A model generated the notes under the pieces. The model was not told the DNA's origin. It searched no databases and saw only the letters and a program-made list of their open reading frames with translations. A DNA stretch of 64,000 bases, taken from Allofournierella massiliensis (GTDB taxonomy: Bacteria; Bacillota; Clostridia; Oscillospirales; Ruminococcaceae). Location: assembly GCF_004345265.1 (NCBI RefSeq), contig NZ_SLUM01000019.1:1-64000 (forward strand), in the 5' to 3' direction. Positions 1-64,000 of the stretch are shown in pieces. Numbering within the stretch: the stretch's first letter is position 1; every line of letters begins with the position of its first letter. A program made the position numbers and the translations under genes.

Positions 1-98
1 CTTGCGCGGCGGTCTTTTTGTTTTGCTCTCTTTCGCCTCCTACTAAGGTTGCAAACTTTCCTCAATTCCCTGTTGACTTTTTATTTGCAGACTTCATG

Positions 99-130
99 AA
101 AAAAGGGAGCCGCGTGGGGGCGGCTCCCTC
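99..130 (-). terminator. rho-independent terminator
   Basis: A GC-rich hairpin (GGGAGCCGC paired with GCGGCTCCC) is followed on the minus strand by a T run. It lies just after the DUF6110 gene and ends that transcript. Nothing coding is visible between it and the left edge. Confidence 0.85.
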
Positions 131-138
131 TGCTGATG

Positions 139-411
139 TCAGGCTTCCACGTCTTCCACTTTGGCTGCTGCATTCTCTTCAGCTTCCTTAGCGGCGCGCT
201 CTTCATTGAGATCTTTGGCAGAGGCAAGAATGTCGGCTGCATTCTCCTGCACATTAGTAACCGTTTCCATTACGGAATCTTTCATGCGCAATCCTGCAGC
301 AGTTGCATGCACATATACGTTTTTCGCATCTTTGCTCGCCAGAAGCTTGACTCCGAAAGAGCCAAACAGAGCACCGCCCACAAAGCACGCCAGTTTAGAG
401 TACATTCCCAT
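139..411 (-). CDS. DUF6110 family small membrane-associated protein
   Basis: This 90-residue protein has a hydrophobic, glycine-rich N-terminus (about residues 5-25, single membrane segment) and a charged, alanine/glutamate-rich helical tail of about 50 residues that could form a coiled coil. It resembles the DUF6110 family, small proteins I associate with metal-transport genes in Clostridia; the biochemical role is unknown. The ATG follows a GGAAG ribosome site at about 8 bases. A 26-codon membrane peptide gene lies 18 bases upstream in the same direction, so the two are probably co-transcribed. No GTTAG-type operator is visible upstream. Family assignment is from memory of the family pattern; function is not inferred. 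Confidence 0.75.
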   Translation of the reverse strand: MGMYSKLACFVGGALFGSFGVKLLASKDAKNVYVHATAAGLRMKDSVMETVTNVQENAADILASAKDLNEERAAKEAEENAAAKVEDVEA

Positions 412-429
412 TTTAGTTCTTCCTTTCTA

Positions 430-510
430 TCATTTCCGCTTGTAGCCCGTGACCATAACCATGATCATGCAAATTACTGCACCCCAGGCCCAGAAACGAT
501 GTTGTTTCAC
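430..510 (-). CDS. 26-residue single-span membrane peptide
   Basis: A GTG at 508-510 opens a 26-codon frame ending with TGA at 430-432. A textbook ribosome site (AAAGGAG, 8 bases before the GTG) supports translation. The peptide starts with a basic stretch (KQHRFW), continues with a hydrophobic span of about 15 residues rich in Val, Ile and Met, and ends in TGYKRK. This is one transmembrane helix with basic residues at both ends. It sits directly upstream of the DUF6110 gene. Similar tiny peptides ending in TGYKxK occur near metal genes in related bacteria as I recall, but no function is known. It is short enough to be missed by ordinary gene callers. Confidence 0.6.
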   Translation of the reverse strand: MKQHRFWAWGAVICMIMVMVTGYKRK

Positions 511-582
511 TGAGATCACTCCTTTTGCATCAAGATGGTGTTGAGTGTCCAATTATTATACATGGGCCTTCTCTGCCTGTCA

Positions 583-1503
583 TTATTGAAACGGACACCT
601 TGTTATGGTTTTTGACATTTTTTTAAATTGTCCCGGCGTAACGCCATAATGCTTTTTAAAAACCGTACTGAATTGACTCATACCCTCGTATCCGACTTCT
701 TGTGCAATTTGGTAAATAGGCTGATCCGTACAGCAAATCAATTCTTCGGCTCTCCGCATACGTAATTCCATCAGCCAGCGGTGAATAGACATTCCGTGTA
801 TGCGACGAAATTCCGCCTTCAAATAGGTAGGCGAAACAGAAAGCATTCTGCTTAATTGAATTATGGTGATCTTCTCAGATAAGTGCTCCTCCATATATCG
901 TTTGGCATCCAATACACTTCGGCACATACGCCTACTTTCTTCAGCCCGATCATTACCGCTTTCTCCGCAATTCCTTGCAGACAGAACATACAACAGTTCC
1001 AAAGATTTCAAAAAGCAATACTTTCCGGCCGCTTCCTCAGGCATAAAGTCCAAGAGCTCAAACAGGGACTGTGTCCAGCTATTGTTAACGATTATTATAC
1101 TCTCGGGCCACTCCCTCATTTCAGATTTTAATTGTTCCAGGTCTAATTTTAAAATATCGCAGAGAGAAAAAAATTGTTTACTAATTCGGCAGTTATCGAT
1201 TGCTACCAGAATTCCTTGCATGTTTTTGCTGATATTGATCGAAGTATACTCTGTCATATTAGTCAAAAGCAGAACATTTCCTTTTACCGCCCTGTACGGA
1301 ATATCGTTCGCACGCTGTATGATGATTTCGCCTTCCGTGCAAAAGAGAGCTTCAACAAACCGTGGAGTTTTCTCCATAGGAAAAGGGAGTAGAATTTTAT
1401 CGGATACTCCCGCCCCTTTAAACCGACAGATGTAAATCCCTGGTATATCATCGAGCCGGACTGCACTTGCCTGTATATCCTTCTTCAGACATTCAATTAA
1501 CAT
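583..1503 (-). CDS. AraC family transcriptional regulator
   Basis: The 306-residue protein carries a C-terminal AraC/XylS DNA-binding domain of about 100 residues (roughly 198-296) with two helix-turn-helix units. The second ends in the family signature region around PIYQIAQEVGYEGMSQFSTVF followed by KKHYGVTPGQFKK. The N-terminal 190 residues are an unrecognised sensing domain that could be cupin-like. The gene lies between the DUF6110 gene and a dtxR-like gene, all on the minus strand. Clostridial AraC regulators next to iron genes often sense siderophores or heme, so a role in metal uptake is possible, but the ligand cannot be read from the sequence. Confidence 0.9.
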   Translation of the reverse strand: MLIECLKKDIQASAVRLDDIPGIYICRFKGAGVSDKILLPFPMEKTPRFVEALFCTEGEIIIQRANDIPYRAVKGNVLLLTNMTEYTSINISKNMQGILVAIDNCRISKQFFSLCDILKLDLEQLKSEMREWPESIIIVNNSWTQSLFELLDFMPEEAAGKYCFLKSLELLYVLSARNCGESGNDRAEESRRMCRSVLDAKRYMEEHLSEKITIIQLSRMLSVSPTYLKAEFRRIHGMSIHRWLMELRMRRAEELICCTDQPIYQIAQEVGYEGMSQFSTVFKKHYGVTPGQFKKMSKTITRCPFQ

Positions 1504-1545
1504 ACCCCGTCCTCATTTCCAAATAAGTGCAAAACACTCAGTCAC

Positions 1546-1911
1546 TTAATCAGGATCTCTAACCAGCGATTGCAAAGCCAAAAAACTCTCTTCTCCAAGC
1601 CCATGTTCCATTTTGCATGCATCTCTGGAAGCGATTTCTTCATCAACTCCAACCATAACCAACAACTCATATAGTACTCGATGCTTGGCCTCCACTTTTT
1701 GCGCCAATTTTATCCCCTTCTCGGTCAGATAAATATTTTTGAGGTCATCCTGATATACCAGCCCCTCTTCCGAAAGAATTCTAATCGACATCAATGCCGT
1801 AGGCCGGGACACAGACAAACACTTAGCTATCTGACAACAACGAACCTTTCCCTTTTGTGACAGCTGGTAAATAGTTTTTACATAGTCTTCTGTGGCACGT
1901 TTGCTTTTCAC
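1546..1911 (-). CDS. DtxR/MntR family metal-dependent repressor
   Basis: The 121-residue protein has an N-terminal winged helix (about residues 5-65, with the recognition region around VSRPTALMSIRILSEEGL) followed by the dimerisation and metal-binding helices typical of DtxR/MntR (HRVLYELLVMVGVDEEIASRDACKMEHGL). It lacks the C-terminal SH3/FeoA-like domain of full DtxR/IdeR and is MntR-sized or slightly shorter. A strong promoter on the minus strand (TTGACA, 17 bases, TACCAT) precedes it, and two 16-bp palindromes lie between the -10 and the gene. Autoregulation by iron or manganese is the simplest reading. Feo genes lie directly upstream, so Fe(II) is the likelier ligand. Confidence 0.9.
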   Translation of the reverse strand: MKSKRATEDYVKTIYQLSQKGKVRCCQIAKCLSVSRPTALMSIRILSEEGLVYQDDLKNIYLTEKGIKLAQKVEAKHRVLYELLVMVGVDEEIASRDACKMEHGLGEESFLALQSLVRDPD

Positions 1912-1972
1912 AAAACCTCCCGTCCTTCTGCTCTTTAATTTATAGCCGCAGGATTCATCAGAAGCCCACGTG

Positions 1973-1988
1973 GTTAGTTCAAACTAAC
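1973..1988. promoter_or_regulatory. DtxR-type operator (iron box A)
   Basis: GTTAGTTCAAACTAAC is a perfect palindrome in the leader of the minus-strand dtxR-like gene. It matches the 16-bp consensus GTTAGYnnnnRCTAAC found at nine other places in the window. Confidence 0.75.
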
Positions 1989-2006
1989 ATCAAGGCAAAA
2001 GCAATG

Positions 2007-2022
2007 GTTAGCATTGGCTAAC
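2007..2022. promoter_or_regulatory. DtxR-type operator (iron box B)
   Basis: GTTAGCATTGGCTAAC, with perfect 6-bp arms, begins 7 bases after the -10 of the dtxR promoter. A bound dimer would block transcription initiation. Confidence 0.8.
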
Positions 2023-2029
2023 TATTGCC

Positions 2030-2058
2030 ATGGTATCATTTCTCCATATGACTGTCAA
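2030..2058 (-). promoter_or_regulatory. Sigma-A promoter of dtxR-like gene
   Basis: Read on the minus strand: TTGACA (2058-2053), 17-base spacer, TACCAT (2035-2030), followed immediately by iron boxes B and A. Confidence 0.75.
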
Positions 2059-2130
2059 AGCGAAAGCTAGTCTTTTATATTAAGATACAGATATGTTTTC
2101 TCTTCGGGTTCTTGTTGTGATCTTTCTAAG

Positions 2131-2171
2131 AAAAGCTGCGGCTCCCCCTATTGGAGAACCGCAGCTTTTTG
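2131..2171. terminator. Terminator of the feo operon
   Basis: AAAAGCTGCGG and CCGCAGCTTTT form a strong stem with A and T runs at the two ends, so it could work in both directions. It lies 8 bases after the stop of the FeoB-associated gene. Confidence 0.85.
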
Positions 2172-2178
2172 TCCTGTA

Positions 2179-2355
2179 TTACTTATGTTTATGCGCGCCG
2201 CAGCTGCAATGGGAACCATTCTTTTTTGCATTGCATGCCGAACAGCCATCCGGACACCCAATACATTTCTTTCCGCTTTTTTTTGCTTTGTAAACATAAA
2301 AAGCTGCTGCTGCAACAATCACCAAAATGATTGCGATTAAAATGTAATCAATCAT
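2179..2355 (-). CDS. FeoB-associated Cys-rich membrane protein
   Basis: A 58-residue protein starts with a hydrophobic segment (residues 4-22, Ile/Val/Ala-rich) and continues into a basic stretch and a cysteine-rich tail with motifs CIGCPDGCSAC and HCSCGAHKH. This is the layout of the FeoB-associated Cys-rich membrane protein family, found downstream of feoB in many Firmicutes and thought to be the counterpart of FeoC. Its ATG overlaps the feoB stop by one base (TAATG), showing translational coupling. The Cys/His tail probably faces the cytosol and binds iron, but its role in transport is inferred from position only. It is the last gene before the operon terminator. Confidence 0.9.
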   Translation of the reverse strand: MIDYILIAIILVIVAAAAFYVYKAKKSGKKCIGCPDGCSACNAKKNGSHCSCGAHKHK

Positions 2356-4361
2356 TACGCATTTGCTCCACTCAGCGCATATTCACGCTTCAGGTCCTTC
2401 TCAGTCTTCGTGCACAGATAAACCAGTACAGCAGCAAAAGCAACCACTGCAACCAAACCAGGGATAAAGCCTACGCCCACCGAACCAGTGGTAATCAGGG
2501 TACCGATTTGGTATACGAGATAGCCCACAGTATAACCGGTACCCAGCTGCAGACCGATGCCAGCCCAAAGCCACTTGGCGCTCTTCATCTCAGAATTCAT
2601 GGCACCAATGGCGGCAAAGCAGGGAGGCGTGTACAGATTGAACATCAGATAGGCCAAGGCAGCAACCTTTGTAATAGCGATAACACCTGCTACCTCAGCG
2701 CCGGCACCTTCCATCATTTCCAGAGCATCGGTGTCGATAAGGTTCTCCAGACCAACAAAGCAAACAGCCAGAGTACCAACCACGTTCTCCTTGGCGATGA
2801 AACCAGTGACGGCCGCGGCAGCCAGCTGCCAGCTGAGGACACCGACAATGGGCACCAGCAGGTATGCAAAGGGATGGGCAATGGAAGCCAGAATAGAGCT
2901 ATCAGCGGTCTCTGCTACCTGGAAGCTCCAGTTGAAGGTCTGCATAATCTGCACGGCAGTATTGCACAGCAGGATGATCGTGGCAGCCTTTACGATGTAG
3001 GCCCAGCCCCGGGCACACATAGCTTTCAGGGCAAAGAGCAGAGAGGGAACTTTATACTCGGGCAGCTCGATGATGAAGAAAGACTTGCGGTTCTTGTAAC
3101 CGGCAATTTTGTTGACCAGCAGAGCACCCAGGAAAATCAGAACGATGCCGGTGAAGTACATGGTAAAACTCACCCAGCCCGCATCGTCAAAGAATGCGCC
3201 GGCAAAAAGGGCGATCACGGGGATCTTTGCGCCGCAGGGCATGAAAGGAGTCAGCATAGCGGTAGCACGGCGCTCACGCTCGTTGCGGATGGTACGGCTG
3301 GCCATAACGCCGGGGATGGCACAACCAGTACCGATAACAAAGGGAATGACCGATTTGCCGGAAAGACCTACCTTTTTGAAGATGGGGTCCAGAACCACCG
3401 AAACGCGGGACATATAGCCGCAGTCCTCCAGCAGCGCGATCAGGAAATACATGATCATAACCAGAGGCAGGAAGCCCACGACAGCGCCCACACCGCCGAT
3501 GATGCCGTCGGCCAGCAGCGCGGTCAGCAGAGGATTGGCGTCAGCCAGCAGCACCTCGCCGACGTAGCCCTGGAAGGTCTCGATCCAGGCCACCAGCGTG
3601 TCCGCAATCAGCGGACCCACCCAGACCTGCGAGATCTGAAACACCAGGAACATGACCACGGCAAAGATGGGAATGCCCAGGAACTTGTTGGTCAGCACGG
3701 CGTCAATGGCGTCCCCCGTGCCCTTGTCCTTGGTGAGGACCTTCCGCTTCTCCACCTGGGAGACCAGGGAATTGACAAACGCGAAACGCTTACGGTCGGC
3801 TTCCTCCACAACCTTCTTGTCAGTCAGATCAATGTCGCCCTGGACATAAGGAGCTCTTTGGATTTTACCGCTTTGTGCAACAGCGGCATCCACTACGGCC
3901 TTCAGCCCTTCCGCGGCGGTGGAGACGGTCTCTACCACGGGACAGCCCAGTTTGGCAGAGAGAGACGCTACATCAATGACGGTCTGCTTTTTTGCATTGA
4001 TATCGCTCTTGTTCAGGGCGACCACCACGGGGATGCCCAATTCCAGCAGCTGAGTCGTGAAAAACAGGCTGCGGCTCAAGTTCGTGGCATCCACAATATT
4101 GATAATAACATCCGGATGCTCGTTCCGCACATAAGAACTGGTAATACTCTCTTCAGAAGTAAAGGGTGACATGGAGTAGGCACCGGGCAGATCCACCGCA
4201 ATCAGTTCTTCGGTACCGCTGAAATACGCTTTCTTAATGGGATGTTCCTTCTTTTCTACCGTAACACCAGCCCAGTTGCCCACCTTTTCATTTCGCCCAG
4301 TCAGAGCGTTGTACATGGTGGTCTTGCCGGAGTTCGGGTTGCCGGTTAAGGCAATACGCAT
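2355..4361 (-). CDS. feoB: Ferrous iron transport protein FeoB
   Basis: FeoB imports Fe(II) across the cytoplasmic membrane. The 668-residue protein has the N-terminal G domain with G1 GNPNSGKTT at 7-15, G2 Thr34, G3 DLPG at 57-60 and G4 NKSD at 117-120. A helical linker follows, then a C-terminal membrane domain with two Gate regions; the conserved Cys motif GTGCAIPGVMASRT is visible. It is shorter than the E. coli protein but normal for Firmicutes. The ATG follows GAGGAGG. It is preceded by feoA and followed with one-base overlap by the Cys-rich gene. A separate iron box lies 51 bases upstream of the start, in the feoA-feoB gap, in addition to those at the feoA promoter. Confidence 0.98.
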   Translation of the reverse strand: MRIALTGNPNSGKTTMYNALTGRNEKVGNWAGVTVEKKEHPIKKAYFSGTEELIAVDLPGAYSMSPFTSEESITSSYVRNEHPDVIINIVDATNLSRSLFFTTQLLELGIPVVVALNKSDINAKKQTVIDVASLSAKLGCPVVETVSTAAEGLKAVVDAAVAQSGKIQRAPYVQGDIDLTDKKVVEEADRKRFAFVNSLVSQVEKRKVLTKDKGTGDAIDAVLTNKFLGIPIFAVVMFLVFQISQVWVGPLIADTLVAWIETFQGYVGEVLLADANPLLTALLADGIIGGVGAVVGFLPLVMIMYFLIALLEDCGYMSRVSVVLDPIFKKVGLSGKSVIPFVIGTGCAIPGVMASRTIRNERERRATAMLTPFMPCGAKIPVIALFAGAFFDDAGWVSFTMYFTGIVLIFLGALLVNKIAGYKNRKSFFIIELPEYKVPSLLFALKAMCARGWAYIVKAATIILLCNTAVQIMQTFNWSFQVAETADSSILASIAHPFAYLLVPIVGVLSWQLAAAAVTGFIAKENVVGTLAVCFVGLENLIDTDALEMMEGAGAEVAGVIAITKVAALAYLMFNLYTPPCFAAIGAMNSEMKSAKWLWAGIGLQLGTGYTVGYLVYQIGTLITTGSVGVGFIPGLVAVVAFAAVLVYLCTKTEKDLKREYALSGANA

Positions 4362-4412
4362 GGTAATTTCCTCCTCTATTCTGTTTTGCTGTTTTTATCA
4401 CAACACACGGCA

Positions 4413-4428
4413 GTTGTCTTATGCTAAC
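4413..4428. promoter_or_regulatory. DtxR-type operator between feoA and feoB
   Basis: On the minus strand this reads GTTAGCATAAGACAAC. One half-site is perfect and the other has one change. It is almost the same as the box before feoA (GTTAGCATAAAGCAAC). No good -35/-10 pair is obvious next to it, so it may act as a roadblock or control an internal promoter. Confidence 0.55.
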
Positions 4429-4475
4429 CGACATGTGCAGCAACCTATGCCTTCTATGGACTGGGCGAGGCAATA

Positions 4476-4688
4476 TCAGATTAGAATTGCCTCGGCCAGT
4501 TGATTATCGATATTGTAGCGCCCGTCTTTAATAGAAACAACGCAGCCACCTTTCAAGTGGGAGATCACCGTAATCGGCTCTCCTTCATAGCACCCAAGAG
4601 AAAATAAAAACGCGTTCAATTCCTCATCATCCGTATTAATTTGCCGGACGAAATACTCTTTTCCTTCCAAGGCATCTTTCAAAGTCAT
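4476..4688 (-). CDS. feoA: Ferrous iron transport protein FeoA
   Basis: A 70-residue SH3-like FeoA protein, a cytosolic partner that modulates FeoB. The family pattern is visible: an N-terminal strand before a helix with LNAFLFSLGCYEGEPITVISH, then the two-strand turn around GGCVVSIKDGRYNIDNQLAEAI. I chose the ATG at 4688 because AGGTGAGA lies at a suitable distance; a GTG three codons upstream (4697) is the alternative. It is the first gene of the operon feoA-feoB-Cys-rich gene. Two iron boxes and a consensus-like promoter lie directly upstream. Confidence 0.92.
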   Translation of the reverse strand: MTLKDALEGKEYFVRQINTDDEELNAFLFSLGCYEGEPITVISHLKGGCVVSIKDGRYNIDNQLAEAILI

Positions 4689-4714
4689 TCTTCTCACCTA
4701 TCATCAAAATATCA

Positions 4715-4730
4715 GTTAGCATAAAGCAAC
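4715..4730. promoter_or_regulatory. DtxR-type operator before feoA (proximal)
   Basis: GTTAGCATAAAGCAAC matches the consensus GTTAGYnnnnRCTAAC with one changed base in the second arm. It sits 26 bases before the feoA ATG. Confidence 0.65.
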
Positions 4731-4749
4731 CAGTGTACGATAAAAAATG

Positions 4750-4765
4750 GTTAGCATCTTCTAAT
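4750..4765. promoter_or_regulatory. DtxR-type operator before feoA (distal)
   Basis: GTTAGCATCTTCTAAT lies 11 bases after the -10 of the feo promoter. One arm is perfect and the other is imperfect. Confidence 0.65.
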
Positions 4766-4776
4766 CGGTCTCCCAA

Positions 4777-4805
4777 ATAATACATCATCCTTCTTACGTT
4801 GTCAA
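4777..4805 (-). promoter_or_regulatory. feoA: Sigma-A promoter of feo operon
   Basis: On the minus strand: TTGACA (4805-4800), 17-base spacer, TATTAT (4782-4777). Two iron boxes lie just downstream, as expected for repression when iron is plentiful. Confidence 0.8.
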
Positions 4806-4812
4806 GGTGAAA

Positions 4813-4872
4813 TCAAAACAAATTTCGACGAATCAAAACAACATGAATTTCGACGAATCAAAACAACATGAA
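4813..4872. repeat. 25-bp tandem repeat, about 2.4 copies
   Basis: The unit AATTTCGACGAATCAAAACA plus ACATG occurs twice head to tail, with partial copies at both sides. It lies between the divergent feo and second dtxR-like promoters, just upstream of the feo -35. Confidence 0.8.
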
Positions 4873-4944
4873 TCAATTTGAATCTTGATGGCTGTTTGTG
4901 GTATAATAAAAGAATTAGATCAACACACAGACAGGGGGGTCCCT

Positions 4945-5331
4945 ATGGCGATTCATGAATCCGGTCAAATGTATCTGGAGACGATTTATATTCTCTCAAA
5001 AACAAAAAGCCTTGTGCGCGCCATTGATGTTGGGGAGCATTTGGAATACTCGAAACCCAGCGTCAGCAGAGCTCTGTCCATTCTGAAGAAAGACGGATAT
5101 GTTCTGGTGGATTCAGATGGTGCAATCAAATTGACGAAAACCGGTCTGGAGATTGCGCAAACGATGTACACACGTCATACCGTCCTTTCTGAGATGCTGA
5201 TGCGCTTGGGTGTAGATGAAAAAACAGCAACGGAAGATGCATGTCGAATCGAGCATGTGATCAGTGCAGCGTCCTTTTCTGCAATTCAGCAACACGTGAA
5301 GCAGTCTTTGGAAAAAAAGGCGAAGGAATAG
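4945..5331 (+). CDS. DtxR/MntR family metal-dependent repressor (second copy)
   Basis: A 128-residue winged-helix regulator with the DtxR/MntR arrangement: helix-turn-helix about residues 10-65 (YLETIYILSKTKSLVRAIDVGEHLEYSKPSVSRAL) and a metal-binding helical region (HTVLSEMLMRLGVDEKTATEDACRIEHVISAASF). I chose the ATG at 4945, which follows AGGGGGG, rather than an upstream in-frame ATG without a ribosome site. It differs clearly from the other DtxR-like protein 3 kb to the left, so the two are not a recent duplication. It is divergent from feoAB. One of the two may sense manganese and the other iron; the sequence does not decide which binds the GTTAG boxes. Confidence 0.88.
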   Translation: MAIHESGQMYLETIYILSKTKSLVRAIDVGEHLEYSKPSVSRALSILKKDGYVLVDSDGAIKLTKTGLEIAQTMYTRHTVLSEMLMRLGVDEKTATEDACRIEHVISAASFSAIQQHVKQSLEKKAKE

Positions 5332-5365
5332 CCCATGAGCGTCACTCATTCCCTTTTTACGTGAA

Positions 5366-6023
5366 AATATGCGGGGTCCAAATATCCGGATACCTGCCGA
5401 GAAGCTCATGCACGACTTGCCCATAAAAAAGGAATGCGAATTCTGGATTTGGGATGCAGCCGAGGTCTTTCCTCCATATTTTTAGCCCAAAAATATGAAG
5501 CCGAAGTCTTTGCCGTCGATTTATGGATTTCATCCAGCGATAATTATGTCAGATTCCAGAAAAAAGGCGTAGCGCAACGGACGATTCCGTTGCAACTCGA
5601 TGCCACCAAACTTCCATTTGCGGAAAACTTTTTTGACGCAGTGGTCAGTATAGATTCCTACCATTATTTCGGTAACAACAATACTTATTTTGAAAAGATA
5701 CTGAAGCCCACTTTAAAAAAGGGAGCTATGGTAGCATTCGCTTTTCCCGGCATGAAAAAGAACTCCATGAGAATATTCCAGAAGAAATGAAGCTACTATG
5801 GGATAACGACGCATTACAAATGTGGCATTCCATTGACTGGTGGAAGCCTAAATTTGAAGCACACCTCGAAAACTTTAATATCAGCGAAATGGATTGTTTT
5901 TCCTGTGCATGGAATGACTGGCTTACCTGTGACAACCCATACGCCGCTGAGGACCGTTTAATGCTTGAAGCTGATCGCGGTCGATTTATGAATTTAATAA
6001 AACTCACCGGTACCATTCGTTAA
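5366..6023 (+). pseudogene. Broken class I SAM-dependent methyltransferase
   Basis: The remains of a methyltransferase of about 230 residues can be read only by changing frame. A first piece with GPN and PAEKLMHDLPIKK (about 5371-5430) is followed in another frame by the SAM-binding motif MRILDLGCSRGLSSIFLAQKY (from 5434), and then the acidic loop and motif regions. After a shift in the run GAAAAAGAA near 5756 the frame continues as ELHENIPEEMKLLWDNDALQMWHSIDWWKPKFEAHL to 6023. At least two frameshifts and the missing start make it a pseudogene. It lies directly downstream of a dtxR-like gene. Both pieces still read well, so the decay looks recent. Confidence 0.75.
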
Positions 6024-6029
6024 AATAAT

Positions 6030-6270
6030 CAAAACCACCGGCTTAGCCGGTGGTTTGAGTAAGCCCTATAAGGGCATTATACTAGCAAAGCCCCTTAAGG
6101 GGCCACGAAAAATTCTGCCATCTGCATTTCTTGCCCTACGGCTCGTAAACGAGCAAAATCCCAAAACCATATTTTCTCTCTATATGGTAGGCAATTAGTT
6201 TGTCATCTCGCTTCGCTCGCAAACTAAATGCTAAAGCAAGTAATTCGCACCAGCGTAGCTGGTGGTTGCT
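6030..6270. mobile_element. Palindromic relic resembling an IS200/IS605 end
   Basis: This noncoding block begins with the hairpin AACCACCGGCTTAGCCGGTGG, then TTTGAGTAAGCCCTATAAGG and CCCCTTAAGGGGCCACGAA. Both last motifs recur almost unchanged near 48,665-48,720, beside a decayed IS200-type transposase. Further inverted repeats follow (TAGTTTG/CAAACTA and AAAGCAA/TTGCTTT enclosing CACCAGCGTAGCTGGTG). No transposase is present here, so it is a non-autonomous copy or an end left after deletion. Confidence 0.55.
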
Positions 6271-6284
6271 TTACACTCAAAGCA

Positions 6285-6331
6285 ATAAAAGAAGTCGGAC
6301 AGCATAACCGCCGTCCGACTTCTTTTATTGT
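6285..6331. terminator. Terminator, probably of the metal ATPase operon
   Basis: A long stem AATAAAAGAAGTCGGAC with GTCCGACTTCTTTTATT has T-rich ends on both strands. It lies 140 bases beyond the ATPase stop. The stretch 6332-6473 shows no gene. Confidence 0.75.
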
Positions 6332-6473
6332 ATTCTCTCAGGTAACAACTCATCCATTCGCTATCTCTCTGGCTGCAAGAGACAAACCGCTCGATATTTC
6401 GTCACGTATCTTCCCTCTCACAATCCAGAGCCGATAATTTCAGAACACTTTACTAGCAGATAGTCTCTTTTTA

Positions 6474-8345
6474 TTAAGATTTCTTCCATCGAAGCAGTAA
6501 TGCAGAATTGGCAATCACAACAACAGATCCAGCATTGTGAACCAATGCACCGACAACCGGCCCTAGTATACCAGTAATAGCCAGGGTAATTGCCAGAAAG
6601 TTTAACCCCATAGAGAAGGCAAGATTCAATTTGATTGTTTTCATCATCTTCTTGGACAGTGCCAGTAAATGAGGAAGCTCTTTTATCTCGTCATCCACCA
6701 ACGCGATATCTGCGGCATCCACTGCAATATCGCTTCCTATTCCTCCCATGGCAATTCCCACATTGGCCTTTTTGAGTGCCGGCGCATCATTGATGCCATC
6801 CCCAATCATGCACACGTCATTTCCGGCCGCTTGAAACTCTCCGATCTGTTTCAATTTGTCCTCCGGCAAACAATTTGCGTGGATTTCCTGAATCCCCACC
6901 TGTCTGCCGATTACATTGGCTGCATTTGGATGGTCTCCAGTAAGAAGCACAGGCTGAATACCCAATTCACAAATTTCACGAACCATACTGGCGCATTCCT
7001 GTCGCACCGTATCAGACAATACAATGTAACCCGCCAGGATTTCGTCAACGGAAACATAAATAACTGTCCCGCCTTCCAGAAGATATTTTCCCACCGCTGC
7101 AGCGACAAAATGAGAAATCGGAACATCCTTCAGCAACTTTAGATTACCAGCTTTTACAGTCTTTCCATTTACGAGTGCTGTCACTCCTTCGCCAGGGAGC
7201 ATAGTAAATTGCTCCGCCAGTGCTATAACAGCATTCGATTGCTTCTTATAGCAGGAAGCAATCGCTTTCCCCAGGGGATGCTCGGAAAGCTGTTCAGCGG
7301 CGGCAGCATAAGCATAAACTTCCTGCTGGGTAAAATCCGAAACACTGTCCACTGCCGTAACCTTCGGAGTTCCGCATGTCAGGGTTCCGGTTTTGTCAAA
7401 GGTGATCTTAGATACGTTGGCAAGGCGTTCCAAAGCATCTCCTTCCCGCACCAAAAATCCATGCTTCGTGGCATTGCCGATGGAAGCCATAATCGCTGTA
7501 GGCGTAGCCAGTACTAGCGCGCACGGACAGAACACAACCAAAATAGTTACCGCACGAATAATTTCTCCAGTAAAGAACCAGGTCAGTGCAGTGGCACTCA
7601 GTGCAATGACAACAATCCAAGTCGCCCATCGATCTGCCAGCCCAACAATTTTGGCTTTCTCCGCATCCGCCGACTGTACCAATCGGATCATTCTCTGAAT
7701 GGAGCTGTCATCACCAACCTTGGTCGCTTTCATTTCAAACGCTCCAAACTGATTAACAGTACCGGAAGAAACCTCATCGCCAATAACTTTATCAACAGGC
7801 AGGGATTCTCCTGTCATAATCGCCTGATTAATAGAGGTCTGCCCAGACACGATTACACCATCCACAGGAATCGTTTCTCCTGGTAAAACACGAATTCTAT
7901 CACCGACCACTACCCGTTCGGCCGGGATTATCTTCGCCCCGTTCTCAGTTAGGACTCTTGCTGTCCGTGGAGTAAGATGAATCAGTTTCTCAATCCCTGC
8001 TCTGGCTTTGGAAACCGTTAACTCTTCCAGCAATGCGCCCAACTGCATGATAAAGGCAACCTCGCCAGCCGCAAAATTTTCCCCAATCAAAACAGATGCA
8101 ACAAGAGCAAGGGATACAAGAACATCTGCTTTGATATCAAAGGCGGTAACAAGTCCGATAATAGCCTCCAAAATAATAGGAAGCCCACACAGGATGATTG
8201 CTATCCAGGCTGCATCAAAAGGAAGGGGTATAAGATCAAAAATGCTGACAACCAGAGAGGCCCCGCCAAGCAGCAAACAGATAATATCTTTAGTGATTCC
8301 TCCCCACTCCAGAAATCCTTCCAGTTTTTCTATCAACGCCTTCAT
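6474..8345 (-). CDS. P1B-type heavy-metal-translocating ATPase
   Basis: A 623-residue metal pump of the inner membrane. Visible motifs: TGES at 178-181 (actuator), CPC in membrane helix 6 at 273-275, DKTGTLT at 317-323 (phosphorylated Asp), a HP-type histidine (SEHPLG) and GDGINDAPAL. There is no N-terminal metal-binding HMA domain. The last membrane helix carries HNAGSVVVIANSALLL, not the Cu-type MxxSS or the Zn-type Asp signature, so the metal is not certain. The ATG at 8345 follows GAAGG; an upstream ATG six codons earlier lacks one. The promoter carries CsoR-type boxes and a csoR gene lies just upstream, which argues for copper export. Confidence 0.92.
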   Translation of the reverse strand: MKALIEKLEGFLEWGGITKDIICLLLGGASLVVSIFDLIPLPFDAAWIAIILCGLPIILEAIIGLVTAFDIKADVLVSLALVASVLIGENFAAGEVAFIMQLGALLEELTVSKARAGIEKLIHLTPRTARVLTENGAKIIPAERVVVGDRIRVLPGETIPVDGVIVSGQTSINQAIMTGESLPVDKVIGDEVSSGTVNQFGAFEMKATKVGDDSSIQRMIRLVQSADAEKAKIVGLADRWATWIVVIALSATALTWFFTGEIIRAVTILVVFCPCALVLATPTAIMASIGNATKHGFLVREGDALERLANVSKITFDKTGTLTCGTPKVTAVDSVSDFTQQEVYAYAAAAEQLSEHPLGKAIASCYKKQSNAVIALAEQFTMLPGEGVTALVNGKTVKAGNLKLLKDVPISHFVAAAVGKYLLEGGTVIYVSVDEILAGYIVLSDTVRQECASMVREICELGIQPVLLTGDHPNAANVIGRQVGIQEIHANCLPEDKLKQIGEFQAAGNDVCMIGDGINDAPALKKANVGIAMGGIGSDIAVDAADIALVDDEIKELPHLLALSKKMMKTIKLNLAFSMGLNFLAITLAITGILGPVVGALVHNAGSVVVIANSALLLRWKKS

Positions 8346-8361
8346 AGTATACCTTCTTTCC

Positions 8362-8377
8362 ATACCTACCGGGGTAT
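8362..8377. promoter_or_regulatory. CsoR-type operator 1
   Basis: ATACCTACCGGGGTAT lies just downstream of the ATPase -10. It has the ATACC-spacer-GGGGTAT pattern of type 1 CsoR operators. Confidence 0.7.
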
Positions 8378-8383
8378 AATGCC

Positions 8384-8413
8384 ATTATACGTATAGGGGT
8401 ATAGGTTTGTCAA
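8384..8413 (-). promoter_or_regulatory. Sigma-A promoter of the metal ATPase
   Basis: On the minus strand: TTGACA (8413-8408), 18-base spacer, TATAAT (8389-8384). CsoR box 2 fills the spacer and box 1 follows the -10. Confidence 0.85.
8387..8402. promoter_or_regulatory. CsoR-type operator 2
   Basis: ATACGTATAGGGGTAT sits between -35 and -10 of the ATPase promoter and shares GGGGTAT with boxes 1 and 3. Confidence 0.65.
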
Positions 8414-8455
8414 GGGAAAATAAAAATAGCGACCTATGACGGCCGCTGTCTAATT

Positions 8456-8731
8456 TTATCTCATATTAGCAAAACGCTCGACTGCTTTTGTGAAGTTTTC
8501 GATTGTTTTATCTGCGTCACCGTGCTCAATGCCATCTCGAACACAATGCTTGATATGTCCCTCCAGAACGACTTGGCCAACTCGATGCAAAGCGGATTTC
8601 GCCGCATTGATCTGGGAGAGAATATCCTCGCAGGCCACATCTTCATCGACCATTCTGTCAATTGCCTGAACTTGCCCGATAATTTTCTTTAAGCGACGGT
8701 GTAAGTTTTCTGCGTCCATACATTGTCTCAT
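8456..8731 (-). CDS. csoR: CsoR/FrmR family copper-sensing repressor
   Basis: A 91-residue all-helical regulator of the CsoR/RcnR/FrmR (DUF156) family. The Cu(I) ligand set is complete: Cys34, His59 and Cys63, with the 25- and 4-residue spacing of CsoR Cys36/His61/Cys65. RcnR and FrmR types lack this exact set, so a copper sensor is likely. It is transcribed ahead of the metal ATPase. The ATG follows GGAGGTG. A promoter (TTGACA/17/TATCAT) and one CsoR-type box precede it. When Cu(I) is bound, the protein would leave the DNA and both csoR and the ATPase would be expressed. Confidence 0.9.
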   Translation of the reverse strand: MRQCMDAENLHRRLKKIIGQVQAIDRMVDEDVACEDILSQINAAKSALHRVGQVVLEGHIKHCVRDGIEHGDADKTIENFTKAVERFANMR

Positions 8732-8743
8732 AGATACACCTCC

Positions 8744-8759
8744 ATACCATTAGGGGTAT
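8744..8759. promoter_or_regulatory. CsoR-type operator 3 (autoregulation)
   Basis: ATACCATTAGGGGTAT lies between the csoR promoter and the csoR ribosome site. Confidence 0.7.
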
Positions 8760-8766
8760 ATACAAT

Positions 8767-8795
8767 ATGATATGTCATCTTCATTTCATTGTCAA
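8767..8795 (-). promoter_or_regulatory. csoR: Sigma-A promoter of csoR
   Basis: On the minus strand: TTGACA (8795-8790), 17-base spacer, TATCAT (8772-8767). Confidence 0.8.
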
Positions 8796-8922
8796 TAAAA
8801 TCGCTCTGTGAATTTCATCTGATAGAGTCTTTTATGCTGAGACCACCTTGTTCTTATCCTGCAAAGGAACAGATAAGATCGCAAATACATTTAAACATAT
8901 CCCGTTTTGTAAATGTCAACCA

Positions 8923-8951
8923 TTGACATGCTATATTCAAAGTGATAAAAT
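8923..8951 (+). promoter_or_regulatory. zupT: Sigma-A promoter of zupT
   Basis: TTGACA (8923-8928), 17-base spacer, TAAAAT (8946-8951), followed by an iron box. Confidence 0.8.
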
Positions 8952-8958
8952 CAAGTTA

Positions 8959-8974
8959 GTTAGTCGTGCCTAAC
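8959..8974. promoter_or_regulatory. DtxR-type operator of zupT
   Basis: GTTAGTCGTGCCTAAC begins 8 bases after the -10. Both 5-bp arms are perfect. Confidence 0.75.
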
Positions 8975-8994
8975 CAGCTTGAAGGAGGTATTCT

Positions 8995-9798
8995 TTGGAT
9001 CATACCGTTTTACTCGCCCTTTTTCTTACGCTGCTAGCTGGACTTAGTACCGGAATCGGCAGCTGCATCGCATTTCTCAGCCGACACACCAATCGCAAGT
9101 TCTTGTCGATTTCTCTGGGCTTCTCTGCTGGTGTCATGATTTACGTCTCATTGATCGAGATATTTTTCAAAGCACAGGATGCGCTGATCACCGAGATGGG
9201 CACTCGACTAGGCAGCTGGATAACGGTTGCAGCTTTTTTTGGCGGTATGCTGGTGATTGCGATAATCGACAAACTGATTCCAGCTGCAGAAAATCCACAC
9301 GAAGTAAGACTCATGGAGGACTCGGAGACGGGTTCCATACAGCCTGAGCGTTTGATGCGTATGGGTGTTTTCACTGCGCTTGCAATCGCTATACACAACT
9401 TCCCGGAAGGCCTTGCCACATTCGTTTCGGCTTTGCAGGAACCAAAAGTAGCCATCCCCATTGTTGTAGCCATTGCAATTCATAATATTCCCGAGGGAAT
9501 CGCAGTGTCCGTTCCCATTTATCAGGCCACAGGTTCACGGCAAAAGGCCTTTTATTATTCTTTCCTTTCAGGACTCGCAGAGCCCTTAGGCGCTCTTCTT
9601 GGCTGGCTGGTTCTGTGCCCCGTTATGAGTGCCTCTGTATTTGGGATCCTGTTTGCCGGCGTAGCAGGTATCATGGTGTTTATTTCCTTTGATGAACTTC
9701 TTCCGGCTGCCCGGGAATATGGCGAGCACCATCTATCTCTCTACGGTCTTATTTCAGGCATGGTCGTTATGGCGATCAGTCTATTACTGTTTTTGTAA
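8995..9798 (+). CDS. zupT: ZIP family metal transporter (ZupT-like)
   Basis: A 267-residue, eight-helix importer of divalent metals. The two signature helices are visible: [11 protein letters not shown] (helix 4) and [12 protein letters not shown] (helix 5), whose His, Asn and Glu residues form the metal site. The length equals E. coli ZupT. The start is TTG, 9 bases after GAAGGAGG. An iron box and strong promoter precede it, so in this organism it probably brings in Fe(II), perhaps with other metals; ZupT proteins are known to accept zinc, iron and manganese. No partner gene follows closely. Confidence 0.93.
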
Positions 9799-9930
9799 AA
9801 GTCCTACCGTGAAGCATACAGTTTTACAAATTATGTGCTTGATCCAATAACAGCTATCCTTTATCTAAGCTCAAGCATAACTTTAGTTTCAGAGCAAAAA
9901 TACTATGAGTTATAAGTAAGGAGTGTTTAT

Positions 9931-10110
9931 ATGTTTGAATACAAAGGTATCCCCATGGTCAATATTCCGGTTCCTGCGGAAAAAGTGGATTTGTTTCATT
10001 TTGACCCCTTTAATCCTGATGGTCACTGCCGCTGTGGGCACGATGGAAATCACGGTTGCCGAAAGTGTTGTCATAAGCATGAAAGCAACGCGAACGAAGC
10101 GTCCCAATGA
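9931..10110 (+). CDS. 59-residue Cys/His-rich small protein
   Basis: An ATG at 9931, 8 bases after AAGGAG, opens a 60-codon frame to TGA at 10108. The N-terminal 35 residues are ordinary (MFEYKGIPMVNIPVPAEKVD). The C-terminal part holds HCRCGHDGNHGCRKCCHKHE, with five Cys and five His within 20 residues, which is a plausible metal-binding centre. There is no signal peptide and no membrane span. It lies alone between zupT and a strong terminator. I do not recognise a family. The metal-gene setting and the ligand cluster suggest binding or storage of a metal ion; this is inference. Confidence 0.65.
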   Translation: MFEYKGIPMVNIPVPAEKVDLFHFDPFNPDGHCRCGHDGNHGCRKCCHKHESNANEASQ

Positions 10111-10205
10111 TTCTACATCGTTTGGAGACTACTGTGAATAAAATGCTTTCCTGACAAATTGCTTTTCTGCTGTGTTCAGGGCTATAAAACAATAACTTTA
10201 ACGCA

Positions 10206-10255
10206 AATACAGAAGCGCAGACATTGTCCCCCTAATGCCTGCGCTTCTGTATTTT
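10206..10255. terminator. Bidirectional terminator
   Basis: AATACAGAAGCGCA and TGCGCTTCTGTATT form a perfect 14-bp stem with A and T runs outside. It separates the small Cys/His-rich gene (+) from the XRE regulator (-). Confidence 0.85.
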
Positions 10256-10291
10256 CACACCAATGATATCGTATTTTCCTCATAGGAATGT

Positions 10292-10741
10292 TCATGTCTC
10301 TGGCTTTTTCCAATGGCTCAACTTCGACAGCCGCGCTTCTAAATAGACTCTGACCTGGTCCGGTGACCATGTCTCATTGGACATATGACTCTCCAGGAAA
10401 TTCAGTAGTTCGTTAAGGCTTGTGTAAACAAATTTTCCGTCTGCATAGCACCACTTACAGTATGTTTCATTGAAGGAACCATCCGGCTCCCGACTAATGT
10501 TGGTGTCCTCCAGCGGCATGCCGCAGCATTGACAGACCAACTGTCGAGGCGAGCCCAACAGCGTATTAATGGACACATCAAACAGCCTGGAAAGCAGCTT
10601 CAAAGTTTCTGTATTGGGCACTGTTTCGCCAGTCTCCCAACGGGAAACCGCCTGTCGGGTCACATGGACCTGCTGCGCCAGCTGCTCTTGGGAGAGTCCG
10701 TGGTTAGTGCGTAGTTCCAGAAGAATTTCTTTTGTATCCAT
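10292..10741 (-). CDS. XRE family regulator with zinc-ribbon domain
   Basis: A 149-residue protein with an N-terminal XRE helix-turn-helix (residues about 5-60; LSQEQLAQQVHVTRQAVSRWE) followed by a putative zinc ribbon with CQCCGMPL and YCKWCYADG, four Cys as two pairs. This two-domain form is common in Clostridia. The ATG at 10741 follows AAGGTGGTG. No target operator is visible, and the gene stands alone. It could regulate itself or the divergent operon starting at 11173, but a 375-base region separates them. Confidence 0.88.
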   Translation of the reverse strand: MDTKEILLELRTNHGLSQEQLAQQVHVTRQAVSRWETGETVPNTETLKLLSRLFDVSINTLLGSPRQLVCQCCGMPLEDTNISREPDGSFNETYCKWCYADGKFVYTSLNELLNFLESHMSNETWSPDQVRVYLEARLSKLSHWKKPET

Positions 10742-10795
10742 GTCAATCACCACCTTACCTGGATTGTACCACAGCAGGAGCCAAAAGCAAAGCAA

Positions 10796-11071
10796 CCATC
10801 CGTTGCTCTACCCCTGTTCCCACAAACGAACTAACAAGACATATGTATACTTTAAGTTGGATTTGACGACTTCTGTCGTTGCGGTCACAGCGAAATCGGA
10901 AAAAACGCACCCAAACCACTCACTGCGATGAATTTATTGAAAATTACTGAACGGATACCATCCGTTTTATAATAAAAATATCCGGTAGTGAGCGACAGCA
11001 GCCATCCATTACAAAGGCCCCTGTCGAAAAAATCCCCACTTGTTCTTGGTGACAAAAACTCAACAAAGCGA
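10796..11071. other. Intergenic region, little visible
   Basis: No gene is supported here. There is a small hairpin ACGGATACCATCCGT followed by TTTTAT at 10951-10969 that could be a weak terminator. Short frames in this stretch lack ribosome sites. Confidence 0.5.
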
Positions 11072-11100
11072 TTGATTGCAACGCAAGAATGCAGTATAGT
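11072..11100 (+). promoter_or_regulatory. Promoter of the ATC-hydrolase-like operon
   Basis: TTGATT (11072-11077), 17-base spacer, TATAGT (11095-11100). Confidence 0.65.
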
Positions 11101-11107
11101 AAAGATG

Positions 11108-11123
11108 GTTAGCAATAGGCAAC
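11108..11123. promoter_or_regulatory. DtxR-type operator of the ATC-hydrolase-like operon
   Basis: GTTAGCAATAGGCAAC begins 8 bases after the -10. One arm is perfect and the other has one change, the same change as in the feoA box. Confidence 0.7.
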
Positions 11124-11172
11124 CGTTAACCGGAAACATCGCTGAAAGATACAGGGATACGGAGGCAGTTAT

Positions 11173-11892
11173 ATGCACGCGTATTATCAAAAAAGCAAGA
11201 ATAAGCTCCAGCGGGAAATGAACAATTATCTGAAACTTATCAAGCCTGAACTGGAGGAGATTTTCCGAAAGCCTTATCCCCAGATTTTCGCTGAGGTTTG
11301 GGAGTATTACGAGCAGGAGATGCTGGAGCATTTTCCTTTTATCGGCGGCGACAGAAGCAGCGGCACCAAAAATCTAACTGGCTGTATGTTCTTTATTGCC
11401 ATTGGTGTTGTGGGAAAACGATACGGTCTCTCCATCCAAGACTGGGGACGTTTGTCCACCATCCTCTATGAGCGGTACTTTGACAGAGTTCCCCGACCGT
11501 TGCGCCGGCTGATTGGCGGAGTGTTCAACCATTGCCCCGGTCTTGTCAACAATGCCTTGCGTCGAAAAGACAGAAAGAATGCGGAAAACGCCGCAAGAAA
11601 TCCAGGAGGCTTTGTAACACAGACCATGCCCCCCACAGAAGAATACCCCGTCATCTATCACAACCAGGTTTGCCCCATCTATGAGTTTTGCAAAGCGAGA
11701 GACTACATGGAGTATCTGCCTTACATGTGCAATCTGGACTATGTAATGTTCCATGCCTTTGGTGTTGCTCTATACCGGGAAAAAACCTGTGCAACCGGAG
11801 ATGACGTGTGCGACTTCAAGATGAAGCGGGGTGCAACGCCCCCTGCTGTGTGGCCTCCGCATATTTTAGATGAATCTGATCCACTGAAATGA
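11173..11892 (+). CDS. L-2-amino-thiazoline-4-carboxylate hydrolase-like protein
   Basis: A 239-residue protein resembling the ATC hydrolase family (PF14196), named for an enzyme that opens the thiazoline ring of L-2-amino-thiazoline-4-carboxylate to N-carbamoyl-cysteine. The central region (YPVIYHNQVCPIYEFCKARDYMEYLPYMCNLDYVMFHAFGVALYREKTCATGDDVCDFKMKRG) holds the family's conserved Cys and Asp residues. Most Clostridial members have no tested substrate. The ATG follows GGAGG. It is the first gene after an iron box, with small membrane proteins, a methyltransferase and a hydrolase downstream. A role in making or breaking a thiazoline-containing or otherwise small metabolite under low iron is possible, but inferred. 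Confidence 0.8.
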   Translation: MHAYYQKSKNKLQREMNNYLKLIKPELEEIFRKPYPQIFAEVWEYYEQEMLEHFPFIGGDRSSGTKNLTGCMFFIAIGVVGKRYGLSIQDWGRLSTILYERYFDRVPRPLRRLIGGVFNHCPGLVNNALRRKDRKNAENAARNPGGFVTQTMPPTEEYPVIYHNQVCPIYEFCKARDYMEYLPYMCNLDYVMFHAFGVALYREKTCATGDDVCDFKMKRGATPPAVWPPHILDESDPLK

Positions 11893-11954
11893 TAGCAGTA
11901 GTATAAAAAGTATCTTTCCTCGCGTTAGGAGTACCATAAAAGGAGAAAACCATT

Positions 11955-12179
11955 ATGAAAAGATTGATTAAAGGCGGATTTTTGACACTGAGCGGTACGA
12001 TTGGAATTACTGGAACGATGATGGTTGCGATGCAAACCCCAGCAAACGCATGGGTAACACCGCCGGGAAGAATGATTATAAGTATTTTGGAAAACGGGTT
12101 ATCCCTTCCTGCAATTCTGTTTCTTGTACTGTTCGTTTGCGGATTGTTTTTTATCCTGACAGACAATATAACAGATTAA
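11955..12179 (+). CDS. Small two-span membrane protein, unknown
   Basis: A 74-residue protein with a hydrophobic N-terminal stretch (about 8-30, with ANAWV resembling a signal-peptidase site) and a second hydrophobic segment (about 48-68). It may be exported with one anchor or span the membrane twice. The ATG follows AAAGGAG. It lies 62 bases after the ATC-hydrolase-like gene in the same direction and probably shares its iron-controlled promoter. I do not recognise it. The 220 bases after it contain only a frame without a ribosome site. Confidence 0.65.
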   Translation: MKRLIKGGFLTLSGTIGITGTMMVAMQTPANAWVTPPGRMIISILENGLSLPAILFLVLFVCGLFFILTDNITD

Positions 12180-12399
12180 CTGGTCTTCGCATATCGGAAG
12201 CTGAGTTATGCCGCAAAACAGTAGAACCAATCGACATCATCATGTCGGTTCTTCTTGTGAGCGTTATGATTCCAGTTCTCCTCTGCTCCTCTGAGCTTGC
12301 TGTCGGATTAATAAGCTACACTTGGGCGGCGAGATAAGAGATGGTACTTAACGCACAACTGTTTAGCAACAACTCTCTTGTAGATGAAAGGGGATGCAT

Positions 12400-12915
12400 A
12401 TGAACTGGATGCGCACTTTTTTAGATGGGTTCGCTATGGCAGCTTACTTTAACCTGCTTGCCGGGTTGACAGCACTGTATTGTCCCAGGCTGATGTTCCC
12501 TTGTTATCCCCCCGCCATCATCAAGGCGGCGAAAGAGCCGCCTACCGCGACAGAAAAACGTTCTTACTGGCTTTGGATCTGTTTCGGAGAACTTCTGCCC
12601 CTTCTTATTTATGGTGCGATTAGTACTTTGGATGGCGGGACAACAGGATTCTGGCATCTGACCCTGACCGGGTATATCCAGTGGATGATGGTCAATTTCT
12701 GTGATCTGCTCTTCCTGGATTTCTGGCTGATCCAAAAGAAGGCAAAACACCGGTTTGTCATTCCCGGTACGGAGGGACATCCTGATTATACGTTCAAAAA
12801 CTGGATGAGGAATTACGCTCTGCCGGAGCACCTTCTTCAATGGCCGTTTTTGATGTGTCCCGTCCTGGCAATGGCTCAGGCGGGACTGGGGCTGCTTCTC
12901 AATATATTTTGGTGA
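12400..12915 (+). CDS. Four-span membrane protein, unknown (paralogue A)
   Basis: A 171-residue integral membrane protein with about four hydrophobic helices (near 5-25, 48-68, 80-105, 140-165). The ATG at 12400 has GAAAGGGG at 7 bases; an ATG two codons earlier is possible. The stretch FCDLLFLDFWLIQKKAKHRFVIPGTEGHP matches in order the stretch LFDLLVIDLIWWRHTQRVRFTGTENQP of the next gene, so the two are paralogues. They may form a heteromeric membrane complex. No family is recognised with confidence. Its place in an iron-controlled gene run suggests transport or membrane modification of a metabolite, which is inference. Confidence 0.7.
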   Translation: MNWMRTFLDGFAMAAYFNLLAGLTALYCPRLMFPCYPPAIIKAAKEPPTATEKRSYWLWICFGELLPLLIYGAISTLDGGTTGFWHLTLTGYIQWMMVNFCDLLFLDFWLIQKKAKHRFVIPGTEGHPDYTFKNWMRNYALPEHLLQWPFLMCPVLAMAQAGLGLLLNIFW

Positions 12916-13018
12916 ACTGTAAGAATTGAGGCGCACAAGATATCCGGATGTACTGTTTTTTGACACCGTTCGGGAGGTCTTGGGCTTTTGCCGACGAGCG
13001 GCAATGATCATTCTGAAG

Positions 13019-13522
13019 ATGGAAATGGAGATGATTCAAATACTACTAATCGAAGGCGTTTTCCTGTGTATCGTGTTTTGGGGCGTTTGCTGGCTTGGTA
13101 CCGGGAGCGATGAGAAAAACATCCGTAATTTCTCGTCTTATCCGCGTGCAGTGCAGAAGATTGTATCCACCCGTCCGGAGCTGGCAAAAAAAATTCTGCA
13201 ACGGAGTCCTGTGGCCGTCTTCACAAACAATCTGCTGCTGTTTAGCTTTCTACTGTTTGCGCTGGGTATTTTTACTCGCCAGGAAAACTTTGCAGGAAAC
13301 TTTTTAAACGCCTTGCTTTTGGGGCAGGCGCTGAATCTGTTTGATTTATTAGTAATCGACCTAATCTGGTGGCGACACACCCAGCGAGTGCGGTTCACCG
13401 GCACGGAAAATCAGCCGGAGCTGTACGCTGATCCGGGAAAGCACATTTCATCTTTTCTGCGTGGAATTGTGATGTTTCTGCTTGTTGCGCTCATCGATGG
13501 CTGTTTGCTCTCTTTGTTTTGA
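13019..13522 (+). CDS. Four-span membrane protein, unknown (paralogue B)
   Basis: A 167-residue membrane protein with four hydrophobic segments (about 5-25, 65-85, 95-118, 140-165). It shares the FDLL-hydrophobic-R-F-GTE signature with the gene before it. The start is uncertain: ATG codons occur at 13004, 13019, 13025 and 13031 and none has a strong ribosome site; an upstream in-frame ATG at 12926 would add an unlikely polar extension. It lies 103 bases after paralogue A and 223 bases before the methyltransferase. Function unknown. Confidence 0.65.
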   Translation: MEMEMIQILLIEGVFLCIVFWGVCWLGTGSDEKNIRNFSSYPRAVQKIVSTRPELAKKILQRSPVAVFTNNLLLFSFLLFALGIFTRQENFAGNFLNALLLGQALNLFDLLVIDLIWWRHTQRVRFTGTENQPELYADPGKHISSFLRGIVMFLLVALIDGCLLSLF

Positions 13523-13745
13523 GAGGAAAATCTTTATGATGCTTACAGCACTCGTTGGCTCTGTTCCACAGTAACTTTTACGGTCAAGAGCGGTACCACC
13601 TTCTCTCCGGCTTACAAAGCGTAATCGGGTTGATCTGTCGCCTAATTCACGGCGGTGATGGACCGGACCGGCGGGCATTTGGCGCGGACGGATGAATATT
13701 CAAATTAATTACAGAATTCATCAAAACTTAAACAGGAGGATAACC

Positions 13746-14558
13746 ATGTCTAAGTTGGGTATTGTTGAGGACACACTGTTTGTCCCTATGCTGGGAAGAA
13801 TCTATGCCAGTGAGCATTGCCAGCAGATCTTATTCGACCAAAAGGCGCTGGAGCTGAAGGAAAAGCTGCCGTCCAGCCTGCTGAAGGCTGGACGGCAGAG
13901 CCAGTATACCTTGCTGGCCTCCGCCGTCCGATCCTCCAATATGGATCGAACCGTTCAGGCCTTTCTGGAGCGCAGTCCGGACGGCGTGATTGTTCAACTC
14001 GGCTGCGGCCTGGAGACAGCTTATTATCGCTGTGACAACGGGCATACACACTGGTATGCTGTGGATCTGCCTCATGTGATGGAATATCGACGGAAACTGC
14101 TGCCGGAGCCGGAGAGGGAAACCTACCTTGCCGGGGACGCCTTTGCAGAGGACTGGATCAGACAAGTTCGCGCCGATGTACCAAATGCGCCGATTCTGGT
14201 CACCGCCGGGGGGCTGTTCCATTATTTTGAGGAGGCCAAGGTTGTATGCCTGTTGCAAACACTGCAGCAATATGGAGAGATAACGCTTGTTTTTGATACT
14301 GTAAACAAAAGTGGCATGGCTATGATGCGAAAAAAATACATGAAGCAATTGGGCCATGCCGATGCGCAGATGTTTTTCTATGTAGATTCGGCAACGGAGC
14401 TGACCAAAAAAATCGGCGGTAAAGTCAAGGTTCTTGCGGAGGAACCATACTATTACCACATCCCCAGGAATGGTCTGAAATTGTCTACAAAAATCAGCAT
14501 GACAGTTTCTGATGCTTTGCGCATGGTGAAAATGATACAGCTGAAATTGTTAAAGTGA
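13746..14558 (+). CDS. Leucine carboxyl methyltransferase/TcmP-like O-methyltransferase
   Basis: A 270-residue SAM-dependent methyltransferase of the LCM/TcmP family (PF04072). The family pattern is visible: VEDTLFVPMLGRIYASEHCQ near the start, the motif I region VIVQLGCGLETAYYR (about 91-105), WYAVDLPHVMEYRRKLLPE (motif II) and ITAGGLFHYFEEAKV-like motif III. Members methylate carboxyl or hydroxyl groups of secondary metabolites. The ATG at 13746 follows a perfect AGGAGG. A hydrolase gene starts 10 bases after its stop, so these two act together. In Clostridia such pairs often lie near iron genes as I recall; the substrate is unknown. Confidence 0.85.
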   Translation: MSKLGIVEDTLFVPMLGRIYASEHCQQILFDQKALELKEKLPSSLLKAGRQSQYTLLASAVRSSNMDRTVQAFLERSPDGVIVQLGCGLETAYYRCDNGHTHWYAVDLPHVMEYRRKLLPEPERETYLAGDAFAEDWIRQVRADVPNAPILVTAGGLFHYFEEAKVVCLLQTLQQYGEITLVFDTVNKSGMAMMRKKYMKQLGHADAQMFFYVDSATELTKKIGGKVKVLAEEPYYYHIPRNGLKLSTKISMTVSDALRMVKMIQLKLLK

Positions 14559-14568
14559 GGAAGCGACA

Positions 14569-15432
14569 ATGAATATCGCAGAATTTCGTCAAAAATATCC
14601 GGCAGACACACTGGTATTACCCAGCGGAAAACCCTTTCCCTACCGCTACTATAAAAATCCTCAAGCAAAAGCGACCGTTGTTCTCCTGACTGGCGGAATC
14701 GGTTTGTCCGATCTGCTCTATCTGCATTTTGACCGACTGGCCAAAGATTTCTCTGTCCTTACTTTTGATTACCCCATCTGCTTTGCCGACAACAAGGAGC
14801 TTGCACAGGCCGTGGCTGCGCTTTTACAGCACCTTGGCGAGAAAGCCTGGTTTGTAGGGCAATCTCTTGGCGGTGTTGTGGCGCAGATCATCGCCTCCCT
14901 TTATCCGGAAGTGGTGGACGGTTTGATACTTTCCAACACCTGCTCGCTTGCTAAGGATATGAGTCCTTCTGCATATGCACATTTAATGAATATGCTCAAA
15001 AGCCAAGAGAAGTTTAAAAAACTTCTCTCCGTCCTTCCATTTTCTGCGGTAAAACACTCTATAAAACGAGTTGTGTTAAATCAAAAAAAAGATGGATTGA
15101 CATCACAAGAAAAAAAGACCTTGGAAGCATTCTGTGCTATTATGATGGATTTGCTGACAAAGGAATATGAGCGTCATATGGTTGATCTTTTAATCGATAC
15201 GCAAAACTATTTGGGGATGACAAAAGAGACCTTTACCACATGGAACGACAGAGTTTTGCTGATGTTATCTGCGGATGATGCCACGTTCACACAAGACTGC
15301 AAGGATGCCCTCATATCCGTGATGCCAAACCCTACCGTATACACCAATCTTACCGGAGGACACCTTTCCCTGCTGTTTCGACTGGAAGAATATGTAGAAT
15401 ATATCACTGCATATATTTCTGAGCGTACATAG
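14569..15432 (+). CDS. Alpha/beta hydrolase
   Basis: A 287-residue alpha/beta-fold hydrolase. The nucleophile elbow GQSLGG (Ser near residue 105) is clear, preceded by the oxyanion region TGGIGLSDLLYLHFDRLAKDFSVLTFDYP. The acid probably lies near LSADDATFTQ and the base is His in TGGHLSLL. It resembles the general hydrolase group that includes esterases and ester-forming enzymes of biosynthetic clusters. It follows the TcmP-like methyltransferase by 10 bases with GAGGAAG as ribosome site. A methyl ester made by the first enzyme could be the substrate of the second, but this is a guess. A strong terminator follows at 15584. Confidence 0.85.
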   Translation: MNIAEFRQKYPADTLVLPSGKPFPYRYYKNPQAKATVVLLTGGIGLSDLLYLHFDRLAKDFSVLTFDYPICFADNKELAQAVAALLQHLGEKAWFVGQSLGGVVAQIIASLYPEVVDGLILSNTCSLAKDMSPSAYAHLMNMLKSQEKFKKLLSVLPFSAVKHSIKRVVLNQKKDGLTSQEKKTLEAFCAIMMDLLTKEYERHMVDLLIDTQNYLGMTKETFTTWNDRVLLMLSADDATFTQDCKDALISVMPNPTVYTNLTGGHLSLLFRLEEYVEYITAYISERT

Positions 15433-15861
15433 AGAAAATTGTTGCACATTTCTCTGTCCATCCACAGCCCGTTTGCATGCGCCTGTATGCAGAGTTTCAA
15501 CAAGCGACTTTCCTTTAATTGAAATATGGAATAACCGCTCGCTACTGTATTTAGAGAGTTTTTAACTGAATACTTATAGACAGAAAAGACCGCTGACTTT
15601 TGTACAACTGCACGTCAGCGGTCTTTTCATTCAATTGTGCAAAAAAAGCAAGCCTATTTGTCGGTTTCTTCACTGCTTTTTTCGGAAATGATTTGAGTGC
15701 ACGCCCTGGAAAGAGAGGAAAGTACTCCACTCACAATGTGAAAACTGACGATTACACTAGACGTTCCGCTTCCTATATAAGTGTGTGATCCCCCCGAAGA
15801 TATTGCCCTCGCCCCATACTGCTCCGGCCAAGGCTTTCTTCTTCACATTGCTATTTCTCCG
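15433..15861. other. Convergent intergenic region
   Basis: No gene is supported in this stretch between two converging operons. It holds the bidirectional terminator at 15584-15627. The rest shows no ribosome-site-led frame and no repeat. Confidence 0.6.
15584..15627. terminator. Bidirectional terminator between hydrolase and heme operons
   Basis: AAAAGACCGCTGAC and GTCAGCGGTCTTTT form a perfect 14-bp stem with a 16-base loop. Confidence 0.9.
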
Positions 15862-16245
15862 TCATTCTGCCTCTTCCGGCATTGTTTTCACTCCAAAGAA
15901 GAAATACAGGACATGAAAGATCCAGACTGCGGACAACACAGCACACCCAATAAAAATCCCCTTTCCAAACATAATCAGAAAGCCAATACTCATCAGTACA
16001 GTGACCGTAATAACAACCCGAATTTTGGCTTTCCGCGTCATCCCCCGTCCACTGACATAGTCCTCAAGATTATCCTTGTACAACTTTGTATTGCGAAACC
16101 ATTGATCCAAACGTTCCGAGCTTTTTCCGAAGCAATAGGCCGCCAACATTAAAAACGGAAACGCTGGCAGCATCGGCATCACCGCTCCAACTGCTCCAAG
16201 GCCCAAACCGATGATCCCAACAGATATGTACAGCCACTTTCTCAT
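15862..16245 (-). CDS. DUF454 (YbaN-like) family membrane protein
   Basis: A 127-residue integral membrane protein with the DUF454/YbaN signature: an N-terminal GxxGAVGAVMPMLPAFPFLMLAAYCFGKSSERLDQWF block, then a polar middle (LYKDNLEDYVSGRGMTRKAKIRV) and two more hydrophobic helices. Members often occur in heme and iron uptake operons, including heme-degradation loci, but their biochemical role is not known. It is the last gene of the eight-gene heme operon, 14 bases after the ATPase gene. Confidence 0.88.
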   Translation of the reverse strand: MRKWLYISVGIIGLGLGAVGAVMPMLPAFPFLMLAAYCFGKSSERLDQWFRNTKLYKDNLEDYVSGRGMTRKAKIRVVITVTVLMSIGFLIMFGKGIFIGCAVLSAVWIFHVLYFFFGVKTMPEEAE

Positions 16246-16259
16246 AAATCACCTTTTCG

Positions 16260-17042
16260 TCAGATCGTCAGAACAATCCGACGCTCCTGCGCTTCTACTG
16301 TTTCCAGTTCTACACCATAGACTCGTTTCAAAACCGGTTTAGATATCACATCTTCCGGAACTCCTTGCGCTACCAGATCTCCTTGTGGAGACAACGCCAC
16401 AATTTCATCGCTGTAGTTGACGGCCTGATTGATATCATGCAGAACCATAATAATCGTCATTCCAAGTTTTTCATTCAACTGACGCACCAAGCGTAGAATT
16501 TGCAGTTGATAACGCACATCCAAAAAGGTGGTTGGTTCATCCAGAAACAGCACCTTGGTTCCCTGTGCAAGTGCCATGGCGATCCATACGCGCTGCCTTT
16601 GACCGCCAGACAATGCATACACCGGTTTTTTTCGAAGTGAGGTTATCCCTGTAATTTTCATCGCCCGTTCAATCATTTTCTCGTCATTTTCCCGTGATTC
16701 GGCTTTGCCTAAATAACTGAAGGGGATTCTCCCATAAGCCACCAGCTGCTCCACAAGGATATCTCCGGGTGCGGTATTGTTTTGGTGTACAATGGCAACT
16801 TTACGTGCAAACTGCTTCAGACCGATCTGGTCAAGTTGCTGCCCATTCAGAAAAATTTTTCCACCGGTTGCTTTCAGATTTTTCGTCAAAATCTGGAACA
16901 GCGTGGATTTTCCACAGCCATTTCCTCCCAATATTGTGGTAATTTTCCCCTGTGGCAGCGAGAGATTGAGATCCCGGAAAATCTGCTTATTCCCATAAGA
17001 AAAATTCAAATGTCTTATTTCAAAGCAATCATTATTTTCCAT
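16260..17042 (-). CDS. Heme/siderophore ABC transporter ATP-binding protein
   Basis: A 260-residue ABC ATPase of the FecE/FhuC group that energises import. Walker A is GGNGCGKST at 39-47, the Q-loop is VHQNN, the signature is LSGGQRQRVWIAMALAQG and Walker B is VLFLDEPTTFLDV, with a following switch His (VLHDINQ). It overlaps the permease gene by 11 bases. With the permease and lipoprotein it forms a complete importer. The heme-binding-like surface proteins upstream indicate that heme is the cargo; a siderophore is the alternative. Confidence 0.93.
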   Translation of the reverse strand: MENNDCFEIRHLNFSYGNKQIFRDLNLSLPQGKITTILGGNGCGKSTLFQILTKNLKATGGKIFLNGQQLDQIGLKQFARKVAIVHQNNTAPGDILVEQLVAYGRIPFSYLGKAESRENDEKMIERAMKITGITSLRKKPVYALSGGQRQRVWIAMALAQGTKVLFLDEPTTFLDVRYQLQILRLVRQLNEKLGMTIIMVLHDINQAVNYSDEIVALSPQGDLVAQGVPEDVISKPVLKRVYGVELETVEAQERRIVLTI

Positions 17043-18042
17043 GAATCATACCACTCCTTTGCAGCAGAATTACGAATGCAATACCACCCGCCACCGACAT
17101 AATGATGGATGCACTGATTTCATACGGATAAGCAATACTCCGCCCCAGTGTATCTGCCAGCAAAAAGCAAAATGCTCCCAGAAGCATTGTGAAGGGAATC
17201 AGTTTACGGTGATCGCTTCCCACAATGATTCGCCCAATATGCGGCGCAATCAGTCCCAGAAAGCTCACCGTTCCCACAATAGCTGTGCATCCGCTTACCA
17301 AAAACACTGCTATCAGACTCACCAACATCCGAACTTTGTCAACCTGTATTCCCAGACCTCGAACCGTCTTATCTTCCAATGCCAGTAGATTGCACCACCG
17401 GCTGCACACAATAGCCAGAATCAATCCCAGAAGGCTGAAAAAGGCCAGTATCCGAACATCCTGCCAGGTTTTCATGGTGATATTCCCATTGACAATAGAA
17501 GCTACCGTCGATGTGGTTCCACTGCTTGTTGCACCAAATGCAGCAGACAATCCCCCGAACAAAGACTGTACTGCAACGCCCAGCAAAATAATACGCAACG
17601 GAGAAAGCCTGCCTGTCCACGCCAGGCGATATACGACAACGAAGGCAAGAATTCCTCCCAGAAAGCTGAATGCCGGCACAAAACTATAAAGTTGTGGAAC
17701 CAAGGCTGTTGCCAAAACTGCCGCAAACTCTGCCCCGCTGGCAACACCCAAAATTCCCGGATCTGCCAAAGGGTTACGCAAAACGGCCTGAAACAGCGTT
17801 CCCGCTGCCGCCAGAGTAGCTCCTGCCATCAGTGAAATGAGGATGCGCGGAAATCTCAGATCATATACAGCTGCCACATCAGGGTCGTATTCCACAAACA
17901 GACCATTCCAAAGCTGTGCAATTCCCAGGTGAATGCTGCCTGTATTGACCGCTGCAAAAAACAGGAACAGCAGTGCTGTTGCCAGTACTCCAAAACTGAC
18001 ACAAAACATTCCGGCTGACCTGACTTTCACCGTATGTCTCAT
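17032..18042 (-). CDS. FecCD family iron/heme ABC transporter permease
   Basis: A 336-residue permease of the FecCD/BtuC family with about ten membrane helices. Typical blocks are visible: RFPRILISLMAGATLAAAGTLFQAVLRNPLADPGILGVASGAEFAA near the N-terminus, GTVSFLGLIAPHIGRIIVG in the ATPase-coupling loop, and a final DTLGRSIAYPYEISASIIMSVAGG region. It overlaps the genes on both sides (4 and 11 bases), so expression is tightly coupled. A single permease gene means a homodimer, as in BtuC and IsdF. Confidence 0.94.
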   Translation of the reverse strand: MRHTVKVRSAGMFCVSFGVLATALLFLFFAAVNTGSIHLGIAQLWNGLFVEYDPDVAAVYDLRFPRILISLMAGATLAAAGTLFQAVLRNPLADPGILGVASGAEFAAVLATALVPQLYSFVPAFSFLGGILAFVVVYRLAWTGRLSPLRIILLGVAVQSLFGGLSAAFGATSSGTTSTVASIVNGNITMKTWQDVRILAFFSLLGLILAIVCSRWCNLLALEDKTVRGLGIQVDKVRMLVSLIAVFLVSGCTAIVGTVSFLGLIAPHIGRIIVGSDHRKLIPFTMLLGAFCFLLADTLGRSIAYPYEISASIIMSVAGGIAFVILLQRSGMIHGK

Positions 18043-18965
18043 CCTGTTTCGCCTCCTTCTAACTGCTTTATATCCAAATCAGACTGATAAAAAAGCTGAT
18101 CCAGGTGTTCAAGCGCTTGCGGATATTCAAATGTCGCACTCATGCCAAACAATCCGGACGGCAGATCATACACCTGCCCTTTTTCCACAGCGCGAAAATG
18201 CTGCCAGATATCATTTGTTGCAAATTCTTCCGCAAACATTTCCATAACAGATTCCGGCAGAGCATGTGCCGTACGCAGAATAATGTCTGGGTCCCGGGCT
18301 AACATATCCTCTGTATTCACATTGATAAACTCGGCATCTTCCCCCGCATACACATTGATACCGCCGGCCATTTGAACCAGACTACCTACATAAGAATTCT
18401 CCGTAGCTACCACATAGGACCCTGGTAGCCCCATCAAAATCAATACTCTGGGCGCACTTTTATCCTGATGTTCTGAGGAATACTCTGTATAGTATTCCTC
18501 AAACTCTTCAATCATCGCTGCCGCCTGCTCCTCACGATCCAGCAGCAGCCCCAATTCCTCAATCGACTTATACATTCCAAATACGCTTTTGAGGTTCAGG
18601 AAGGCATATTGAAACCCTGCCGCTTCGTATTTCGGCTGAAGATCACTGATCAGACTGGACGGGCTAAGAACCCAGGAGGGGGAAAGCTGCTTAAGAATCT
18701 CCAGGTCCGGGCTCATTGGTGACCCCAGTTCTACCGCTTGTGCATATCTCTCCGGGATAGTTGTCAAACTTGTTGTGGGCACCCCAACAAGATCCAAATC
18801 AAGCCGCTCACATATCTCCATGCATGCCACACTTGTAGCAGCGATTCTACCGCTCGTTCTATCTGTATCTGCAGCTGAACCGCCGCTTTGATCCACGCAG
18901 GACGAAAAAAGGAGCGTCGTCATCAATGCTGCCATAACCGGCAAAAATTTTCGCTTATTCCTCAT
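18039..18965 (-). CDS. Heme/iron ABC transporter substrate-binding lipoprotein (IsdE/FecB-like)
   Basis: A 308-residue lipoprotein of the TroA-like helical-backbone class. I chose the ATG at 18965, which gives a signal peptide ending in the lipobox LFSSC; it overlaps the previous stop. The fold is seen in RIAATSVACMEICERLDLDLVGVPTTS at the start of the first lobe and in LILMGLPGSYVVATENSYVGSLVQMAGGINVY in the second. Comparable IsdE-type proteins bind heme with Met and His; candidate ligands here cannot be fixed by eye. It receives cargo from the surface proteins encoded just upstream. Confidence 0.9.
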   Translation of the reverse strand: MRNKRKFLPVMAALMTTLLFSSCVDQSGGSAADTDRTSGRIAATSVACMEICERLDLDLVGVPTTSLTTIPERYAQAVELGSPMSPDLEILKQLSPSWVLSPSSLISDLQPKYEAAGFQYAFLNLKSVFGMYKSIEELGLLLDREEQAAAMIEEFEEYYTEYSSEHQDKSAPRVLILMGLPGSYVVATENSYVGSLVQMAGGINVYAGEDAEFINVNTEDMLARDPDIILRTAHALPESVMEMFAEEFATNDIWQHFRAVEKGQVYDLPSGLFGMSATFEYPQALEHLDQLFYQSDLDIKQLEGGETG

Positions 18966-19824
18966 TGTTCCAATCATCCAATTCAATTACGGAATCAAAG
19001 TCATCCTCTGCGGAATGTTCTGCAAAGTTTTCCTCTGGGTCTACCGGCCTTTTTTTGTAATGCACCAGCATCCAATATACGGCCAGCAGCAAGCCGCCTG
19101 CGAGAAAAGCCGCAACGAACACCACTACAAATAGTGTGAACCAGGCGCTGACATCCAGAGAAATTGTTGTTTTCGTATTGTCTGCCGCAGTTTCAGATTC
19201 TTCGTCTCCGGCTGCCAATGCTGCGCTGCCTCCTGTTGTCAGCCCCTGTACTTTCTCCAAAAGCTGACTTCCACCTTCATTCACTTGCTGCGTGTCTTCT
19301 TCGCTCATCGGAACGAACCCGCCGGTATTTCCTTCCTCCCAATCATCAACGGTGATGTAGAAAATAACACTGCGTCCCATTGCCTCCACATAGCACTCTG
19401 CCCGCAGAATCGCATCCCGGCCCGGAACTTTGACACGGTAGTCTGCTGTATCTTCTCCTTGTGCCGTACATACAGCTTCTCCATCCGTCCAGGTGGAATC
19501 GCCCGGAGATTGAACCTGAATACTTACAGAGGAAATATTGCTCATCAGTCCAAATCGAAGGGATATATACTGATTCCCCGACTCATCTGTTTCCAGCATT
19601 GCCTGAGAAGTTACCACACTCCCCACCATGGATTGCCCCAGCGCCTCGCTGGCTTCTCCCCCCGAATCCTCAATGACTCCTGTTTCGGGGTGGCGATAGC
19701 TGCCATGTGCTGTACCACTTTCAAAGGTCAGGCTGTCTGCCCAGGCTCGTACCGAAAATGTCACGAGCAGGCAGATCAGCAAGGCAATTCCAACAATACT
19801 TTTCGCCTGTTTGCTCAGTTTCAT
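18955..19824 (-). CDS. Membrane-anchored Shp/NEAT-like heme-binding protein
   Basis: A 289-residue surface protein: signal peptide (1-29, cleaved after RAWA), an extracellular beta domain (about 30-165), a linker, a membrane helix (about 228-253) and an acidic cytosolic tail. The beta domain (GQSMVGSVVTSQAMLETDESGNQYISLRFGLMSN and AECYVEAMGRSVIFYITVDDW) follows the order of the NEAT-like domains in the two genes upstream and resembles the Shp group, where two Met residues hold heme. The many Met residues here fit that. It overlaps the large surface protein by ATGA. Its likely job is to pass heme to the lipoprotein. Confidence 0.7.
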   Translation of the reverse strand: MKLSKQAKSIVGIALLICLLVTFSVRAWADSLTFESGTAHGSYRHPETGVIEDSGGEASEALGQSMVGSVVTSQAMLETDESGNQYISLRFGLMSNISSVSIQVQSPGDSTWTDGEAVCTAQGEDTADYRVKVPGRDAILRAECYVEAMGRSVIFYITVDDWEEGNTGGFVPMSEEDTQQVNEGGSQLLEKVQGLTTGGSAALAAGDEESETAADNTKTTISLDVSAWFTLFVVVFVAAFLAGGLLLAVYWMLVHYKKRPVDPEENFAEHSAEDDFDSVIELDDWNNEE

Positions 19825-22800
19825 TTCATTCTCCTCTTATACCATACATATCCGGCTGCGCACCCGGCACCACAAAGAACGATCACCATACAAATCGCAG
19901 CCGGTATTGCAGCACTGCTGTGGAAAAGAATTTCGGATATCTCCTTTGCTGCATTGCCCACTACAGAAATTGCTCCACCTGCTTCGTTTTCATCCAAATT
20001 TGCACCAGAATTGCTGTTGCTGCTTTCAACATATTCATCGGCCGGTTTCATTGACTCGAAATCCAGCAGAAGACGCGCTTTTACCTCTATGCTCATTGCA
20101 TTGATGTACATTGTCATCAGCATAGGTGATTCCAGCGTATTGTTGTCAAATGCAAATGCGAAACTATCATAGTCGATGCCATCTTTGGTCAGTGCATTTT
20201 CTTTCTTCGTGGCTTGAATCCCATTATATTTTATATATTTGGGTCCGCCCCCTTCGATTCCAGCAACAGTATGTTGGATATAAATCGTCAGTGTGGCCTT
20301 TCCGTCTGTAACCACGATATCCGCATCAGGCAGCATATAATCCGCCATCATGCTGGCTTCGTCGCTGGCTTCTTTAACGGCCGTAACTGGAAGACGATAT
20401 TCTCCATCCTCCAACTGTTCACTGGTGATCGCCTGCGTCGAGAAACTTCCGTTGCCTGCCTCAATCGTTCCACTGGTTGCACTCGGCGTCGGGGTAGGTG
20501 TTGCAGATACCTGTGCCGAGGTAGTGCTTCCCGAAGCGAAGTCCGACAGTACCACATAGAAGGTCTGTGTGCTCTTCATTACCGCATTTACATATGCCTG
20601 ACACTTCAGTGTTTGATTTGAAGAGTTGGTTATCGCCTGTGTGGACACAGTGACTGTTATGATCGTGGTAGGATAATTTCCGGCGCTGCTGATAAACGCG
20701 CTGTTCGCATCAAAATGGTAATACGGATCGCTGGTGGTATCCAGTGTCGCGGAATACTGTTTCCCCGCGTTATCAATAAATACAACATCCCTCAGCGGAG
20801 TACCTTCCGATGCATAATTGGGAATCGGATCGATTACATACAGCTTTAATTTTGCAGTATCGCCATCCACCGCTATGTCAGCGTAATTATAGAACAGCGG
20901 ATCACACATGCTTTCACTGGAGAAATTGGTGCCATTACGCATAGAAGCTTTCGCTGTATAATTGCCATTCTCCAATGTACCATTTGGCACCGGTGTGGTG
21001 GTGGGTGCCGGGCTGGCAGTGGGAAGCGGACTGGCAGTAGGTGTTGGAGTGGTAGTGGGAGTCGGTGTTTGCTCAGAGTCAGTGCTTCCCGATGTAAAGT
21101 CAGACAACACCACATAGAAGGTCTGCGTAGTATTCATCACTGCATCTACATAAGCCTGGCATTTCAACGTCTGATTTTCAGATTCGCTCACCGCCTGTGT
21201 GGGTACATTAACCGTTATGATCGTAGTGGGGTAATTTCCGGCGCTGCTGATAAACGCGCTGTTCGCATCAAAATGGTAATATGGATCGCTGGTGGTATCC
21301 AGTGTCGCGGAATACTGTTTCCCCGCGTTATCAATAAATACAACATCCTTCAACGGAGTGCCTTCCGATGCGTAATTGGGAATCGGATCGATTACATACA
21401 GCTTTAATTTTGCAGTATCGCCATCTACCGCTATATCAGCATAGCTATAGAACAACGGATCACACATGCTTTCACTGGAGAAATTAGTGCCATTGCGCAT
21501 CGACACCTTGGCCGTATAATTTCCATCCGACAGCATACCTCCTGGTGTAGAAGTAGGCTTAACAGTAGGTACTGGGGTGGCGGTAGGTGCAGTCGTCGGT
21601 TTAGGTGTCGCCGTAGGAGCCACAGTAGGTATGGGGGTGGGTGTCACTGTTGTCCCTTCCGTTTTCTTAAACATCCAGGTCGAGAATTTGTTGGTATAGA
21701 TGTAAACCGCGTCGTTTTCTCGATCCAGATAGTATGTTCCATCCCTGAAATCCGTAACCGGCCGACCGTTTTCTGTGATTTCTTCAAACTCTGTTACCAC
21801 ATCATTATGCAATCGCCAAACCTGTAACTCCCCGTCTGCTTCCAACGGATAATCTAGTTTTACTTCCAGTACAATGTCTTCCTCGCTATTATCGCCATAT
21901 TCAAACCTGTTCCAGTTGTCCTCCAACTGGGTGCCATCCTCGCTGTACTTCTTATATTGTAACGACAAGTCCAGAAAATCTGCTCCGCCTGCATCAACTC
22001 CGGCCCGTTCAGCCAGTTCCTGTGCTTCTTCCGAATCACTTGCCAGCTCTGATGCAGAAAACGCATAATGCTTTCCTGTATTTTGAGCCTCCTCTTGCTT
22101 ATGAGCCAGCTGATCCAATCCGTAAATTGTCGCACCGGTCACGGTATCACCGGAAACAATGCCAATTTCCTGACTTGTATTGTATTCCTGCTCATTCCCC
22201 TGATACTCGATTACAAAGTTCAAGGTACCAGTATAATTTCCCTCCTGTGCTGCGGCCACATCTTCCGCCATCACGGAGATTCTGCCAGTGGATTGCTGAC
22301 TGTATTCCGTCAGACGAGCCCACTGCAAGGAGTTGTAGCTGTTCAATTTCTGCCCTTGCTCTGTCGCAAGCACTGCAGTTGCAGCTGCTGTTACCCGGAT
22401 GCTGCCTCCTTGCAAATCTTTCCCTCCACTTAGGGATACTGTATAATCCACAGCGGTATTGTGCACCGGACTCAGTTCCCCTAAGGTAGTAGCCGCCGGA
22501 ATCGTCACGCTATAATCAGAGGTCTTCGGCGCAACCACGGCATTCAAATCCGTACCTTCCATCACAATTTCCCACTGCTCTTCCGCTGCATTGGGACTAA
22601 TCGAGTCACTATCATCCGGATTAAATTCTTTTGCGACAGGTTCTTCCGTTTGTATCGGAGTCCCACCCTGCTCTTGCGGATTTTGTTTTTCAGATGCAGA
22701 CGGCACAGATACTTCTTGCTTGGCCAGGTCCTCAGCACCCTGTTGTTCGTTCGAATCGGTCGGCTCCGGTACAACCGTTTGCTGCAAAGAATCCCTTTCA

Positions 22801-22988
22801 TCGCTTTGCGCCGTTTTCACCGTTTCGGATGATGACCGCTGAGATTCCAAAGACTCATCTTCTTCCATTATCAAGGCTTCGCCACCGGAAACAGGCAGGT
22901 CCTGTTCCGCAGCAAAGGTCGGCAAAGCGTTTCCCCACGCGATCAGCCCCGCCAACATGATTGCTGTTATACGATGTAGCAATTTCAT
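19821..22988 (-). CDS. Large multi-domain NEAT-like heme-capture surface protein
   Basis: About 1055 residues: signal peptide ending near PTFAA, a Glu/Gln/Ser-rich region, a beta module with YSVTIPAATTLGELS shared with the small secreted protein upstream, an uncharacterised domain, Thr/Pro-rich linkers, two nearly identical NEAT-like domains (each with SESMCDPLF and CQAYV...TQTFYVVLSDF), a third more classical NEAT-like domain (DGEYRLP, ASMMADYMLPDADIVVTDGKATL) and a C-terminal membrane helix with a short basic tail. There is no LPXTG. NEAT domains bind heme through a 3-10 helix containing S and M and usually a Tyr on strand 8; that Tyr is not obvious here. The start (ATG 22988, GAGG before it) could also be 23003. 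Confidence 0.78.
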   Translation of the reverse strand: MKLLHRITAIMLAGLIAWGNALPTFAAEQDLPVSGGEALIMEEDESLESQRSSSETVKTAQSDERDSLQQTVVPEPTDSNEQQGAEDLAKQEVSVPSASEKQNPQEQGGTPIQTEEPVAKEFNPDDSDSISPNAAEEQWEIVMEGTDLNAVVAPKTSDYSVTIPAATTLGELSPVHNTAVDYTVSLSGGKDLQGGSIRVTAAATAVLATEQGQKLNSYNSLQWARLTEYSQQSTGRISVMAEDVAAAQEGNYTGTLNFVIEYQGNEQEYNTSQEIGIVSGDTVTGATIYGLDQLAHKQEEAQNTGKHYAFSASELASDSEEAQELAERAGVDAGGADFLDLSLQYKKYSEDGTQLEDNWNRFEYGDNSEEDIVLEVKLDYPLEADGELQVWRLHNDVVTEFEEITENGRPVTDFRDGTYYLDRENDAVYIYTNKFSTWMFKKTEGTTVTPTPIPTVAPTATPKPTTAPTATPVPTVKPTSTPGGMLSDGNYTAKVSMRNGTNFSSESMCDPLFYSYADIAVDGDTAKLKLYVIDPIPNYASEGTPLKDVVFIDNAGKQYSATLDTTSDPYYHFDANSAFISSAGNYPTTIITVNVPTQAVSESENQTLKCQAYVDAVMNTTQTFYVVLSDFTSGSTDSEQTPTPTTTPTPTASPLPTASPAPTTTPVPNGTLENGNYTAKASMRNGTNFSSESMCDPLFYNYADIAVDGDTAKLKLYVIDPIPNYASEGTPLRDVVFIDNAGKQYSATLDTTSDPYYHFDANSAFISSAGNYPTTIITVTVSTQAITNSSNQTLKCQAYVNAVMKSTQTFYVVLSDFASGSTTSAQVSATPTPTPSATSGTIEAGNGSFSTQAITSEQLEDGEYRLPVTAVKEASDEASMMADYMLPDADIVVTDGKATLTIYIQHTVAGIEGGGPKYIKYNGIQATKKENALTKDGIDYDSFAFAFDNNTLESPMLMTMYINAMSIEVKARLLLDFESMKPADEYVESSNSNSGANLDENEAGGAISVVGNAAKEISEILFHSSAAIPAAICMVIVLCGAGCAAGYVWYKRRMK
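20536..20975. repeat. Internal direct repeat, copy 2 (NEAT-like domain)
   Basis: This stretch repeats 21094-21533 with an offset of 558 bases. Around 20,675-20,800 the two copies are almost base-identical, including silent positions, which shows a recent duplication or ongoing gene conversion. Confidence 0.85.
21094..21533. repeat. Internal direct repeat, copy 1 (NEAT-like domain)
   Basis: Partner of the repeat at 20536-20975. It encodes the first of two nearly identical NEAT-like domains. Confidence 0.85.
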
Positions 22989-23072
22989 AAGCATCCTCGC
23001 CATCTTCACAATAAAAGTGGTGGATACCCGCCGACTGTGCAGCGGGTATCCACAGGTCATTAAACTGTTATA

Positions 23073-24017
23073 TTATGCGGCAGCATAGTAATTAATGGTA
23101 AAGTTTGCGGTACCGGTATAATTGCCTGCCGCCGCATTCGCAACATCTGCAGCCTTCACGGTGATCTGACCGGTCAGAGTGCTCTCGGCAGAAGCCTGCT
23201 GCGTACCGAAGCTGTTGGTATAAGAAATGGTATTACCCTCACTGGACAGTTTACCTTCAGCCTCCGCGGAAACCTCGATATAACTGCCCTCGGTCAGATT
23301 GTTTGCGGAAACCTGTACGGAGATATCCTTCACAGTATCCTGCTCAGTGCTCAGTTCGCCCAGTGCAACACTGGCAGGCACGGTGACGCTGTAGGTGGGC
23401 TGTACCGCAACCTGTGCGGTGATTTCCATGCTCTGAGTACTGGTTTCAGTTGCATCAGACCCAGAAGAGGCGGCCTGAAGGTTAGTGATTTTAACCACGA
23501 AATTCTGAGTAGTATTCATGACTACATTCACGAACGCACTGCAGTCGAGCCCTTCTTCAAAGCTGTCCACAGCGGAGCGAGGGAGGGTAAATTTCACCGC
23601 CTGGGTAGACAACTCATCACCCGCATTGATCCCGAACAAAGCGCCAGTGGTATCGAATGTTTTCACCGCTTTTGTAGTGATGTCAGATTCGCCGTTATAG
23701 GTATCTTCTCCAATGGTGATCGTCACATCTTTAATCGTTCCGTCAGTGCCCTGATCCGAGAAAGCAGGAACCGGATACGCCACATAAACAGTCAGCTCCG
23801 CATTGGCATCCGTGAGCACAACATCCGCTTCATGCGCAAAAATAGGATCGCACATGCTATAGTTGGCAGGATTTGAGGCATTGTGGAAATGTACTGTGCC
23901 CTTGTAATCCCCATTTGCAAGGCCGGCATCGGCTGCAAATGCACTGATGCTGCTCATGCTGGCCAACATACCGATAGCCAGCACGGAACTAGCCAGGCGT
24001 TTGAAGTTAAATTTCAT
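23073..24017 (-). CDS. Secreted NEAT-like hemophore candidate
   Basis: A 314-residue exported protein with a clear signal peptide (1-29, SAFAA), a NEAT-like domain (about 33-185; YSMCDPIF, DANAELTVYVAYPVPAF, CSAFVNVVMNTTQNFVVKITNL) and a C-terminal beta module (about 205-312; YSVTVPASVALGELS to YTGTANFTINYYAAA) that recurs in the large protein downstream. There is no membrane helix and no sorting signal after the signal peptide, so it is released or held by protein contact. The shared module may be a docking part. The ATG follows AAAAGGAG. A role in capturing heme outside the cell is inferred from the domain and operon. Confidence 0.72.
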   Translation of the reverse strand: MKFNFKRLASSVLAIGMLASMSSISAFAADAGLANGDYKGTVHFHNASNPANYSMCDPIFAHEADVVLTDANAELTVYVAYPVPAFSDQGTDGTIKDVTITIGEDTYNGESDITTKAVKTFDTTGALFGINAGDELSTQAVKFTLPRSAVDSFEEGLDCSAFVNVVMNTTQNFVVKITNLQAASSGSDATETSTQSMEITAQVAVQPTYSVTVPASVALGELSTEQDTVKDISVQVSANNLTEGSYIEVSAEAEGKLSSEGNTISYTNSFGTQQASAESTLTGQITVKAADVANAAAGNYTGTANFTINYYAAA

Positions 24018-24089
24018 TGTGTCTACACTCCTTTTGATTTGATGGTGGATTTGCGTTTATGATTCAGCGCATTCGCGCAAAACCCATAT

Positions 24090-24557
24090 TCATGTTACCT
24101 TCAGAATACAGTTGACCGTTGCCCCATTTCGAGGGGAATAGGTCTCATCCATGGAAAAGGTATCGTACTGTATCGTCAGCTCATACTCACCTGCTTCCAA
24201 AGCTCTATCCAGCGTAATGTCATACAAATGATCCCCCGGACGTATGAGCTTGGACTGATAGATTTGCTCTTCTCCGATTAAAAATGTGATCTGGAAATAC
24301 ACTTCGTTTTCTTCCGGGTTAGTCAGTTCTATTTGAACATCCGTTGTATCGGCCGGAATTGAAATTGTAGAGTACCCCGGAATTTCAATCCCTTTTTCAG
24401 TGCTTTCCTCGGTTGTTTGCCAGCTCTGCGCCTGTTCAAATTCCGGCACAAAACTTGTAACCTCTTTGGGTCTGGTGTTTTGGTATATTGCTGCAGCTGC
24501 CAAAATCACCGCAACACCAATAAGCACAATGACTTTTGCTCTACATTTTATCCACAT
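24090..24557 (-). CDS. Membrane-anchored Ig-like protein, unknown
   Basis: A 155-residue protein with one N-terminal membrane helix (about 8-26) and an extracellular beta-rich domain (ISIPADTTDVQIELTNPEENEVYFQITFLI and LEAGEYELTIQYDTFSMDETYSPRNGATVNC). The pattern is immunoglobulin-like and resembles small proteins found beside Clostridial surface modules. It is the first gene of the heme operon: its ATG follows AGAGGAAA and two iron boxes lie upstream. It could assist assembly or anchoring of the secreted proteins. No family is claimed. Confidence 0.7.
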   Translation of the reverse strand: MWIKCRAKVIVLIGVAVILAAAAIYQNTRPKEVTSFVPEFEQAQSWQTTEESTEKGIEIPGYSTISIPADTTDVQIELTNPEENEVYFQITFLIGEEQIYQSKLIRPGDHLYDITLDRALEAGEYELTIQYDTFSMDETYSPRNGATVNCILKVT

Positions 24558-24575
24558 ATATATTTCCTCTTTTCA

Positions 24576-24591
24576 GTTAGTATTAGCTAAC
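24576..24591. promoter_or_regulatory. DtxR-type operator of the heme operon (proximal)
   Basis: GTTAGTATTAGCTAAC matches the consensus and lies 19 bases before the first gene of the heme operon. Confidence 0.75.
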
Positions 24592-24656
24592 CATGTGCTC
24601 AAAATAAACCGCCCCTTTTGCAGGCGGTTTCACTGTACGTATACATTTTTTCAATA

Positions 24657-24672
24657 GTTAGTTTAAGCTAAC
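24657..24672. promoter_or_regulatory. DtxR-type operator of the heme operon (distal)
   Basis: GTTAGTTTAAGCTAAC has perfect 5-bp arms. A GC-rich hairpin (AACCGCC/GGCGGTT, 24607-24630) lies between the two operators. Confidence 0.75.
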
Positions 24673-24731
24673 TATCACCTGAAAAAGAAGCGGCTCACGC
24701 CGTTTTCTCAATCATCCTGTTATTTGACTAA

Positions 24732-24760
24732 AGAATAACACCGTTATTTGCCCACGTCAA
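24732..24760 (-). promoter_or_regulatory. Candidate promoter of the heme operon
   Basis: On the minus strand: TTGACG (24760-24755), 17-base spacer, TATTCT (24737-24732). It would start about 170 bases before the first gene. A palindrome shared with the tetR promoter fills the spacer. Confidence 0.55.
24735..24747. promoter_or_regulatory. TetR-type palindrome in the heme promoter
   Basis: ATAACACCGTTAT is the exact reverse complement of the palindrome at 25070-25082 next to tetR. It lies between -35 and -10 of the candidate heme operon promoter. Confidence 0.6.
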
Positions 24761-25029
24761 CACTCTGTCGCTTTTATTATCATAAAGCGATATAATACCA
24801 CAATATTAAAAAATTTTGTTTCTCTTTAAAATACAGTCCAATTTACACAACTACCAAATTATTCCATCACACTTATGTCGATAGTGACAAGTACCATGCC
24901 ATACAATCGTATCAAAATCGGCTCTCTGGAAAAGCAAAATTCATTTCGTTACTTCATCAATATCTCCAACTGTTCACCTGAATCTAAAAGAGATATTTCC
25001 ATAGCACTTGCAGAATGTTTTCGGTCGTC

Positions 25030-25058
25030 TTGACAGCATATTAAAAGAGATGTATTAT
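25030..25058 (+). promoter_or_regulatory. Sigma-A promoter of tetR
   Basis: TTGACA (25030-25035), 17-base spacer, TATTAT (25053-25058). The stretch 24761-25029 is AT-rich and shows no gene. Confidence 0.85.
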
Positions 25059-25069
25059 AGCAGTGTTAC

Positions 25070-25082
25070 ATAACGGTGTTAT
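25070..25082. promoter_or_regulatory. TetR-type palindrome at the tetR start
   Basis: ATAACGGTGTTAT lies at the expected start region of the tetR transcript, immediately before the ribosome site. It fits autorepression. Confidence 0.65.
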
Positions 25083-25094
25083 AAGGAGAATATT

Positions 25095-25712
25095 ATGGAA
25101 GAAAAATCAACTGGCACTCTTGAGAGCATCCAGGAGGCTGCTATGCAAGAATTTCTAGAAAAAGGCTTTCAAGGTGCCTCCCTGCGCCAGATTGTGAAAA
25201 ACGCCGGTGTAACCACTGGTGCTTTCTATGGATATTTCTCCAGCAAAGAAGCTCTTTTCAACGCCCTTGTAGAGCCCCACGCCGTTGCCCTTATGGGAAA
25301 GTTTATGGAAGCCCAATCCTCTTTTGCCGAGTTGCCTGAAGAAGAACAGGCTACTTGCATGGGGAATGCGTCTGGAGCCTGTGTAAGGTGGATGGTGGAT
25401 TATATCTGTCAGCATCGGGAACCGGTTAAACTGCTGCTCTGCAGATCGGAGGGAACCAGTTATGAACACTTTGTCCACAACATGGTAGAAGTGGAGGTGG
25501 AGTATACGCTCCGCTACATGGATGTTCTCCGACGTTTGGGGCAAACTCTTCCGGAACTGAGTCAGTCTCTCTGCCATATCATCGCCAGCGGAATGTTCAA
25601 TGGACTTTTTGAGATCGTCGTACATGATATGCCGAAAGAACAGGCTCTGCGGGATGTAGAACAGTTCCGCACTTTCTACACGGGTGGATGGCTGAAATTG
25701 ATGGGGGGATGA
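25095..25712 (+). CDS. TetR/AcrR family regulator
   Basis: A 205-residue regulator with the TetR N-terminal helix-turn-helix (about 10-55; AAMQEFLEKGFQGASLRQIVKNAGVTTGAFYGYFSSKEALF) and a helical ligand-binding part with several Cys and His. It is divergent from the heme operon and lies upstream of an ABC half-transporter pair in the same direction. A 13-bp palindrome occurs both at its own promoter and in the heme operon promoter, so it probably controls both. By comparison with HrtR and FhtR, TetR-type heme sensors of Firmicutes, heme is the first ligand to test; this is inference. Confidence 0.92.
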   Translation: MEEKSTGTLESIQEAAMQEFLEKGFQGASLRQIVKNAGVTTGAFYGYFSSKEALFNALVEPHAVALMGKFMEAQSSFAELPEEEQATCMGNASGACVRWMVDYICQHREPVKLLLCRSEGTSYEHFVHNMVEVEVEYTLRYMDVLRRLGQTLPELSQSLCHIIASGMFNGLFEIVVHDMPKEQALRDVEQFRTFYTGGWLKLMGG

Positions 25713-25734
25713 CCCCTATCTTTTTTGAATATTA

Positions 25735-25750
25735 GTTAGTTATTGCTAAC
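25735..25750. promoter_or_regulatory. DtxR-type operator of the ABC pair
   Basis: GTTAGTTATTGCTAAC lies between tetR and the first ABC gene, 20 bases before its ATG. No clear -35/-10 pair is seen, so it may act on read-through or on a weak promoter. Confidence 0.7.
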
Positions 25751-25770
25751 TTGCAGAAGGAGGTTTTTTC

Positions 25771-27564
25771 ATGAAGCAGAAGAAAAAGAGTGATGTTGCG
25801 GTCCTGCTGGACTACGCAGGCAGTCACAAGGGGCTGACCTTCCTGGGGCTGACCCTGTCGGCGGTGTCCATGCTGTTGAGCATGGCACCCTACATCTGCA
25901 TCTGGCTGGTGGCTCGGGATCTGATCGCCGTAGCGCCGGACTGGACCCGGGCGCAGGACATCGCACAATACGGCTGGCTGGCGTTTGCCTTTGCGGTGGC
26001 CGGCATCGTCCTGTACTTTGCAGGATTGATGTGTACCCATCTGGCGGCCTTCCGCACAGCAGCCAACATCCGCAAGCGAGGCGTTGCCCATGTGATGAAA
26101 GCCCCGCTGGGCTTCTTCGACTCCAATGCCTCCGGCCTCATCCGGGGACGGCTGGATGCGGCGGCGGCCGATACGGAGACCTTGCTGGCCCACAATCTGG
26201 CGGACATCGTAGGCACCATCACCCTGTTCGTGTCCATGCTGGTGCTGATGTTCGTCTTTGATTGGCGGATGGGCGCGGCCTGCCTGCTGGCGGCGGTGAT
26301 TTCCATGATTGCCATGTTCTCCATGATGGGCGGCAAAAACGCCAAACTGATGGCAGAGTATCAGGCAGCCCAGGATCGCATGACCAAGGCAGGCACCGAG
26401 TATGTCCGGGGCATTCCGGTGGTCAAGATTTTCCAGCAGACCGTTTATTCCTTCAAAGCCTTTCAGGAGGCCATTGAGGATTACAGTTCCAAAGCGGAGC
26501 ACTATCAGGGCGATGTGTGCCGTGTGCCCCAGTCCATCAATCTGACCTTTACCGAGGGCGCTTTTGTGTTCCTGGTGCCTGCGGCTCTTTTCCTGGCTCC
26601 CGGAGCTCTGGCCGGCGGTGACTTTGCGGGATTTATTGCAAACTTCGCCTTTTACGCAGTGTTCTCCGCCATCATTTCCACCGCGCTTGCCAAAATCATG
26701 TTTGCCGCATCCGGTATGATGCTGGCCAGTACTGCGCTGGGGCGCATTGACCAGGTCATGTGCGCTCCTGAACTGAAAGTGCCTGAACACCCCCAATCCC
26801 CCGGAAGCAGCCGTGTAGAATTTGAAGATGTGAGCTTTACTTACGACGGGGCCCAGACCTCCGCCCTCTCCCATGTGTCCTTCACAGCGGAGCCGGGACA
26901 GACCGTAGCCCTGGTAGGACCCTCCGGCGGCGGCAAGACCACCGCTGCCAGCCTGATCCCCCGCTTCTGGGACGCCACCTCTGGCGTAGTGAAGGTGGGC
27001 GGCGTGGATGTGCGGCAGATCGATCCCCATGTGCTCATGGATCAAATCGCCTTTGTGTTCCAGAACAGCCGCCTATTCAAAGCCTCCATTTTGGAGAATG
27101 TCCGGGCTGCCCGTCCCAACGCCACCCGGGAGCAGGTGCTCTCGGCGTTGAAGGCCGCCCAGTGTGAGGACATTCTGGAGAAACTGCCCCAGGGCATGGA
27201 CACCCTGATCGGCTCCGAGGGGACTTATCTTTCCGGCGGCGAGCAGCAGCGCATCGCCCTGGCCCGGGCCATCCTGAAGGATGCACCCATCGTGGTTCTC
27301 GATGAAGCCACCGCCTTTGCTGACCCTGAGAACGAGGCGTTAATCCAAAAGGCCTTTACCGAGTTGACCCGTGGCCGCACCGTTATCATGATTGCCCACC
27401 GTCTGTCTACTGTGGTCGGTGCGGACAAGATTCTGGTGCTGGAGGAGGGACGCATCGTGGAGCAGGGCTCCCATCAGGAGCTGACTGCCGCCGGCGGCCT
27501 CTATGCTCGGATGTGGGCGGATTACAACCAGGCGGTCCAGTGGAAAATCACCAGCGAACAGTGA
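25771..27564 (+). CDS. ABC half-transporter (permease-ATPase fusion) A
   Basis: A 597-residue type IV ABC half-transporter: six membrane helices (about 15-310) fused to an ATPase domain with Walker A GPSGGGKT, signature LSGGEQQRIALARAI, Walker B IVVLDEATAFADPEN and a switch His (IAHRLS). The ATG follows AAGGAGG. It is followed 16 bases later by a second half-transporter, so the pair forms a heterodimer. An iron box precedes it. Similar pairs either import siderophores (IrtAB and YbtPQ, exporter fold) or expel heme (PefCD). The neighbouring heme genes leave both options open. Codon use is GC-rich compared with the heme operon. Confidence 0.93.
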   Translation: MKQKKKSDVAVLLDYAGSHKGLTFLGLTLSAVSMLLSMAPYICIWLVARDLIAVAPDWTRAQDIAQYGWLAFAFAVAGIVLYFAGLMCTHLAAFRTAANIRKRGVAHVMKAPLGFFDSNASGLIRGRLDAAAADTETLLAHNLADIVGTITLFVSMLVLMFVFDWRMGAACLLAAVISMIAMFSMMGGKNAKLMAEYQAAQDRMTKAGTEYVRGIPVVKIFQQTVYSFKAFQEAIEDYSSKAEHYQGDVCRVPQSINLTFTEGAFVFLVPAALFLAPGALAGGDFAGFIANFAFYAVFSAIISTALAKIMFAASGMMLASTALGRIDQVMCAPELKVPEHPQSPGSSRVEFEDVSFTYDGAQTSALSHVSFTAEPGQTVALVGPSGGGKTTAASLIPRFWDATSGVVKVGGVDVRQIDPHVLMDQIAFVFQNSRLFKASILENVRAARPNATREQVLSALKAAQCEDILEKLPQGMDTLIGSEGTYLSGGEQQRIALARAILKDAPIVVLDEATAFADPENEALIQKAFTELTRGRTVIMIAHRLSTVVGADKILVLEEGRIVEQGSHQELTAAGGLYARMWADYNQAVQWKITSEQ

Positions 27565-27580
27565 GAGAGGGGTGAAGAAT

Positions 27581-29323
27581 ATGTTCAGCAAAAAGGTTCA
27601 GAGGAAATACGCCCTCACCGACCAGGGCGTAAAAAATGTCAAAAAGGGCGCATTCTGGACGGTCATCGTCAACCTTGTCGTCATGGGCGGCATGAGCATC
27701 CTGTATCTGCTGATGTACGGCCTGATGGGAACCTTCACAGACGACCAGCCGCTGCCCAACGCAGCCCTCCCGCTCGGGCTGGTGGTTGTGTTCCTGATTC
27801 TTTCCTTTGTGACTCATCTGCAGCAGTACTACGCCACCTATGGACTGGTCTATAACGAGGTGAAATCCACCCGTCTCAGTCTGGCGGAGCGGCTGCGCAA
27901 ACTGCCTTTGGGCTACTTCGGCAAGCGTGATCTCGCAGATCTGACCGAGACCATTATGGGCGATGTAAACCGCATGGAGCATGTCTGGTCCCATGTGCTG
28001 GGCTATCTGTACGGGGCCTATCTCTCCACGGCGATTATCGCGGTGTGCCTGCTGGTGTATGACTGGCGGCTGGCCATCGCCTGCCTGTGGGGTGTGCCGG
28101 TGGCCTTCGGTCTGTTGTTCGGCACCCGGAGGATTTCCGCCCGGACCTCCGAGCGGACGAAAAAAGCCGCGATCCGTGTCTCCGACGGAATTCAGGAAGC
28201 CCTGGAAAATGTTCGGGAGATCCGCGCCACCAATCAGGAGGAGCGCTATCTGGCCGGGCTCAATCAGAAGATCGACGGCCATGAGAAGGTCACCATCCAG
28301 GGTGAGCTGGGAACCGGCATCTTCGTCAATGCGGCCAGCGTCATCATGCGTCTAGGGGTAGCCACCACCATCCTGGTGGGAGCCAGCCTGATTCTTTCCG
28401 GGCAAATCGACTTCATGCTGCTGTTTTTGTTCCTGCTGGTTATCACCCGCGTGTATGCGCCTTTTGACCAGAGCCTGGCTCTCATCGCTGAAATGTTTGT
28501 GTCCCAAGTATCCGCCGACCGCATGAACGAGATCTACGACACTCCCACGGCTGAGGGTGCAGAGGTGTTTCAGCCCAAGGGACACGATATTGAGTTCGAC
28601 CATGTGGGTTTTGCCTATGACAAGAAAAAAGTGCTGAACGGTGTGAGCTTTACCGCCCGGGAGGGCGAAGTGACCGCCTTGGTAGGTCCCTCCGGATCCG
28701 GTAAAAGTACCTGTGCCCGACTGGCCGCCCGACTGTGGGATGTAACAGAAGGAAACATCAAAGTAGGCGGCGTGGACATTTCTACGGTGGATCCGGAAGC
28801 ATTGCTGACCGATTACTCTATGGTGTTCCAGGACGTGGTGCTCTTTGACGACACAGTGATGGAAAACATTCGTTTGGGCAAGCGAGGTGCCTCCGACGAA
28901 GAAGTACGGGCCGCAGCCGCAGCCGCAAACTGTGAAGAATTCATCTGTCGCCTGCCCCAGGGGTATGATACTCCCATCGGGGAAAATGGTACAAAACTCT
29001 CTGGCGGAGAGCGGCAGCGCATCTCCATTGCCCGAGCTCTTTTGAAGAATGCCCCCATCGTCCTGCTGGATGAGGCTACCGCCAGCCTGGATGTAGAAAA
29101 CGAGACAAAGGTGCAGAGTGCACTCTCCCGCCTTTTGGCAGGAAAAACAGTTTTGGTTATTGCCCACCGAATGCGAACTGTGGCAGGGGCCGATCACATT
29201 GTAGTTCTGGAAAACGGCCATGTAGCTGAGCAAGGCACACCTGCAGAACTGCTAAAGCACGGAGGACTCTACCGTCGTATGGTGGAACTTCAAAACGAGA
29301 GTGCCCATTGGCAACTGAGCTAA
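27581..29323 (+). CDS. ABC half-transporter (permease-ATPase fusion) B
   Basis: A 580-residue partner of the gene before it: six membrane helices, then an ATPase domain with Walker A GPSGSGKST, signature LSGGERQRISIARALL, Walker B IVLLDEATASLDVEN and IAHRMRT. I chose the ATG at 27581 (after GAGAGGGGTGAAG), not the in-frame ATG inside the previous gene. Both catalytic Glu residues are present in A and B, so both ATP sites may be active. Operon with A, 16-base gap. Same alternatives for the substrate. Confidence 0.93.
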   Translation: MFSKKVQRKYALTDQGVKNVKKGAFWTVIVNLVVMGGMSILYLLMYGLMGTFTDDQPLPNAALPLGLVVVFLILSFVTHLQQYYATYGLVYNEVKSTRLSLAERLRKLPLGYFGKRDLADLTETIMGDVNRMEHVWSHVLGYLYGAYLSTAIIAVCLLVYDWRLAIACLWGVPVAFGLLFGTRRISARTSERTKKAAIRVSDGIQEALENVREIRATNQEERYLAGLNQKIDGHEKVTIQGELGTGIFVNAASVIMRLGVATTILVGASLILSGQIDFMLLFLFLLVITRVYAPFDQSLALIAEMFVSQVSADRMNEIYDTPTAEGAEVFQPKGHDIEFDHVGFAYDKKKVLNGVSFTAREGEVTALVGPSGSGKSTCARLAARLWDVTEGNIKVGGVDISTVDPEALLTDYSMVFQDVVLFDDTVMENIRLGKRGASDEEVRAAAAAANCEEFICRLPQGYDTPIGENGTKLSGGERQRISIARALLKNAPIVLLDEATASLDVENETKVQSALSRLLAGKTVLVIAHRMRTVAGADHIVVLENGHVAEQGTPAELLKHGGLYRRMVELQNESAHWQLS

Positions 29324-29708
29324 TTATTTCGTCTATTCAAGTTCAGTCAGCCTTTTCTTTGGCAACACATCATCCTCTGGCCGTTTTACTGTGGTTTTAG
29401 TTGAGGATATCATCCTGTGACAATTCGATACCGACCATCTCTACAATATATACAGAGGAGAACAACTGTGACTTTCCCCTTGCTCAGGAGTGCCAAGATA
29501 TTCAATCTCCATTTGCAAAAAGCAGGCGATGCGGCCTATTTTATGGACTTTTGTTAATAAGACCGGCACAGGCCGCACAACGCAATGAATCCATTCATTA
29601 TTGATTCATTATGGCCCCCAAAACAGGGGAAAAATAGCCAGGAAAAAGAAAAGGGTTGCGGGCAGTTCCCACCTCGGAACCGCCCGCAAACCCGCATTAC
29701 AGCAACAA
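29324..29708. other. Intergenic region without a gene
   Basis: No supported coding frame. A strong hairpin (TTGCGGGC with GCCCGCAA, 29655-29690) could be a terminator for the ABC operon, although it lacks a clean T run. Confidence 0.5.
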
Positions 29709-29738
29709 AAAAGCCACCAGCCTTTCGGCTGATGGCTT
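29709..29738 (-). terminator. Terminator of tRNA-Pro
   Basis: On the minus strand, AAAGCCATCAGCC, a short loop and GGCTGGTGGCTTTTTTG follow the tRNA CCA end directly. Confidence 0.85.
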
Positions 29739-29815
29739 TGGTCCGAGTGGCGAGAGTCGAACTCACGGCCTCTTGAACCCCATTCAAGCGCGCTACCAAA
29801 CTGCGCTACACCCGG
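29739..29815 (-). tRNA. tRNA-Pro (GGG)
   Basis: A full cloverleaf of 77 bases with encoded CCA. The acceptor arms are CCGGGTG and CACTCGG, the anticodon stem is CTTGA/TCAAG with loop ATGGGGT, giving anticodon GGG, and the T loop is GTTCGAC. Confidence 0.96.
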
Positions 29816-29981
29816 ACATCTGGCCCGGTGTTCTCACCGGCGACGCTTTTTATTATAGCGCATCCCTCGACAGATGTCAACTCTTTTTTCAAAGAATTTT
29901 CAAAAAATTTAACGCGTTCGATTTTTCTCTTTTCTCCCCTGTTGTGGGCCTGAATCCGAGCGCCGCTTTGCCGGAGCATTC

Positions 29982-30014
29982 AAAAAGAGGCAGCCTTGCG
30001 GCTGCCTCTTTTTG
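29982..30014 (-). terminator. Terminator of adhE
   Basis: AAAAAGAGGCAGCC and GGCTGCCTCTTTTT form a perfect stem 16 bases beyond the adhE stop. Confidence 0.9.
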
Positions 30015-30029
30015 TGTTTATGCGATCGA

Positions 30030-32651
30030 TTAGTTGCCGTAGTAAGCCTTCAGGTACAGCTCCTTGATCTCGCTGACCAGGGGGTACACCGGGTTAGCGG
30101 TGGTGCACTGGTCCTCGAAAGCCTTGTAGGACAGCTCGTCCACCTTGGCCAGGAACTCTTCCTCAGAGATGCCGCAATCGCGGATGGTCATGGGACGATC
30201 GGTAGCCTTCATCAGGTTGCGAACGGCCTCGATCAGGCTGTTCACAGCGGTCTGGGTCTCGGTGCCCACGTTGCACAGGCCGCAGCGCCAAGCCAGCTTA
30301 GCGTAACGCTCGTCGGCGATGTACTCCTTGTACTTGGGGAACGCAGCAAACTTGGTGGGACGGGTCGCATTGTAAGCGATCACGTAGGGCAGCAGGATGG
30401 CGTTGGCACGACCATGGGGGATGTGGAACTCACCGCCCAGCTTATGAGCCATGGAGTGGTTCAGGCCCAGGAAGGCGTTGGTGAAGGCCATACCGGCGAT
30501 GCAGGAAGCGTTGTGCATCTTCTCGCGGGCCAGGTTGTCACCGTTGTAGGAAGCCTTCAGGTAGTGGAATACCATCTCGGTGGCCTGCAGAGCCAGACCA
30601 TCGGTGTAGTCGCTGGCCATAACGGAAACGTAAGCCTCGATGGCGTGGGTCAGAACGTCCAGACCAGTGTCGGCAACGATGCTCTTGGGCATGCTGCGGG
30701 TGAACTGAGGATCGATGATGGCCACGTCGGGAGTCAGAGCGTAATCGGCCAGAGGATACTTGATGTTGCCATTCTTCTTGTCGGTGATAACGGAGAAGCT
30801 GGTAACCTCGGAACCGGTACCGGAAGTGGTGGGGATAGCGACCAGCTTGGTCTTGGCGCCCAGCTTGGGGAACTTGAAGGCGCGCTTACGGATATCCAGG
30901 AAGCGCTGACGCAGACCGTCGAAGCTGGTTTCGGGATGCTCGTAGAACAGCCACATACCCTTGGCAGCGTCGATGGCGCTACCACCGCCGATGGCGATGA
31001 TCACGTCGGGATTGAAGGCACGCATGGCCTCCACGCCGCGCATGATGCACTCTACGCTGGGATCGCTCTCAACGTCGGAGTAGATCTCGCTGTGGCAGTA
31101 CTGCTCACGCTTACGCAGGTAATGCAGGATCTTGTTCACGTTGCCCAGCTGAACCATTACGGGGTCAGTTACGATGAAGGCGCGGCTGATGCCCTCCATC
31201 TTCTCCAGGTACTGGATGGAATCTTCCTCGAAATAGATCTTCGGGGGAACCTTGAACCACTGCATATTAACTCTCCGTTTCGCAATGCGCTTTTTGTTGA
31301 CCAGGTTGACGGTAGTAACGTTCTGGCTCACGGAGTTCTTACCGTAGCTGCCGCAGCCCAGGGTCAGAGAAGGAGTATTGGTGTTGTAGATATCACCGAT
31401 AGCACCCTGAGAAGAGGGGCTGTTCACGATGATACGACCAACGCGCATTGCGATGCCGTACTCGTCGGCAACCTTCATGTCGCCGGTGTGGATAACAGCA
31501 GAATGGCCCAGGCCGCCCAGCTCCAGCATCTTGTTGGCGTAAGCGAAGCCCTGCTCGTTGTCCTTGGCTACGAAGTAGGCCAGAACGGGGCTCAGCTTCT
31601 CCTTGCTCAGGGGGTACTGCTCGGAGGGTTCGGGCAGAGGAGCGATCAGGATCTTGGTCTTCTCGGGAACCTTCAGACCAGCCTGCTCAGCGATCCAGTT
31701 AGCGGACTTACCAACAACGGGAGCGAACACGCCCTTGTTGGGGTCGGGGAACATGTACTTGGTCAGCTTCTCAACTTCTTCGGGATTCAGGAAGTAGCAG
31801 TTGTTCTTCTTCATGTAATCCTCGAAGTCCTTGGTCAGCTCCTTGGCAACGATGACAGCCTGCTCGGAAGCGCAGATCATGCCGTTGTCGAAGGTCTTGG
31901 ACATCATCAGGTCGGTGCAAGCGCGATGCAGGTCCGCAGTCTTCTCGATGAAGCAGGGCACGTTGCCGGCGCCAACGCCCAGAGCGGGCTTGCCGCAGGA
32001 GTAAGCAGCCTGTACCATGCCGGGGCCACCGGTGGCCAGGATGGTGGCAACGCCGGGATGATTCATCAGAGCACCGGTAGCCTCGATGCTGGGCTTGTCG
32101 ATCCACTGGATGCAGTTCTCGGGGGCGCCGGCCTTAACAGCAGCCTCGTAAACGATGCGGGCGGCCTCGGCGCTGCACTTCTGAGCGGAGGGATGGAAGC
32201 CGAAGATGATGGGGTTGCGGGTCTTAACCGCGATCAGACATTTGAACAGGGTGGTGGAGGTGGGGTTGGTGGTGGGAGTAACACCGCAGATTACGCCCAC
32301 GGGCTCAGCAACTTCCACATAGCCTTCCATGTCGTTCTCTTCCAGGATGCCAGCGGTCTTTTCCTTCTTGATGTTGTGCCAGATGTACTCGGTGGCAAAC
32401 ATGTTCTTGATAACTTTATCTTCATACACGCCGCGGCCGGTCTCTTCCACAGCCATGCGTGCCAGTTCCTGGTGCTTGTCCAGGCCGGCCAGAGCCATCT
32501 CGTGAACGATGTGGTCGATGGTCTCCTGATCATAGCTCAAAAACTCCTGAAGAGCCTTCTGGGCCTTTTCGACCAGACCGTCGATCATTACCTGAACTTC
32601 GGACTTGCCGTTCTCTACGGTTTCAACCTTAGCTTTCTTCTGTTCTGCCAT
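30030..32651 (-). CDS. adhE: Bifunctional acetaldehyde-CoA/alcohol dehydrogenase AdhE
   Basis: A cytosolic 873-residue fusion enzyme that reduces acetyl-CoA to acetaldehyde and then ethanol with NADH. The N-terminal aldehyde dehydrogenase half contains the catalytic Cys in NGMICASEQAV. The C-terminal half (from about residue 450, WFKVPPKIYFEE) is an iron-type alcohol dehydrogenase with GGGSAIDAAKG for NAD and the metal ligands in HSMAHKLGGEFHIPHGRANA. The ATG at 32651 is chosen with GAAAGGA 11 bases upstream; 32663 is possible. Two Rex-type palindromes upstream fit induction at high NADH. The length is normal, and the enzyme should form spirosomes as in other bacteria. Confidence 0.97.
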   Translation of the reverse strand: MAEQKKAKVETVENGKSEVQVMIDGLVEKAQKALQEFLSYDQETIDHIVHEMALAGLDKHQELARMAVEETGRGVYEDKVIKNMFATEYIWHNIKKEKTAGILEENDMEGYVEVAEPVGVICGVTPTTNPTSTTLFKCLIAVKTRNPIIFGFHPSAQKCSAEAARIVYEAAVKAGAPENCIQWIDKPSIEATGALMNHPGVATILATGGPGMVQAAYSCGKPALGVGAGNVPCFIEKTADLHRACTDLMMSKTFDNGMICASEQAVIVAKELTKDFEDYMKKNNCYFLNPEEVEKLTKYMFPDPNKGVFAPVVGKSANWIAEQAGLKVPEKTKILIAPLPEPSEQYPLSKEKLSPVLAYFVAKDNEQGFAYANKMLELGGLGHSAVIHTGDMKVADEYGIAMRVGRIIVNSPSSQGAIGDIYNTNTPSLTLGCGSYGKNSVSQNVTTVNLVNKKRIAKRRVNMQWFKVPPKIYFEEDSIQYLEKMEGISRAFIVTDPVMVQLGNVNKILHYLRKREQYCHSEIYSDVESDPSVECIMRGVEAMRAFNPDVIIAIGGGSAIDAAKGMWLFYEHPETSFDGLRQRFLDIRKRAFKFPKLGAKTKLVAIPTTSGTGSEVTSFSVITDKKNGNIKYPLADYALTPDVAIIDPQFTRSMPKSIVADTGLDVLTHAIEAYVSVMASDYTDGLALQATEMVFHYLKASYNGDNLAREKMHNASCIAGMAFTNAFLGLNHSMAHKLGGEFHIPHGRANAILLPYVIAYNATRPTKFAAFPKYKEYIADERYAKLAWRCGLCNVGTETQTAVNSLIEAVRNLMKATDRPMTIRDCGISEEEFLAKVDELSYKAFEDQCTTANPVYPLVSEIKELYLKAYYGN

Positions 32652-32738
32652 TGGTTCTGCCATCCTTTCAAACGATTGATTCAAAACAACCGGGGCGACA
32701 TTTTTCCTGCCCTGCCCCACTGACAACATGATACCATA

Positions 32739-32756
32739 TTGTTAATTGAATAACAA
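32739..32756. promoter_or_regulatory. Rex-type operator 1
   Basis: TTGTTAATTGAATAACAA differs by one base from the Rex consensus TTGTTAANNNNTTAACAA. It overlaps a likely -35 (TTGTTA at 32756-32751, 17 bases, TATCAT at 32733-32728 on the minus strand). Confidence 0.75.
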
Positions 32757-32775
32757 TGCACCAGTTTCCCAAACA

Positions 32776-32793
32776 TTGTTAGAACGATAACAA
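32776..32793. promoter_or_regulatory. Rex-type operator 2
   Basis: TTGTTAGAACGATAACAA has outer arms matching Rex sites. It sits just below a TTGACA (32805-32800, minus strand), 37 bases from operator 1. Confidence 0.7.
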
Positions 32794-32962
32794 TGTTTTT
32801 GTCAAACTATACAACACCTCGCTTTCTGCATTTCCGAATCAATTCCTGCTGCCCGGGCTGCAATCGCTTTCCGGCCTCCTTTCTTTTTCACAGCTCCTAG
32901 GCAGAAAACGCACTTCATGCTATAATGATACAACAAACAGCAACCTTTGAGGAGGCGATTTT

Positions 32963-33703
32963 ATGTATTGGTCTCGTAAACTTTTAAAAAGCAACGCACG
33001 CAATGTGCTGCGCGGCAGCTATTGGCGGGTATTTGTGGCCTGTCTGGTATGTGGTCTGCTGGGTGCCGGCTCCAGTGGTGCGGTGAATATCAATCTGCCA
33101 ACCCAGCTTCTGGAGTTGGACAATTTTGGTTATGATCCCTACTGGTCACTTATCTTCTCTGTCTTATGGGTCATTGTTATCGTAGTCGGCCTGCTGGGCC
33201 TGGCCTGGGGAATCTTCGTGGGCGGCCCCATGCGGGTGGCACAGTGCCGCTATATGATGGAAAACCGCTGCGGCACTCCCCCGTTCAACAGCCTGTTCTC
33301 GGTGTTCAGCAACAAGGACGCCTACCTGAATGTGGTCAAGGTCATGTTCCTGCGGAATCTGTTCATCTTTCTGTGGAGTCTGCTTTGCCTGATTCCCGGC
33401 ATTTATAAGGAATATCAATATTATTATATTCCCTATCTGCTGGCAGAAAACCCCTACATGAGTTTTGACCGCGCCAAGGAACTGAGCATTGCCATGACCG
33501 ACGGCGAGAAAATGGACATCTTTGTTCTGGATCTTTCCTTCATCGGATGGTACCTGCTGGGCGCGATTATCCTGATTGGTGGATTTTTTGTAAATCCCTA
33601 TGCACAGGCCACCTACGCGGAGCTGTACGCCGCGGCCCGCAGCAAGGCCATGGATACCGGCATCACCGGGCCGGACGAGCTGAGCGGATTTGCACAGTAC
33701 TGA
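32963..33703 (+). CDS. DUF975 family membrane protein
   Basis: A 246-residue integral membrane protein of the DUF975 family. The N-terminal motif WSRKLLKSNARNVLRGSYWRVFVACLV is typical, followed by several helices, the segment FLRNLFIFLWSLLCLIPGIYKEYQYYYIPYLLAENPYMSFDRAKELS (the family's most conserved part) and a C-terminal NPYAQATYAELYAAAR. Function unknown. The ATG follows GAGGAGG. It stands alone, with a terminator directly behind it. Confidence 0.92.
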   Translation: MYWSRKLLKSNARNVLRGSYWRVFVACLVCGLLGAGSSGAVNINLPTQLLELDNFGYDPYWSLIFSVLWVIVIVVGLLGLAWGIFVGGPMRVAQCRYMMENRCGTPPFNSLFSVFSNKDAYLNVVKVMFLRNLFIFLWSLLCLIPGIYKEYQYYYIPYLLAENPYMSFDRAKELSIAMTDGEKMDIFVLDLSFIGWYLLGAIILIGGFFVNPYAQATYAELYAAARSKAMDTGITGPDELSGFAQY

Positions 33704-33718
33704 TCATCATTCAATTGA

Positions 33719-33770
33719 AAGAAGGGCTTTGCCTGCGGTTGTGATCAACCGGGGCAAGGCCCTTCTTTTT
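33719..33770 (+). terminator. Terminator after the DUF975 gene
   Basis: GAAGGGCTTTGCC and GGCAAGGCCCTTC form a long stem followed by TTTTT. Confidence 0.9.
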
Positions 33771-33815
33771 GGCTGATTCACCAATTTTTCGTCCTTGTTT
33801 TTTCCAAAAGCAACC

Positions 33816-33844
33816 TTGTATCAAGGCTCTGTTTTTGATAGGAT
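33816..33844 (+). promoter_or_regulatory. Candidate promoter of uraA
   Basis: TTGTAT (33816-33821), 17-base spacer, TAGGAT (33839-33844). Confidence 0.5.
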
Positions 33845-33854
33845 AAGTTGACTA

Positions 33855-33883
33855 TATACGGCACGGTTCGGAACGTCCGTATA
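33855..33883 (+). promoter_or_regulatory. Leader hairpin before uracil permease
   Basis: TATACGG and CCGTATA pair around a 15-base loop directly before the ribosome site GAGGAGG. It may control translation or PyrR-type binding, but it does not match a riboswitch core I know. Confidence 0.4.
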
Positions 33884-33905
33884 AAAATGAGGAGGCTTTT
33901 ATTTT

Positions 33906-35282
33906 ATGAGTAAGGAAGAAAAAAACACATCACCATCCAGCGACTATTCTCAGGGCATCTACGATGCAACCTCGCTGGGCAAGCCCCGCATGCTGGTTCT
34001 TGGCCTGCAGCACATGTTTGCCATGTTCGGCGCAACTGTGCTTGTGCCCCTGATCACCGGCCTGAGCGTTTCCACCACGCTGCTGTGTGCCGGTCTGGGC
34101 ACGCTGCTGTTCCATCTGATCACCGGCGGCAAGGTTCCCGCTTTTCTGGGTTCCTCGTTTGCCTATCTGGGCGGTTTTGCCATTGTCGCACCCATGCTGA
34201 TGGATGAAAGCGGCCAGCAGACCGTTTCCAACACCGAAATGCTGCCCTACGCCTGTGCGGGTGTGGCGCTGAGCGGTCTGGTGTATGTGGTGTTCAGCCT
34301 GCTGATTTCCGTATTCGGCATCCGCCGCATCATGAAGCTGTTCCCTCCTGTGGTGACCGGCCCCATCATTATTGCCATCGGTCTGATTCTGGCTCCTTCC
34401 GCCATCACCAACTGCCAGAGCAACTGGCTGCTGGCCTTTGTGGCTCTGGGCACCGTAATCGTGTGCAACATCTGGGGCAAGGGCATGATCAAAATCCTTC
34501 CCATCCTGCTGGGCGTTCTCGTTTCCTATGTGGTGGCGCTGGTCACCGGTGCGGTGGACTTCTCCGGCGTAATGCAAGCAGACTGGTTCGGCATCCCCCT
34601 GAGCCCCAAGGCCATGGGCCTGTTTGCCATTGATGGAAGCCCCGAATTCATCAGTGCAGTGCTGACCATCGTGCCCATTGCTCTGGCTACCATGATGGAG
34701 CATGTGGGCGACGTGGCTTCCATCAGCGCCACTGTGGGCAAAAACTTCATCCGCGACCCCGGCCTGAACCGCACCCTGCTGGGCGATGGCCTTGCCACCA
34801 GCATGGCCGGTCTGCTCGGCGGCCCCTCCAACACCACCTACGGCGAAAACACCGGCGTTCTGGCTCTGACCAAAATTTACGATCCCCGGGTGATCCGCAT
34901 TGCGGCCGTATTCGCCATGATCCTGAGCTTCAGCCCCAAGTTCGATGCCATCATCAATTCCATCCCCGCCGGCATCATCGGCGGCATCAGCTTTGTGCTG
35001 TATGGCATGATCTCCGCGATCGGCGTGCGCAACGTGGTGGAAAATCAGGTGGACTTCACCAACTCCCGCAACCTGATCATCGCCGCGGTCATTCTGGTCT
35101 GCGCCCTGGGCTTCAACTCGGTGGGCGGTCTGAGCTTCACCGTCGCCAATGTGACCATCAACCTGTCCGGTCTGGCCATCGCCGCCATTGCCGGCATTCT
35201 GCTCAACGCGGTGCTGCCCGGCAACACCTATGAGTTTGATGACAGCACCGGCACCGGCGAAGGCGCCAGCCTGCGTGTCTGA
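33906..35282 (+). CDS. uraA: Uracil/xanthine permease (UraA family)
   Basis: A 458-residue nucleobase:cation symporter of the NCS2 family with about 14 helices. Conserved residues are visible in GSSFAYLGGF, in ATMMEHVGDVASI (the Glu and His of the UraA uracil site) and in GGPSNTTYGENTGVLALT (the second Glu and the GEN motif). This pattern is closer to uracil than to xanthine permeases. The ATG lies 9 bases after GAGGAGGC. It is monocistronic, with a terminator at 35344. Confidence 0.92.
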   Translation: MSKEEKNTSPSSDYSQGIYDATSLGKPRMLVLGLQHMFAMFGATVLVPLITGLSVSTTLLCAGLGTLLFHLITGGKVPAFLGSSFAYLGGFAIVAPMLMDESGQQTVSNTEMLPYACAGVALSGLVYVVFSLLISVFGIRRIMKLFPPVVTGPIIIAIGLILAPSAITNCQSNWLLAFVALGTVIVCNIWGKGMIKILPILLGVLVSYVVALVTGAVDFSGVMQADWFGIPLSPKAMGLFAIDGSPEFISAVLTIVPIALATMMEHVGDVASISATVGKNFIRDPGLNRTLLGDGLATSMAGLLGGPSNTTYGENTGVLALTKIYDPRVIRIAAVFAMILSFSPKFDAIINSIPAGIIGGISFVLYGMISAIGVRNVVENQVDFTNSRNLIIAAVILVCALGFNSVGGLSFTVANVTINLSGLAIAAIAGILLNAVLPGNTYEFDDSTGTGEGASLRV

Positions 35283-35343
35283 TTGTCTGCCAGCCGCAGC
35301 AGGCGGCGGAGCCAGGCAATTGAAAAACTGAATCGCATAAAAG

Positions 35344-35380
35344 GAAATCCGGAACCGTATTCGCTGCGGCTCCGGATTTC
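35344..35380. terminator. Bidirectional terminator
   Basis: GAAATCCGGA and TCCGGATTTC form the stem, between uraA (+) and the DUF1294 gene (-). Confidence 0.8.
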
Positions 35381-35408
35381 TTTTATATTATTATATGTAT
35401 TCCGCACA

Positions 35409-35684
35409 TCAGCGAACCAGAAGCCAGATTGCAATTGCAACCTGCGCAAGTAAAATGGCCGGAACGCCCAGATAAAATTTCGGCTTGCGGGTCTTGTGGT
35501 GGAAACGATACATCGCCGCCCAGAACGCGGCGCTTCCGCCCAGCACACAAAGCAGCAGCAGGGTGTTTTCCGGAACTCTGCGCCCGCCTTTTTTCGCCTG
35601 ACGTTTATCCCAGGCGCATACGGCCACGGAAATCAGGCTGATCAGCACCCAGTATACCAGTAATCCAATCAGTATCTGCTTCAA
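35409..35684 (-). CDS. DUF1294 family small membrane protein
   Basis: A 91-residue protein with an N-terminal hydrophobic helix, the family motif WDKRQAKKGGRRVPENTLLLLCVLGGSAAFWAAMYRFHHKTRKPKF and a final membrane helix. The TTG at 35684 is preferred, since AAAGGAG lies 8 bases before it; an upstream in-frame ATG would overlap the regulator gene. It follows the c-di-GMP protein by 20 bases and is likely co-transcribed. Function unknown. Confidence 0.88.
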   Translation of the reverse strand: MKQILIGLLVYWVLISLISVAVCAWDKRQAKKGGRRVPENTLLLLCVLGGSAAFWAAMYRFHHKTRKPKFYLGVPAILLAQVAIAIWLLVR

Positions 35685-35704
35685 ATAATGTTCTCCTTTG
35701 TCTA

Positions 35705-38650
35705 TCAATCGACCAGACGGCAATACCCTTTCCATTTGCAGTATTGCTCACCGTCTTCAAGAACCAGCCCGGAAAAGCGCAGGGTGACCCGGCCAAGCCG
35801 GGGATGGTTCCAGGGGAAACACACCTGCACCACCGTGCCGGCGGTTCGCATTTGTTCCAGCGCCCGATCCACCGTTTTTCTTTCCTCCTCGGGAATCCGA
35901 TCATACCAGTAGCTGTAGCGCTGAACCGGCGTATCGGACTGCTCGAATTCCAGCACCTTTTCCATGGTGTCGTTCACGATCATCCGGGAAGCCTTTCCCT
36001 GATCCCGCCGGATGCTCCAGAAGCCCACCTGAAGGCTTTGCAGCAGATCCTCGTTGCTATGCTGCAAAAGCACCTGATAGCGGTGCTCGTTCCGATCCTG
36101 CCGGATTCGGGCCAGCAAAAAGCTGGCAAGCACCCGAACATGGGTATCATCGTGGATGCAGGTGCGGGGATTGTCCACGCCGATGAAGCCGATGGTTGTT
36201 CCGTTTTCCCGCAGGGGGGCCACAATCAGCCGCTGGATATTCTGGCGTTCCAGCACCGCCCATTCGTGCGGCGAAGCCTGCTGGAGCGGGGCCAGATTCA
36301 GAATGATTACCGACTGCTCCTTCTTGAAGATCTCCATCCAGCGGCTCACAGCCTGAGACGGCACCCGCTGCAGGGCATCTCTTTGGGGAACGACGCCCTG
36401 CGCGCACCATTCAAAGGTGTTGTTCCAGTGGCCGTCGTGCTCCGACGCCGGTTCAAACAGATAAGCGCGATCCGCCTGATAAAAATCGCCCACCGACGCC
36501 AGCACCTGATTCACAGCCTTTTCAAAGTCTGCATGGCGGGACAGTGTATCCAGATAATCCGCAATTTTCTCGGCAAAGAACAGCCGTTCCCGCGCATTCT
36601 GGCTCACATATTCCTGCTTTGTCACATCCAGCGCAACTTCCATCCGGGTTGGGATGCCCCGATACTGAACGATTCGATCCTTCAGAAGGAAATGGCGGCC
36701 GCAGTACTCGTTCTGGTTTTCCCAGATATAAAAGGAATCCTTGCTGATCACATCGTTGGTGCAGAAATCGCAGGGTGCGTTTTTTCCATGCAGGATTTTA
36801 TAGCATTTTTCGCCTTTGTAATCCTGCACGCCGAACAGGCGCTGCCCTGCGGGATTCAGATAGTAAAGCTCGTAGCTGGTCAGATCGCTCAGATAGAACA
36901 CATCATTTTCCGCATTCAGAATGATCTCGGCCACATCATCCTGCACCCCGGCAAGCTCCTCGCCCGCCCCGGCTTCCGTTCTCTGCCGGGCCGGCAGCTC
37001 GGGCTCCTTTTTCAAATCCAGATTCCGGATTCTGATGCAGGCTTCCGCAAACTTGTCCTCCGGGCAGGGCTTTGCCAGCAAAAAGCCCTGAACCAGTTCC
37101 GGTTTGAGTTTCCGAAGAACCTCCAGCTCCTCCACCGTTTCCACGCCTTCGCAGCAGACGCGGATCTGCGAACCGTTTGCCAGCTCAATGATATTGCTCA
37201 GCAACCGGTAATTGTAGGCGCTTCTCTGGATATTGGTCACAAAACTGCGGTCGACCTTGATCTCGTCGACCTCCATGTTTTTCAAACGCCCCAGGCTGGA
37301 ATAGCCGGTGCCGAAATCATCCACCGAAATCTCGATCCCCGCTTCCTTCCAGCGGTGGAAGATCTTGTTCAGGTAAGGGTAATCCTGCAGCTGCATGCTT
37401 TCGGTCACTTCGATGGTGAGCGCATCGCCCGGCAGGCCGCTGGAACGCAGCACCTCCAGCACATCTTCCTCAATGGATTCCTGTGTCAGCTGCACATAAG
37501 ACATGTTCACGCTCACATGCAGACCCGGCATGACCTCCCGCCATTTTTTGCAGGCCTGCAGCGTCTCTTTCAGCACCCAGAGCCCCACTTCACAGATCAG
37601 ACCGTTCTGTTCCAGCAGCGGAATGAACTCTGCGGGCGACACCCGCCCCTTTCGCGGAGAGGTAAACCGAAGCAGTGCTTCGGCCCCGTATACCGTGCAA
37701 TCGCCCAGACCAAGCTGAGGCTGATACTCCAGCGAAAAGCCGGTAAAGCCCTCGTCAATACATCTGCGCAGCTCCTCTTTCAGCTCCAGGCTCCGCAGCT
37801 GCTCCTCGTAATTTTCCGGCGAGAAGAAGCTCATCCGGTCCTTGCCGTGGTTTTTGGCGTCCTCCAGCGAAAACTCCACATATTGCAGCAGTGTGTCCTT
37901 ATCGTCCACATGATAGTCTGTGAAGGAAACGCATCCCGCCGAAATGGTGCACTGACCGCGCAGCCGCTCCCGGGCCTTTGCGAAAATACGGCTCACCTTT
38001 ACCGCCGTCAGATCGGGCAGATTGACCGCAAACCAGTCGCCGCTGATCCGGTAAACCTCGCAGCCCTCGGGCACCTCATCCTGCAGGATAAATTTCACAT
38101 CCCGCAAAAGGGCATCGCCAAAATCCCGCCCGTTTTTCAGATTCAGAGTGCGCAGATTATCCACACCAATCAAAAGAAGGAAACCGGGATGAGCCTGTGT
38201 CAGATAGCCTTCCAGCTCTTCCCGCAGCTTCTGGCTGTTGAACCTTTCCTCTTCACGGGCGGCACCGCTGGACAGGCGGCCCAGCGCATAGGCAATCTTG
38301 CCTTTTTCATTTTGGAATGCCTTTCCCCGGCTGTTAATCCAGACACTCTCTCCGCAACAGTTCTTGACCCGGTAATTAAAGGAATAGCTCTTGAGCCTTC
38401 CGTTCAAAAGATCCTCCACCACCCGTTTCAGGCGGGAAACATCCCGGTCATCCACATGTTCGCACCACTGCTCCAGTGTGCACACCGGTTTTTCCAGTTG
38501 AAAAATATGCGTCGCTTTCAGAGCATTCCGGGTGAAATGGACCAGCCCCGTGGAGAAATCATAGAAATAATAGTAGTCCCCTGTGCTCTGGCTGATCTGC
38601 TCCATCCATCCGGTCGGATCGCTCTGTGCCTGAAACTGCTCTAATTCCAT
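35705..38650 (-). CDS. EAL-type c-di-GMP phosphodiesterase with degenerate GGDEF, PAS and GAF domains
   Basis: A soluble 981-residue signalling protein. In order: a PAS-like domain (about 20-130), a GGDEF domain whose active loop reads SGDWF at 203-207 and so should not make c-di-GMP, an EAL domain (about 290-550) with EAL at 324-326, the Glu of EVTES at 414-418, DDFGTGYSSL at 444-453 and KVDRSF at 465-470, a second PAS-like domain with a Cys group (CYKILHGKNAPCDFC), a GAF domain (about 700-870) and a final PAS-like domain. The EAL site is complete, so it should cleave c-di-GMP. No membrane helix is visible. The sensor domains placed after EAL are unusual in order. Confidence 0.9.
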   Translation of the reverse strand: MELEQFQAQSDPTGWMEQISQSTGDYYYFYDFSTGLVHFTRNALKATHIFQLEKPVCTLEQWCEHVDDRDVSRLKRVVEDLLNGRLKSYSFNYRVKNCCGESVWINSRGKAFQNEKGKIAYALGRLSSGAAREEERFNSQKLREELEGYLTQAHPGFLLLIGVDNLRTLNLKNGRDFGDALLRDVKFILQDEVPEGCEVYRISGDWFAVNLPDLTAVKVSRIFAKARERLRGQCTISAGCVSFTDYHVDDKDTLLQYVEFSLEDAKNHGKDRMSFFSPENYEEQLRSLELKEELRRCIDEGFTGFSLEYQPQLGLGDCTVYGAEALLRFTSPRKGRVSPAEFIPLLEQNGLICEVGLWVLKETLQACKKWREVMPGLHVSVNMSYVQLTQESIEEDVLEVLRSSGLPGDALTIEVTESMQLQDYPYLNKIFHRWKEAGIEISVDDFGTGYSSLGRLKNMEVDEIKVDRSFVTNIQRSAYNYRLLSNIIELANGSQIRVCCEGVETVEELEVLRKLKPELVQGFLLAKPCPEDKFAEACIRIRNLDLKKEPELPARQRTEAGAGEELAGVQDDVAEIILNAENDVFYLSDLTSYELYYLNPAGQRLFGVQDYKGEKCYKILHGKNAPCDFCTNDVISKDSFYIWENQNEYCGRHFLLKDRIVQYRGIPTRMEVALDVTKQEYVSQNARERLFFAEKIADYLDTLSRHADFEKAVNQVLASVGDFYQADRAYLFEPASEHDGHWNNTFEWCAQGVVPQRDALQRVPSQAVSRWMEIFKKEQSVIILNLAPLQQASPHEWAVLERQNIQRLIVAPLRENGTTIGFIGVDNPRTCIHDDTHVRVLASFLLARIRQDRNEHRYQVLLQHSNEDLLQSLQVGFWSIRRDQGKASRMIVNDTMEKVLEFEQSDTPVQRYSYWYDRIPEEERKTVDRALEQMRTAGTVVQVCFPWNHPRLGRVTLRFSGLVLEDGEQYCKWKGYCRLVD

Positions 38651-38787
38651 TATTCAAACGCCTCGTCCTTCATACACGCCGCTCACGATTATTCAGCAGG
38701 ATTGTGCATATTTTTTCCTGTAACGCGGTAAGTGCTCTAATGATATAAATATAGCACACGAACATACAAATATCCAGTTTTTTTAAC

Positions 38788-39111
38788 CTATTGAATGGTT
38801 TGAAGAAGTGCATCCAGCACCGTGTAAACCTGATTCCGCTGAGGAACGCTCAGGCCATCCAGCTTTTCCGCCAGAAGGGATTCTTTAACGGTATAGCCTG
38901 CGGTAAGCACATCCGCCAGCAGCAGATCCGCCGATACCTCCAGTGCATTTGCGATCAAAATGAATGAACCAAGCGAGGGGAATTTTTCTCCCCGCTCCAG
39001 AGCGCCCACATAATTTACGCTCAACCCGGCTTTTTCGGCCAGATCCTCCAGCCGGAGACTGAGCGCATGCCGGAACTTCCGTATATTCTTCCCAATTGAC
39101 GTAAGTTCCAT
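38788..39111 (-). CDS. XRE family transcriptional regulator
   Basis: A 107-residue regulator with an N-terminal Cro/CI helix-turn-helix (about 5-62; IGKNIRKFRHALSLRLEDLAEKAGLSVNYVGALERGEKFPSLGSFILIANAL) and a short helical C-terminus. The ATG at 39111 follows TTGGAGGG. Such small proteins often act on their own promoter or on a neighbouring gene; the divergent neighbour is a LuxR-type regulator gene 370 bases away. Confidence 0.88.
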   Translation of the reverse strand: MELTSIGKNIRKFRHALSLRLEDLAEKAGLSVNYVGALERGEKFPSLGSFILIANALEVSADLLLADVLTAGYTVKESLLAEKLDGLSVPQRNQVYTVLDALLQTIQ

Positions 39112-39481
39112 GATCGCTGTTCCCTCCAAGTAATGCTGCAGTAACAGTATTAGTATAGGGGAAGGCCACAAAGCTATACACAATCACACAGGAAGAATAC
39201 AACTCCAGAAGCGTTGCTCCTGCCCTGTTTGCTTTACAATTTTTGTTCAGATGCAGGCAAAACAGGGTCATGTTTCTCCCCCTCGGGGCAAAGCCGGCTT
39301 CTCTGTGCAGGCACTGGCCGGCACAAGCGAAAAAAGACGGCTGCCCTTGCGCCAAAGCGTTTGAACGCGCATAATGATATTATACGCAGCTGCGAAGTAT
39401 TTTCCGGCAATTGTTTTTTTACAGCGCCGCCATATCCTTCGCCGTGACGAACCATATAATTTCTGTTCAGGAGGTGTTTTC
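39112..39481. other. Divergent intergenic region
   Basis: No coding frame is supported. Frames seen on the minus strand lack ribosome sites and would be out of character in composition. Confidence 0.5.
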
Positions 39482-40666
39482 ATGACCTATATGACCGTAC
39501 AGCAGGCCGCCGAAGCCTGGGGCGTTACCGTGCGGCAGGTGCAATCCTACTGCACCAGAGGCCGGGTGCCCGGCGCACAGAAATTTGGCATGGCCTGGCA
39601 GATTCCGGCCGACGCGGCAAAGCCTGCCGACGCCCGCCGCAAAACCCCTGCCCAGCCCCGGCCTGCCGGCCAGCCGGTGGGCGAAGCCCTGATGCCTCTG
39701 ATGAACACCGCCTTCCAGCCGGGGCGGTGCCGGGCCGCCATTGCCGCCATGCCAAAGGGCCCCCGGCGGGACATTGCCACCGCGGAATACCTTTATTTCA
39801 GCGGGCAGGCCGAAAAGGCCGCCCGGCAGGCGGAGCTCTACCTGACCTGCCCGGATCGGGACGCCCGGCTTTCCGCCTGCCTGATTTATGCCTACGCCAA
39901 CCTGACGCTGGGCCAGATCCAGCAGGCCCGGGTGGCGTTGGGCGAACTGCAAACCACTCTGGCCCGGGCCGGAAAGCAGAAGCAGGCTGCCGCCGCAGCC
40001 TTTGCGGCCGCTTCGGCGGCGGTGCTGCTTCATCTGCCCATGCCGGAGGAAATGCCGCTCGCCGGCGATTTTTTGCCCCTGCTGCCGCCGGGGCTGCGAG
40101 CCTTTGCCCTGTATGTGCAGGCCCACTACCTGTATCTGAAAGAGGAGTATGCCCTGAGCGCGGGCATGGTTGAGGGGGCGCTGGCCATGGGCGCGAAGGT
40201 CTGCCCCATTCCGGCGATTTATCTGCATCTGGTGGCGGTTATGGACTACATGAGCCTGAAACAGACCCGGCAGGCGCAGGATCACCTGCTGGCCGCCTGG
40301 GCACTGGCCCAACCCGATGACCTGATCGAAGGCTTTGGCGAGCACCACGGCCTGCTGGGCGGAATGCTGGAAGCAGTCATCAAGCCCCGGTGGCCCGGGG
40401 ACTTCGACCGGATTATTCAGATCACCTATCAGTTCTCCGCCGGTTGGCGAAAGATTCACAACCCGGATACCGGAGACAACGTGGCGGACAACCTTTCCAC
40501 CACCGAGTTCACCATTGCCATGCTGGCGGCACGGGGCTGGACGAATCAGGAGATTGCCGACCATCTGGGCTTTTCGCCCAACACGGTAAAACGATATATT
40601 TCCAACGCCATGAGCGCTTTGGGAATTCAGCACCGGCAGGATCTGAAGGGCTTCATGCTGCGCTGA
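39482..40666 (+). CDS. LuxR-type regulator with N-terminal excisionase-like helix-turn-helix
   Basis: A 394-residue regulator. Residues 1-45 (MTVQQAAEAWGVTVRQVQSYCTRGRVPGAQKFGMAWQIP) form a MerR/excisionase-type DNA-binding fold. A long Ala/Leu/Gln-rich middle (about 65-320) looks like TPR-type helical repeats. The C-terminal LuxR/GerE helix-turn-helix is at about 330-394 (LSTTEFTIAMLAARGWTNQEIADHLGFSPNTVKRYISNAMSALGI). Two DNA-binding ends on one chain are unusual. It is followed in the same direction by a large adhesin gene whose promoter has an inverted repeat upstream of the -10, so it may activate that gene. Confidence 0.85.
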   Translation: MTYMTVQQAAEAWGVTVRQVQSYCTRGRVPGAQKFGMAWQIPADAAKPADARRKTPAQPRPAGQPVGEALMPLMNTAFQPGRCRAAIAAMPKGPRRDIATAEYLYFSGQAEKAARQAELYLTCPDRDARLSACLIYAYANLTLGQIQQARVALGELQTTLARAGKQKQAAAAAFAAASAAVLLHLPMPEEMPLAGDFLPLLPPGLRAFALYVQAHYLYLKEEYALSAGMVEGALAMGAKVCPIPAIYLHLVAVMDYMSLKQTRQAQDHLLAAWALAQPDDLIEGFGEHHGLLGGMLEAVIKPRWPGDFDRIIQITYQFSAGWRKIHNPDTGDNVADNLSTTEFTIAMLAARGWTNQEIADHLGFSPNTVKRYISNAMSALGIQHRQDLKGFMLR

Positions 40667-40679
40667 TTCCCCTTTGCCT

Positions 40680-40737
40680 GTACCCGATTTGGCCCCTGAA
40701 ACGGGTACTCTCAAGCCGGTGGGGCGCATGTTATAAT
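40680..40737 (+). promoter_or_regulatory. Inverted repeat and -10 before the adhesin
   Basis: GTACCCG (40680-40686) and CGGGTAC (40702-40708) flank a 15-base spacer. TATAAT lies at 40732-40737 with no matching -35. The inverted repeat could be an activator site or a weak terminator hairpin of the regulator gene. Confidence 0.5.
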
Positions 40738-40848
40738 AATAATGGAGGAAAGCCTTCGCGTTTTCCCGGCATAAGCGGGCAGCAGACCACGGAAGAGAGG
40801 CAGGGTCTGCCGATTCCACTGCCAACAAAAACACGAGGAGGAAAGAAT

Positions 40849-43800
40849 ATGAAAGGACAAGCAAAACCGCTGCGCGGCCGATCACCCGGAAAGCGATTGT
40901 TTGCAGCAATTGTCAGCCTGTGCATGATCGTGTCCCTGCTGCCGACGACGGCGTTTTCCGAAGCTGGCGTACAAGATAGCATTGTGATCACCGGCACAAG
41001 CGGGCTGTGCGAACATCACACCGAACACACCGCCAATTGCGGTTACACCGAGGGGACGGCGGAAATTCCCTGTTCCCATGAACACGATGAGGGCTGCGGC
41101 GGGCTGACTGACCCGGAAGCCTGCAATCATACTCATGATGAAACCTGCGGCTATGTTCCCGCCACAGAGGGAACGCCTTGCACCTATGTTTGCGAGATTT
41201 GCAATGCACAGGACAACGGGAACCCCGTAGCTCCGTCCGACGCACAGCCGGAAGAATGTACCTGTGAAACCCTCTGCACCGGGGAAGAAATTAATGCGGA
41301 TTGCCCGGTCTGCTCTGTGGAGGGTGCTGGACTGGACAAGGTTTGCGTCGGTGCAGCTCTTATGCTGCCCGTCACGGCGCTGGCGGTGGAAGGTGCGCCT
41401 AATAGTCTTTATGTTGGAGATCAGCAGGTTATCAATGGCAATAATACCACCTTCTGGACCACGGATAAATCAACAGGGGGACTGACAGAATACGAGGGTA
41501 ACGATGACAATTGGAATGTCAAATACGACCCAAGCACCGCCACCCTTACGCTAAAAGGTGCGAAAATTTCAGGAAGTTATCATCAATACAATAATCCATA
41601 CACTGCCGGAATCTATGCTCAGTGCAGCAACGGTCAATCAGTTACCCTGACTATCAAACTGATTGGTGAGAATACCATCACAGGCTACTATGGGATTTAT
41701 GTGAATGCAGAGATAAGCGCGGACAGCAATGGTACAGACGCCTCCCTGACTATTACGGGTGAAAACAATGGCAACCTGGAAGTATCTGGTTCTAATCACG
41801 GAATATTTGTCAAAAGCGGAACAGGCAACGCCTCCCTGAACATCGAGAAAGTCGCTGTCACAAGCAGCACCAATGGCGATTATGCCGCCGGCGTCTATGT
41901 GATGTCCGGCGCGGGAGCCATCAACTCCCCGAATATCTCTCTTTCCGTCGACGGCGGCAGCCTGACCGCCAGCGGCACCGGAAGCAGTGATGGGATACTG
42001 TTTTATGTGGGATCGTCTCAAGCCACCGGTGCCACCACCAGCCTGACGGTCAGCGAAAATGCGATCGTGGACGCTAAAACAGGCGGGATCAAGGCATCTG
42101 ATCCCAATCTTAACAATCTCAGTGATCAAATCGTTGTTGGTTCCGGTACCGGCACCAACGGCGGCATCGTCTTTGACGGTACGGAAGGCACCGTGTACGG
42201 CAATGTGACCCTGGACGAGAGCCTCACCATTAACCAGGGCGAAACCCTGACCGTCCCGGATGGCTCCTCGCTGAACTGCAACGGCAACCTGACCAACAAC
42301 GGCACGATCATCGTGGAGAAGGGCGGCAACCTGACAGGTGACCCAGGCGGTACAGTGGTTAGTGCCCCCACCATCGGCACCCAGCCTGCAAGCCAGACTG
42401 TGACCAAGGGAAACACTGCCACCTTTTCCGTTGCGGCCACCGGCGAAAAACTGTCCTATCAGTGGCAGCAAAGCACTGACAACGACCAAAGCTGGACGGA
42501 TATTTCTGGAGCAAACGCAGCCACCTATACCACAGCGGCTACCACTACCAGCATGAACGGCTATCAATATCGCTGTGTGGTGAGCAACAGCGCAGGTAGC
42601 GTCACCAGCAATGCCGTTACCCTGACGGTCAACGCTGCCACGGTTTCTGTCACCGGCGTGACCCTGGAACCAACCTCGCTCTCCCTGTTCACCGGGGATA
42701 CCGCGCCCCTGACCGCTACGGTAAAGCCTGACAATGCCACAAATAAAAACGTGACTTGGGAAAGCAACAATACCACAGTTGCCACCGTGGACACTAACGG
42801 CAATGTTGCCGCTGTGGCTGCGGGCGAAGCTACCATAACGATCAAAACTGCGGACGGCAACCACACCGCTACCTGCCAGGTGAAGGTGACCCAACCAACA
42901 TACGGCATTTCCGCCGACATCTCGGCTCTCGACTTTAGCATCGCTTGTCCCGGTTATGAGCGGCCTGCTGCCAAAACCGTGACCATCACCAACGCCGGCA
43001 ACCAGGCCCTTACCCTAAACCAACCTGCTTCCACCAACAGTTTTGAGGTGGGGACCCTCTCCAAGACCAAGCTGGCCGCAGGCGAAACGGCTACCTTCAC
43101 GGTGCAGCCCAAGGCCGGACTGGCCGAGGGGGCATACAGCGAAACCATCACTGTTAGCGGTTCCGAGAATACGACCGTAACGATCTCCGCCACCTTTACC
43201 GTGCAACACCAGCTGGAAAAGGTGGCCGCGAAAGCCCCCACCTGCACCGAGGTAGGAAACAAGGAATACTTTGTCTGTAAAGTCTGCGGCAAATATTTCG
43301 ACATCGACGGCAAGACTGAGATTACTCAGGAAAGCACTGTGATTCCGGCCACCGGTCACAGCTATGGCGAACCGGAGTGGAGCTGGTCGGAGGACGGAAA
43401 GACCTGCACCGTAACCTTTACCTGCAAAAACGATGCAGCCCACAAGGAAACTCCGAAGGCAACTGTAACATCGGCAGAAAAGACCCCTGCCACCTGCACG
43501 GAAAAAGGCGTGACCACCTATACAGCGTCCCTTGAATTTAACGGCCAGACTTACAAGACTGCAAAGGATGTGACAGACATCCCGGCTACCGGCCACAGCT
43601 ATGACAACGGCAAATGTACTGTCTGCGGCGCGATTGCTTCTGATTTCAAGGCCGTTATCACAGCCGGGGCAAACGGCAGCTGGCAGAAAGGCACAAAGGA
43701 TGGTCTTTCCTTTACTTCCAATGCAGCTTATAAACACTTCCGGAAGGTACAGGTGGACGGCAAAGACCTGGATGCTGCCAACTACTCCGTAAAGGAAGGC

Positions 43801-44217
43801 AGCACCATTGTCACCCTGAAAGCCGAATATCTGGAAACCCTGTCTGTGGGCAAGCACACGCTGGCTGTCGTTTCCGATACCGGCACAGCTGTTGCGGAAT
43901 TCACCATTCAGGCGGCTCCTGCCACCGATAACACCCGCTACTATACCTGCCAGAGCTGCGGCCACCACGACTGGACCGCCACCGATGCGGGTTACCGCTG
44001 CGACTACTGCGGAAGGGTTATCACCGAGCAGGTTTCCGGCTACCCGAATGTGAAGGGGGTCTACACTGCCCCCACCGCCAGCCCCGCTCCTTCCACCGCA
44101 CCGGGCTCCCCCGCCACCGGCGATGAGAGCAATCTGGTTCTGTGGGTGGTTGTGCTGGCTGCCGGTTCGGCTGCACTGGCCGGGAGCTTCCTGATTCAGC
44201 GCAAAAAAGAACAATAA
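40849..44217 (+). CDS. LPXTG-type multi-domain surface protein (adhesin-like)
   Basis: About 1122 residues: signal peptide (1-45), a Cys/His-rich region (about 55-165; HTANCGYTEG, CSHEHDEGC, CNHTHDETCGY) as seen in Clostridial surface proteins, a beta-helix-like region (about 170-500) with many Asn/Gly/Thr, an Ig-like domain (about 505-600), a Big_2-like domain (VSVTGVTLEPTSLSLFTGDTAPLTATVKPDNATNKNVTWES), repeats of CTEVGNKEYFVCKVCGKYF type, a small zinc-ribbon-like part (YYTCQSCGHHDW, YRCDYCGR) and a sorting signal SPATGDESN with membrane helix and RKKEQ tail. The ATG at 40849 follows GAGGAGG. It is probably anchored by a sortase and acts in adhesion. Confidence 0.9.
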   Translation: MKGQAKPLRGRSPGKRLFAAIVSLCMIVSLLPTTAFSEAGVQDSIVITGTSGLCEHHTEHTANCGYTEGTAEIPCSHEHDEGCGGLTDPEACNHTHDETCGYVPATEGTPCTYVCEICNAQDNGNPVAPSDAQPEECTCETLCTGEEINADCPVCSVEGAGLDKVCVGAALMLPVTALAVEGAPNSLYVGDQQVINGNNTTFWTTDKSTGGLTEYEGNDDNWNVKYDPSTATLTLKGAKISGSYHQYNNPYTAGIYAQCSNGQSVTLTIKLIGENTITGYYGIYVNAEISADSNGTDASLTITGENNGNLEVSGSNHGIFVKSGTGNASLNIEKVAVTSSTNGDYAAGVYVMSGAGAINSPNISLSVDGGSLTASGTGSSDGILFYVGSSQATGATTSLTVSENAIVDAKTGGIKASDPNLNNLSDQIVVGSGTGTNGGIVFDGTEGTVYGNVTLDESLTINQGETLTVPDGSSLNCNGNLTNNGTIIVEKGGNLTGDPGGTVVSAPTIGTQPASQTVTKGNTATFSVAATGEKLSYQWQQSTDNDQSWTDISGANAATYTTAATTTSMNGYQYRCVVSNSAGSVTSNAVTLTVNAATVSVTGVTLEPTSLSLFTGDTAPLTATVKPDNATNKNVTWESNNTTVATVDTNGNVAAVAAGEATITIKTADGNHTATCQVKVTQPTYGISADISALDFSIACPGYERPAAKTVTITNAGNQALTLNQPASTNSFEVGTLSKTKLAAGETATFTVQPKAGLAEGAYSETITVSGSENTTVTISATFTVQHQLEKVAAKAPTCTEVGNKEYFVCKVCGKYFDIDGKTEITQESTVIPATGHSYGEPEWSWSEDGKTCTVTFTCKNDAAHKETPKATVTSAEKTPATCTEKGVTTYTASLEFNGQTYKTAKDVTDIPATGHSYDNGKCTVCGAIASDFKAVITAGANGSWQKGTKDGLSFTSNAAYKHFRKVQVDGKDLDAANYSVKEGSTIVTLKAEYLETLSVGKHTLAVVSDTGTAVAEFTIQAAPATDNTRYYTCQSCGHHDWTATDAGYRCDYCGRVITEQVSGYPNVKGVYTAPTASPAPSTAPGSPATGDESNLVLWVVVLAAGSAALAGSFLIQRKKEQ

Positions 44218-44301
44218 CACCGAAGAGCGCCGCCACACACCCAGACTGCGGCGGCTGATCCCATCTGAATGAACTCGATTTCCCCTGATCGACCCTTTTC
44301 C

Positions 44302-44337
44302 AAGCCCTGTTCAGCCCTTTGCTGAGCAGGGCTTTTT
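44302..44337 (+). terminator. Terminator of the adhesin gene
   Basis: AAGCCCTG and CAGGGCTT form the stem, followed by TTTT. Confidence 0.85.
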
Positions 44338-44458
44338 TGCTCTGCGTAGGATATCCACACCGTTGAGTATGCCGCCCCCCTCTTTTTCGGCATCGCTCGG
44401 AATATTTCACGCAGAACCTGAATCGTCCCGGAAGCATACCGTTAAAGCGAACTTCCGC

Positions 44459-44488
44459 TTGACAAAACAGCATCGGGGATGCTATCCT
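44459..44488 (+). promoter_or_regulatory. Promoter of the zinc operon
   Basis: TTGACA (44459-44464), 18-base spacer, TATCCT (44483-44488). Confidence 0.75.
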
Positions 44489-44511
44489 AATTTGCAAATA
44501 ATTCGCAAATT
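44489..44511. promoter_or_regulatory. Zur-type operator candidate
   Basis: AATTTGC and GCAAATT, perfect 7-bp arms with a 9-base spacer, start at the base after the -10. This placement allows strict repression by the Fur-family protein encoded next. Confidence 0.7.
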
Positions 44512-44527
44512 CAAAGAGGGTGCGTCA

Positions 44528-44923
44528 ATGAAAAACTACGACACTCGCCAGCGGGACCTTTTGGTCGACTTTTTGGAACAGCACCCGGATCAGCTGCTCT
44601 CTGTGCAGCAGATCGCCCAGGCGCTGCACGAACAGCAGATCAGTCTCAGCGCCGTTTATCGGAATCTTTCCCAGCTGGAAACAAAAGGCCTTATCCGCAA
44701 GAGCATGAAATCCGGCGGCAGAGCAGCCTATTATCAGTATATCGGCACACCGGATTGCCACTCTCATCTGCACATGACCTGCACCTGCTGCGGAAAAACC
44801 TTCCACATGAATTCAGAGCATACCGCGCGGCTGACACGTGCCATGGCTGAACTGGATGGATTTGATCTGGATATTCTCAACACTGTTTTATACGGCACCT
44901 GCCAAAGCTGCCATCAAAAATAA
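44528..44923 (+). CDS. zur: Fur family regulator, Zur-like
   Basis: A 131-residue Fur-family repressor. The winged helix is at about 5-75 (SLSAVYRNLSQLETKGLIRKS as recognition region). The dimer domain holds two Cys pairs, Cys85-xx-Cys88 and Cys125-xx-Cys128, that form the structural zinc site, and a HSHLHMTC cluster for the regulatory site. I chose the ATG at 44528, after AAAGAGGGTG. It is the first gene of an operon with znuACB, so zinc is the likely signal, and it should repress its own promoter through the palindrome next to the -10. Confidence 0.88.
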   Translation: MKNYDTRQRDLLVDFLEQHPDQLLSVQQIAQALHEQQISLSAVYRNLSQLETKGLIRKSMKSGGRAAYYQYIGTPDCHSHLHMTCTCCGKTFHMNSEHTARLTRAMAELDGFDLDILNTVLYGTCQSCHQK

Positions 44924-44959
44924 CCATCGCTTTGCGATGCCCGAAGGAGGGAGAAGAAC

Positions 44960-45256
44960 ATGCACCAGAAAAACCGCTTTGCTGCCATTTGCGCCACTGT
45001 GCTTGTGGCAGCTGCCCTGCTCTTCTCCGTCTTTTTCATTGCTCTGGAAACAAACCACGATTGCAGCAGAGAGCATTGCGCCATCTGCCACCAGATCCAG
45101 ACCTGCCAGACCCTTTTATCTCAGCTTTCCAGCGCCTGCGCAAAACCCGCAGGCTTTGGTGTGCTGTGCTTCTTTGCTCTGCTGCTGATTCTGCGTCGTC
45201 CGTATGTATCCGTTGCATCTTCTCTGGTTTCCCAAAAAGTAAAACTGCTGAATTAA
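44960..45256 (+). CDS. Small membrane protein of the zinc operon
   Basis: A 98-residue protein with two hydrophobic helices (about 9-29 and 62-80) around an external loop with NHDCSREHCAICHQIQTCQ. The loop holds four Cys and three His and could bind zinc. It lies between the zur-like gene and znuA with GAAGGAGG before the ATG. Comparable proteins accompany Zur-ZnuABC operons in related Firmicutes as I recall. The role in zinc handling at the membrane is inferred. Confidence 0.75.
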   Translation: MHQKNRFAAICATVLVAAALLFSVFFIALETNHDCSREHCAICHQIQTCQTLLSQLSSACAKPAGFGVLCFFALLLILRRPYVSVASSLVSQKVKLLN

Positions 45257-45380
45257 ACAAAAACGAACCACAAGGGGAATACGTCTGCCCATTTTAAGCA
45301 GGTGTGCCCGGCACTGCCGGACCCCTTGTATTTTTGCGTCCTTTTTTCGTTTTTTGTTTGAATTCGGAGGTTTTCTTTTC

Positions 45381-46418
45381 ATGAATCGAATCATTTCCAT
45401 CCTTCTTTCCCTTGTCATAGCAGCCGGTTTTCTGACCGGTTGTCACCCTGCAGCCGCACCTGAAAATGACGGCAAAAAGCTGCGAATCGTCACCACCATT
45501 TTCCCGGAATACGATTGGGTACGGCAGATCCTGGGCGATCAAGCCGACCATGTGGAGCTGACCATGCTCTTGGATAATGGTGTTGACCTTCACAGCTTTC
45601 AGCCCACGGCCGACGATATGGTCACCATCTCCGGATGCGACCTGTTCATCTATACCGGCGGTGAATCGGACGCCTGGGTGGAGGATGCATTGTCTCACGC
45701 CACAAACCCCGACCTGGTGGCTGTAAATCTGATGGACCTGCTGGGCGATCAGGTAAAAGCCGAGGAGACCGTGGAAGGGATGCAGGAAACCGCGCACCTT
45801 CATTCTCACGAGGATGAACCCCATGATGAGCACACAGATGAGCATGATGAGCACGAGCATTCTGAAGAGTGTACCCATGCGCATAACGACGAACACATCT
45901 GGCTGTCTTTAAAGCACGCTGTTATTCTGTGCAATGCCATCGCCGACACGCTGGGGCAAATCGACCCTGACCATCGCGATGCTTATGCGGAAAATGCCAG
46001 CGCCTATATCCAAAAGCTGACTGAACTGGACGGGCAGTATCAGGCAGTTGTGGATTCCGCTTCCAACCATACCCTGCTCTTTGCGGACCGCTTCCCCTTC
46101 CGCTATCTGATGGATGATTACGGCCTTTCTTACTATGCAGCGTTTTCCGGCTGCTCGGCGGAAACGGAAGCCAGCTTTGAGACTGTTGCGTTTCTGGCCG
46201 AAAAAGTGGATGCGCTGTCGCTCCCCTGTGTGCTGACCACCGAAACCGCCACCCACAACATCGCCCGCACCGTGGTGGACAACACCACTGCCAAAAATCA
46301 GCAGATCCTTGTTCTCAACTCCATGCAGTCTGTTACCGCCGACGATGTGGCTGCAGGTGCGAGTTATCTGTCCATCATGGAGCAGAATCTTGAGACCTTA
46401 AAAACCGCACTGGCCTGA
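45381..46418 (+). CDS. znuA: Zinc ABC transporter substrate-binding lipoprotein ZnuA
   Basis: A 345-residue lipoprotein of the cluster A-I (TroA/ZnuA) class. The signal peptide ends in the lipobox FLTGC. The His-rich loop that is typical of zinc-specific members is long (HSHEDEPHDEHTDEHDEHEHSEECTHAHNDEHIW, about residues 133-172). The other ligands are the His of HSFQPTADD, the DEHIWLS His and a late Glu/Asp. It captures zinc outside the cell and hands it to ZnuB. The ATG at 45381 follows GGAGG. 11 bases separate it from znuC. Confidence 0.95.
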   Translation: MNRIISILLSLVIAAGFLTGCHPAAAPENDGKKLRIVTTIFPEYDWVRQILGDQADHVELTMLLDNGVDLHSFQPTADDMVTISGCDLFIYTGGESDAWVEDALSHATNPDLVAVNLMDLLGDQVKAEETVEGMQETAHLHSHEDEPHDEHTDEHDEHEHSEECTHAHNDEHIWLSLKHAVILCNAIADTLGQIDPDHRDAYAENASAYIQKLTELDGQYQAVVDSASNHTLLFADRFPFRYLMDDYGLSYYAAFSGCSAETEASFETVAFLAEKVDALSLPCVLTTETATHNIARTVVDNTTAKNQQILVLNSMQSVTADDVAAGASYLSIMEQNLETLKTALA

Positions 46419-46429
46419 GAGGAGCGTTT

Positions 46430-47152
46430 ATGATTCAGATCAATTGCCAGGGCCTGGCTCTGGGCTATCATTCCGCCCTGATGCGGGATCTTAACTTCAC
46501 TGTCCACGCCGGAGACTACCTCTGCATTCTGGGAGAAAACGGCGCCGGAAAATCCACCCTGATGAAAACCATCCTGGGACTGCTGGCACCTTTGGAGGGT
46601 TCTGTGACCTTTGGCGATGGAGTGCGCGCCAATGAAATCGGTTACCTTCCCCAGCAGACGCAGACACAGCGGGACTTCCCCGCTACGGTCTGGGAGGTTG
46701 CACTCTCCGGGTGCCAGGGACGTTGCGGTCTGCGCCCTTTTTATACCCGGGCGGAAAAGGAACTGGCCCGGCAATCTCTTGCACGCATGGATATGGCGCA
46801 TCTTTCCGGGCGCTGTTACCGGGAACTGTCCGGCGGACAGCAGCAGCGGGTATTGCTGGCACGGGCCCTGTGCGCTGCCCGGAAGATGCTTTTGCTGGAT
46901 GAGCCTGTTACCGGTCTGGACCCCACAGCAAGCCGGGAGCTGTATCAGGTGATTGCCCGGCTGAACAAGGAGGATGGCATGACCATCCTTATGATCTCCC
47001 ACGATACGAGCGCCGCGCTTCGTTATGCCAGTCACATTCTCTATCTGGGCGAACAGGTCTTTTTCGGAACACGAGAGGAGTTTATCCAAGCCAATCCCGG
47101 CTACCGGGATCGGGAGCTGAAAGGAGGCAGTCTGCATGGACATGATGATTGA
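46430..47152 (+). CDS. znuC: Zinc ABC transporter ATP-binding protein ZnuC
   Basis: A 240-residue ABC ATPase: Walker A GENGAGKST (about 35-43), Q-loop LPQQTQ, signature LSGGQQQRVLLARALC, Walker B LLLDEPVTGLD and switch His in SHDTSAAL. It belongs to the manganese/zinc group (ZnuC/MntB). The ATG follows GAGAGGAG. It overlaps znuB by 17 bases, which couples their translation. Confidence 0.95.
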   Translation: MIQINCQGLALGYHSALMRDLNFTVHAGDYLCILGENGAGKSTLMKTILGLLAPLEGSVTFGDGVRANEIGYLPQQTQTQRDFPATVWEVALSGCQGRCGLRPFYTRAEKELARQSLARMDMAHLSGRCYRELSGGQQQRVLLARALCAARKMLLLDEPVTGLDPTASRELYQVIARLNKEDGMTILMISHDTSAALRYASHILYLGEQVFFGTREEFIQANPGYRDRELKGGSLHGHDD

Positions 47153-47981
47153 AAAGCTGGCCCAGTACTGGGCTTACCCCTTTGTTCAATATGCCCTTGT
47201 AGTAGGTGTTCTGGTGGCCCTGTGTGCCTCCCTGCTGGGCGTTACGCTTGTACTCAAGCGTTTCTCCTTTATTGGCGACGGACTGTCTCATGTGGCCTTT
47301 GGTGCCATGGCGATCGCATCTGTTCTGAGTCTCAACAATGACATGCCCCTTGTTCTGAGCATCACTGTCCTGTGTGCTATTCTGCTGCTGTGCGCCGGTC
47401 AAAACACCAAAATCAAGGGAGATGCTGCCATCGCCATGCTCTCTGTGGGCGCGCTGGCCATCGGTTATCTGCTGATGAACGTGTTTTCCACCTCCTCCAA
47501 TCTGAGCGGAGATGTTTGCAGCACCCTTTTCGGCTCCACCTCCATCCTCACCCTTACCAAAACCGAGGTGTGGCTGTGCGTGGTTCTGTCGGCAGTGGTC
47601 GTGTTCCTGTATTTCTTTTTCTACCACAAAATCTTTTCCGTCACCTTTGACGAGAGCTTTGCCGCCGCCACCGGCATCCGAGCAAAGGGCTACAATCTGC
47701 TTCTGGCTGTTGTGACCGCAGTGGTGATCGTGATGGCTATGAATCTGGTGGGTTCGCTGCTGATCTCTGCTCTGGTCACCTTCCCCGCCATGTCTGCCAT
47801 GCGTCTGTTCCGCAGCTTCCGCTCGGTCACGCTTTGCGCCGCACTCCTTGCCGTATTCTGCGCCGCAGCCGGTATCCTCATTGCGATTCTGGCGGGAACC
47901 CCCGTAGGCTCTACCATCGTTGCCGTAGAAATTCTTCTTTTTGGCCTGTGCTCGCTTCTGGGCTGGGCCGTCAGGAGGTAA
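47136..47981 (+). CDS. znuB: Zinc ABC transporter permease ZnuB
   Basis: A 281-residue permease of the ABC-3 family with about eight membrane helices. Family blocks are visible: LVALCASLLGVTLVLKRFSFIGDGLSHVAFG, the coupling loop DESFAAATGIRAKGYN and LVGSLLISALVTFPAMSAMRL. The ATG follows AAAGGAGG inside the end of znuC. It forms a homodimer in the membrane. Confidence 0.95.
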   Translation: MDMMIEKLAQYWAYPFVQYALVVGVLVALCASLLGVTLVLKRFSFIGDGLSHVAFGAMAIASVLSLNNDMPLVLSITVLCAILLLCAGQNTKIKGDAAIAMLSVGALAIGYLLMNVFSTSSNLSGDVCSTLFGSTSILTLTKTEVWLCVVLSAVVVFLYFFFYHKIFSVTFDESFAAATGIRAKGYNLLLAVVTAVVIVMAMNLVGSLLISALVTFPAMSAMRLFRSFRSVTLCAALLAVFCAAAGILIAILAGTPVGSTIVAVEILLFGLCSLLGWAVRR

Positions 47982-47987
47982 CATTCC

Positions 47988-48590
47988 ATGAAAAAAGCAA
48001 TTCTTTTATTGGCTGCCGCTCTTCTTCTGACATGCACAGCCTGCGGTGAAAGCAGCAGTTCCATTCAATCCGGCACAGCGTCCTCCTCTTCTGCCGGGAC
48101 AGATGAAGGTTCTCAGGCAGAAAGTATCCCTTCTTCCGAACCGGATGGCTCCAGCAGCTCCGCCACCACCCCGGAAGAATCCGCCGGGGATACATCCGCA
48201 GCTTCGGCTGAATCCTCCGATGGGGAACCGGATATCGATCTAACCACACTCAGCAGTATCATGGTATATTCCGAGGCCTTCAACATGTCGGTATCACCGG
48301 AGGAGTATATCGGTAAGACCATCCGGATGGCCGGCATTTTTACGACCAATCAGGACCCGGAAACAGAGCAGATCTCCTGCGCTGTGCTCGTGCAGGATGC
48401 CACAGCATGCTGTGCGCAGGGGTTTGAAATCATCATGCCGGAAGATGCGGTCTATCCACAGGATTATCCGGATTTCGGTTCGGAGGTAACTGTTGTTGGA
48501 GAACTGCAGGCAGACCGCTCCTTGGAGGAATATGGCATGATTTTTCTTCGTCTGGAAAATGTGACTTTCGAAACCCCTTCAGACTTGTAA
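47988..48590 (+). CDS. Lipoprotein with OB-fold-like domain, zinc operon
   Basis: A 200-residue lipoprotein: signal peptide with lipobox LTCTAC, a Ser/Glu-rich linker (about 22-85) and a beta-rich C-terminal domain (about 98-198; YIGKTIRMAGIFTTNQD, FEIIMPEDAVYPQDYPDFGSEVTVVGELQ) whose strand pattern is OB-fold-like. Four Cys occur (ISCAVLVQDATACCAQGFE). It is the last gene of the zinc operon, 6 bases after znuB. It may help zinc capture, but no function is known to me. Confidence 0.75.
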   Translation: MKKAILLLAAALLLTCTACGESSSSIQSGTASSSSAGTDEGSQAESIPSSEPDGSSSSATTPEESAGDTSAASAESSDGEPDIDLTTLSSIMVYSEAFNMSVSPEEYIGKTIRMAGIFTTNQDPETEQISCAVLVQDATACCAQGFEIIMPEDAVYPQDYPDFGSEVTVVGELQADRSLEEYGMIFLRLENVTFETPSDL

Positions 48591-48639
48591 CCGGTCTCCC
48601 GTTTCAGGATATGGCCGGGATTTTCGACTTACAATCTGT

Positions 48640-48789
48640 CGCTTCCCCAGTAAAGCCGGGGGCTTGAGTAAGCCCTAGAAGGACACGATACGGACAATAC
48701 CCCTCAAGGGGCCACGAATGGGTCGGCCAACTGCATTGCTGACTCATGACGGGCCCCTTAAGGGGCTTTTTTATGCCTTGGTATTCTTG
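48640..48789. mobile_element. IS200/IS605-type right-end sequence
   Basis: The block contains CTTGAGTAAGCCCTAGAAGG, CCCCTCAAGGGGCCACGAA and GGGCCCCTTAAGGGGC, the imperfect palindromes expected for an IS200-type end. The first two motifs also occur at 6,050-6,110, showing two related insertions in this window. Confidence 0.6.
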
Positions 48790-49118
48790 CTACCCGTAAC
48801 GAGTCTATGAATTCCTTCAAACTCATCTGATCTGCTATCTGGTCTGTTTCCAGTTGCTGTTTGATGTATTCGTTTCCGCCTTACCGTATTCACAAAACAT
48901 CCTCTTGCGCCCCAAAATGCCGATCCCCGTATTTTAAACTAGCATGGCAATCAAAAATCATCAGACTACTCTTCTCTTTGAGATATCCCATAATTTGTGA
49001 TACCGCCAATTTCGGCGGAAGCGATACGAGCATATGAATGTGGTCTGACATTGCATGTCCCTCAATGATTTCCACATGCTTGTAATCACAAAGCATCCTC
49101 AGGATTTTTCCAACGTTG
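48790..49118 (-). pseudogene. Decayed IS200/IS605 family Y1 transposase (tnpA)
   Basis: The best piece (48890-49096, minus) reads LCDYKHVEIIEGHAMSDHIHMLVSLPPKLAVSQIMGYLK and KYGDRHF, which matches the Y1 transposase with its HUH motif (HIH). The frame extends upstream as VGKILRM and is then cut off, so the N-terminus is missing. Downstream, the tail with LETDQIADQMSLKEFIDSL lies in another frame, so there are frameshifts. The catalytic Tyr region is disrupted. The element is dead. Confidence 0.8.
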
Positions 49119-49121
49119 ACA

Positions 49122-49169
49122 CAAAGAGCACCGGAACAGCCTGTGACCTGCTGCTCCGGTGCTCTTTGT
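49122..49169. terminator. Bidirectional terminator
   Basis: CAAAGAGCACCGGA and TCCGGTGCTCTTTG form a 14-bp stem. It ends the minus-strand hydrolase gene. Confidence 0.88.
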
Positions 49170-49217
49170 TCTTTTCCATTCGTTTTTCCCTTTCGGGCAA
49201 ACGCAGAGATTAACCCG

Positions 49218-49790
49218 TCACCGTCCGTTTTCCCGCATATACTCTTCGGTAGTCATTATCCGGGTGTGCAGCGGCGCCAGATAAGACAGCACTGCCTGTG
49301 CCTGCGCCTGGGATTCGGTGCTTAACCCGGCCACCGCGTCAGTCAGATAAACAATCCGATGCCCCAGATCGATTCCCGCCAGAGCTGTGGCCAGCACACA
49401 ACATTCTGCCACCACACCGGTTACCACTACCTGCCGGGCACGCTGCGCCGCCTGCTTTACCTCCGGGATAGCAAAAGACGAATAAACCGATTTATCAAGC
49501 AAGGGATAACGCTCCAGATACGGGTCAAACTCCGGCATCATCGCATTGGCGAAAGGGTCCGCGTTGATAGCGGCGTTAACCTGATTGTATTCCGCCCACA
49601 CCCCCACCGGATTTTCCGGCGGAAGGAATCGGGTAAACATCACCTGGCCGCACACCTGTGCATCCAGCAGCCGCCGAATGGCATCTGCTGCCTGCTCTAT
49701 CCCGCAGCAGGCCCAGGGCTGACCATCGGTGTATACATTCTGCATATCGATCACAAGCAATAGATCTTCGTTTGGCTGATGACACGTCAT
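49218..49790 (-). CDS. Isochorismatase-like cysteine hydrolase
   Basis: A 190-residue cytosolic hydrolase of the nicotinamidase/isochorismatase superfamily. The catalytic triad is visible: Asp in LLVIDMQN (Asp14), Lys in LLDKSVYSSF (about 99) and Cys in VTGVVAECCVLATAL (about 134-135). Members cleave amides or enol ethers such as nicotinamide or isochorismate; the true substrate is open. It is divergent from the uridine phosphorylase gene and stands alone. Confidence 0.88.
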   Translation of the reverse strand: MTCHQPNEDLLLVIDMQNVYTDGQPWACCGIEQAADAIRRLLDAQVCGQVMFTRFLPPENPVGVWAEYNQVNAAINADPFANAMMPEFDPYLERYPLLDKSVYSSFAIPEVKQAAQRARQVVVTGVVAECCVLATALAGIDLGHRIVYLTDAVAGLSTESQAQAQAVLSYLAPLHTRIMTTEEYMRENGR

Positions 49791-49956
49791 ATCAAAACCT
49801 CCTTGACAAAATAGTTCATCAAATTTAGTATAAACTGTAAAAAAATCTCTTTCAAGGTTTGACTTTCATTGACGGAAGTGCTACCTTTATTATGGTAAAG
49901 CGACATTTTGAATAATGGGAATTTTTACCCCACGCAATGAAAGGAAGTGTTGCAAT

Positions 49957-50694
49957 ATGAGTGTAACCATGCCGCATATCCAGCTTCCCGACAATCTGGG
50001 AATTCCGAACGTCATCCTGCCCGGTGACCCGGATCGTGTGGATCGGGTAGCTGCCTGCCTGGAGCAGCCCGAAGCACTGGCCTTCAACCGGGAATACAAA
50101 AGTGTGCGGGGGCTGTATCACGGTGTTCCCGTGCTGGTGATGTCCACCGGGATGGGCGGCCCTTCCACGGCCATCGCCGTGGAGGAGCTGGCACGCATCG
50201 GTGTGCAGCGTATGCTCCGCATCGGCAGCTGCGGAGCATTGACGGATCAATTAAATCTTGGGGATCTTGTTCTTGTGCAGGCTGCCGTTCGGGACGACGG
50301 CACCTCGGCGGGCTATGCCCCGCTTTCCTACCCCGCGGTGGCAGATCTCGAGGTTCTGACCGCCTGCCAGCGTGCGGCCACGGCACTGAGCGCTTTCCAC
50401 ATGGTCGGTCTGGCCCGCAGCCATGACTGCCTGTACGGAGACAACAATCCCTCGCTTTACGAGGAATGGTCCCGCCGTGGAGTCATTGCCTCGGATATGG
50501 AGACGGCATCCCTGTTTGTGGTGGGCAGGTTGCGCGGCGTACAGTGCGGCTCCATTCTGAATGTGGTGGCCGGTTTTCACAAGGACGTAGCCGAGAGCGT
50601 GGGCCTTTACCAGAGCGGCGCAGAGGCCACCGCCGCCGGTGAACATCGCGAAATTCTGACCGCGCTGGAAGCGCTGGTTTTGCTGAACCGGTAA
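49957..50694 (+). CDS. udp: Uridine phosphorylase/nucleoside phosphorylase
   Basis: A 245-residue enzyme of the PNP/UDP family that splits nucleosides with phosphate to base and ribose-1-phosphate. Family motifs: ILPGDPDRVDRV (phosphate-binding GDP), STGMGGPSTAIAVEEL, RIGSCGAL and SDMETASLF (ribose-binding MET region). The overall pattern fits uridine phosphorylase better than purine enzymes. The ATG at 49957 follows AAAGGAAG. It is followed 44 bases later by an ECF transporter operon, so the two probably import and break down the same nucleoside. Confidence 0.9.
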   Translation: MSVTMPHIQLPDNLGIPNVILPGDPDRVDRVAACLEQPEALAFNREYKSVRGLYHGVPVLVMSTGMGGPSTAIAVEELARIGVQRMLRIGSCGALTDQLNLGDLVLVQAAVRDDGTSAGYAPLSYPAVADLEVLTACQRAATALSAFHMVGLARSHDCLYGDNNPSLYEEWSRRGVIASDMETASLFVVGRLRGVQCGSILNVVAGFHKDVAESVGLYQSGAEATAAGEHREILTALEALVLLNR

Positions 50695-50738
50695 CACATG
50701 CCGGATTCCCCGGCACAACAATAAAGGAGGCATCAATT

Positions 50739-51338
50739 ATGAATCTTTTCAAAACCAAATTCAATGCGGCAACCATCGTTCTGATCCCTGCATGTATCGG
50801 CATCAATTATTTGGGCAAAATGTTTGCCAGCCTGCTCAAACTTCCTCTGTGGCTGGACTCCATCGGCACCTGCATCGGTGGCTGTCTGGGCGGCCCGGTC
50901 ATCGGCGCCATCTGCGGTGCGGCCAATAACCTGATCTACGGCTTCACTGCCGGCGACAACATCACCCTGATCTACGCACTGACCAGTCTGGGCATCGGTG
51001 TGGCAGCCGGCATCATGGCCCGGCTGGGCTTCATGAAATCCTTCCCCAAGGCGCTGCTCACCGCCGTAGTGGCCGGCCTTGTGGCGGTGCTCATCTCCAC
51101 CCCGCTGAACGTAATCTTCTGGGGCGGCACCACCGGCAACGTCTGGGGCGATATGGTCTTTGCTGCTACGCAGGCCGCCGGCATGCCGGTTCTGCTGGGT
51201 TCGCTGCTGGACGAGATCGTTGTGGATGTGCCGGACAAGATCATTACCCTGATCGTTGTATTCTTTGTTCTGAAGGGCCTGCCCAAAAAGCTGACCGCCC
51301 TGTACGACGCCAATGCAAAAGTGGAACGCCTGGACTAA
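50739..51338 (+). CDS. ECF transporter substrate-specific (S) component
   Basis: A 199-residue membrane protein with about six helices, typical of ECF S components: MNLFKTKFNAATIVLIPACIGINYLGKMFA near the start (with small residues on helix 1 for EcfT contact) and LWLDSIGTCIGGCLGGPVIGAICGAANNLIYGF. The neighbouring uridine phosphorylase suggests a pyrimidine nucleoside as cargo; this is inferred from context. The ATG follows AAAGGAGG and the T component gene starts 3 bases after its stop. Confidence 0.85.
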   Translation: MNLFKTKFNAATIVLIPACIGINYLGKMFASLLKLPLWLDSIGTCIGGCLGGPVIGAICGAANNLIYGFTAGDNITLIYALTSLGIGVAAGIMARLGFMKSFPKALLTAVVAGLVAVLISTPLNVIFWGGTTGNVWGDMVFAATQAAGMPVLLGSLLDEIVVDVPDKIITLIVVFFVLKGLPKKLTALYDANAKVERLD

Positions 51339-51341
51339 ACC

Positions 51342-52115
51342 ATGAAAAGTATCAGTCTTTATGTGGATAATGGCAGCTGGTTGTGCCGGGTTCACCCGTT
51401 CACCAAGCTGGCCTACATCGTCACCGCCATCAGTGTGCCTTTAATCGGCGGTACATTATGGCTGTTCGCAGCCTTTATCGCCCTCAGTCTGGCTGTGCTG
51501 GCCAGCGGGCATCTGCTGCGGCGGGTAACACCGCTGGTGGCGTTTTCCTTCACCATTCTTATCACCATTTTCCTGATTCACGGCCTGTTCAACCAGAACA
51601 ATCAGACGCCCCTGTTCCAGATTGGGCCACTGCGTTTTTATCAGGAAGGATTGCTTTACGCTCTTCGCATCGGCTGCAACGTATTAAACATGCTGTTCTC
51701 GTTTGCGATACTGGTGCTGTCCACCAAGCCTTCTGAGCTGGTGGAGGAACTGGAAAAACGAGGCTTTTCCCGCCGGATTGGCTACATCATCATTTCGGTA
51801 TTCCAGATTGTGCCCCAGATGATGGGCACCATGAGCACCATCACTGACGCCCAGCGCAGCCGCGGTATGGAGACCGAGGGCAACCTGCTCACCCGTGCCA
51901 AAGCATTTCTGCCGCTGATTTCGCCGGTGGTCATGAGCGCCCTGATCAACACCCGTGAGCGGGCGGTGGCGCTGGAGGTACGCGGCTTTGCGGCCAAACA
52001 GAAAAAGACTTATCTGGCTGATCGTACCCCTCACCGTGGCGACAAGCCGATTACAATCGCTTTGCTGGCCCTGATTGTGCTGGCGGCAGGATGGAGGATC
52101 GCCCAATGCCTGTGA
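51342..52115 (+). CDS. ECF transporter transmembrane (T) component
   Basis: A 257-residue EcfT/CbiQ-family protein: several helices, then a cytosolic region with two coupling motifs containing Ala-Arg-Gly-like signatures (TDAQRSRGMETEG and INTRERAVALEVRGFA). These bind the ATPase grooves. It overlaps the ATPase gene by 10 bases. Confidence 0.9.
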   Translation: MKSISLYVDNGSWLCRVHPFTKLAYIVTAISVPLIGGTLWLFAAFIALSLAVLASGHLLRRVTPLVAFSFTILITIFLIHGLFNQNNQTPLFQIGPLRFYQEGLLYALRIGCNVLNMLFSFAILVLSTKPSELVEELEKRGFSRRIGYIIISVFQIVPQMMGTMSTITDAQRSRGMETEGNLLTRAKAFLPLISPVVMSALINTRERAVALEVRGFAAKQKKTYLADRTPHRGDKPITIALLALIVLAAGWRIAQCL

Positions 52116-53782
52116 TTGCTGTGGAAAATCTTAAATACCGCTATCCCCATGCCGACGCGCTGGCACTGGACGGTCTGACCTTCACGGTGGAAAAAGGCGA
52201 ATTCATTGGTATCGTGGGAGCGAATGGCGCCGGAAAAAGCACGTTGAGCCAGGCGCTGATCGGTCTGGTTCCCCAGTTCTATAACGGCGCCTACGGTGGT
52301 CGGGTGCTGATCGACGGCCTGCCCGCCGAAAGCACCCCCATTTCCGAGCTTTGCTGCAAGGTGGGTCTGGTGTTCCAAAACCCCTTCAACCAGCTGTCTG
52401 GCGCCAAGGACAACGTCTATGAGGAAGTAGCCTTCGGCATGCAGAACCTGGGAGTTCCCCGGGCCGAAATGCACCGCCGCACCGAAAATGCCCTGAAGCT
52501 GCTGGACATCTGGCAGTTCCGGGATCGCAATCCCTTTGACTTGTCGGGAGGTCAGATGCAGCGTGTGGCAATCGCCAGCATTCTGGTGATGGAGCCGGAC
52601 ATTATCGTGCTGGACGAACCCACTTCCCAGCTGGATCCTCAGGGCAGCGAAGAGGTATTCCGCACTGTGGACAAGCTGGCTCACAGTGGTATTACAATTC
52701 TGATGATCGAGCAGAAGATTGAAAAAATCGCCGCCTACTGCGACCGTATTCTGCTGCTGCATCAGGGCCATCAGATTGCCTTCGACACCCCGCAAAAGGT
52801 ATTTTCCCGCCCGGATCTGGAGCAGTTGGGTGTGCAGGCACCGGTCTTTACCCGGATCTGCCGGGCATTGGGCACCACCCTTCCGGATGGCAGCTACCCG
52901 GTAACGGTGGAGGAGGCCGCCAACCAGCTGCGTCGCACCAGTGTGCTTCCACCGGTCTCTGCTCAGCAGGAGGAACGCCCGGAGCTGTTCGAAATCCGCA
53001 ATCTGGAATTTTCCTATCGTCCCGGCACACCAGTGCTGCACGGCATCAATCTGCAGCTGGATGCCCGCCCCACCGCTATCATCGGCCAGAACGGAGCCGG
53101 CAAAACCACACTGGTCAAGCTGTTGAAGGGACTGCTGCGGCCCACCGGCCCCAGCATCTGGTTCCGGGGTGAGGATATTTCCCATAAAACGGTGGCCGCG
53201 CTGGCTGCTCAGGTGGGCTATGTATTCCAGAACCCGGATGACCAGATTTTCCGATACAACGTACTGGACGAGGTGATGTTCGGGCCGCTGAACATCGGCA
53301 TGAGCGAAGAGCAGGCCCGGGAAAAATCCCGTGCGGCGCTGGCGCTGACCGGCCTGTCTGATCAGGAAAACAGCAATCCCTATGACTTGGAACTGAACGA
53401 GCGCAAAATGGTAGCCATCGCCTCTGTGCTGGCCATGGATCCGGATGTGCTGATTCTGGACGAGCCTACCATCGCGCAGGATATGATGGGACGCCGACGC
53501 ATTGCAGATATTGTTCGCACCTTGTCTGCCCAGGGCAAGCTGGTTCTCGCCATCCTGCACGACATGGACTTCGTGGCAGAGTGCTTTGACCGGGTGGTGG
53601 TTATGGCGCAGGGTCAGGTGGTCGCCGACGGTTCGCCTCGGCAAGTGTTTGCCGACAGTGCCGCTCTTCAAGCCGCCCGCCTGGATCCTCCCCATGTCAC
53701 ACAGCTCTGCACCCGATTGGGTTATGACGGAGTTTTCCTGACCGTAGAGGAGTTTCTGGATGCCTGCGGCTGTCAGGCCTGA
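52106..53782 (+). CDS. ECF transporter fused double ATPase
   Basis: A 558-residue protein with two ABC ATPase domains on one chain, doing the work of EcfA1 and EcfA2. Domain 1 (about 1-235): Walker A GANGAGKST at 38-46, signature LSGGQMQRVAIASIL, Walker B IIVLDEPTSQLDPQG. Domain 2 (about 290-540): Walker A GQNGAGKTT, Walker B VLILDEPTIAQD, but the signature reads LELNERKMVAIAS instead of LSGGQ. The ATG at 52106 has GGAGG at 8 bases and lies inside the T gene. Confidence 0.93.
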   Translation: MPVIAVENLKYRYPHADALALDGLTFTVEKGEFIGIVGANGAGKSTLSQALIGLVPQFYNGAYGGRVLIDGLPAESTPISELCCKVGLVFQNPFNQLSGAKDNVYEEVAFGMQNLGVPRAEMHRRTENALKLLDIWQFRDRNPFDLSGGQMQRVAIASILVMEPDIIVLDEPTSQLDPQGSEEVFRTVDKLAHSGITILMIEQKIEKIAAYCDRILLLHQGHQIAFDTPQKVFSRPDLEQLGVQAPVFTRICRALGTTLPDGSYPVTVEEAANQLRRTSVLPPVSAQQEERPELFEIRNLEFSYRPGTPVLHGINLQLDARPTAIIGQNGAGKTTLVKLLKGLLRPTGPSIWFRGEDISHKTVAALAAQVGYVFQNPDDQIFRYNVLDEVMFGPLNIGMSEEQAREKSRAALALTGLSDQENSNPYDLELNERKMVAIASVLAMDPDVLILDEPTIAQDMMGRRRIADIVRTLSAQGKLVLAILHDMDFVAECFDRVVVMAQGQVVADGSPRQVFADSAALQAARLDPPHVTQLCTRLGYDGVFLTVEEFLDACGCQA

Positions 53783-53860
53783 CCCCCATTGAAACAAATC
53801 TTTTCCAAACAAAATATCCCGCGGAGGGACGATTCGCTGAAAGATCATTGTTCTTAAAGC

Positions 53861-53900
53861 AAAAGAGCTTGTTGTCTATGCAGACAACAAGCTCTTTTTT
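53861..53900. terminator. Terminator of the ECF operon
   Basis: AAAAGAGCTTGTTGTCT and AGACAACAAGCTCTTTT form a perfect 17-bp stem followed by more T. Confidence 0.92.
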
Positions 53901-54082
53901 CTTCATCACCATCAGGCAGCCGCCCTTTTCCCCTGTTCCGTGTGCTGTCCACGCCTGTTTTCCATCATCCAACAGAATGCGGTTCCCCTATCGCTTCACA
54001 ACGTTTGTGTCTTCCCTCATCTAAATCCCCCACAATCCCGCATACTGCCAGCCGCTCTGCTGTTTCATGCATTCTATAGAAC

Positions 54083-54117
54083 AAAAAAGACCTGTGATCC
54101 TAAAATCACAGGTCTTT
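54083..54117 (-). terminator. Terminator of the disrupted tRNA-Ala
   Basis: On the minus strand, AGACCTGTGAT, a short loop, ATCACAGGTCT and a T run directly follow the tRNA CCA end. Confidence 0.85.
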
Positions 54118-54118
54118 C

Positions 54119-54163
54119 TGGTGGAGATAAGCGGGATCGAACCGCTGACCTCTTGAATGCCAT
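54119..54163 (-). other. 3' half of tRNA-Ala (GGC), probable attachment site
   Basis: The minus strand reads ATGGCAT (complete anticodon loop, anticodon GGC), TCAAG, then the T arm and acceptor end ATCTCCA with CCA. The 5' half (D arm, CTTGA stem strand) is absent; the sequence turns into unrelated AT-rich DNA exactly at the anticodon loop. A tRNA gene cut here with its terminator intact is what tyrosine-integrase insertion leaves at one end. The intact tRNA would be at the other end of the element, beyond the right edge. Confidence 0.75.
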
Positions 54164-54430
54164 TTTATAGGACTATTAGTACAAACAGAAAAATCGGAAA
54201 ATACCGCAGAATCAAGCCGTTTTCGGGCTCTTTTGTTTCTGTATTTTAGTCGCAAAACATGCCGATTCAATACCAGTTCATTACGACCTTTGGATGGACA
54301 AATTTTGCAGCGCACTTGGTACAGAACTCACTGCTTGATCAGTACACACCCACACCTCTCAAAGCTGGAGAACAAGGTTTGCGCGCCCCTGCCCCATAAA
54401 AAGCAGAGGGTATTTGTGAGGCCGGAGCGG

Positions 54431-54670
54431 GCAAAATCGGTGGGTATTTGTGGCAAGTCTGTACCGCTCGGCTGCCATCCGGAGTAGTGGCGGATTTTGC
54501 CAAAAATCAGTGGGTATCGCGGTGCCTTTATCCCGTGAACCTATTGTAACAAATCGCCACTAAAATGGGAAGCAAAAAAGCAAAATCGGTGGGTATTTCT
54601 GGCGGTTTTGCACCTACCGATTTGTACTGTTTTAGAGCGGTTTTATACCAGCCCTACCCACCGATTTTTT
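54431..54670. repeat. Direct and inverted GGTGGGTATTT repeats
   Basis: GCAAAATCGGTGGGTATTT occurs at 54431-54449 and 54580-54598, a close copy AAAAATCAGTGGGTAT at 54502-54517, and inverted copies near 54611 (ACCTACCGATTT) and 54654 (CTACCCACCGATTTTTT). Spacing between direct copies is 71-78 bases. No gene is supported in 54164-54739. Confidence 0.7.
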
Positions 54671-54739
54671 ATGGTTCCTTAAATGTTATCCAACCGGACG
54701 TACGCGTTCTCAAGAGTGCCTTTAGAGAGCGGGTGGGGG

Positions 54740-55189
54740 TATGCCCGCCAGCCAAATCTTGCCGAAAAGGTACGCTGGATAGCCGAGCAAACCGCACGGC
54801 CTACCGGCCTTTCCGTTTTGGTCAGTATTTGACCCTGTTCTTTGAAGCGGATATGCTGGCCGGCAACGAGGACCGTCATCTGAACAACATCGCCGTGCTG
54901 CGCCAGGGCGAAGGTTTTGACTACTGTCCCCTCTTTGATTTTGGGGTGGGGCTGCTCTCCAATACGCGGGACTACCCGTTGGACATTGAGCCGCGCGCCC
55001 ACCTACGGCTACTGCGCGCGCTTCCACTGGGCACTACTTTCGGCCGACATGTCCAGCCAGACCGTCTACGGCCCCCAGCTGGAGCGGGGCTTTACCGTCG
55101 ATGACATCGTCGACGCGCTGGCCGGGCCGCTGAATTATGTCCAGCGGGATATGATCTTAAAAGCGACCGTGTATTCAGATGCAGCCTGA
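54740..55189 (+). pseudogene. Broken HipA-like kinase gene (C-terminal part)
   Basis: Three pieces in different frames make one protein: YARQPNLAEKVRWIAEQTARPTGLS (from 54740), then FGQYLTLFFEADMLAGNEDRHLNNIAVLRQGEGFDYCPLFDFGVGLLSNTRDYPLDIEP (to about 54995), then SADMSSQTVYGPQLERGFTVDDIVDALAGPLNYVQRDMI (to 55189). NEDRHxNN and the metal-binding DFG-like PLFDFG are the catalytic marks of HipA-type kinases. The N-terminus and at least two frames are lost. It lies inside the integrated element, where toxin-antitoxin genes are common. Confidence 0.7.
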
Positions 55190-55220
55190 GACTCGCGGAA
55201 CTTATCTTTCTAATCACTCA

Positions 55221-55274
55221 AAGAGCAGCCTCCAAATGCATTACTTTGCATCCAGGGGCTGCTCTCGCTTTTTG
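55221..55274. terminator. Terminator of the defence operon
   Basis: AGAGCAGCC and GGCTGCTCT form the stem, with an inner ATGCA/TGCAT pair, 40 bases beyond the stop of the Res-like gene. T and A runs flank it. Confidence 0.7.
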
Positions 55275-55315
55275 GTATGGTAAGTTACATCAGACTCGAA
55301 GCATCTTCTCGAACA

Positions 55316-58300
55316 TCACATCAATACAATCATCATTATCAAGGCAAAGCACATGTTTTTCTTCTCGTTCAGGCTTTGACATATGCCACCATTTTTAAGC
55401 TCCACAGATTTTGTTCCAGACATGATGAACGAATTCAAAATGATTTGCTTGTCAGGCGCTGTTGGCTGCAGCCGTACTTCCAGTTCTTTGATTTTTTTGT
55501 AAAACTCTATCTTGGGATCATCCGCCCGGACACGGGTCAGTCCCTTGGGGTCTATAAAGCTGATATACTGCACATCAGGGGTATCGACCCATAATACATA
55601 ATCCGGATAGAAATTTCCAGCTTCGAAAAAGCCCATGCCAACCTTACTTTTGTTCCGCAGCAGATAAAGTGTTCGACCTGCCAGGAGCTGAGGATGCGCG
55701 TCTAAATAATCATGCAACAAATCAACGAATAGTTTTTCATCATCATTTAGGCTGACCGGGGATATCTGTATTTTCAATCCGTTTTGTTTTGCGCAAATCA
55801 AAGGAGCGTACAGATGATGGTTGAAATCAAAAGCAAGTACCGCTCCAGAAAAAATACTTTTTTCATATCCCGGTATGCCTTTCCGGTCGCGGAGCAAGGC
55901 GGAAATATCCCGCACAAAGCCTTCAATGGTTTCCGGGCTTCTGTCACCTTCATGCTCTTGAATATACGAAAAACTATATTCGTCAACAAAATTATTATCT
56001 GTGGCGGAAAGTTCCTGATATTCAAGCAGCGGAGCTTCCCATTTTTCTTTTTCGTACTTATAGAATTTGTCCATGTAGCTTTTCAGCACCATGATGCAAA
56101 AATCCACCACAGATTCTAACTTGTCTACACTGTCGATCCTAAGATGCGATTGCGGAATAATCAACGCATACCAGCCATCTGTTTCCAGGATGGCCTGAAT
56201 TTTCTGTTTAACAATACTTATGTTGTAATACAGCTTTTCGTTTTTGTATCGTTCCAGCTCTTCAAATATGTGGTCATAATCCAAATATGGCAGGAATTGC
56301 GAGTCAAGCGTGTGCTCATCGGTAACCGAGCGCAACTGCAGGCTCCCGTCTGATTCAATCGTTTGCACCTTGGAACGGCAATCAATCACTACACGATTTT
56401 TTAGGAGATACTGCATAAAGCCTTCATCGGGTGCATCCAATATCAGTCGCTTGGCCTGCTTTTTGAAATTGGCGCCGGCTCTGACTTTGATAACACGCAA
56501 TTTTTTATCCTGCACCTGGTCATACCGGCTGATTACCGGCATCTTAAACTCGTAAACATTTTCGTTGGAGGGCATATCTTCCAATTCGAGATACTTCTTG
56601 AAATCCTCCATATATTGCGCTTTGATTCCAAAAATCGTAAGTGTTTCCAACACTTCAATATTACGAGGAATGTTTACAGACCGGTCATCCAGTTTGCGGC
56701 TTCGTTTCAGGCAGCCACCGTATCCGCGCAGGCGTACGCCACGGCCAAAAAGCTGAATCGCCTGGGAACCCTCACCCTTGGCAAAATTGATCAAGCCCAT
56801 GGTCGAAACGCGCCAGCTATTCCAGCCCTCTGTAAACTTGCGCGAACCAATCAGAATTTTGATATTTGATGCCGCCGAATTGATAGCGCGGAACAACGAT
56901 TCGGAGACAAATTCCTCCGTTTTGGCAACGATTCCCTTTTTATCGCAATTCTTGACCAACCCGGCTGTATCGCCAATGCTGATAACACCAAAATATTCAC
57001 CGTCATCGCCAATACGCATGGCGATTTCCCCCGGCACCTGCCGTAGATTTTCTATGTGCAGACGGGGAGAATCCGAAGACGTGTCACTGTTGAACACGGT
57101 CCGCAAAATATCACGATAAACGTCCTCTGGGTTCGGAGACCCGCCAAACAGTGTTATCAGGGGCTGAAAGTTTTGAGAGAACAGTTCTCTGCCGCTTGCA
57201 TCCATTAAGCCTGTATCTTCTCCCAAAACAGCACGCAAACGCCGGACGGTGACTTCTTTTTGATTTACGAACTTGTCCAGGAAATCCAGCACTTCCTCCA
57301 CATCGGTCAGTTCTGCCGTACTGGTGGAAGCCGTCACCCTGTTGCCTACAAAAACAAGCAACGGCTTTTCAATTCGGAAAGGTGCAAACTCGCTTTTCCG
57401 TGCTTCAAACAGCTTTAGCTGCTGGTAGAAAGAGAGCAGACAGCCCGTCATATACAGATGACGCTGCTCCTCATCAATACCAGCACGCAGGTTATAGATG
57501 CGGTATTCTTTGCCATATCCATCCAAGTAGAAGAATTTATAGGAATAATCCATGATGATGGACTTGCAGTATTCTTCCAGCAAGGCCTGTTCTTTGGCCT
57601 TCTTAGGATTCAAGGTTCGCAATGCCTGCTTGAAGGTTGCAGAATATTCAAACGCAAAACCACCATCTGCCGAAAGACGGGTGCGGTAATCATACCACAC
57701 GTCGCCGGCCAGGCCACGATGCGCCTCATCCACCAGCACAAGATTGTTTTGCTCAAAGCTGTCAATGGAAACGGTTTTGACCTTACCTTCCTCTTTGAGC
57801 TTATTCATGTCAATAATCACGACATCATTTTTGCGCTGGGCATAGGCCGTGATATCCTTTTGAAAAATAGTCGCCGGAATGGAGGACATCGTCAATTCCT
57901 CCAAATGCTGGTTGCTCATCCCCTCATTGGGAGCAAGGACAATAATTTTATTGATTTCCAGGTGGCTATCCAATCGCTGGGCACGCTTGAGGTAATACAG
58001 GAATTGAAGAATGTTGATGTGCATAATCAGCGTTTTTCCGCTGCCGGTAGCGCACATAAAAGCCAGCTTGTTCAAATCCTTTTCGTCGATATGGGCAAAA
58101 CTGATTTGCCCCATTGTCTTCGTTTCCACGAGATCAATGTAGGCATTCAGGTCATTCAGAAAAGCTGAACGGTCCGAAAAATAACGGTCAAGATAGATTT
58201 CGGTAAACAGCAGGGCAATATACTGATAATATTTCAGTGTCAGCCCGCCTCGCTTTTCTCCGATCTGACGCACATGACGGCAGATGTTTTCATCATACTG

Positions 58301-58531
58301 GCGCAGTTTATCAGGATTGATTTTCACCTTGTCGGCATTGGATGTGCAGATGCGGTGCAAAAAGCGATAGAAGTATGTATTCTGATTTTCGTCCAAGCCT
58401 TCATTGTCGGCATCGTTCAATTTTCCTGCTAAATCGAACAACGTTTCTTTCCCGAACAAATTGAGGAAATAGCGAAACAGCACCAGCTGGTCGTTAAATC
58501 CGTAATATTCGGGTGTTTTCTTTCTGGGCAT
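55316..58531 (-). CDS. Type III restriction Res-like DEAD/DEAH helicase with PD-(D/E)XK-like tail
   Basis: A 1071-residue superfamily 2 helicase/translocase. Walker A is ATGSGKT at 161-167 and the DEAH box at 268-271 (VDEAHRG). A later GSQAIQLFGRGVRLRG block is motif VI. Near the C-terminus, YPDYVLWVDTPDVQYISFIDPKGL has the PD-x-DxK pattern of a PD-(D/E)XK nuclease as in type III Res subunits. The ATG follows AGGTAGG. It is the last gene of a four-gene operon with DUF2971, a methyltransferase and a SNF2-like helicase. It probably translocates on and cuts unmodified DNA; the nuclease call is from the motif only. Confidence 0.85.
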   Translation of the reverse strand: MPRKKTPEYYGFNDQLVLFRYFLNLFGKETLFDLAGKLNDADNEGLDENQNTYFYRFLHRICTSNADKVKINPDKLRQYDENICRHVRQIGEKRGGLTLKYYQYIALLFTEIYLDRYFSDRSAFLNDLNAYIDLVETKTMGQISFAHIDEKDLNKLAFMCATGSGKTLIMHINILQFLYYLKRAQRLDSHLEINKIIVLAPNEGMSNQHLEELTMSSIPATIFQKDITAYAQRKNDVVIIDMNKLKEEGKVKTVSIDSFEQNNLVLVDEAHRGLAGDVWYDYRTRLSADGGFAFEYSATFKQALRTLNPKKAKEQALLEEYCKSIIMDYSYKFFYLDGYGKEYRIYNLRAGIDEEQRHLYMTGCLLSFYQQLKLFEARKSEFAPFRIEKPLLVFVGNRVTASTSTAELTDVEEVLDFLDKFVNQKEVTVRRLRAVLGEDTGLMDASGRELFSQNFQPLITLFGGSPNPEDVYRDILRTVFNSDTSSDSPRLHIENLRQVPGEIAMRIGDDGEYFGVISIGDTAGLVKNCDKKGIVAKTEEFVSESLFRAINSAASNIKILIGSRKFTEGWNSWRVSTMGLINFAKGEGSQAIQLFGRGVRLRGYGGCLKRSRKLDDRSVNIPRNIEVLETLTIFGIKAQYMEDFKKYLELEDMPSNENVYEFKMPVISRYDQVQDKKLRVIKVRAGANFKKQAKRLILDAPDEGFMQYLLKNRVVIDCRSKVQTIESDGSLQLRSVTDEHTLDSQFLPYLDYDHIFEELERYKNEKLYYNISIVKQKIQAILETDGWYALIIPQSHLRIDSVDKLESVVDFCIMVLKSYMDKFYKYEKEKWEAPLLEYQELSATDNNFVDEYSFSYIQEHEGDRSPETIEGFVRDISALLRDRKGIPGYEKSIFSGAVLAFDFNHHLYAPLICAKQNGLKIQISPVSLNDDEKLFVDLLHDYLDAHPQLLAGRTLYLLRNKSKVGMGFFEAGNFYPDYVLWVDTPDVQYISFIDPKGLTRVRADDPKIEFYKKIKELEVRLQPTAPDKQIILNSFIMSGTKSVELKNGGICQSLNEKKNMCFALIMMIVLM

Positions 58532-58539
58532 AGTGTCAC

Positions 58540-59454
58540 CTACCTATAGGATGCTTCGGATGGAATAACTGCTATGGATGTGTCTTCCAAATCGTCAAGT
58601 AAGCCAAGAGAAATCAAAAAGAGTTGCACATCCAGTTTACTTAACCCGGATTTAGGCCCAATGATTACCGTATCAATGGCATCCCTTAAATTTGAAAACA
58701 CCAATTCAATGTGAGAAACCAGAGTGTTATTTTTGGGGGTAAAACCGTAATTTTTCATTGTTACAGCTCCCCCCGCCATTTTTCTGTGCTCAATATTCCG
58801 AAGGGCAAAAGTTGGGGCGAGACTTTTTTCGGTAAGTGTTAGTATACCCAAGCGCCATTCTTCTTCCTCTTTGAATGCTAATTTTTTATAAAGAGGGGCC
58901 ATGCGTACAAGTGACAGCACCGCATCTCGTACTTTTTGAGGCATTTCTTTCTGGTCACAACTCCATTCAAAAATCGAAGATAATGTGTTTTTGATGGAAT
59001 CATTACATGCGCGCTCTCCGTACTCAACCTTTCTTAAAAAAACATCTGTTATATCTGCCGGTGGCTCTCCCGATTCGGCAATACGTTCAAGCATTGCTCC
59101 TTTGAATCCGATACATACACCGCGACCGTCATCGGCGTATCCACGCCATTGCCCCAAATCATCCGCTTTCTCACTAAAGCACATTGCCCAACATTTCAAA
59201 TAATCATTCTCAGAAAACTGCGATAATAATCTATCGGTTTTTTTAATGCTTTCTATTTTCTCTGCATCCTCATCTGCCGATGGCCTGAATCGCTTCTTAA
59301 TTTCCTCTCTGCATTTCTTCGTCATGAATACTATTTCTTCTGCATCATTCGATTTGCTGATATCCGAAAGCCAAATACTGCGGTTTTCCATAATATTATA
59401 GAACGTATCTAAACTACAGTAATGGTATAAAGTTTCCCGGGCTTCTTCAGCCAT
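58540..59454 (-). CDS. DUF2971 family protein
   Basis: A 304-residue cytosolic protein with the DUF2971 pattern: LYHYCSLDTFYNIMENRSIWLSDISKSNDAEE near the start and CFSEKADDLGQWRGYADDGRGVCIGF in the middle, later EEEWRLGIL and FTPKNNTLVSHIELVFSN. The family has no settled biochemical role but is repeatedly found in phage-defence islands. It lies 4 bases after the methyltransferase stop and 8 bases before the Res-like gene, so it belongs to the same transcript. The conserved His, Trp, Arg and Glu could form an active site. Confidence 0.85.
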   Translation of the reverse strand: MAEEARETLYHYCSLDTFYNIMENRSIWLSDISKSNDAEEIVFMTKKCREEIKKRFRPSADEDAEKIESIKKTDRLLSQFSENDYLKCWAMCFSEKADDLGQWRGYADDGRGVCIGFKGAMLERIAESGEPPADITDVFLRKVEYGERACNDSIKNTLSSIFEWSCDQKEMPQKVRDAVLSLVRMAPLYKKLAFKEEEEWRLGILTLTEKSLAPTFALRNIEHRKMAGGAVTMKNYGFTPKNNTLVSHIELVFSNLRDAIDTVIIGPKSGLSKLDVQLFLISLGLLDDLEDTSIAVIPSEASYR

Positions 59455-59458
59455 GATG

Positions 59459-62400
59459 TTATTCCTCCTCGAACATGCGGGCTTTGAATTCCAGTTCGGT
59501 CATTTGAACTTTCCAACTTTCTTCGCCGGTGCGCAGGTTTTCCAGGTTGTTGTCGCCATTGACATAGATGACGTCGAATTCGCGGTCCTGAGGATTGATG
59601 CGATGCTTGGTGAAATAGGCGTCCAGTGCGGCGTTCGAAGACAACAAATCCTCGGTAATGGTGCGCCAAATCACCAGTGCGCGGCGACCATCGGGCAGGG
59701 TGCCTTCCAACTGCTTGAAGCCATATTCTCCACCATTGTCCCTTACCAACCGCACGGCACCTTCATAGCCGCCGGTGGCATCCGGTTCGGAACGGAAATA
59801 GCCGACCGTGCTTTGGCGCGCCACAGAGAGACCGATCAAATAGTTGAAGGTCTCCACCAAGTCCACACGCCTGGTCTTGGTTTCGTTGCGTTCGGTAATT
59901 TTCATCTGGTAGTTGAACGGGGTTTTGAACTGTTCCAGGTTCAGCAGACTGCCTTTACTTTCGATGTCCAGCATATAGTGAATCAGATAGTCTTCTCCGA
60001 ACAGGTCGTACAGCGATTTATTCTCTTCCGACAACTGCACATTGGAAAGGGCGTCTTCGTAGCTTTCCAGCGAAAAATATTTCATAATGTGGCTTATACC
60101 AGTGCCACGGGAAGCGGGTTTACCATTCTTCCAATCGGCCGAGTAAACTACTTTTTTTATACGAGGCTGTGTAACAGTGTCGAAATATGTACCCATTTCA
60201 ACAAGAATATATTTTCGTCTTTGACTATCATTTCGATTCATTCCAACAACAACATCACCTGTTGTCGCAGACCCGGCAAAAAAATCCAATATTATAGATT
60301 TGTCTTTCATAGCACCGCATGCGCAAATACAATCTTTTACTAAACTATGAGCTTTAGCAAAATCGAACGGCTTATTCCCAAAAAGATCTTTTAATTCAGT
60401 TGGCGCATAATTTGCAGACGCATACTCATTTTTGTCCCACCATGTAGTAGGCATTGCATCTTCGTCCATTCGTGTTTTGAAATCAATAGATATGCCATCG
60501 GCGCTCCTTCTAACACGATATTCACCAAATGGAATTTCTGATTTTACTCTTTCATGACCGCGTTGCCAATTCTTTTCAATTGCTGTTCCACCTTGAATTT
60601 TGATAGGATATACCAGAACTTCATCTGGCCTAATATTTTCTTTAAGGTCGTATTGTTGAGTTTCTGCATTCCATACCATATTCAAAACACGAAGTTCATC
60701 ATCTTTTGAAACTGCTATAGGATAATAAAGTTTCGGCCTATCTGTCCTTAAATCGTTGTTTCCAGCGCGAATGAAATTCATCCAAGCATAATGACCGATT
60801 GAATCCGACAAAGGATATCTTTTTAATTTTGATATGCTATAGCCAATTGGGAATGGGGTAGTATCCTCTGTTTTGGTATAGAACAAACAATATTCATGCT
60901 GCGGGGAAAACTTACCTTTTGTTTTCCTACTTTGAGGATTTGAGCGAACCACTGCAGTGCCTGCGTGCTTTGAAAAAAGGGCTTCTAACAGCAAATCCAT
61001 CCTATCTATTTCTGCATCATCAATTGCTACTGATACCATACCATTTGAAGCTAATAATTTATAACATTGAGCAAGCCGATTTTCCATCATGGACAAAAAC
61101 GATGAATGCTTATAATTATTCTTGTAAAGGATTTCACTTGCATCCGTATTGTATGGAGGATCAATATATGTTACATCTATTTTTCCGGTGTACAATTGCG
61201 CTAAAAAATTTAATGCTTGATAATTTTCACTTCTAATCATCAATCCACCAGTCTGCTCATCCAAATCCTCAATACTGGCTACCAGACGGTCCTTAAAATC
61301 GCTTGAAAAGTGCTTTGTATCCACTACGAGATTCTGATTTTGGCGCAGGAAATCAAGGGTAGGCGGATTGGTCCAGCCAACAGTGGCCAAATCACCCTCT
61401 ACCTCGTCAATAGCGTACATTTCTATCCATTCCTGCATCTGCGCCGGATTGGCAACGATTTCCGGCCAGAAAGCCTCGTCAATGCGGTCCAGCGTCATAC
61501 ACCAGTTGGTTTCCACCACGAACTTCTTTTTCAGCCACAGCTTTTTCTGGAAATCCTCGATCTGGGCCAAAAAGTCAATAATGATGTGACCCACCCTCTT
61601 GATGGCTTTCACCTTTGCCAGATAGGTCTCCACACGCTGTTCATTTGTGGTGTCCAGGTCATCCAAATGGATGATTTCGCTCTTGATATAGAAGTCCAGC
61701 TCCCGGTACAAAAAGCCCTTCAAATCTTTGTGGATAAAATAATCGAAGGTGTTTTTTGCCACATAGGCTTCCAGGTGCTTGTCAAGTAATGTTTTGGTCT
61801 TCTTTTTGTCGGTAGACACATCTGCCAAAAGAATCTTCATAAGCTGCGGATAATCCGCCGCTATTTTTTGCCGAATGGCTGCACCGTTCAACTCCAGATA
61901 TTTGGCCTTTTTATCTTCCGGCACATCGAACACAAAACGTACGATGAACTCGTTGGTGTCTTCCCGGTATTCAAAGGTTTTCAGTTCCGGCTGTTCCTCG
62001 GTTTCCTGATAGAGCATGAAAGTGCGCTTGGAATCTTTGGATTCCTTGTTGTTGTTCTGCTCGGTGGTGGCGTCTACCAGCAAAAAATGCACCGTGCAGC
62101 TATCGCCGTAGGCGTTGCGGGCAACAAAGGAATAGTCCTTGAAATTCTCAGCTGTTTTGATGTAATACTGGTCCTGGTTTGCCCAGTACAGCTTGACTTC
62201 CTCGCCCTCGTACGGAATGGCATACACGCCTTCCTTATACCGGCGCTTGGAGATAAAATCACCTTCATCGTAATAGCGATTGAAGAAGCTGTACAAGGCC
62301 GAATATACATCCGCCTCCAAAGCAGACAGATCCACACCGGCCGCCAGCTGAGATTTCAGCTGCTTATACTCTTGTACCATAGGGATGCTGTCGGGCAATT

Positions 62401-62641
62401 GGGAGATATCAGCGCCAAGCGACTGTTCGATCTCAGCAAGGCGCCTTTCGATATCGCCGGTGTTGCGGGCAAAGGGCGCCAGCGTTGCCTGCACTTTTTG
62501 CGGGAGTCCTTCGCTGAGAAATTTCTCGATTTCCTGCTTGCGGATGTTCATGATGCGGTAAATACCGAAATCCAAATCGGATTTATCCAATTCAAAAATC
62601 CCTTTCATCAGGGATACAAAACGGTCCAATCGTTCGCTCAT
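59459..62641 (-). CDS. Large beta-type adenine/cytosine-N DNA methyltransferase (Mod-like)
   Basis: A 1060-residue DNA methyltransferase. The catalytic motif IV is DPPY at 494-497 (YIDPPYNTD), and the SAM-binding motif I is DFFAGSATTGD near residue 790. This order (IV before I) defines the beta group, as in type III Mod enzymes. The 490-residue N-terminal part is unusually long and of unknown function, with charged helical stretches; the C-terminal 200 residues may recognise DNA. Its ATG follows AAGGAGG, 16 bases after the stop of the helicase gene. It should mark host DNA, most likely N6-adenine, to protect it from the helicase-nuclease partners. Confidence 0.9.
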   Translation of the reverse strand: MSERLDRFVSLMKGIFELDKSDLDFGIYRIMNIRKQEIEKFLSEGLPQKVQATLAPFARNTGDIERRLAEIEQSLGADISQLPDSIPMVQEYKQLKSQLAAGVDLSALEADVYSALYSFFNRYYDEGDFISKRRYKEGVYAIPYEGEEVKLYWANQDQYYIKTAENFKDYSFVARNAYGDSCTVHFLLVDATTEQNNNKESKDSKRTFMLYQETEEQPELKTFEYREDTNEFIVRFVFDVPEDKKAKYLELNGAAIRQKIAADYPQLMKILLADVSTDKKKTKTLLDKHLEAYVAKNTFDYFIHKDLKGFLYRELDFYIKSEIIHLDDLDTTNEQRVETYLAKVKAIKRVGHIIIDFLAQIEDFQKKLWLKKKFVVETNWCMTLDRIDEAFWPEIVANPAQMQEWIEMYAIDEVEGDLATVGWTNPPTLDFLRQNQNLVVDTKHFSSDFKDRLVASIEDLDEQTGGLMIRSENYQALNFLAQLYTGKIDVTYIDPPYNTDASEILYKNNYKHSSFLSMMENRLAQCYKLLASNGMVSVAIDDAEIDRMDLLLEALFSKHAGTAVVRSNPQSRKTKGKFSPQHEYCLFYTKTEDTTPFPIGYSISKLKRYPLSDSIGHYAWMNFIRAGNNDLRTDRPKLYYPIAVSKDDELRVLNMVWNAETQQYDLKENIRPDEVLVYPIKIQGGTAIEKNWQRGHERVKSEIPFGEYRVRRSADGISIDFKTRMDEDAMPTTWWDKNEYASANYAPTELKDLFGNKPFDFAKAHSLVKDCICACGAMKDKSIILDFFAGSATTGDVVVGMNRNDSQRRKYILVEMGTYFDTVTQPRIKKVVYSADWKNGKPASRGTGISHIMKYFSLESYEDALSNVQLSEENKSLYDLFGEDYLIHYMLDIESKGSLLNLEQFKTPFNYQMKITERNETKTRRVDLVETFNYLIGLSVARQSTVGYFRSEPDATGGYEGAVRLVRDNGGEYGFKQLEGTLPDGRRALVIWRTITEDLLSSNAALDAYFTKHRINPQDREFDVIYVNGDNNLENLRTGEESWKVQMTELEFKARMFEEE

Positions 62642-62657
62642 TTCTTGAGGTTCCTCC

Positions 62658-64000
62658 TTACTCTACCTGCCATTCGATTGCAAACACATCCCGGCTGGCT
62701 GTTTGCCTGACCATTCGCCGGTCTAATGCTTCAATCATCCGCCTGCGTTGTTCACCAATCTCATCTTCGCGGTCGGCAAGCTCGCTCCTCTTCTTTCGCT
62801 TTTGCCGTTCCAGCTCCTGCAAACGGCGGTTAGCCTCCAGTTTTTCTTCCATGCTCTGTGCTTGCCGAGAAGTACGCTCTGTTTCCCGAATCTGCCGTTT
62901 AACGGCATCCAGTTCCTGTTCCAAGCTCGCAACCTTGTCTTGCTCCCAGCGGAAAATCCTATCTTCTTCCGCACGGAAGTATACAAGGTTTCGGGAATCA
63001 ATGGTCTGCAATTTCCCGGCAATATGCTGTCTGGTATTCTGCTGCAGCTTTTTAAGAACGGCGTCCGGAAGCGAGGCGGCTTCCTGCGCAACAGCAGCAC
63101 ACAAAAACAGCTTCTCGCAATCCTCCTGCGGTATCGGCGTACCGTCTGCGGTATAGGCCGTCAAGATGCTGTATTGTTCATTATCAAAAGCAGTAATATC
63201 CAAATTGGAAAGCTGTAGATACCCATGTGCTCTTTGCAGATATTCCGGCAGCGTTACCCGCATCACATTTTCGCTGGGTACAAAGGTGATTTTACCGGCA
63301 GGCAGCGAAAGGTTATGCGCCTGATGTAATACAAACTGCGCCAATGGGCAAGACAGCCGATAGGGAATCCCGTCCCGTCCATTGTCGGTGATAAGACGGT
63401 AAGGACCTTGGCTAAAAGAACCAATTTCTTCGGTAAGCCGGAATGTATGGGCAGCATCGTCAAATTGCGCCTTGCCAGCCAAAATAAACTTGGTGAGCTC
63501 CCAAAAGATATACTCATACCGATTCAGGAACGCGCTGGTTTTTTCCTTTGATAGTTTAAGCCGTTCCTGTACATCAATATCAAAGTTTTCCAAAACCTGC
63601 TGTTTGACTTCGTCCAAGCGGCCTTCGATCTCTTCCTGCATATCGTCCTGCAATTTGGCAAAGGCGGCCTCGATTTCCTCTTCGGTTCGGCATTGCTGGT
63701 AAATTTCCCATATACGCCGCTCGAAATCCACGCCATCGGTTTGGCCCAGAATTTCATCCGACGCACCAAACACATCATCAAACAAATTGAATTTTTCGCT
63801 CAACAAAGCAAAAACGCGCATATCCGCAAAATTGCGCTGGTTGATAAAGTTTACCACCACCACATCGCTTTTTTGGCCGTAGCGGTGGCAGCGACCAATT
63901 CTCTGCTCGATGCGCTGGGGATTCCAGGGCAAATCGTAGTTTACGACCAACGAGCAAAATTGCAAGTTCAAACCTTCCGCCGCTGCTTCCGTTGCAATCA
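62658..64000 (-). CDS. SNF2-type helicase, C-terminal part (runs off the right edge)
   Basis: Only the last 447 or so residues are in the window. The visible end contains helicase motifs V and VI of SNF2-like proteins ([37 protein letters not shown]), followed by about 400 residues with a long coiled coil ([20 protein letters not shown] to [22 protein letters not shown]). The start lies beyond base 64000. It is the first visible gene of the operon. SNF2-type helicases beside methyltransferases are known from DISARM and related systems; whether further genes lie upstream cannot be seen. Confidence 0.85.

Follow-up and report, generated by a model that had tools for sequence, protein, structure and literature searches.

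A 16-bp palindrome recurs at ten positions, beside iron, heme and uncharacterised genes, in the first 64,000 nt of contig NZ_SLUM01000019.1 of Allofournierella massiliensis (positions 1-64,000, forward strand; hereafter the window), which raises the question of whether these sites form one regulon and which protein reads them. The initial annotation of this DNA proposed a single regulon with a non-classical operator spacing in an organism with two short DtxR proteins. We followed the palindrome through the remainder of the genome (G000; 3.73 Mb in 76 contigs), a second genome of the same genus used for comparison (G025) and wider genome samples, and conclude that it is very probably a switch with which this bacterium and many of its relatives turn off genes for the uptake of iron and heme.

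The palindrome has a GTTAG-n6-CTAAC core

As annotated, all ten sites match GTTAGYNNNNRCTAAC with zero to two mismatches. Those at 1973, 2007, 24576, 24657 and 25735 are exact, the site at 8959 has one mismatch and those at 4413, 4715, 4750 and 11108 have two. When up to two mismatches were allowed, the window contained 12 matches, compared to 3.86 +/- 1.92 in shuffled versions (largest 9); the two matches outside the original ten, at 1192 and 24175, both lie inside open reading frames. The whole-genome scan that the initial annotation had called for yielded 16 exact matches to GTTAGYNNNNRCTAAC, while the backwards control pattern had no match at all, a result that refutes a chance origin of the exact boxes. 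Ten further sites in the genome carry a single mismatch (26 matches in total at up to one), and since eight of these ten differ at the Y/R positions, the true core is GTTAG-n6-CTAAC. At up to two mismatches, the genome-wide count of 97 is below the 201 of the control, so that two-mismatch matches alone are background and were rejected as evidence.

Scored by the core, the site at 8959 becomes perfect, as are those at 1973, 2007, 24576, 24657 and 25735, and the site at 4750 is a variant ending in CTAAT. Seven of the ten sites are hence good boxes, while those at 4413, 4715 and 11108 each retain one perfect half together with a GTTGY half. A pattern derived from these three, GTTGYNNNNNGCTAAC, matches nowhere else in the genome (control 2), and we consider them uncertain, half-degenerate boxes. 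We then compared loci of 80 relatives, the top 80 among at least 592 loci in named genomes that carry a gene similar to the DtxR-family gene D2 (see below), examined over +-3 kb. These loci contain 27 CTAAT-ending sites, and 172 of their 342 GTTAG words are part of the palindrome, but the right halves GCAAC and ACAAC were found in none of the 342, and were rejected as generally tolerated right halves. The spacing is strict: n6 occurs 86 times, whereas every other spacer from 0 to 5 and from 7 to 15 occurs at most once. The base following TTAG is mostly a pyrimidine (C 0.58, T 0.30). Collectively, these data confirm that the palindrome is real.

Boxes accompany iron and heme genes in the window

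Two exact boxes precede D1 (1546..1911, minus strand), which encodes an MntR/DtxR-like regulator of 121 aa. The nearer one, GTTAGTTCAAACTAAC (1973..1988), is not conserved in G025, and the one in the D1 promoter, GTTAGCATTGGCTAAC (2007..2022), is absent from the G025 stretch. Farther along lie feoB (2355..4361, minus strand; TIGR00437 above cut-off) and feoA (4476..4697, minus strand; PF04023). The box upstream of feoB (4413..4428) is degenerate, but relatives often have a perfect box at this place: an exact box lies close to the 5' end in 14 of the 44 FeoB open reading frames of the 80 loci, a number that includes fragments. The feoA box (4750..4765), a CTAAT variant here, is perfect in G025; a degenerate second feoA box (4715..4730) lies 35 bp from it, and its presence in G025 is uninformative because the flanks are 99% identical. 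By eye, a small Cys-rich protein is encoded directly after feoB (about 2180-2355, minus strand) and is maybe a Feo accessory protein.

A perfect-core box (8959..8974) precedes the gene for a ZupT-type ZIP transporter (8995..9798, plus strand; NF003243 above cut-off) in a region that is missing from G025. This zupT, together with genes for a heavy-metal P-type ATPase and a CsoR-like protein (both named by eye), belongs to a block (6335-11054) in whose place G025 has about 460 bp; the block looks mobile, although its zupT has a perfect box. Another segment of about 253 bp (6027-6279) is missing from G025, where the alignment resumes within 2 bases; it has inverted repeats (by eye) and looks like a small mobile element. 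The gene for an ATC-hydrolase family protein (11173..11892, plus strand; PF14196) is preceded by a degenerate box (11108..11123) that is retained in G025 with one spacer change, in a surrounding 169-bp block that is just 82% identical.

Two exact boxes, both identical in G025, are associated with a probable, presumably co-transcribed heme-uptake operon (16260..24557, minus strand); one adjoins its start (24576..24591) and the second lies at 24657..24672. The operon encodes an ABC ATPase, a FecCD protein, a binding protein, an Shp heme-binding protein, a NEAT protein and two proteins without family assignment. The last box (25735..25750), likewise exact and identical in G025, precedes a gene for an exporter-type ABC protein (25771-27564, plus strand; Pfam), which forms a pair spanning 25771..29323 with a second one identified by eye (27503-29323, plus strand). 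Among solved structures, the first ABC protein best matches eukaryotic multidrug-type ABC proteins, and its best bacterial matches are importers of yersiniabactin (6p6i/8vsi) and mycobactin (IrtA), a weak hint that it may be a chelate importer. GC content is 0.45-0.49 before 24 kb and reaches 0.515 and then 0.554 in this part of the window (24000-32000), a sign that this DNA may differ in origin.

Boxes are phased with promoters and with each other

In agreement with the annotated distance of 7-11 bases between a -10 element and the box, the separation is 7 bp for the D1, zupT and ATC-hydrolase genes and 11 bp for feoA (promoter elements assigned by eye). By eye, -35/17/-10 promoters lie upstream of the D1, zupT and ATC-hydrolase boxes, that of D1 reading TTGACA-17-TACCAT. 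Among 217 distinct boxes pooled from all loci collected, a strong -10 hexamer lies upstream on one side, with its end 6-11 bp from the box, in 76 cases, compared to 18 cases for a window of the same size placed 34 bp farther away, which puts the box near the transcription start as had been proposed. The same set shows further peaks of -10 elements directly behind the box. Such an arrangement is consistent with a repressor site.

Boxes also often occur in close pairs. With CTAAT variants allowed, we counted 54 pairs: 23 with a separation of 34-35 bp, 13 of 29-30 bp, 5 of 24-25 bp and 13 with other separations. A Rayleigh test on 53 pairs supports a 5-bp periodicity (p about 2e-6), a value to be read with the period having been picked after seeing the data and with pairs that are not independent and uncorrected for relatedness. 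Five base pairs is also the distance by which the two dimers on the classical DtxR box are shifted against each other. Pairs at 34-35 bp precede unrelated genes, namely D1, feoA in G055 (C162), DUF2325 genes in G035 and G071 and two ABC-like genes (L029 and L031, named by eye).

The box marks a probable iron and heme regulon across related genomes

Within a family sample of 119 genomes, we found 370 exact boxes versus 39 control matches, and 94 genomes had at least one box, counts that are inflated by relatedness. Thirteen of the control matches come from a single genome, G044, which has 3 boxes and in which the backwards pattern reflects an unrelated repeat. Genomes with a PF02742 protein had a mean of 3.45 boxes (n = 105), compared to 0.57 in the 14 genomes without (p 1e-5); the exact Y/R box is missing from 15 of the 105, and 4 of the 14 have 1-3 boxes. 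One of the latter, G083 (97% complete), has 3 boxes, two Fur-family genes and no PF02742 match. In a phylum-wide sample, 94 of 299 genomes had any exact match. By eye, nine other genomes of the same order or class gave 15 (G187), 13 (G364) and 7 (G260) boxes and 0-1 in the remaining six, and scattered genomes showed an excess (G185, 8; G258, 5; G159, 4). With a clear excess in three of nine genomes of its own order or class, class-wide or phylum-wide occurrence was not upheld.

Beyond the window, the boxes of the A. massiliensis genome lie in front of genes for AraC-type regulators, Trep_Strep/CbiQ/ABC operons, exporter-type ABC genes, a second feoA-feoA-feoB cluster, methyltransferase genes and two DUF3793 genes. 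At C14 4.6-5.1 kb and C50 6.1-7.2 kb, FeoA and DUF3793 replaced the gene assignments based on the longest open frame. For other genomes, a candidate gene was present for 50 of 63 distinct boxes, and 50 of 60 candidate proteins starting within 300 bp of a box were scanned, with ten short or doubtful open reading frames omitted. They included 9 ABC_tran, 8 FeoB, 6 FeoA, 3 DUF2325 and 2 DUF3793 proteins, as well as one enolase, one PFL-like protein and one NAD synthase, which may be chance neighbours.

Conversely, in nine genomes chosen for having many boxes, a box lies within 700 bp upstream of 22 of 32 FeoA, 8 of 10 DUF3793 and 4 of 4 DUF2325 genes, at a chance expectation of about 0.003 per gene. 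In this count, ten one-mismatch boxes and the site at 4750 were also allowed for G000, two of the nine boxes of G035 were unlisted, making the misses of that genome upper bounds, and the two DUF families had been selected after the box-near scan, partly in the same genomes. DUF3793 was found in none of 14 control genomes. The comparison with iron genes of related genomes bore out the annotated link, and the "unknown genes" of the network now include DUF3793 and, in relatives, DUF2325 as recurrent members, which the earlier account had left incomplete.

D2-type proteins are the likely binders

The genome encodes six PF02742 proteins rather than the two short DtxR proteins initially annotated, whereas the description as short and lacking SH3 holds. 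Three of the six, D1, D2 and C12:73855, are encoded within ~0.4 kb of a box and the other three 2.7-6.7 kb from one. D2 (4945..5331, plus strand) is a DtxR-family regulator of 128 aa with PF01325 and PF02742 domains and no SH3 domain (Pfam scan run from a start at 4885). Its structural model (pLDDT 92.1) has no room for a third domain, and its nearest structures are MntR, DtxR and IdeR, with MntR D8M as the top match. Thus, judged by both Pfam and the model, the SH3-like third domain of classical DtxR/IdeR proteins is missing. At ligand positions D2 has M9, E12, H78, C100, E103 and H104, and M9, C100, E103 and H104 correspond to the primary-site ligands of DtxR/IdeR, which we take to be Met10, Cys102, Glu105 and His106. 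Presumably, MntR binds manganese through Asp8 and Glu99, where D2 has M9 and C100, and D2 scores below the cut-offs of NF008273 and NF003025.

We aligned D2-like proteins in a set of 81 rows (98 in the wider comparison), from which we excluded the closest matches to D1, proteins not between 115 and 150 aa long and matches weaker than 1e-25. E12, H78, C100, E103 and H104 are invariant in all 81, position 9 is Asp in 35, Asn in 29 and Met in 17, and the recognition helix reads [ST]K[PA]SVS, mostly followed by R-A. Four G000 paralogues have helices of this type. The 80 loci, retained as the best from at least 592, belong mostly to Lachnospiraceae, Oscillospiraceae, Ruminococcus and unspecified Clostridia, with one Coriobacteriales MAG, and the closest D2 relative among them is from Anaeromassilibacillus sp. 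An200 (78%). Of the 86 boxes in these loci, 53 are located upstream of the D2-like gene at a distance of up to 300 bp, and feo or DUF3793 genes occur within +-3 kb of that gene in 38 of 43 boxed loci compared to 4 of 37 unboxed ones (p 7e-13). In the family sample, an exact core box in the 250 bp upstream was found for just 17 of the 95 distinct DtxR-family proteins. No box was seen in the promoter of D2 itself, the nearest being that of feoA. Upstream of D2 lies a perfect 25-bp tandem repeat of 2.1 copies (4821-4873). Going by the feo and DUF3793 neighbourhood of boxed loci, D2-type proteins, and not D1, are the likely binders. The window also contains a Fur-family gene (44543-44869, plus strand).

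The box has the spacing of half a classical DtxR box and the core of the EqbA operator

The annotated resemblance to the DtxR/IdeR box was borne out, but the spacing is not a different, non-classical one: n6 is that of the single-dimer half of this box. On the 19-bp box TTAGGTTAGSCTAACCTAA, one IdeR dimer occupies repeats 1+3 and another repeats 2+4, so that each dimer reads TTAG-n6-CTAA, and a half-site of n6 spacing binds one dimer with a similar Kd (78 nM) (PMC8464063, PMC10317159). A 2023 review lists the role of one-dimer IdeR half-sites as open (PMC10317159). The present system shares the TTAG-n6-CTAA single-dimer geometry and, in D2, the Met/Cys ligands with IdeR/DtxR. It differs in the mostly pyrimidine base after TTAG, which is G in IdeR/DtxR boxes, in the lack of an SH3 domain in D2 and in the near absence of an overlapping second unit. 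One that agrees in at least 7 of 8 letters at offset 5 accompanies just 2 of 217 boxes, which led us to reject a 19-bp DtxR box for two offset dimers.

The closest precedent is EqbA, encoded on ICESe2 of the horse pathogen Streptococcus equi. EqbA is a short, SH3-less DtxR-like protein with Cys104, its operator at eqbB, in front of a siderophore NRPS operon, is a 36-bp palindrome with the centre GTTAGATGTATCTAAC, and binding in vitro is stimulated by Fe2+ and Zn2+ and to a lesser degree by Mn2+; its authors describe the site as unlike other iron boxes and EqbA as likely a new subclass (PMC3672683). The authors name Asn13 as one difference between EqbA and DtxR (PMC3672683); the residue does not clearly define the subclass. 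The operator centre and our box have the identical core GTTAG-n6-CTAAC, and D2, like EqbA, consists of a wHTH and a dimerisation domain without SH3 and has Cys at the DtxR C102 position. In contrast to EqbA, D2 has Met in place of Asn13, the shared box does not extend into the outer portion of the 36-bp palindrome, and the one EqbA operator described there stands against many boxes across genomes here, mainly at feo, heme and transporter genes.

A second example is plasmid pAPRE01 of Anaerococcus prevotii, on which an EqbA-type regulator 41.7% identical to D2 is encoded beside an NRPS operon, with GTTAGCCAATACTAAC between the two, just past a TATAAT. Of six D2-like plasmid loci examined, this was the only one with a box. 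The operon (L252, NC_013164.1) is equibactin-like and lies near class III lanthipeptide genes on a plasmid typed as conjugative. The E. coli K-12 mntH promoter reads AAACATAGCCTTTGCTATGTTT, a palindrome that we take to be a site of MntR, presumably a manganese regulator. This has the TAG-n6-CTA spacing seen here but different outer bases (CATAG/CTATG), and a second TAGC-n4-GCTA occurs inside the mntH coding region. No paper was retrieved when the literature was searched for the MntR box string. B. subtilis MntR has an SH3-less dimer fold like that of D2 but, unlike the present system, 18-bp sites 1 bp apart and a response to manganese; in its recognition helix, a Pro contacts thymine (PMC11275975). 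Its counterpart, as inferred from the alignment, would be P38, present in 69 of 81 rows.

Other readings of the box

That the sites are chance palindromes or hairpins unrelated to regulation has a negligible probability: the background level of two-mismatch matches would suit this reading, but the 16 exact matches against none, the spacer specificity, the promoter phasing and the target families contradict it. Recognition by a Fur-family protein is highly improbable. All 11 genomes inspected for such genes have them, and G083 is boxed without a PF02742 match, but boxes are few in genomes without PF02742, though the three such genomes checked have Fur-family genes, and the box geometry agrees with that of DtxR/IdeR, EqbA and the mntH palindrome. 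We also consider it unlikely that D1 binds the boxes in response to manganese while D2 does something else. The two exact boxes in its promoter, MntR as its best NCBIfam match (below cut-off) and, by eye, Asp at the MntR D8 position speak for D1; however, its close relatives were found in G000 and G025 alone among the proteins compared, yet boxes occur in 94 of 119 genomes, the D1 boxes are not conserved in G025, D1 has Cys rather than Glu at the C102 position (by eye), and the box targets are iron and heme genes. Because its recognition helix is unlike that of D2 (by eye) and G025 lacks the D1 boxes, D1 is probably a target rather than a binder.

Several of the six DtxR paralogues may share the box with different metals, so that the network would integrate Fe, Mn and Zn instead of forming a simple iron regulon, which we regard as a possible if doubtful extension compatible with D2 as a binder. 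The D2-type helices of the four paralogues, ZupT among the targets and the in vitro response of EqbA to Fe2+, Zn2+ and Mn2+ would favour sharing, and the five paralogues could share or divide boxes with D2. Against this, genomes with a single PF02742 match, such as G017 and G035 with nine boxes each, are box-rich too, so that one regulator suffices there.

A model for iron and heme control

Based on the IdeR geometry, the mntH palindrome, EqbA, the A. prevotii locus and the D2 model, we propose, with a probability of about 0.8, that GTTAG-n6-CTAAC is the operator of an EqbA-like, SH3-less, Cys-type, Fe(II)-dependent DtxR repressor of the D2 clade that would control an iron/heme regulon. Box enrichment, spacing, -10 proximity, target families, the neighbourhood of regulator and box and the metal-ligand residues were directly observed. 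Iron is favoured over manganese as the signal because of Met9/Cys100 and the target genes. A single dimer of a D2-type protein loaded with Fe(II) would occupy each box, in many cases covering the transcription start or lying next to the -10 element, and block feoAB, heme and other transporter genes, zupT, and the genes for AraC regulators and small DUF proteins. Once iron becomes scarce, the repressor would leave the box and the genes would be switched on. Each box would represent the single-dimer half of a classical DtxR box, and two boxes 22-36 bp apart may give stronger control. We infer Fe(II) as the signal, D2 as the binder, repression and cooperativity. Of the original regulon reading, one iron/heme regulon with, very probably, a DtxR-family binder stands; its spacing, the number of regulators and the role of D1 have been revised.

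The binder family, the geometry and one operator, in S. equi, were already known. A search of open-access literature found, among the matches listed, no account of a DtxR regulon or box shared by gut Clostridia, and as far as found in such text the family-wide half-box regulon, its DUF members and the spacing ladder would be new. We tentatively suggest, as a reading that is somewhat less probable than even, that a large clade of gut Clostridia runs a global iron and heme regulon on single-dimer half-boxes read by an SH3-less, Cys-type DtxR, that a half-turn ladder of two-box spacings (~24/25, 29/30, 34/35 bp) tunes the response and that DUF3793 and DUF2325 are new iron-homeostasis proteins. 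If true, a large group of gut bacteria would gain a searchable iron box, and DUF3793, DUF2325, the ABC pairs and the gene neighbours of NEAT/Shp would be tied to iron. With a whole regulon seemingly built of half-sites, the question of IdeR half-sites, as posed in the review, would become testable (PMC10317159).
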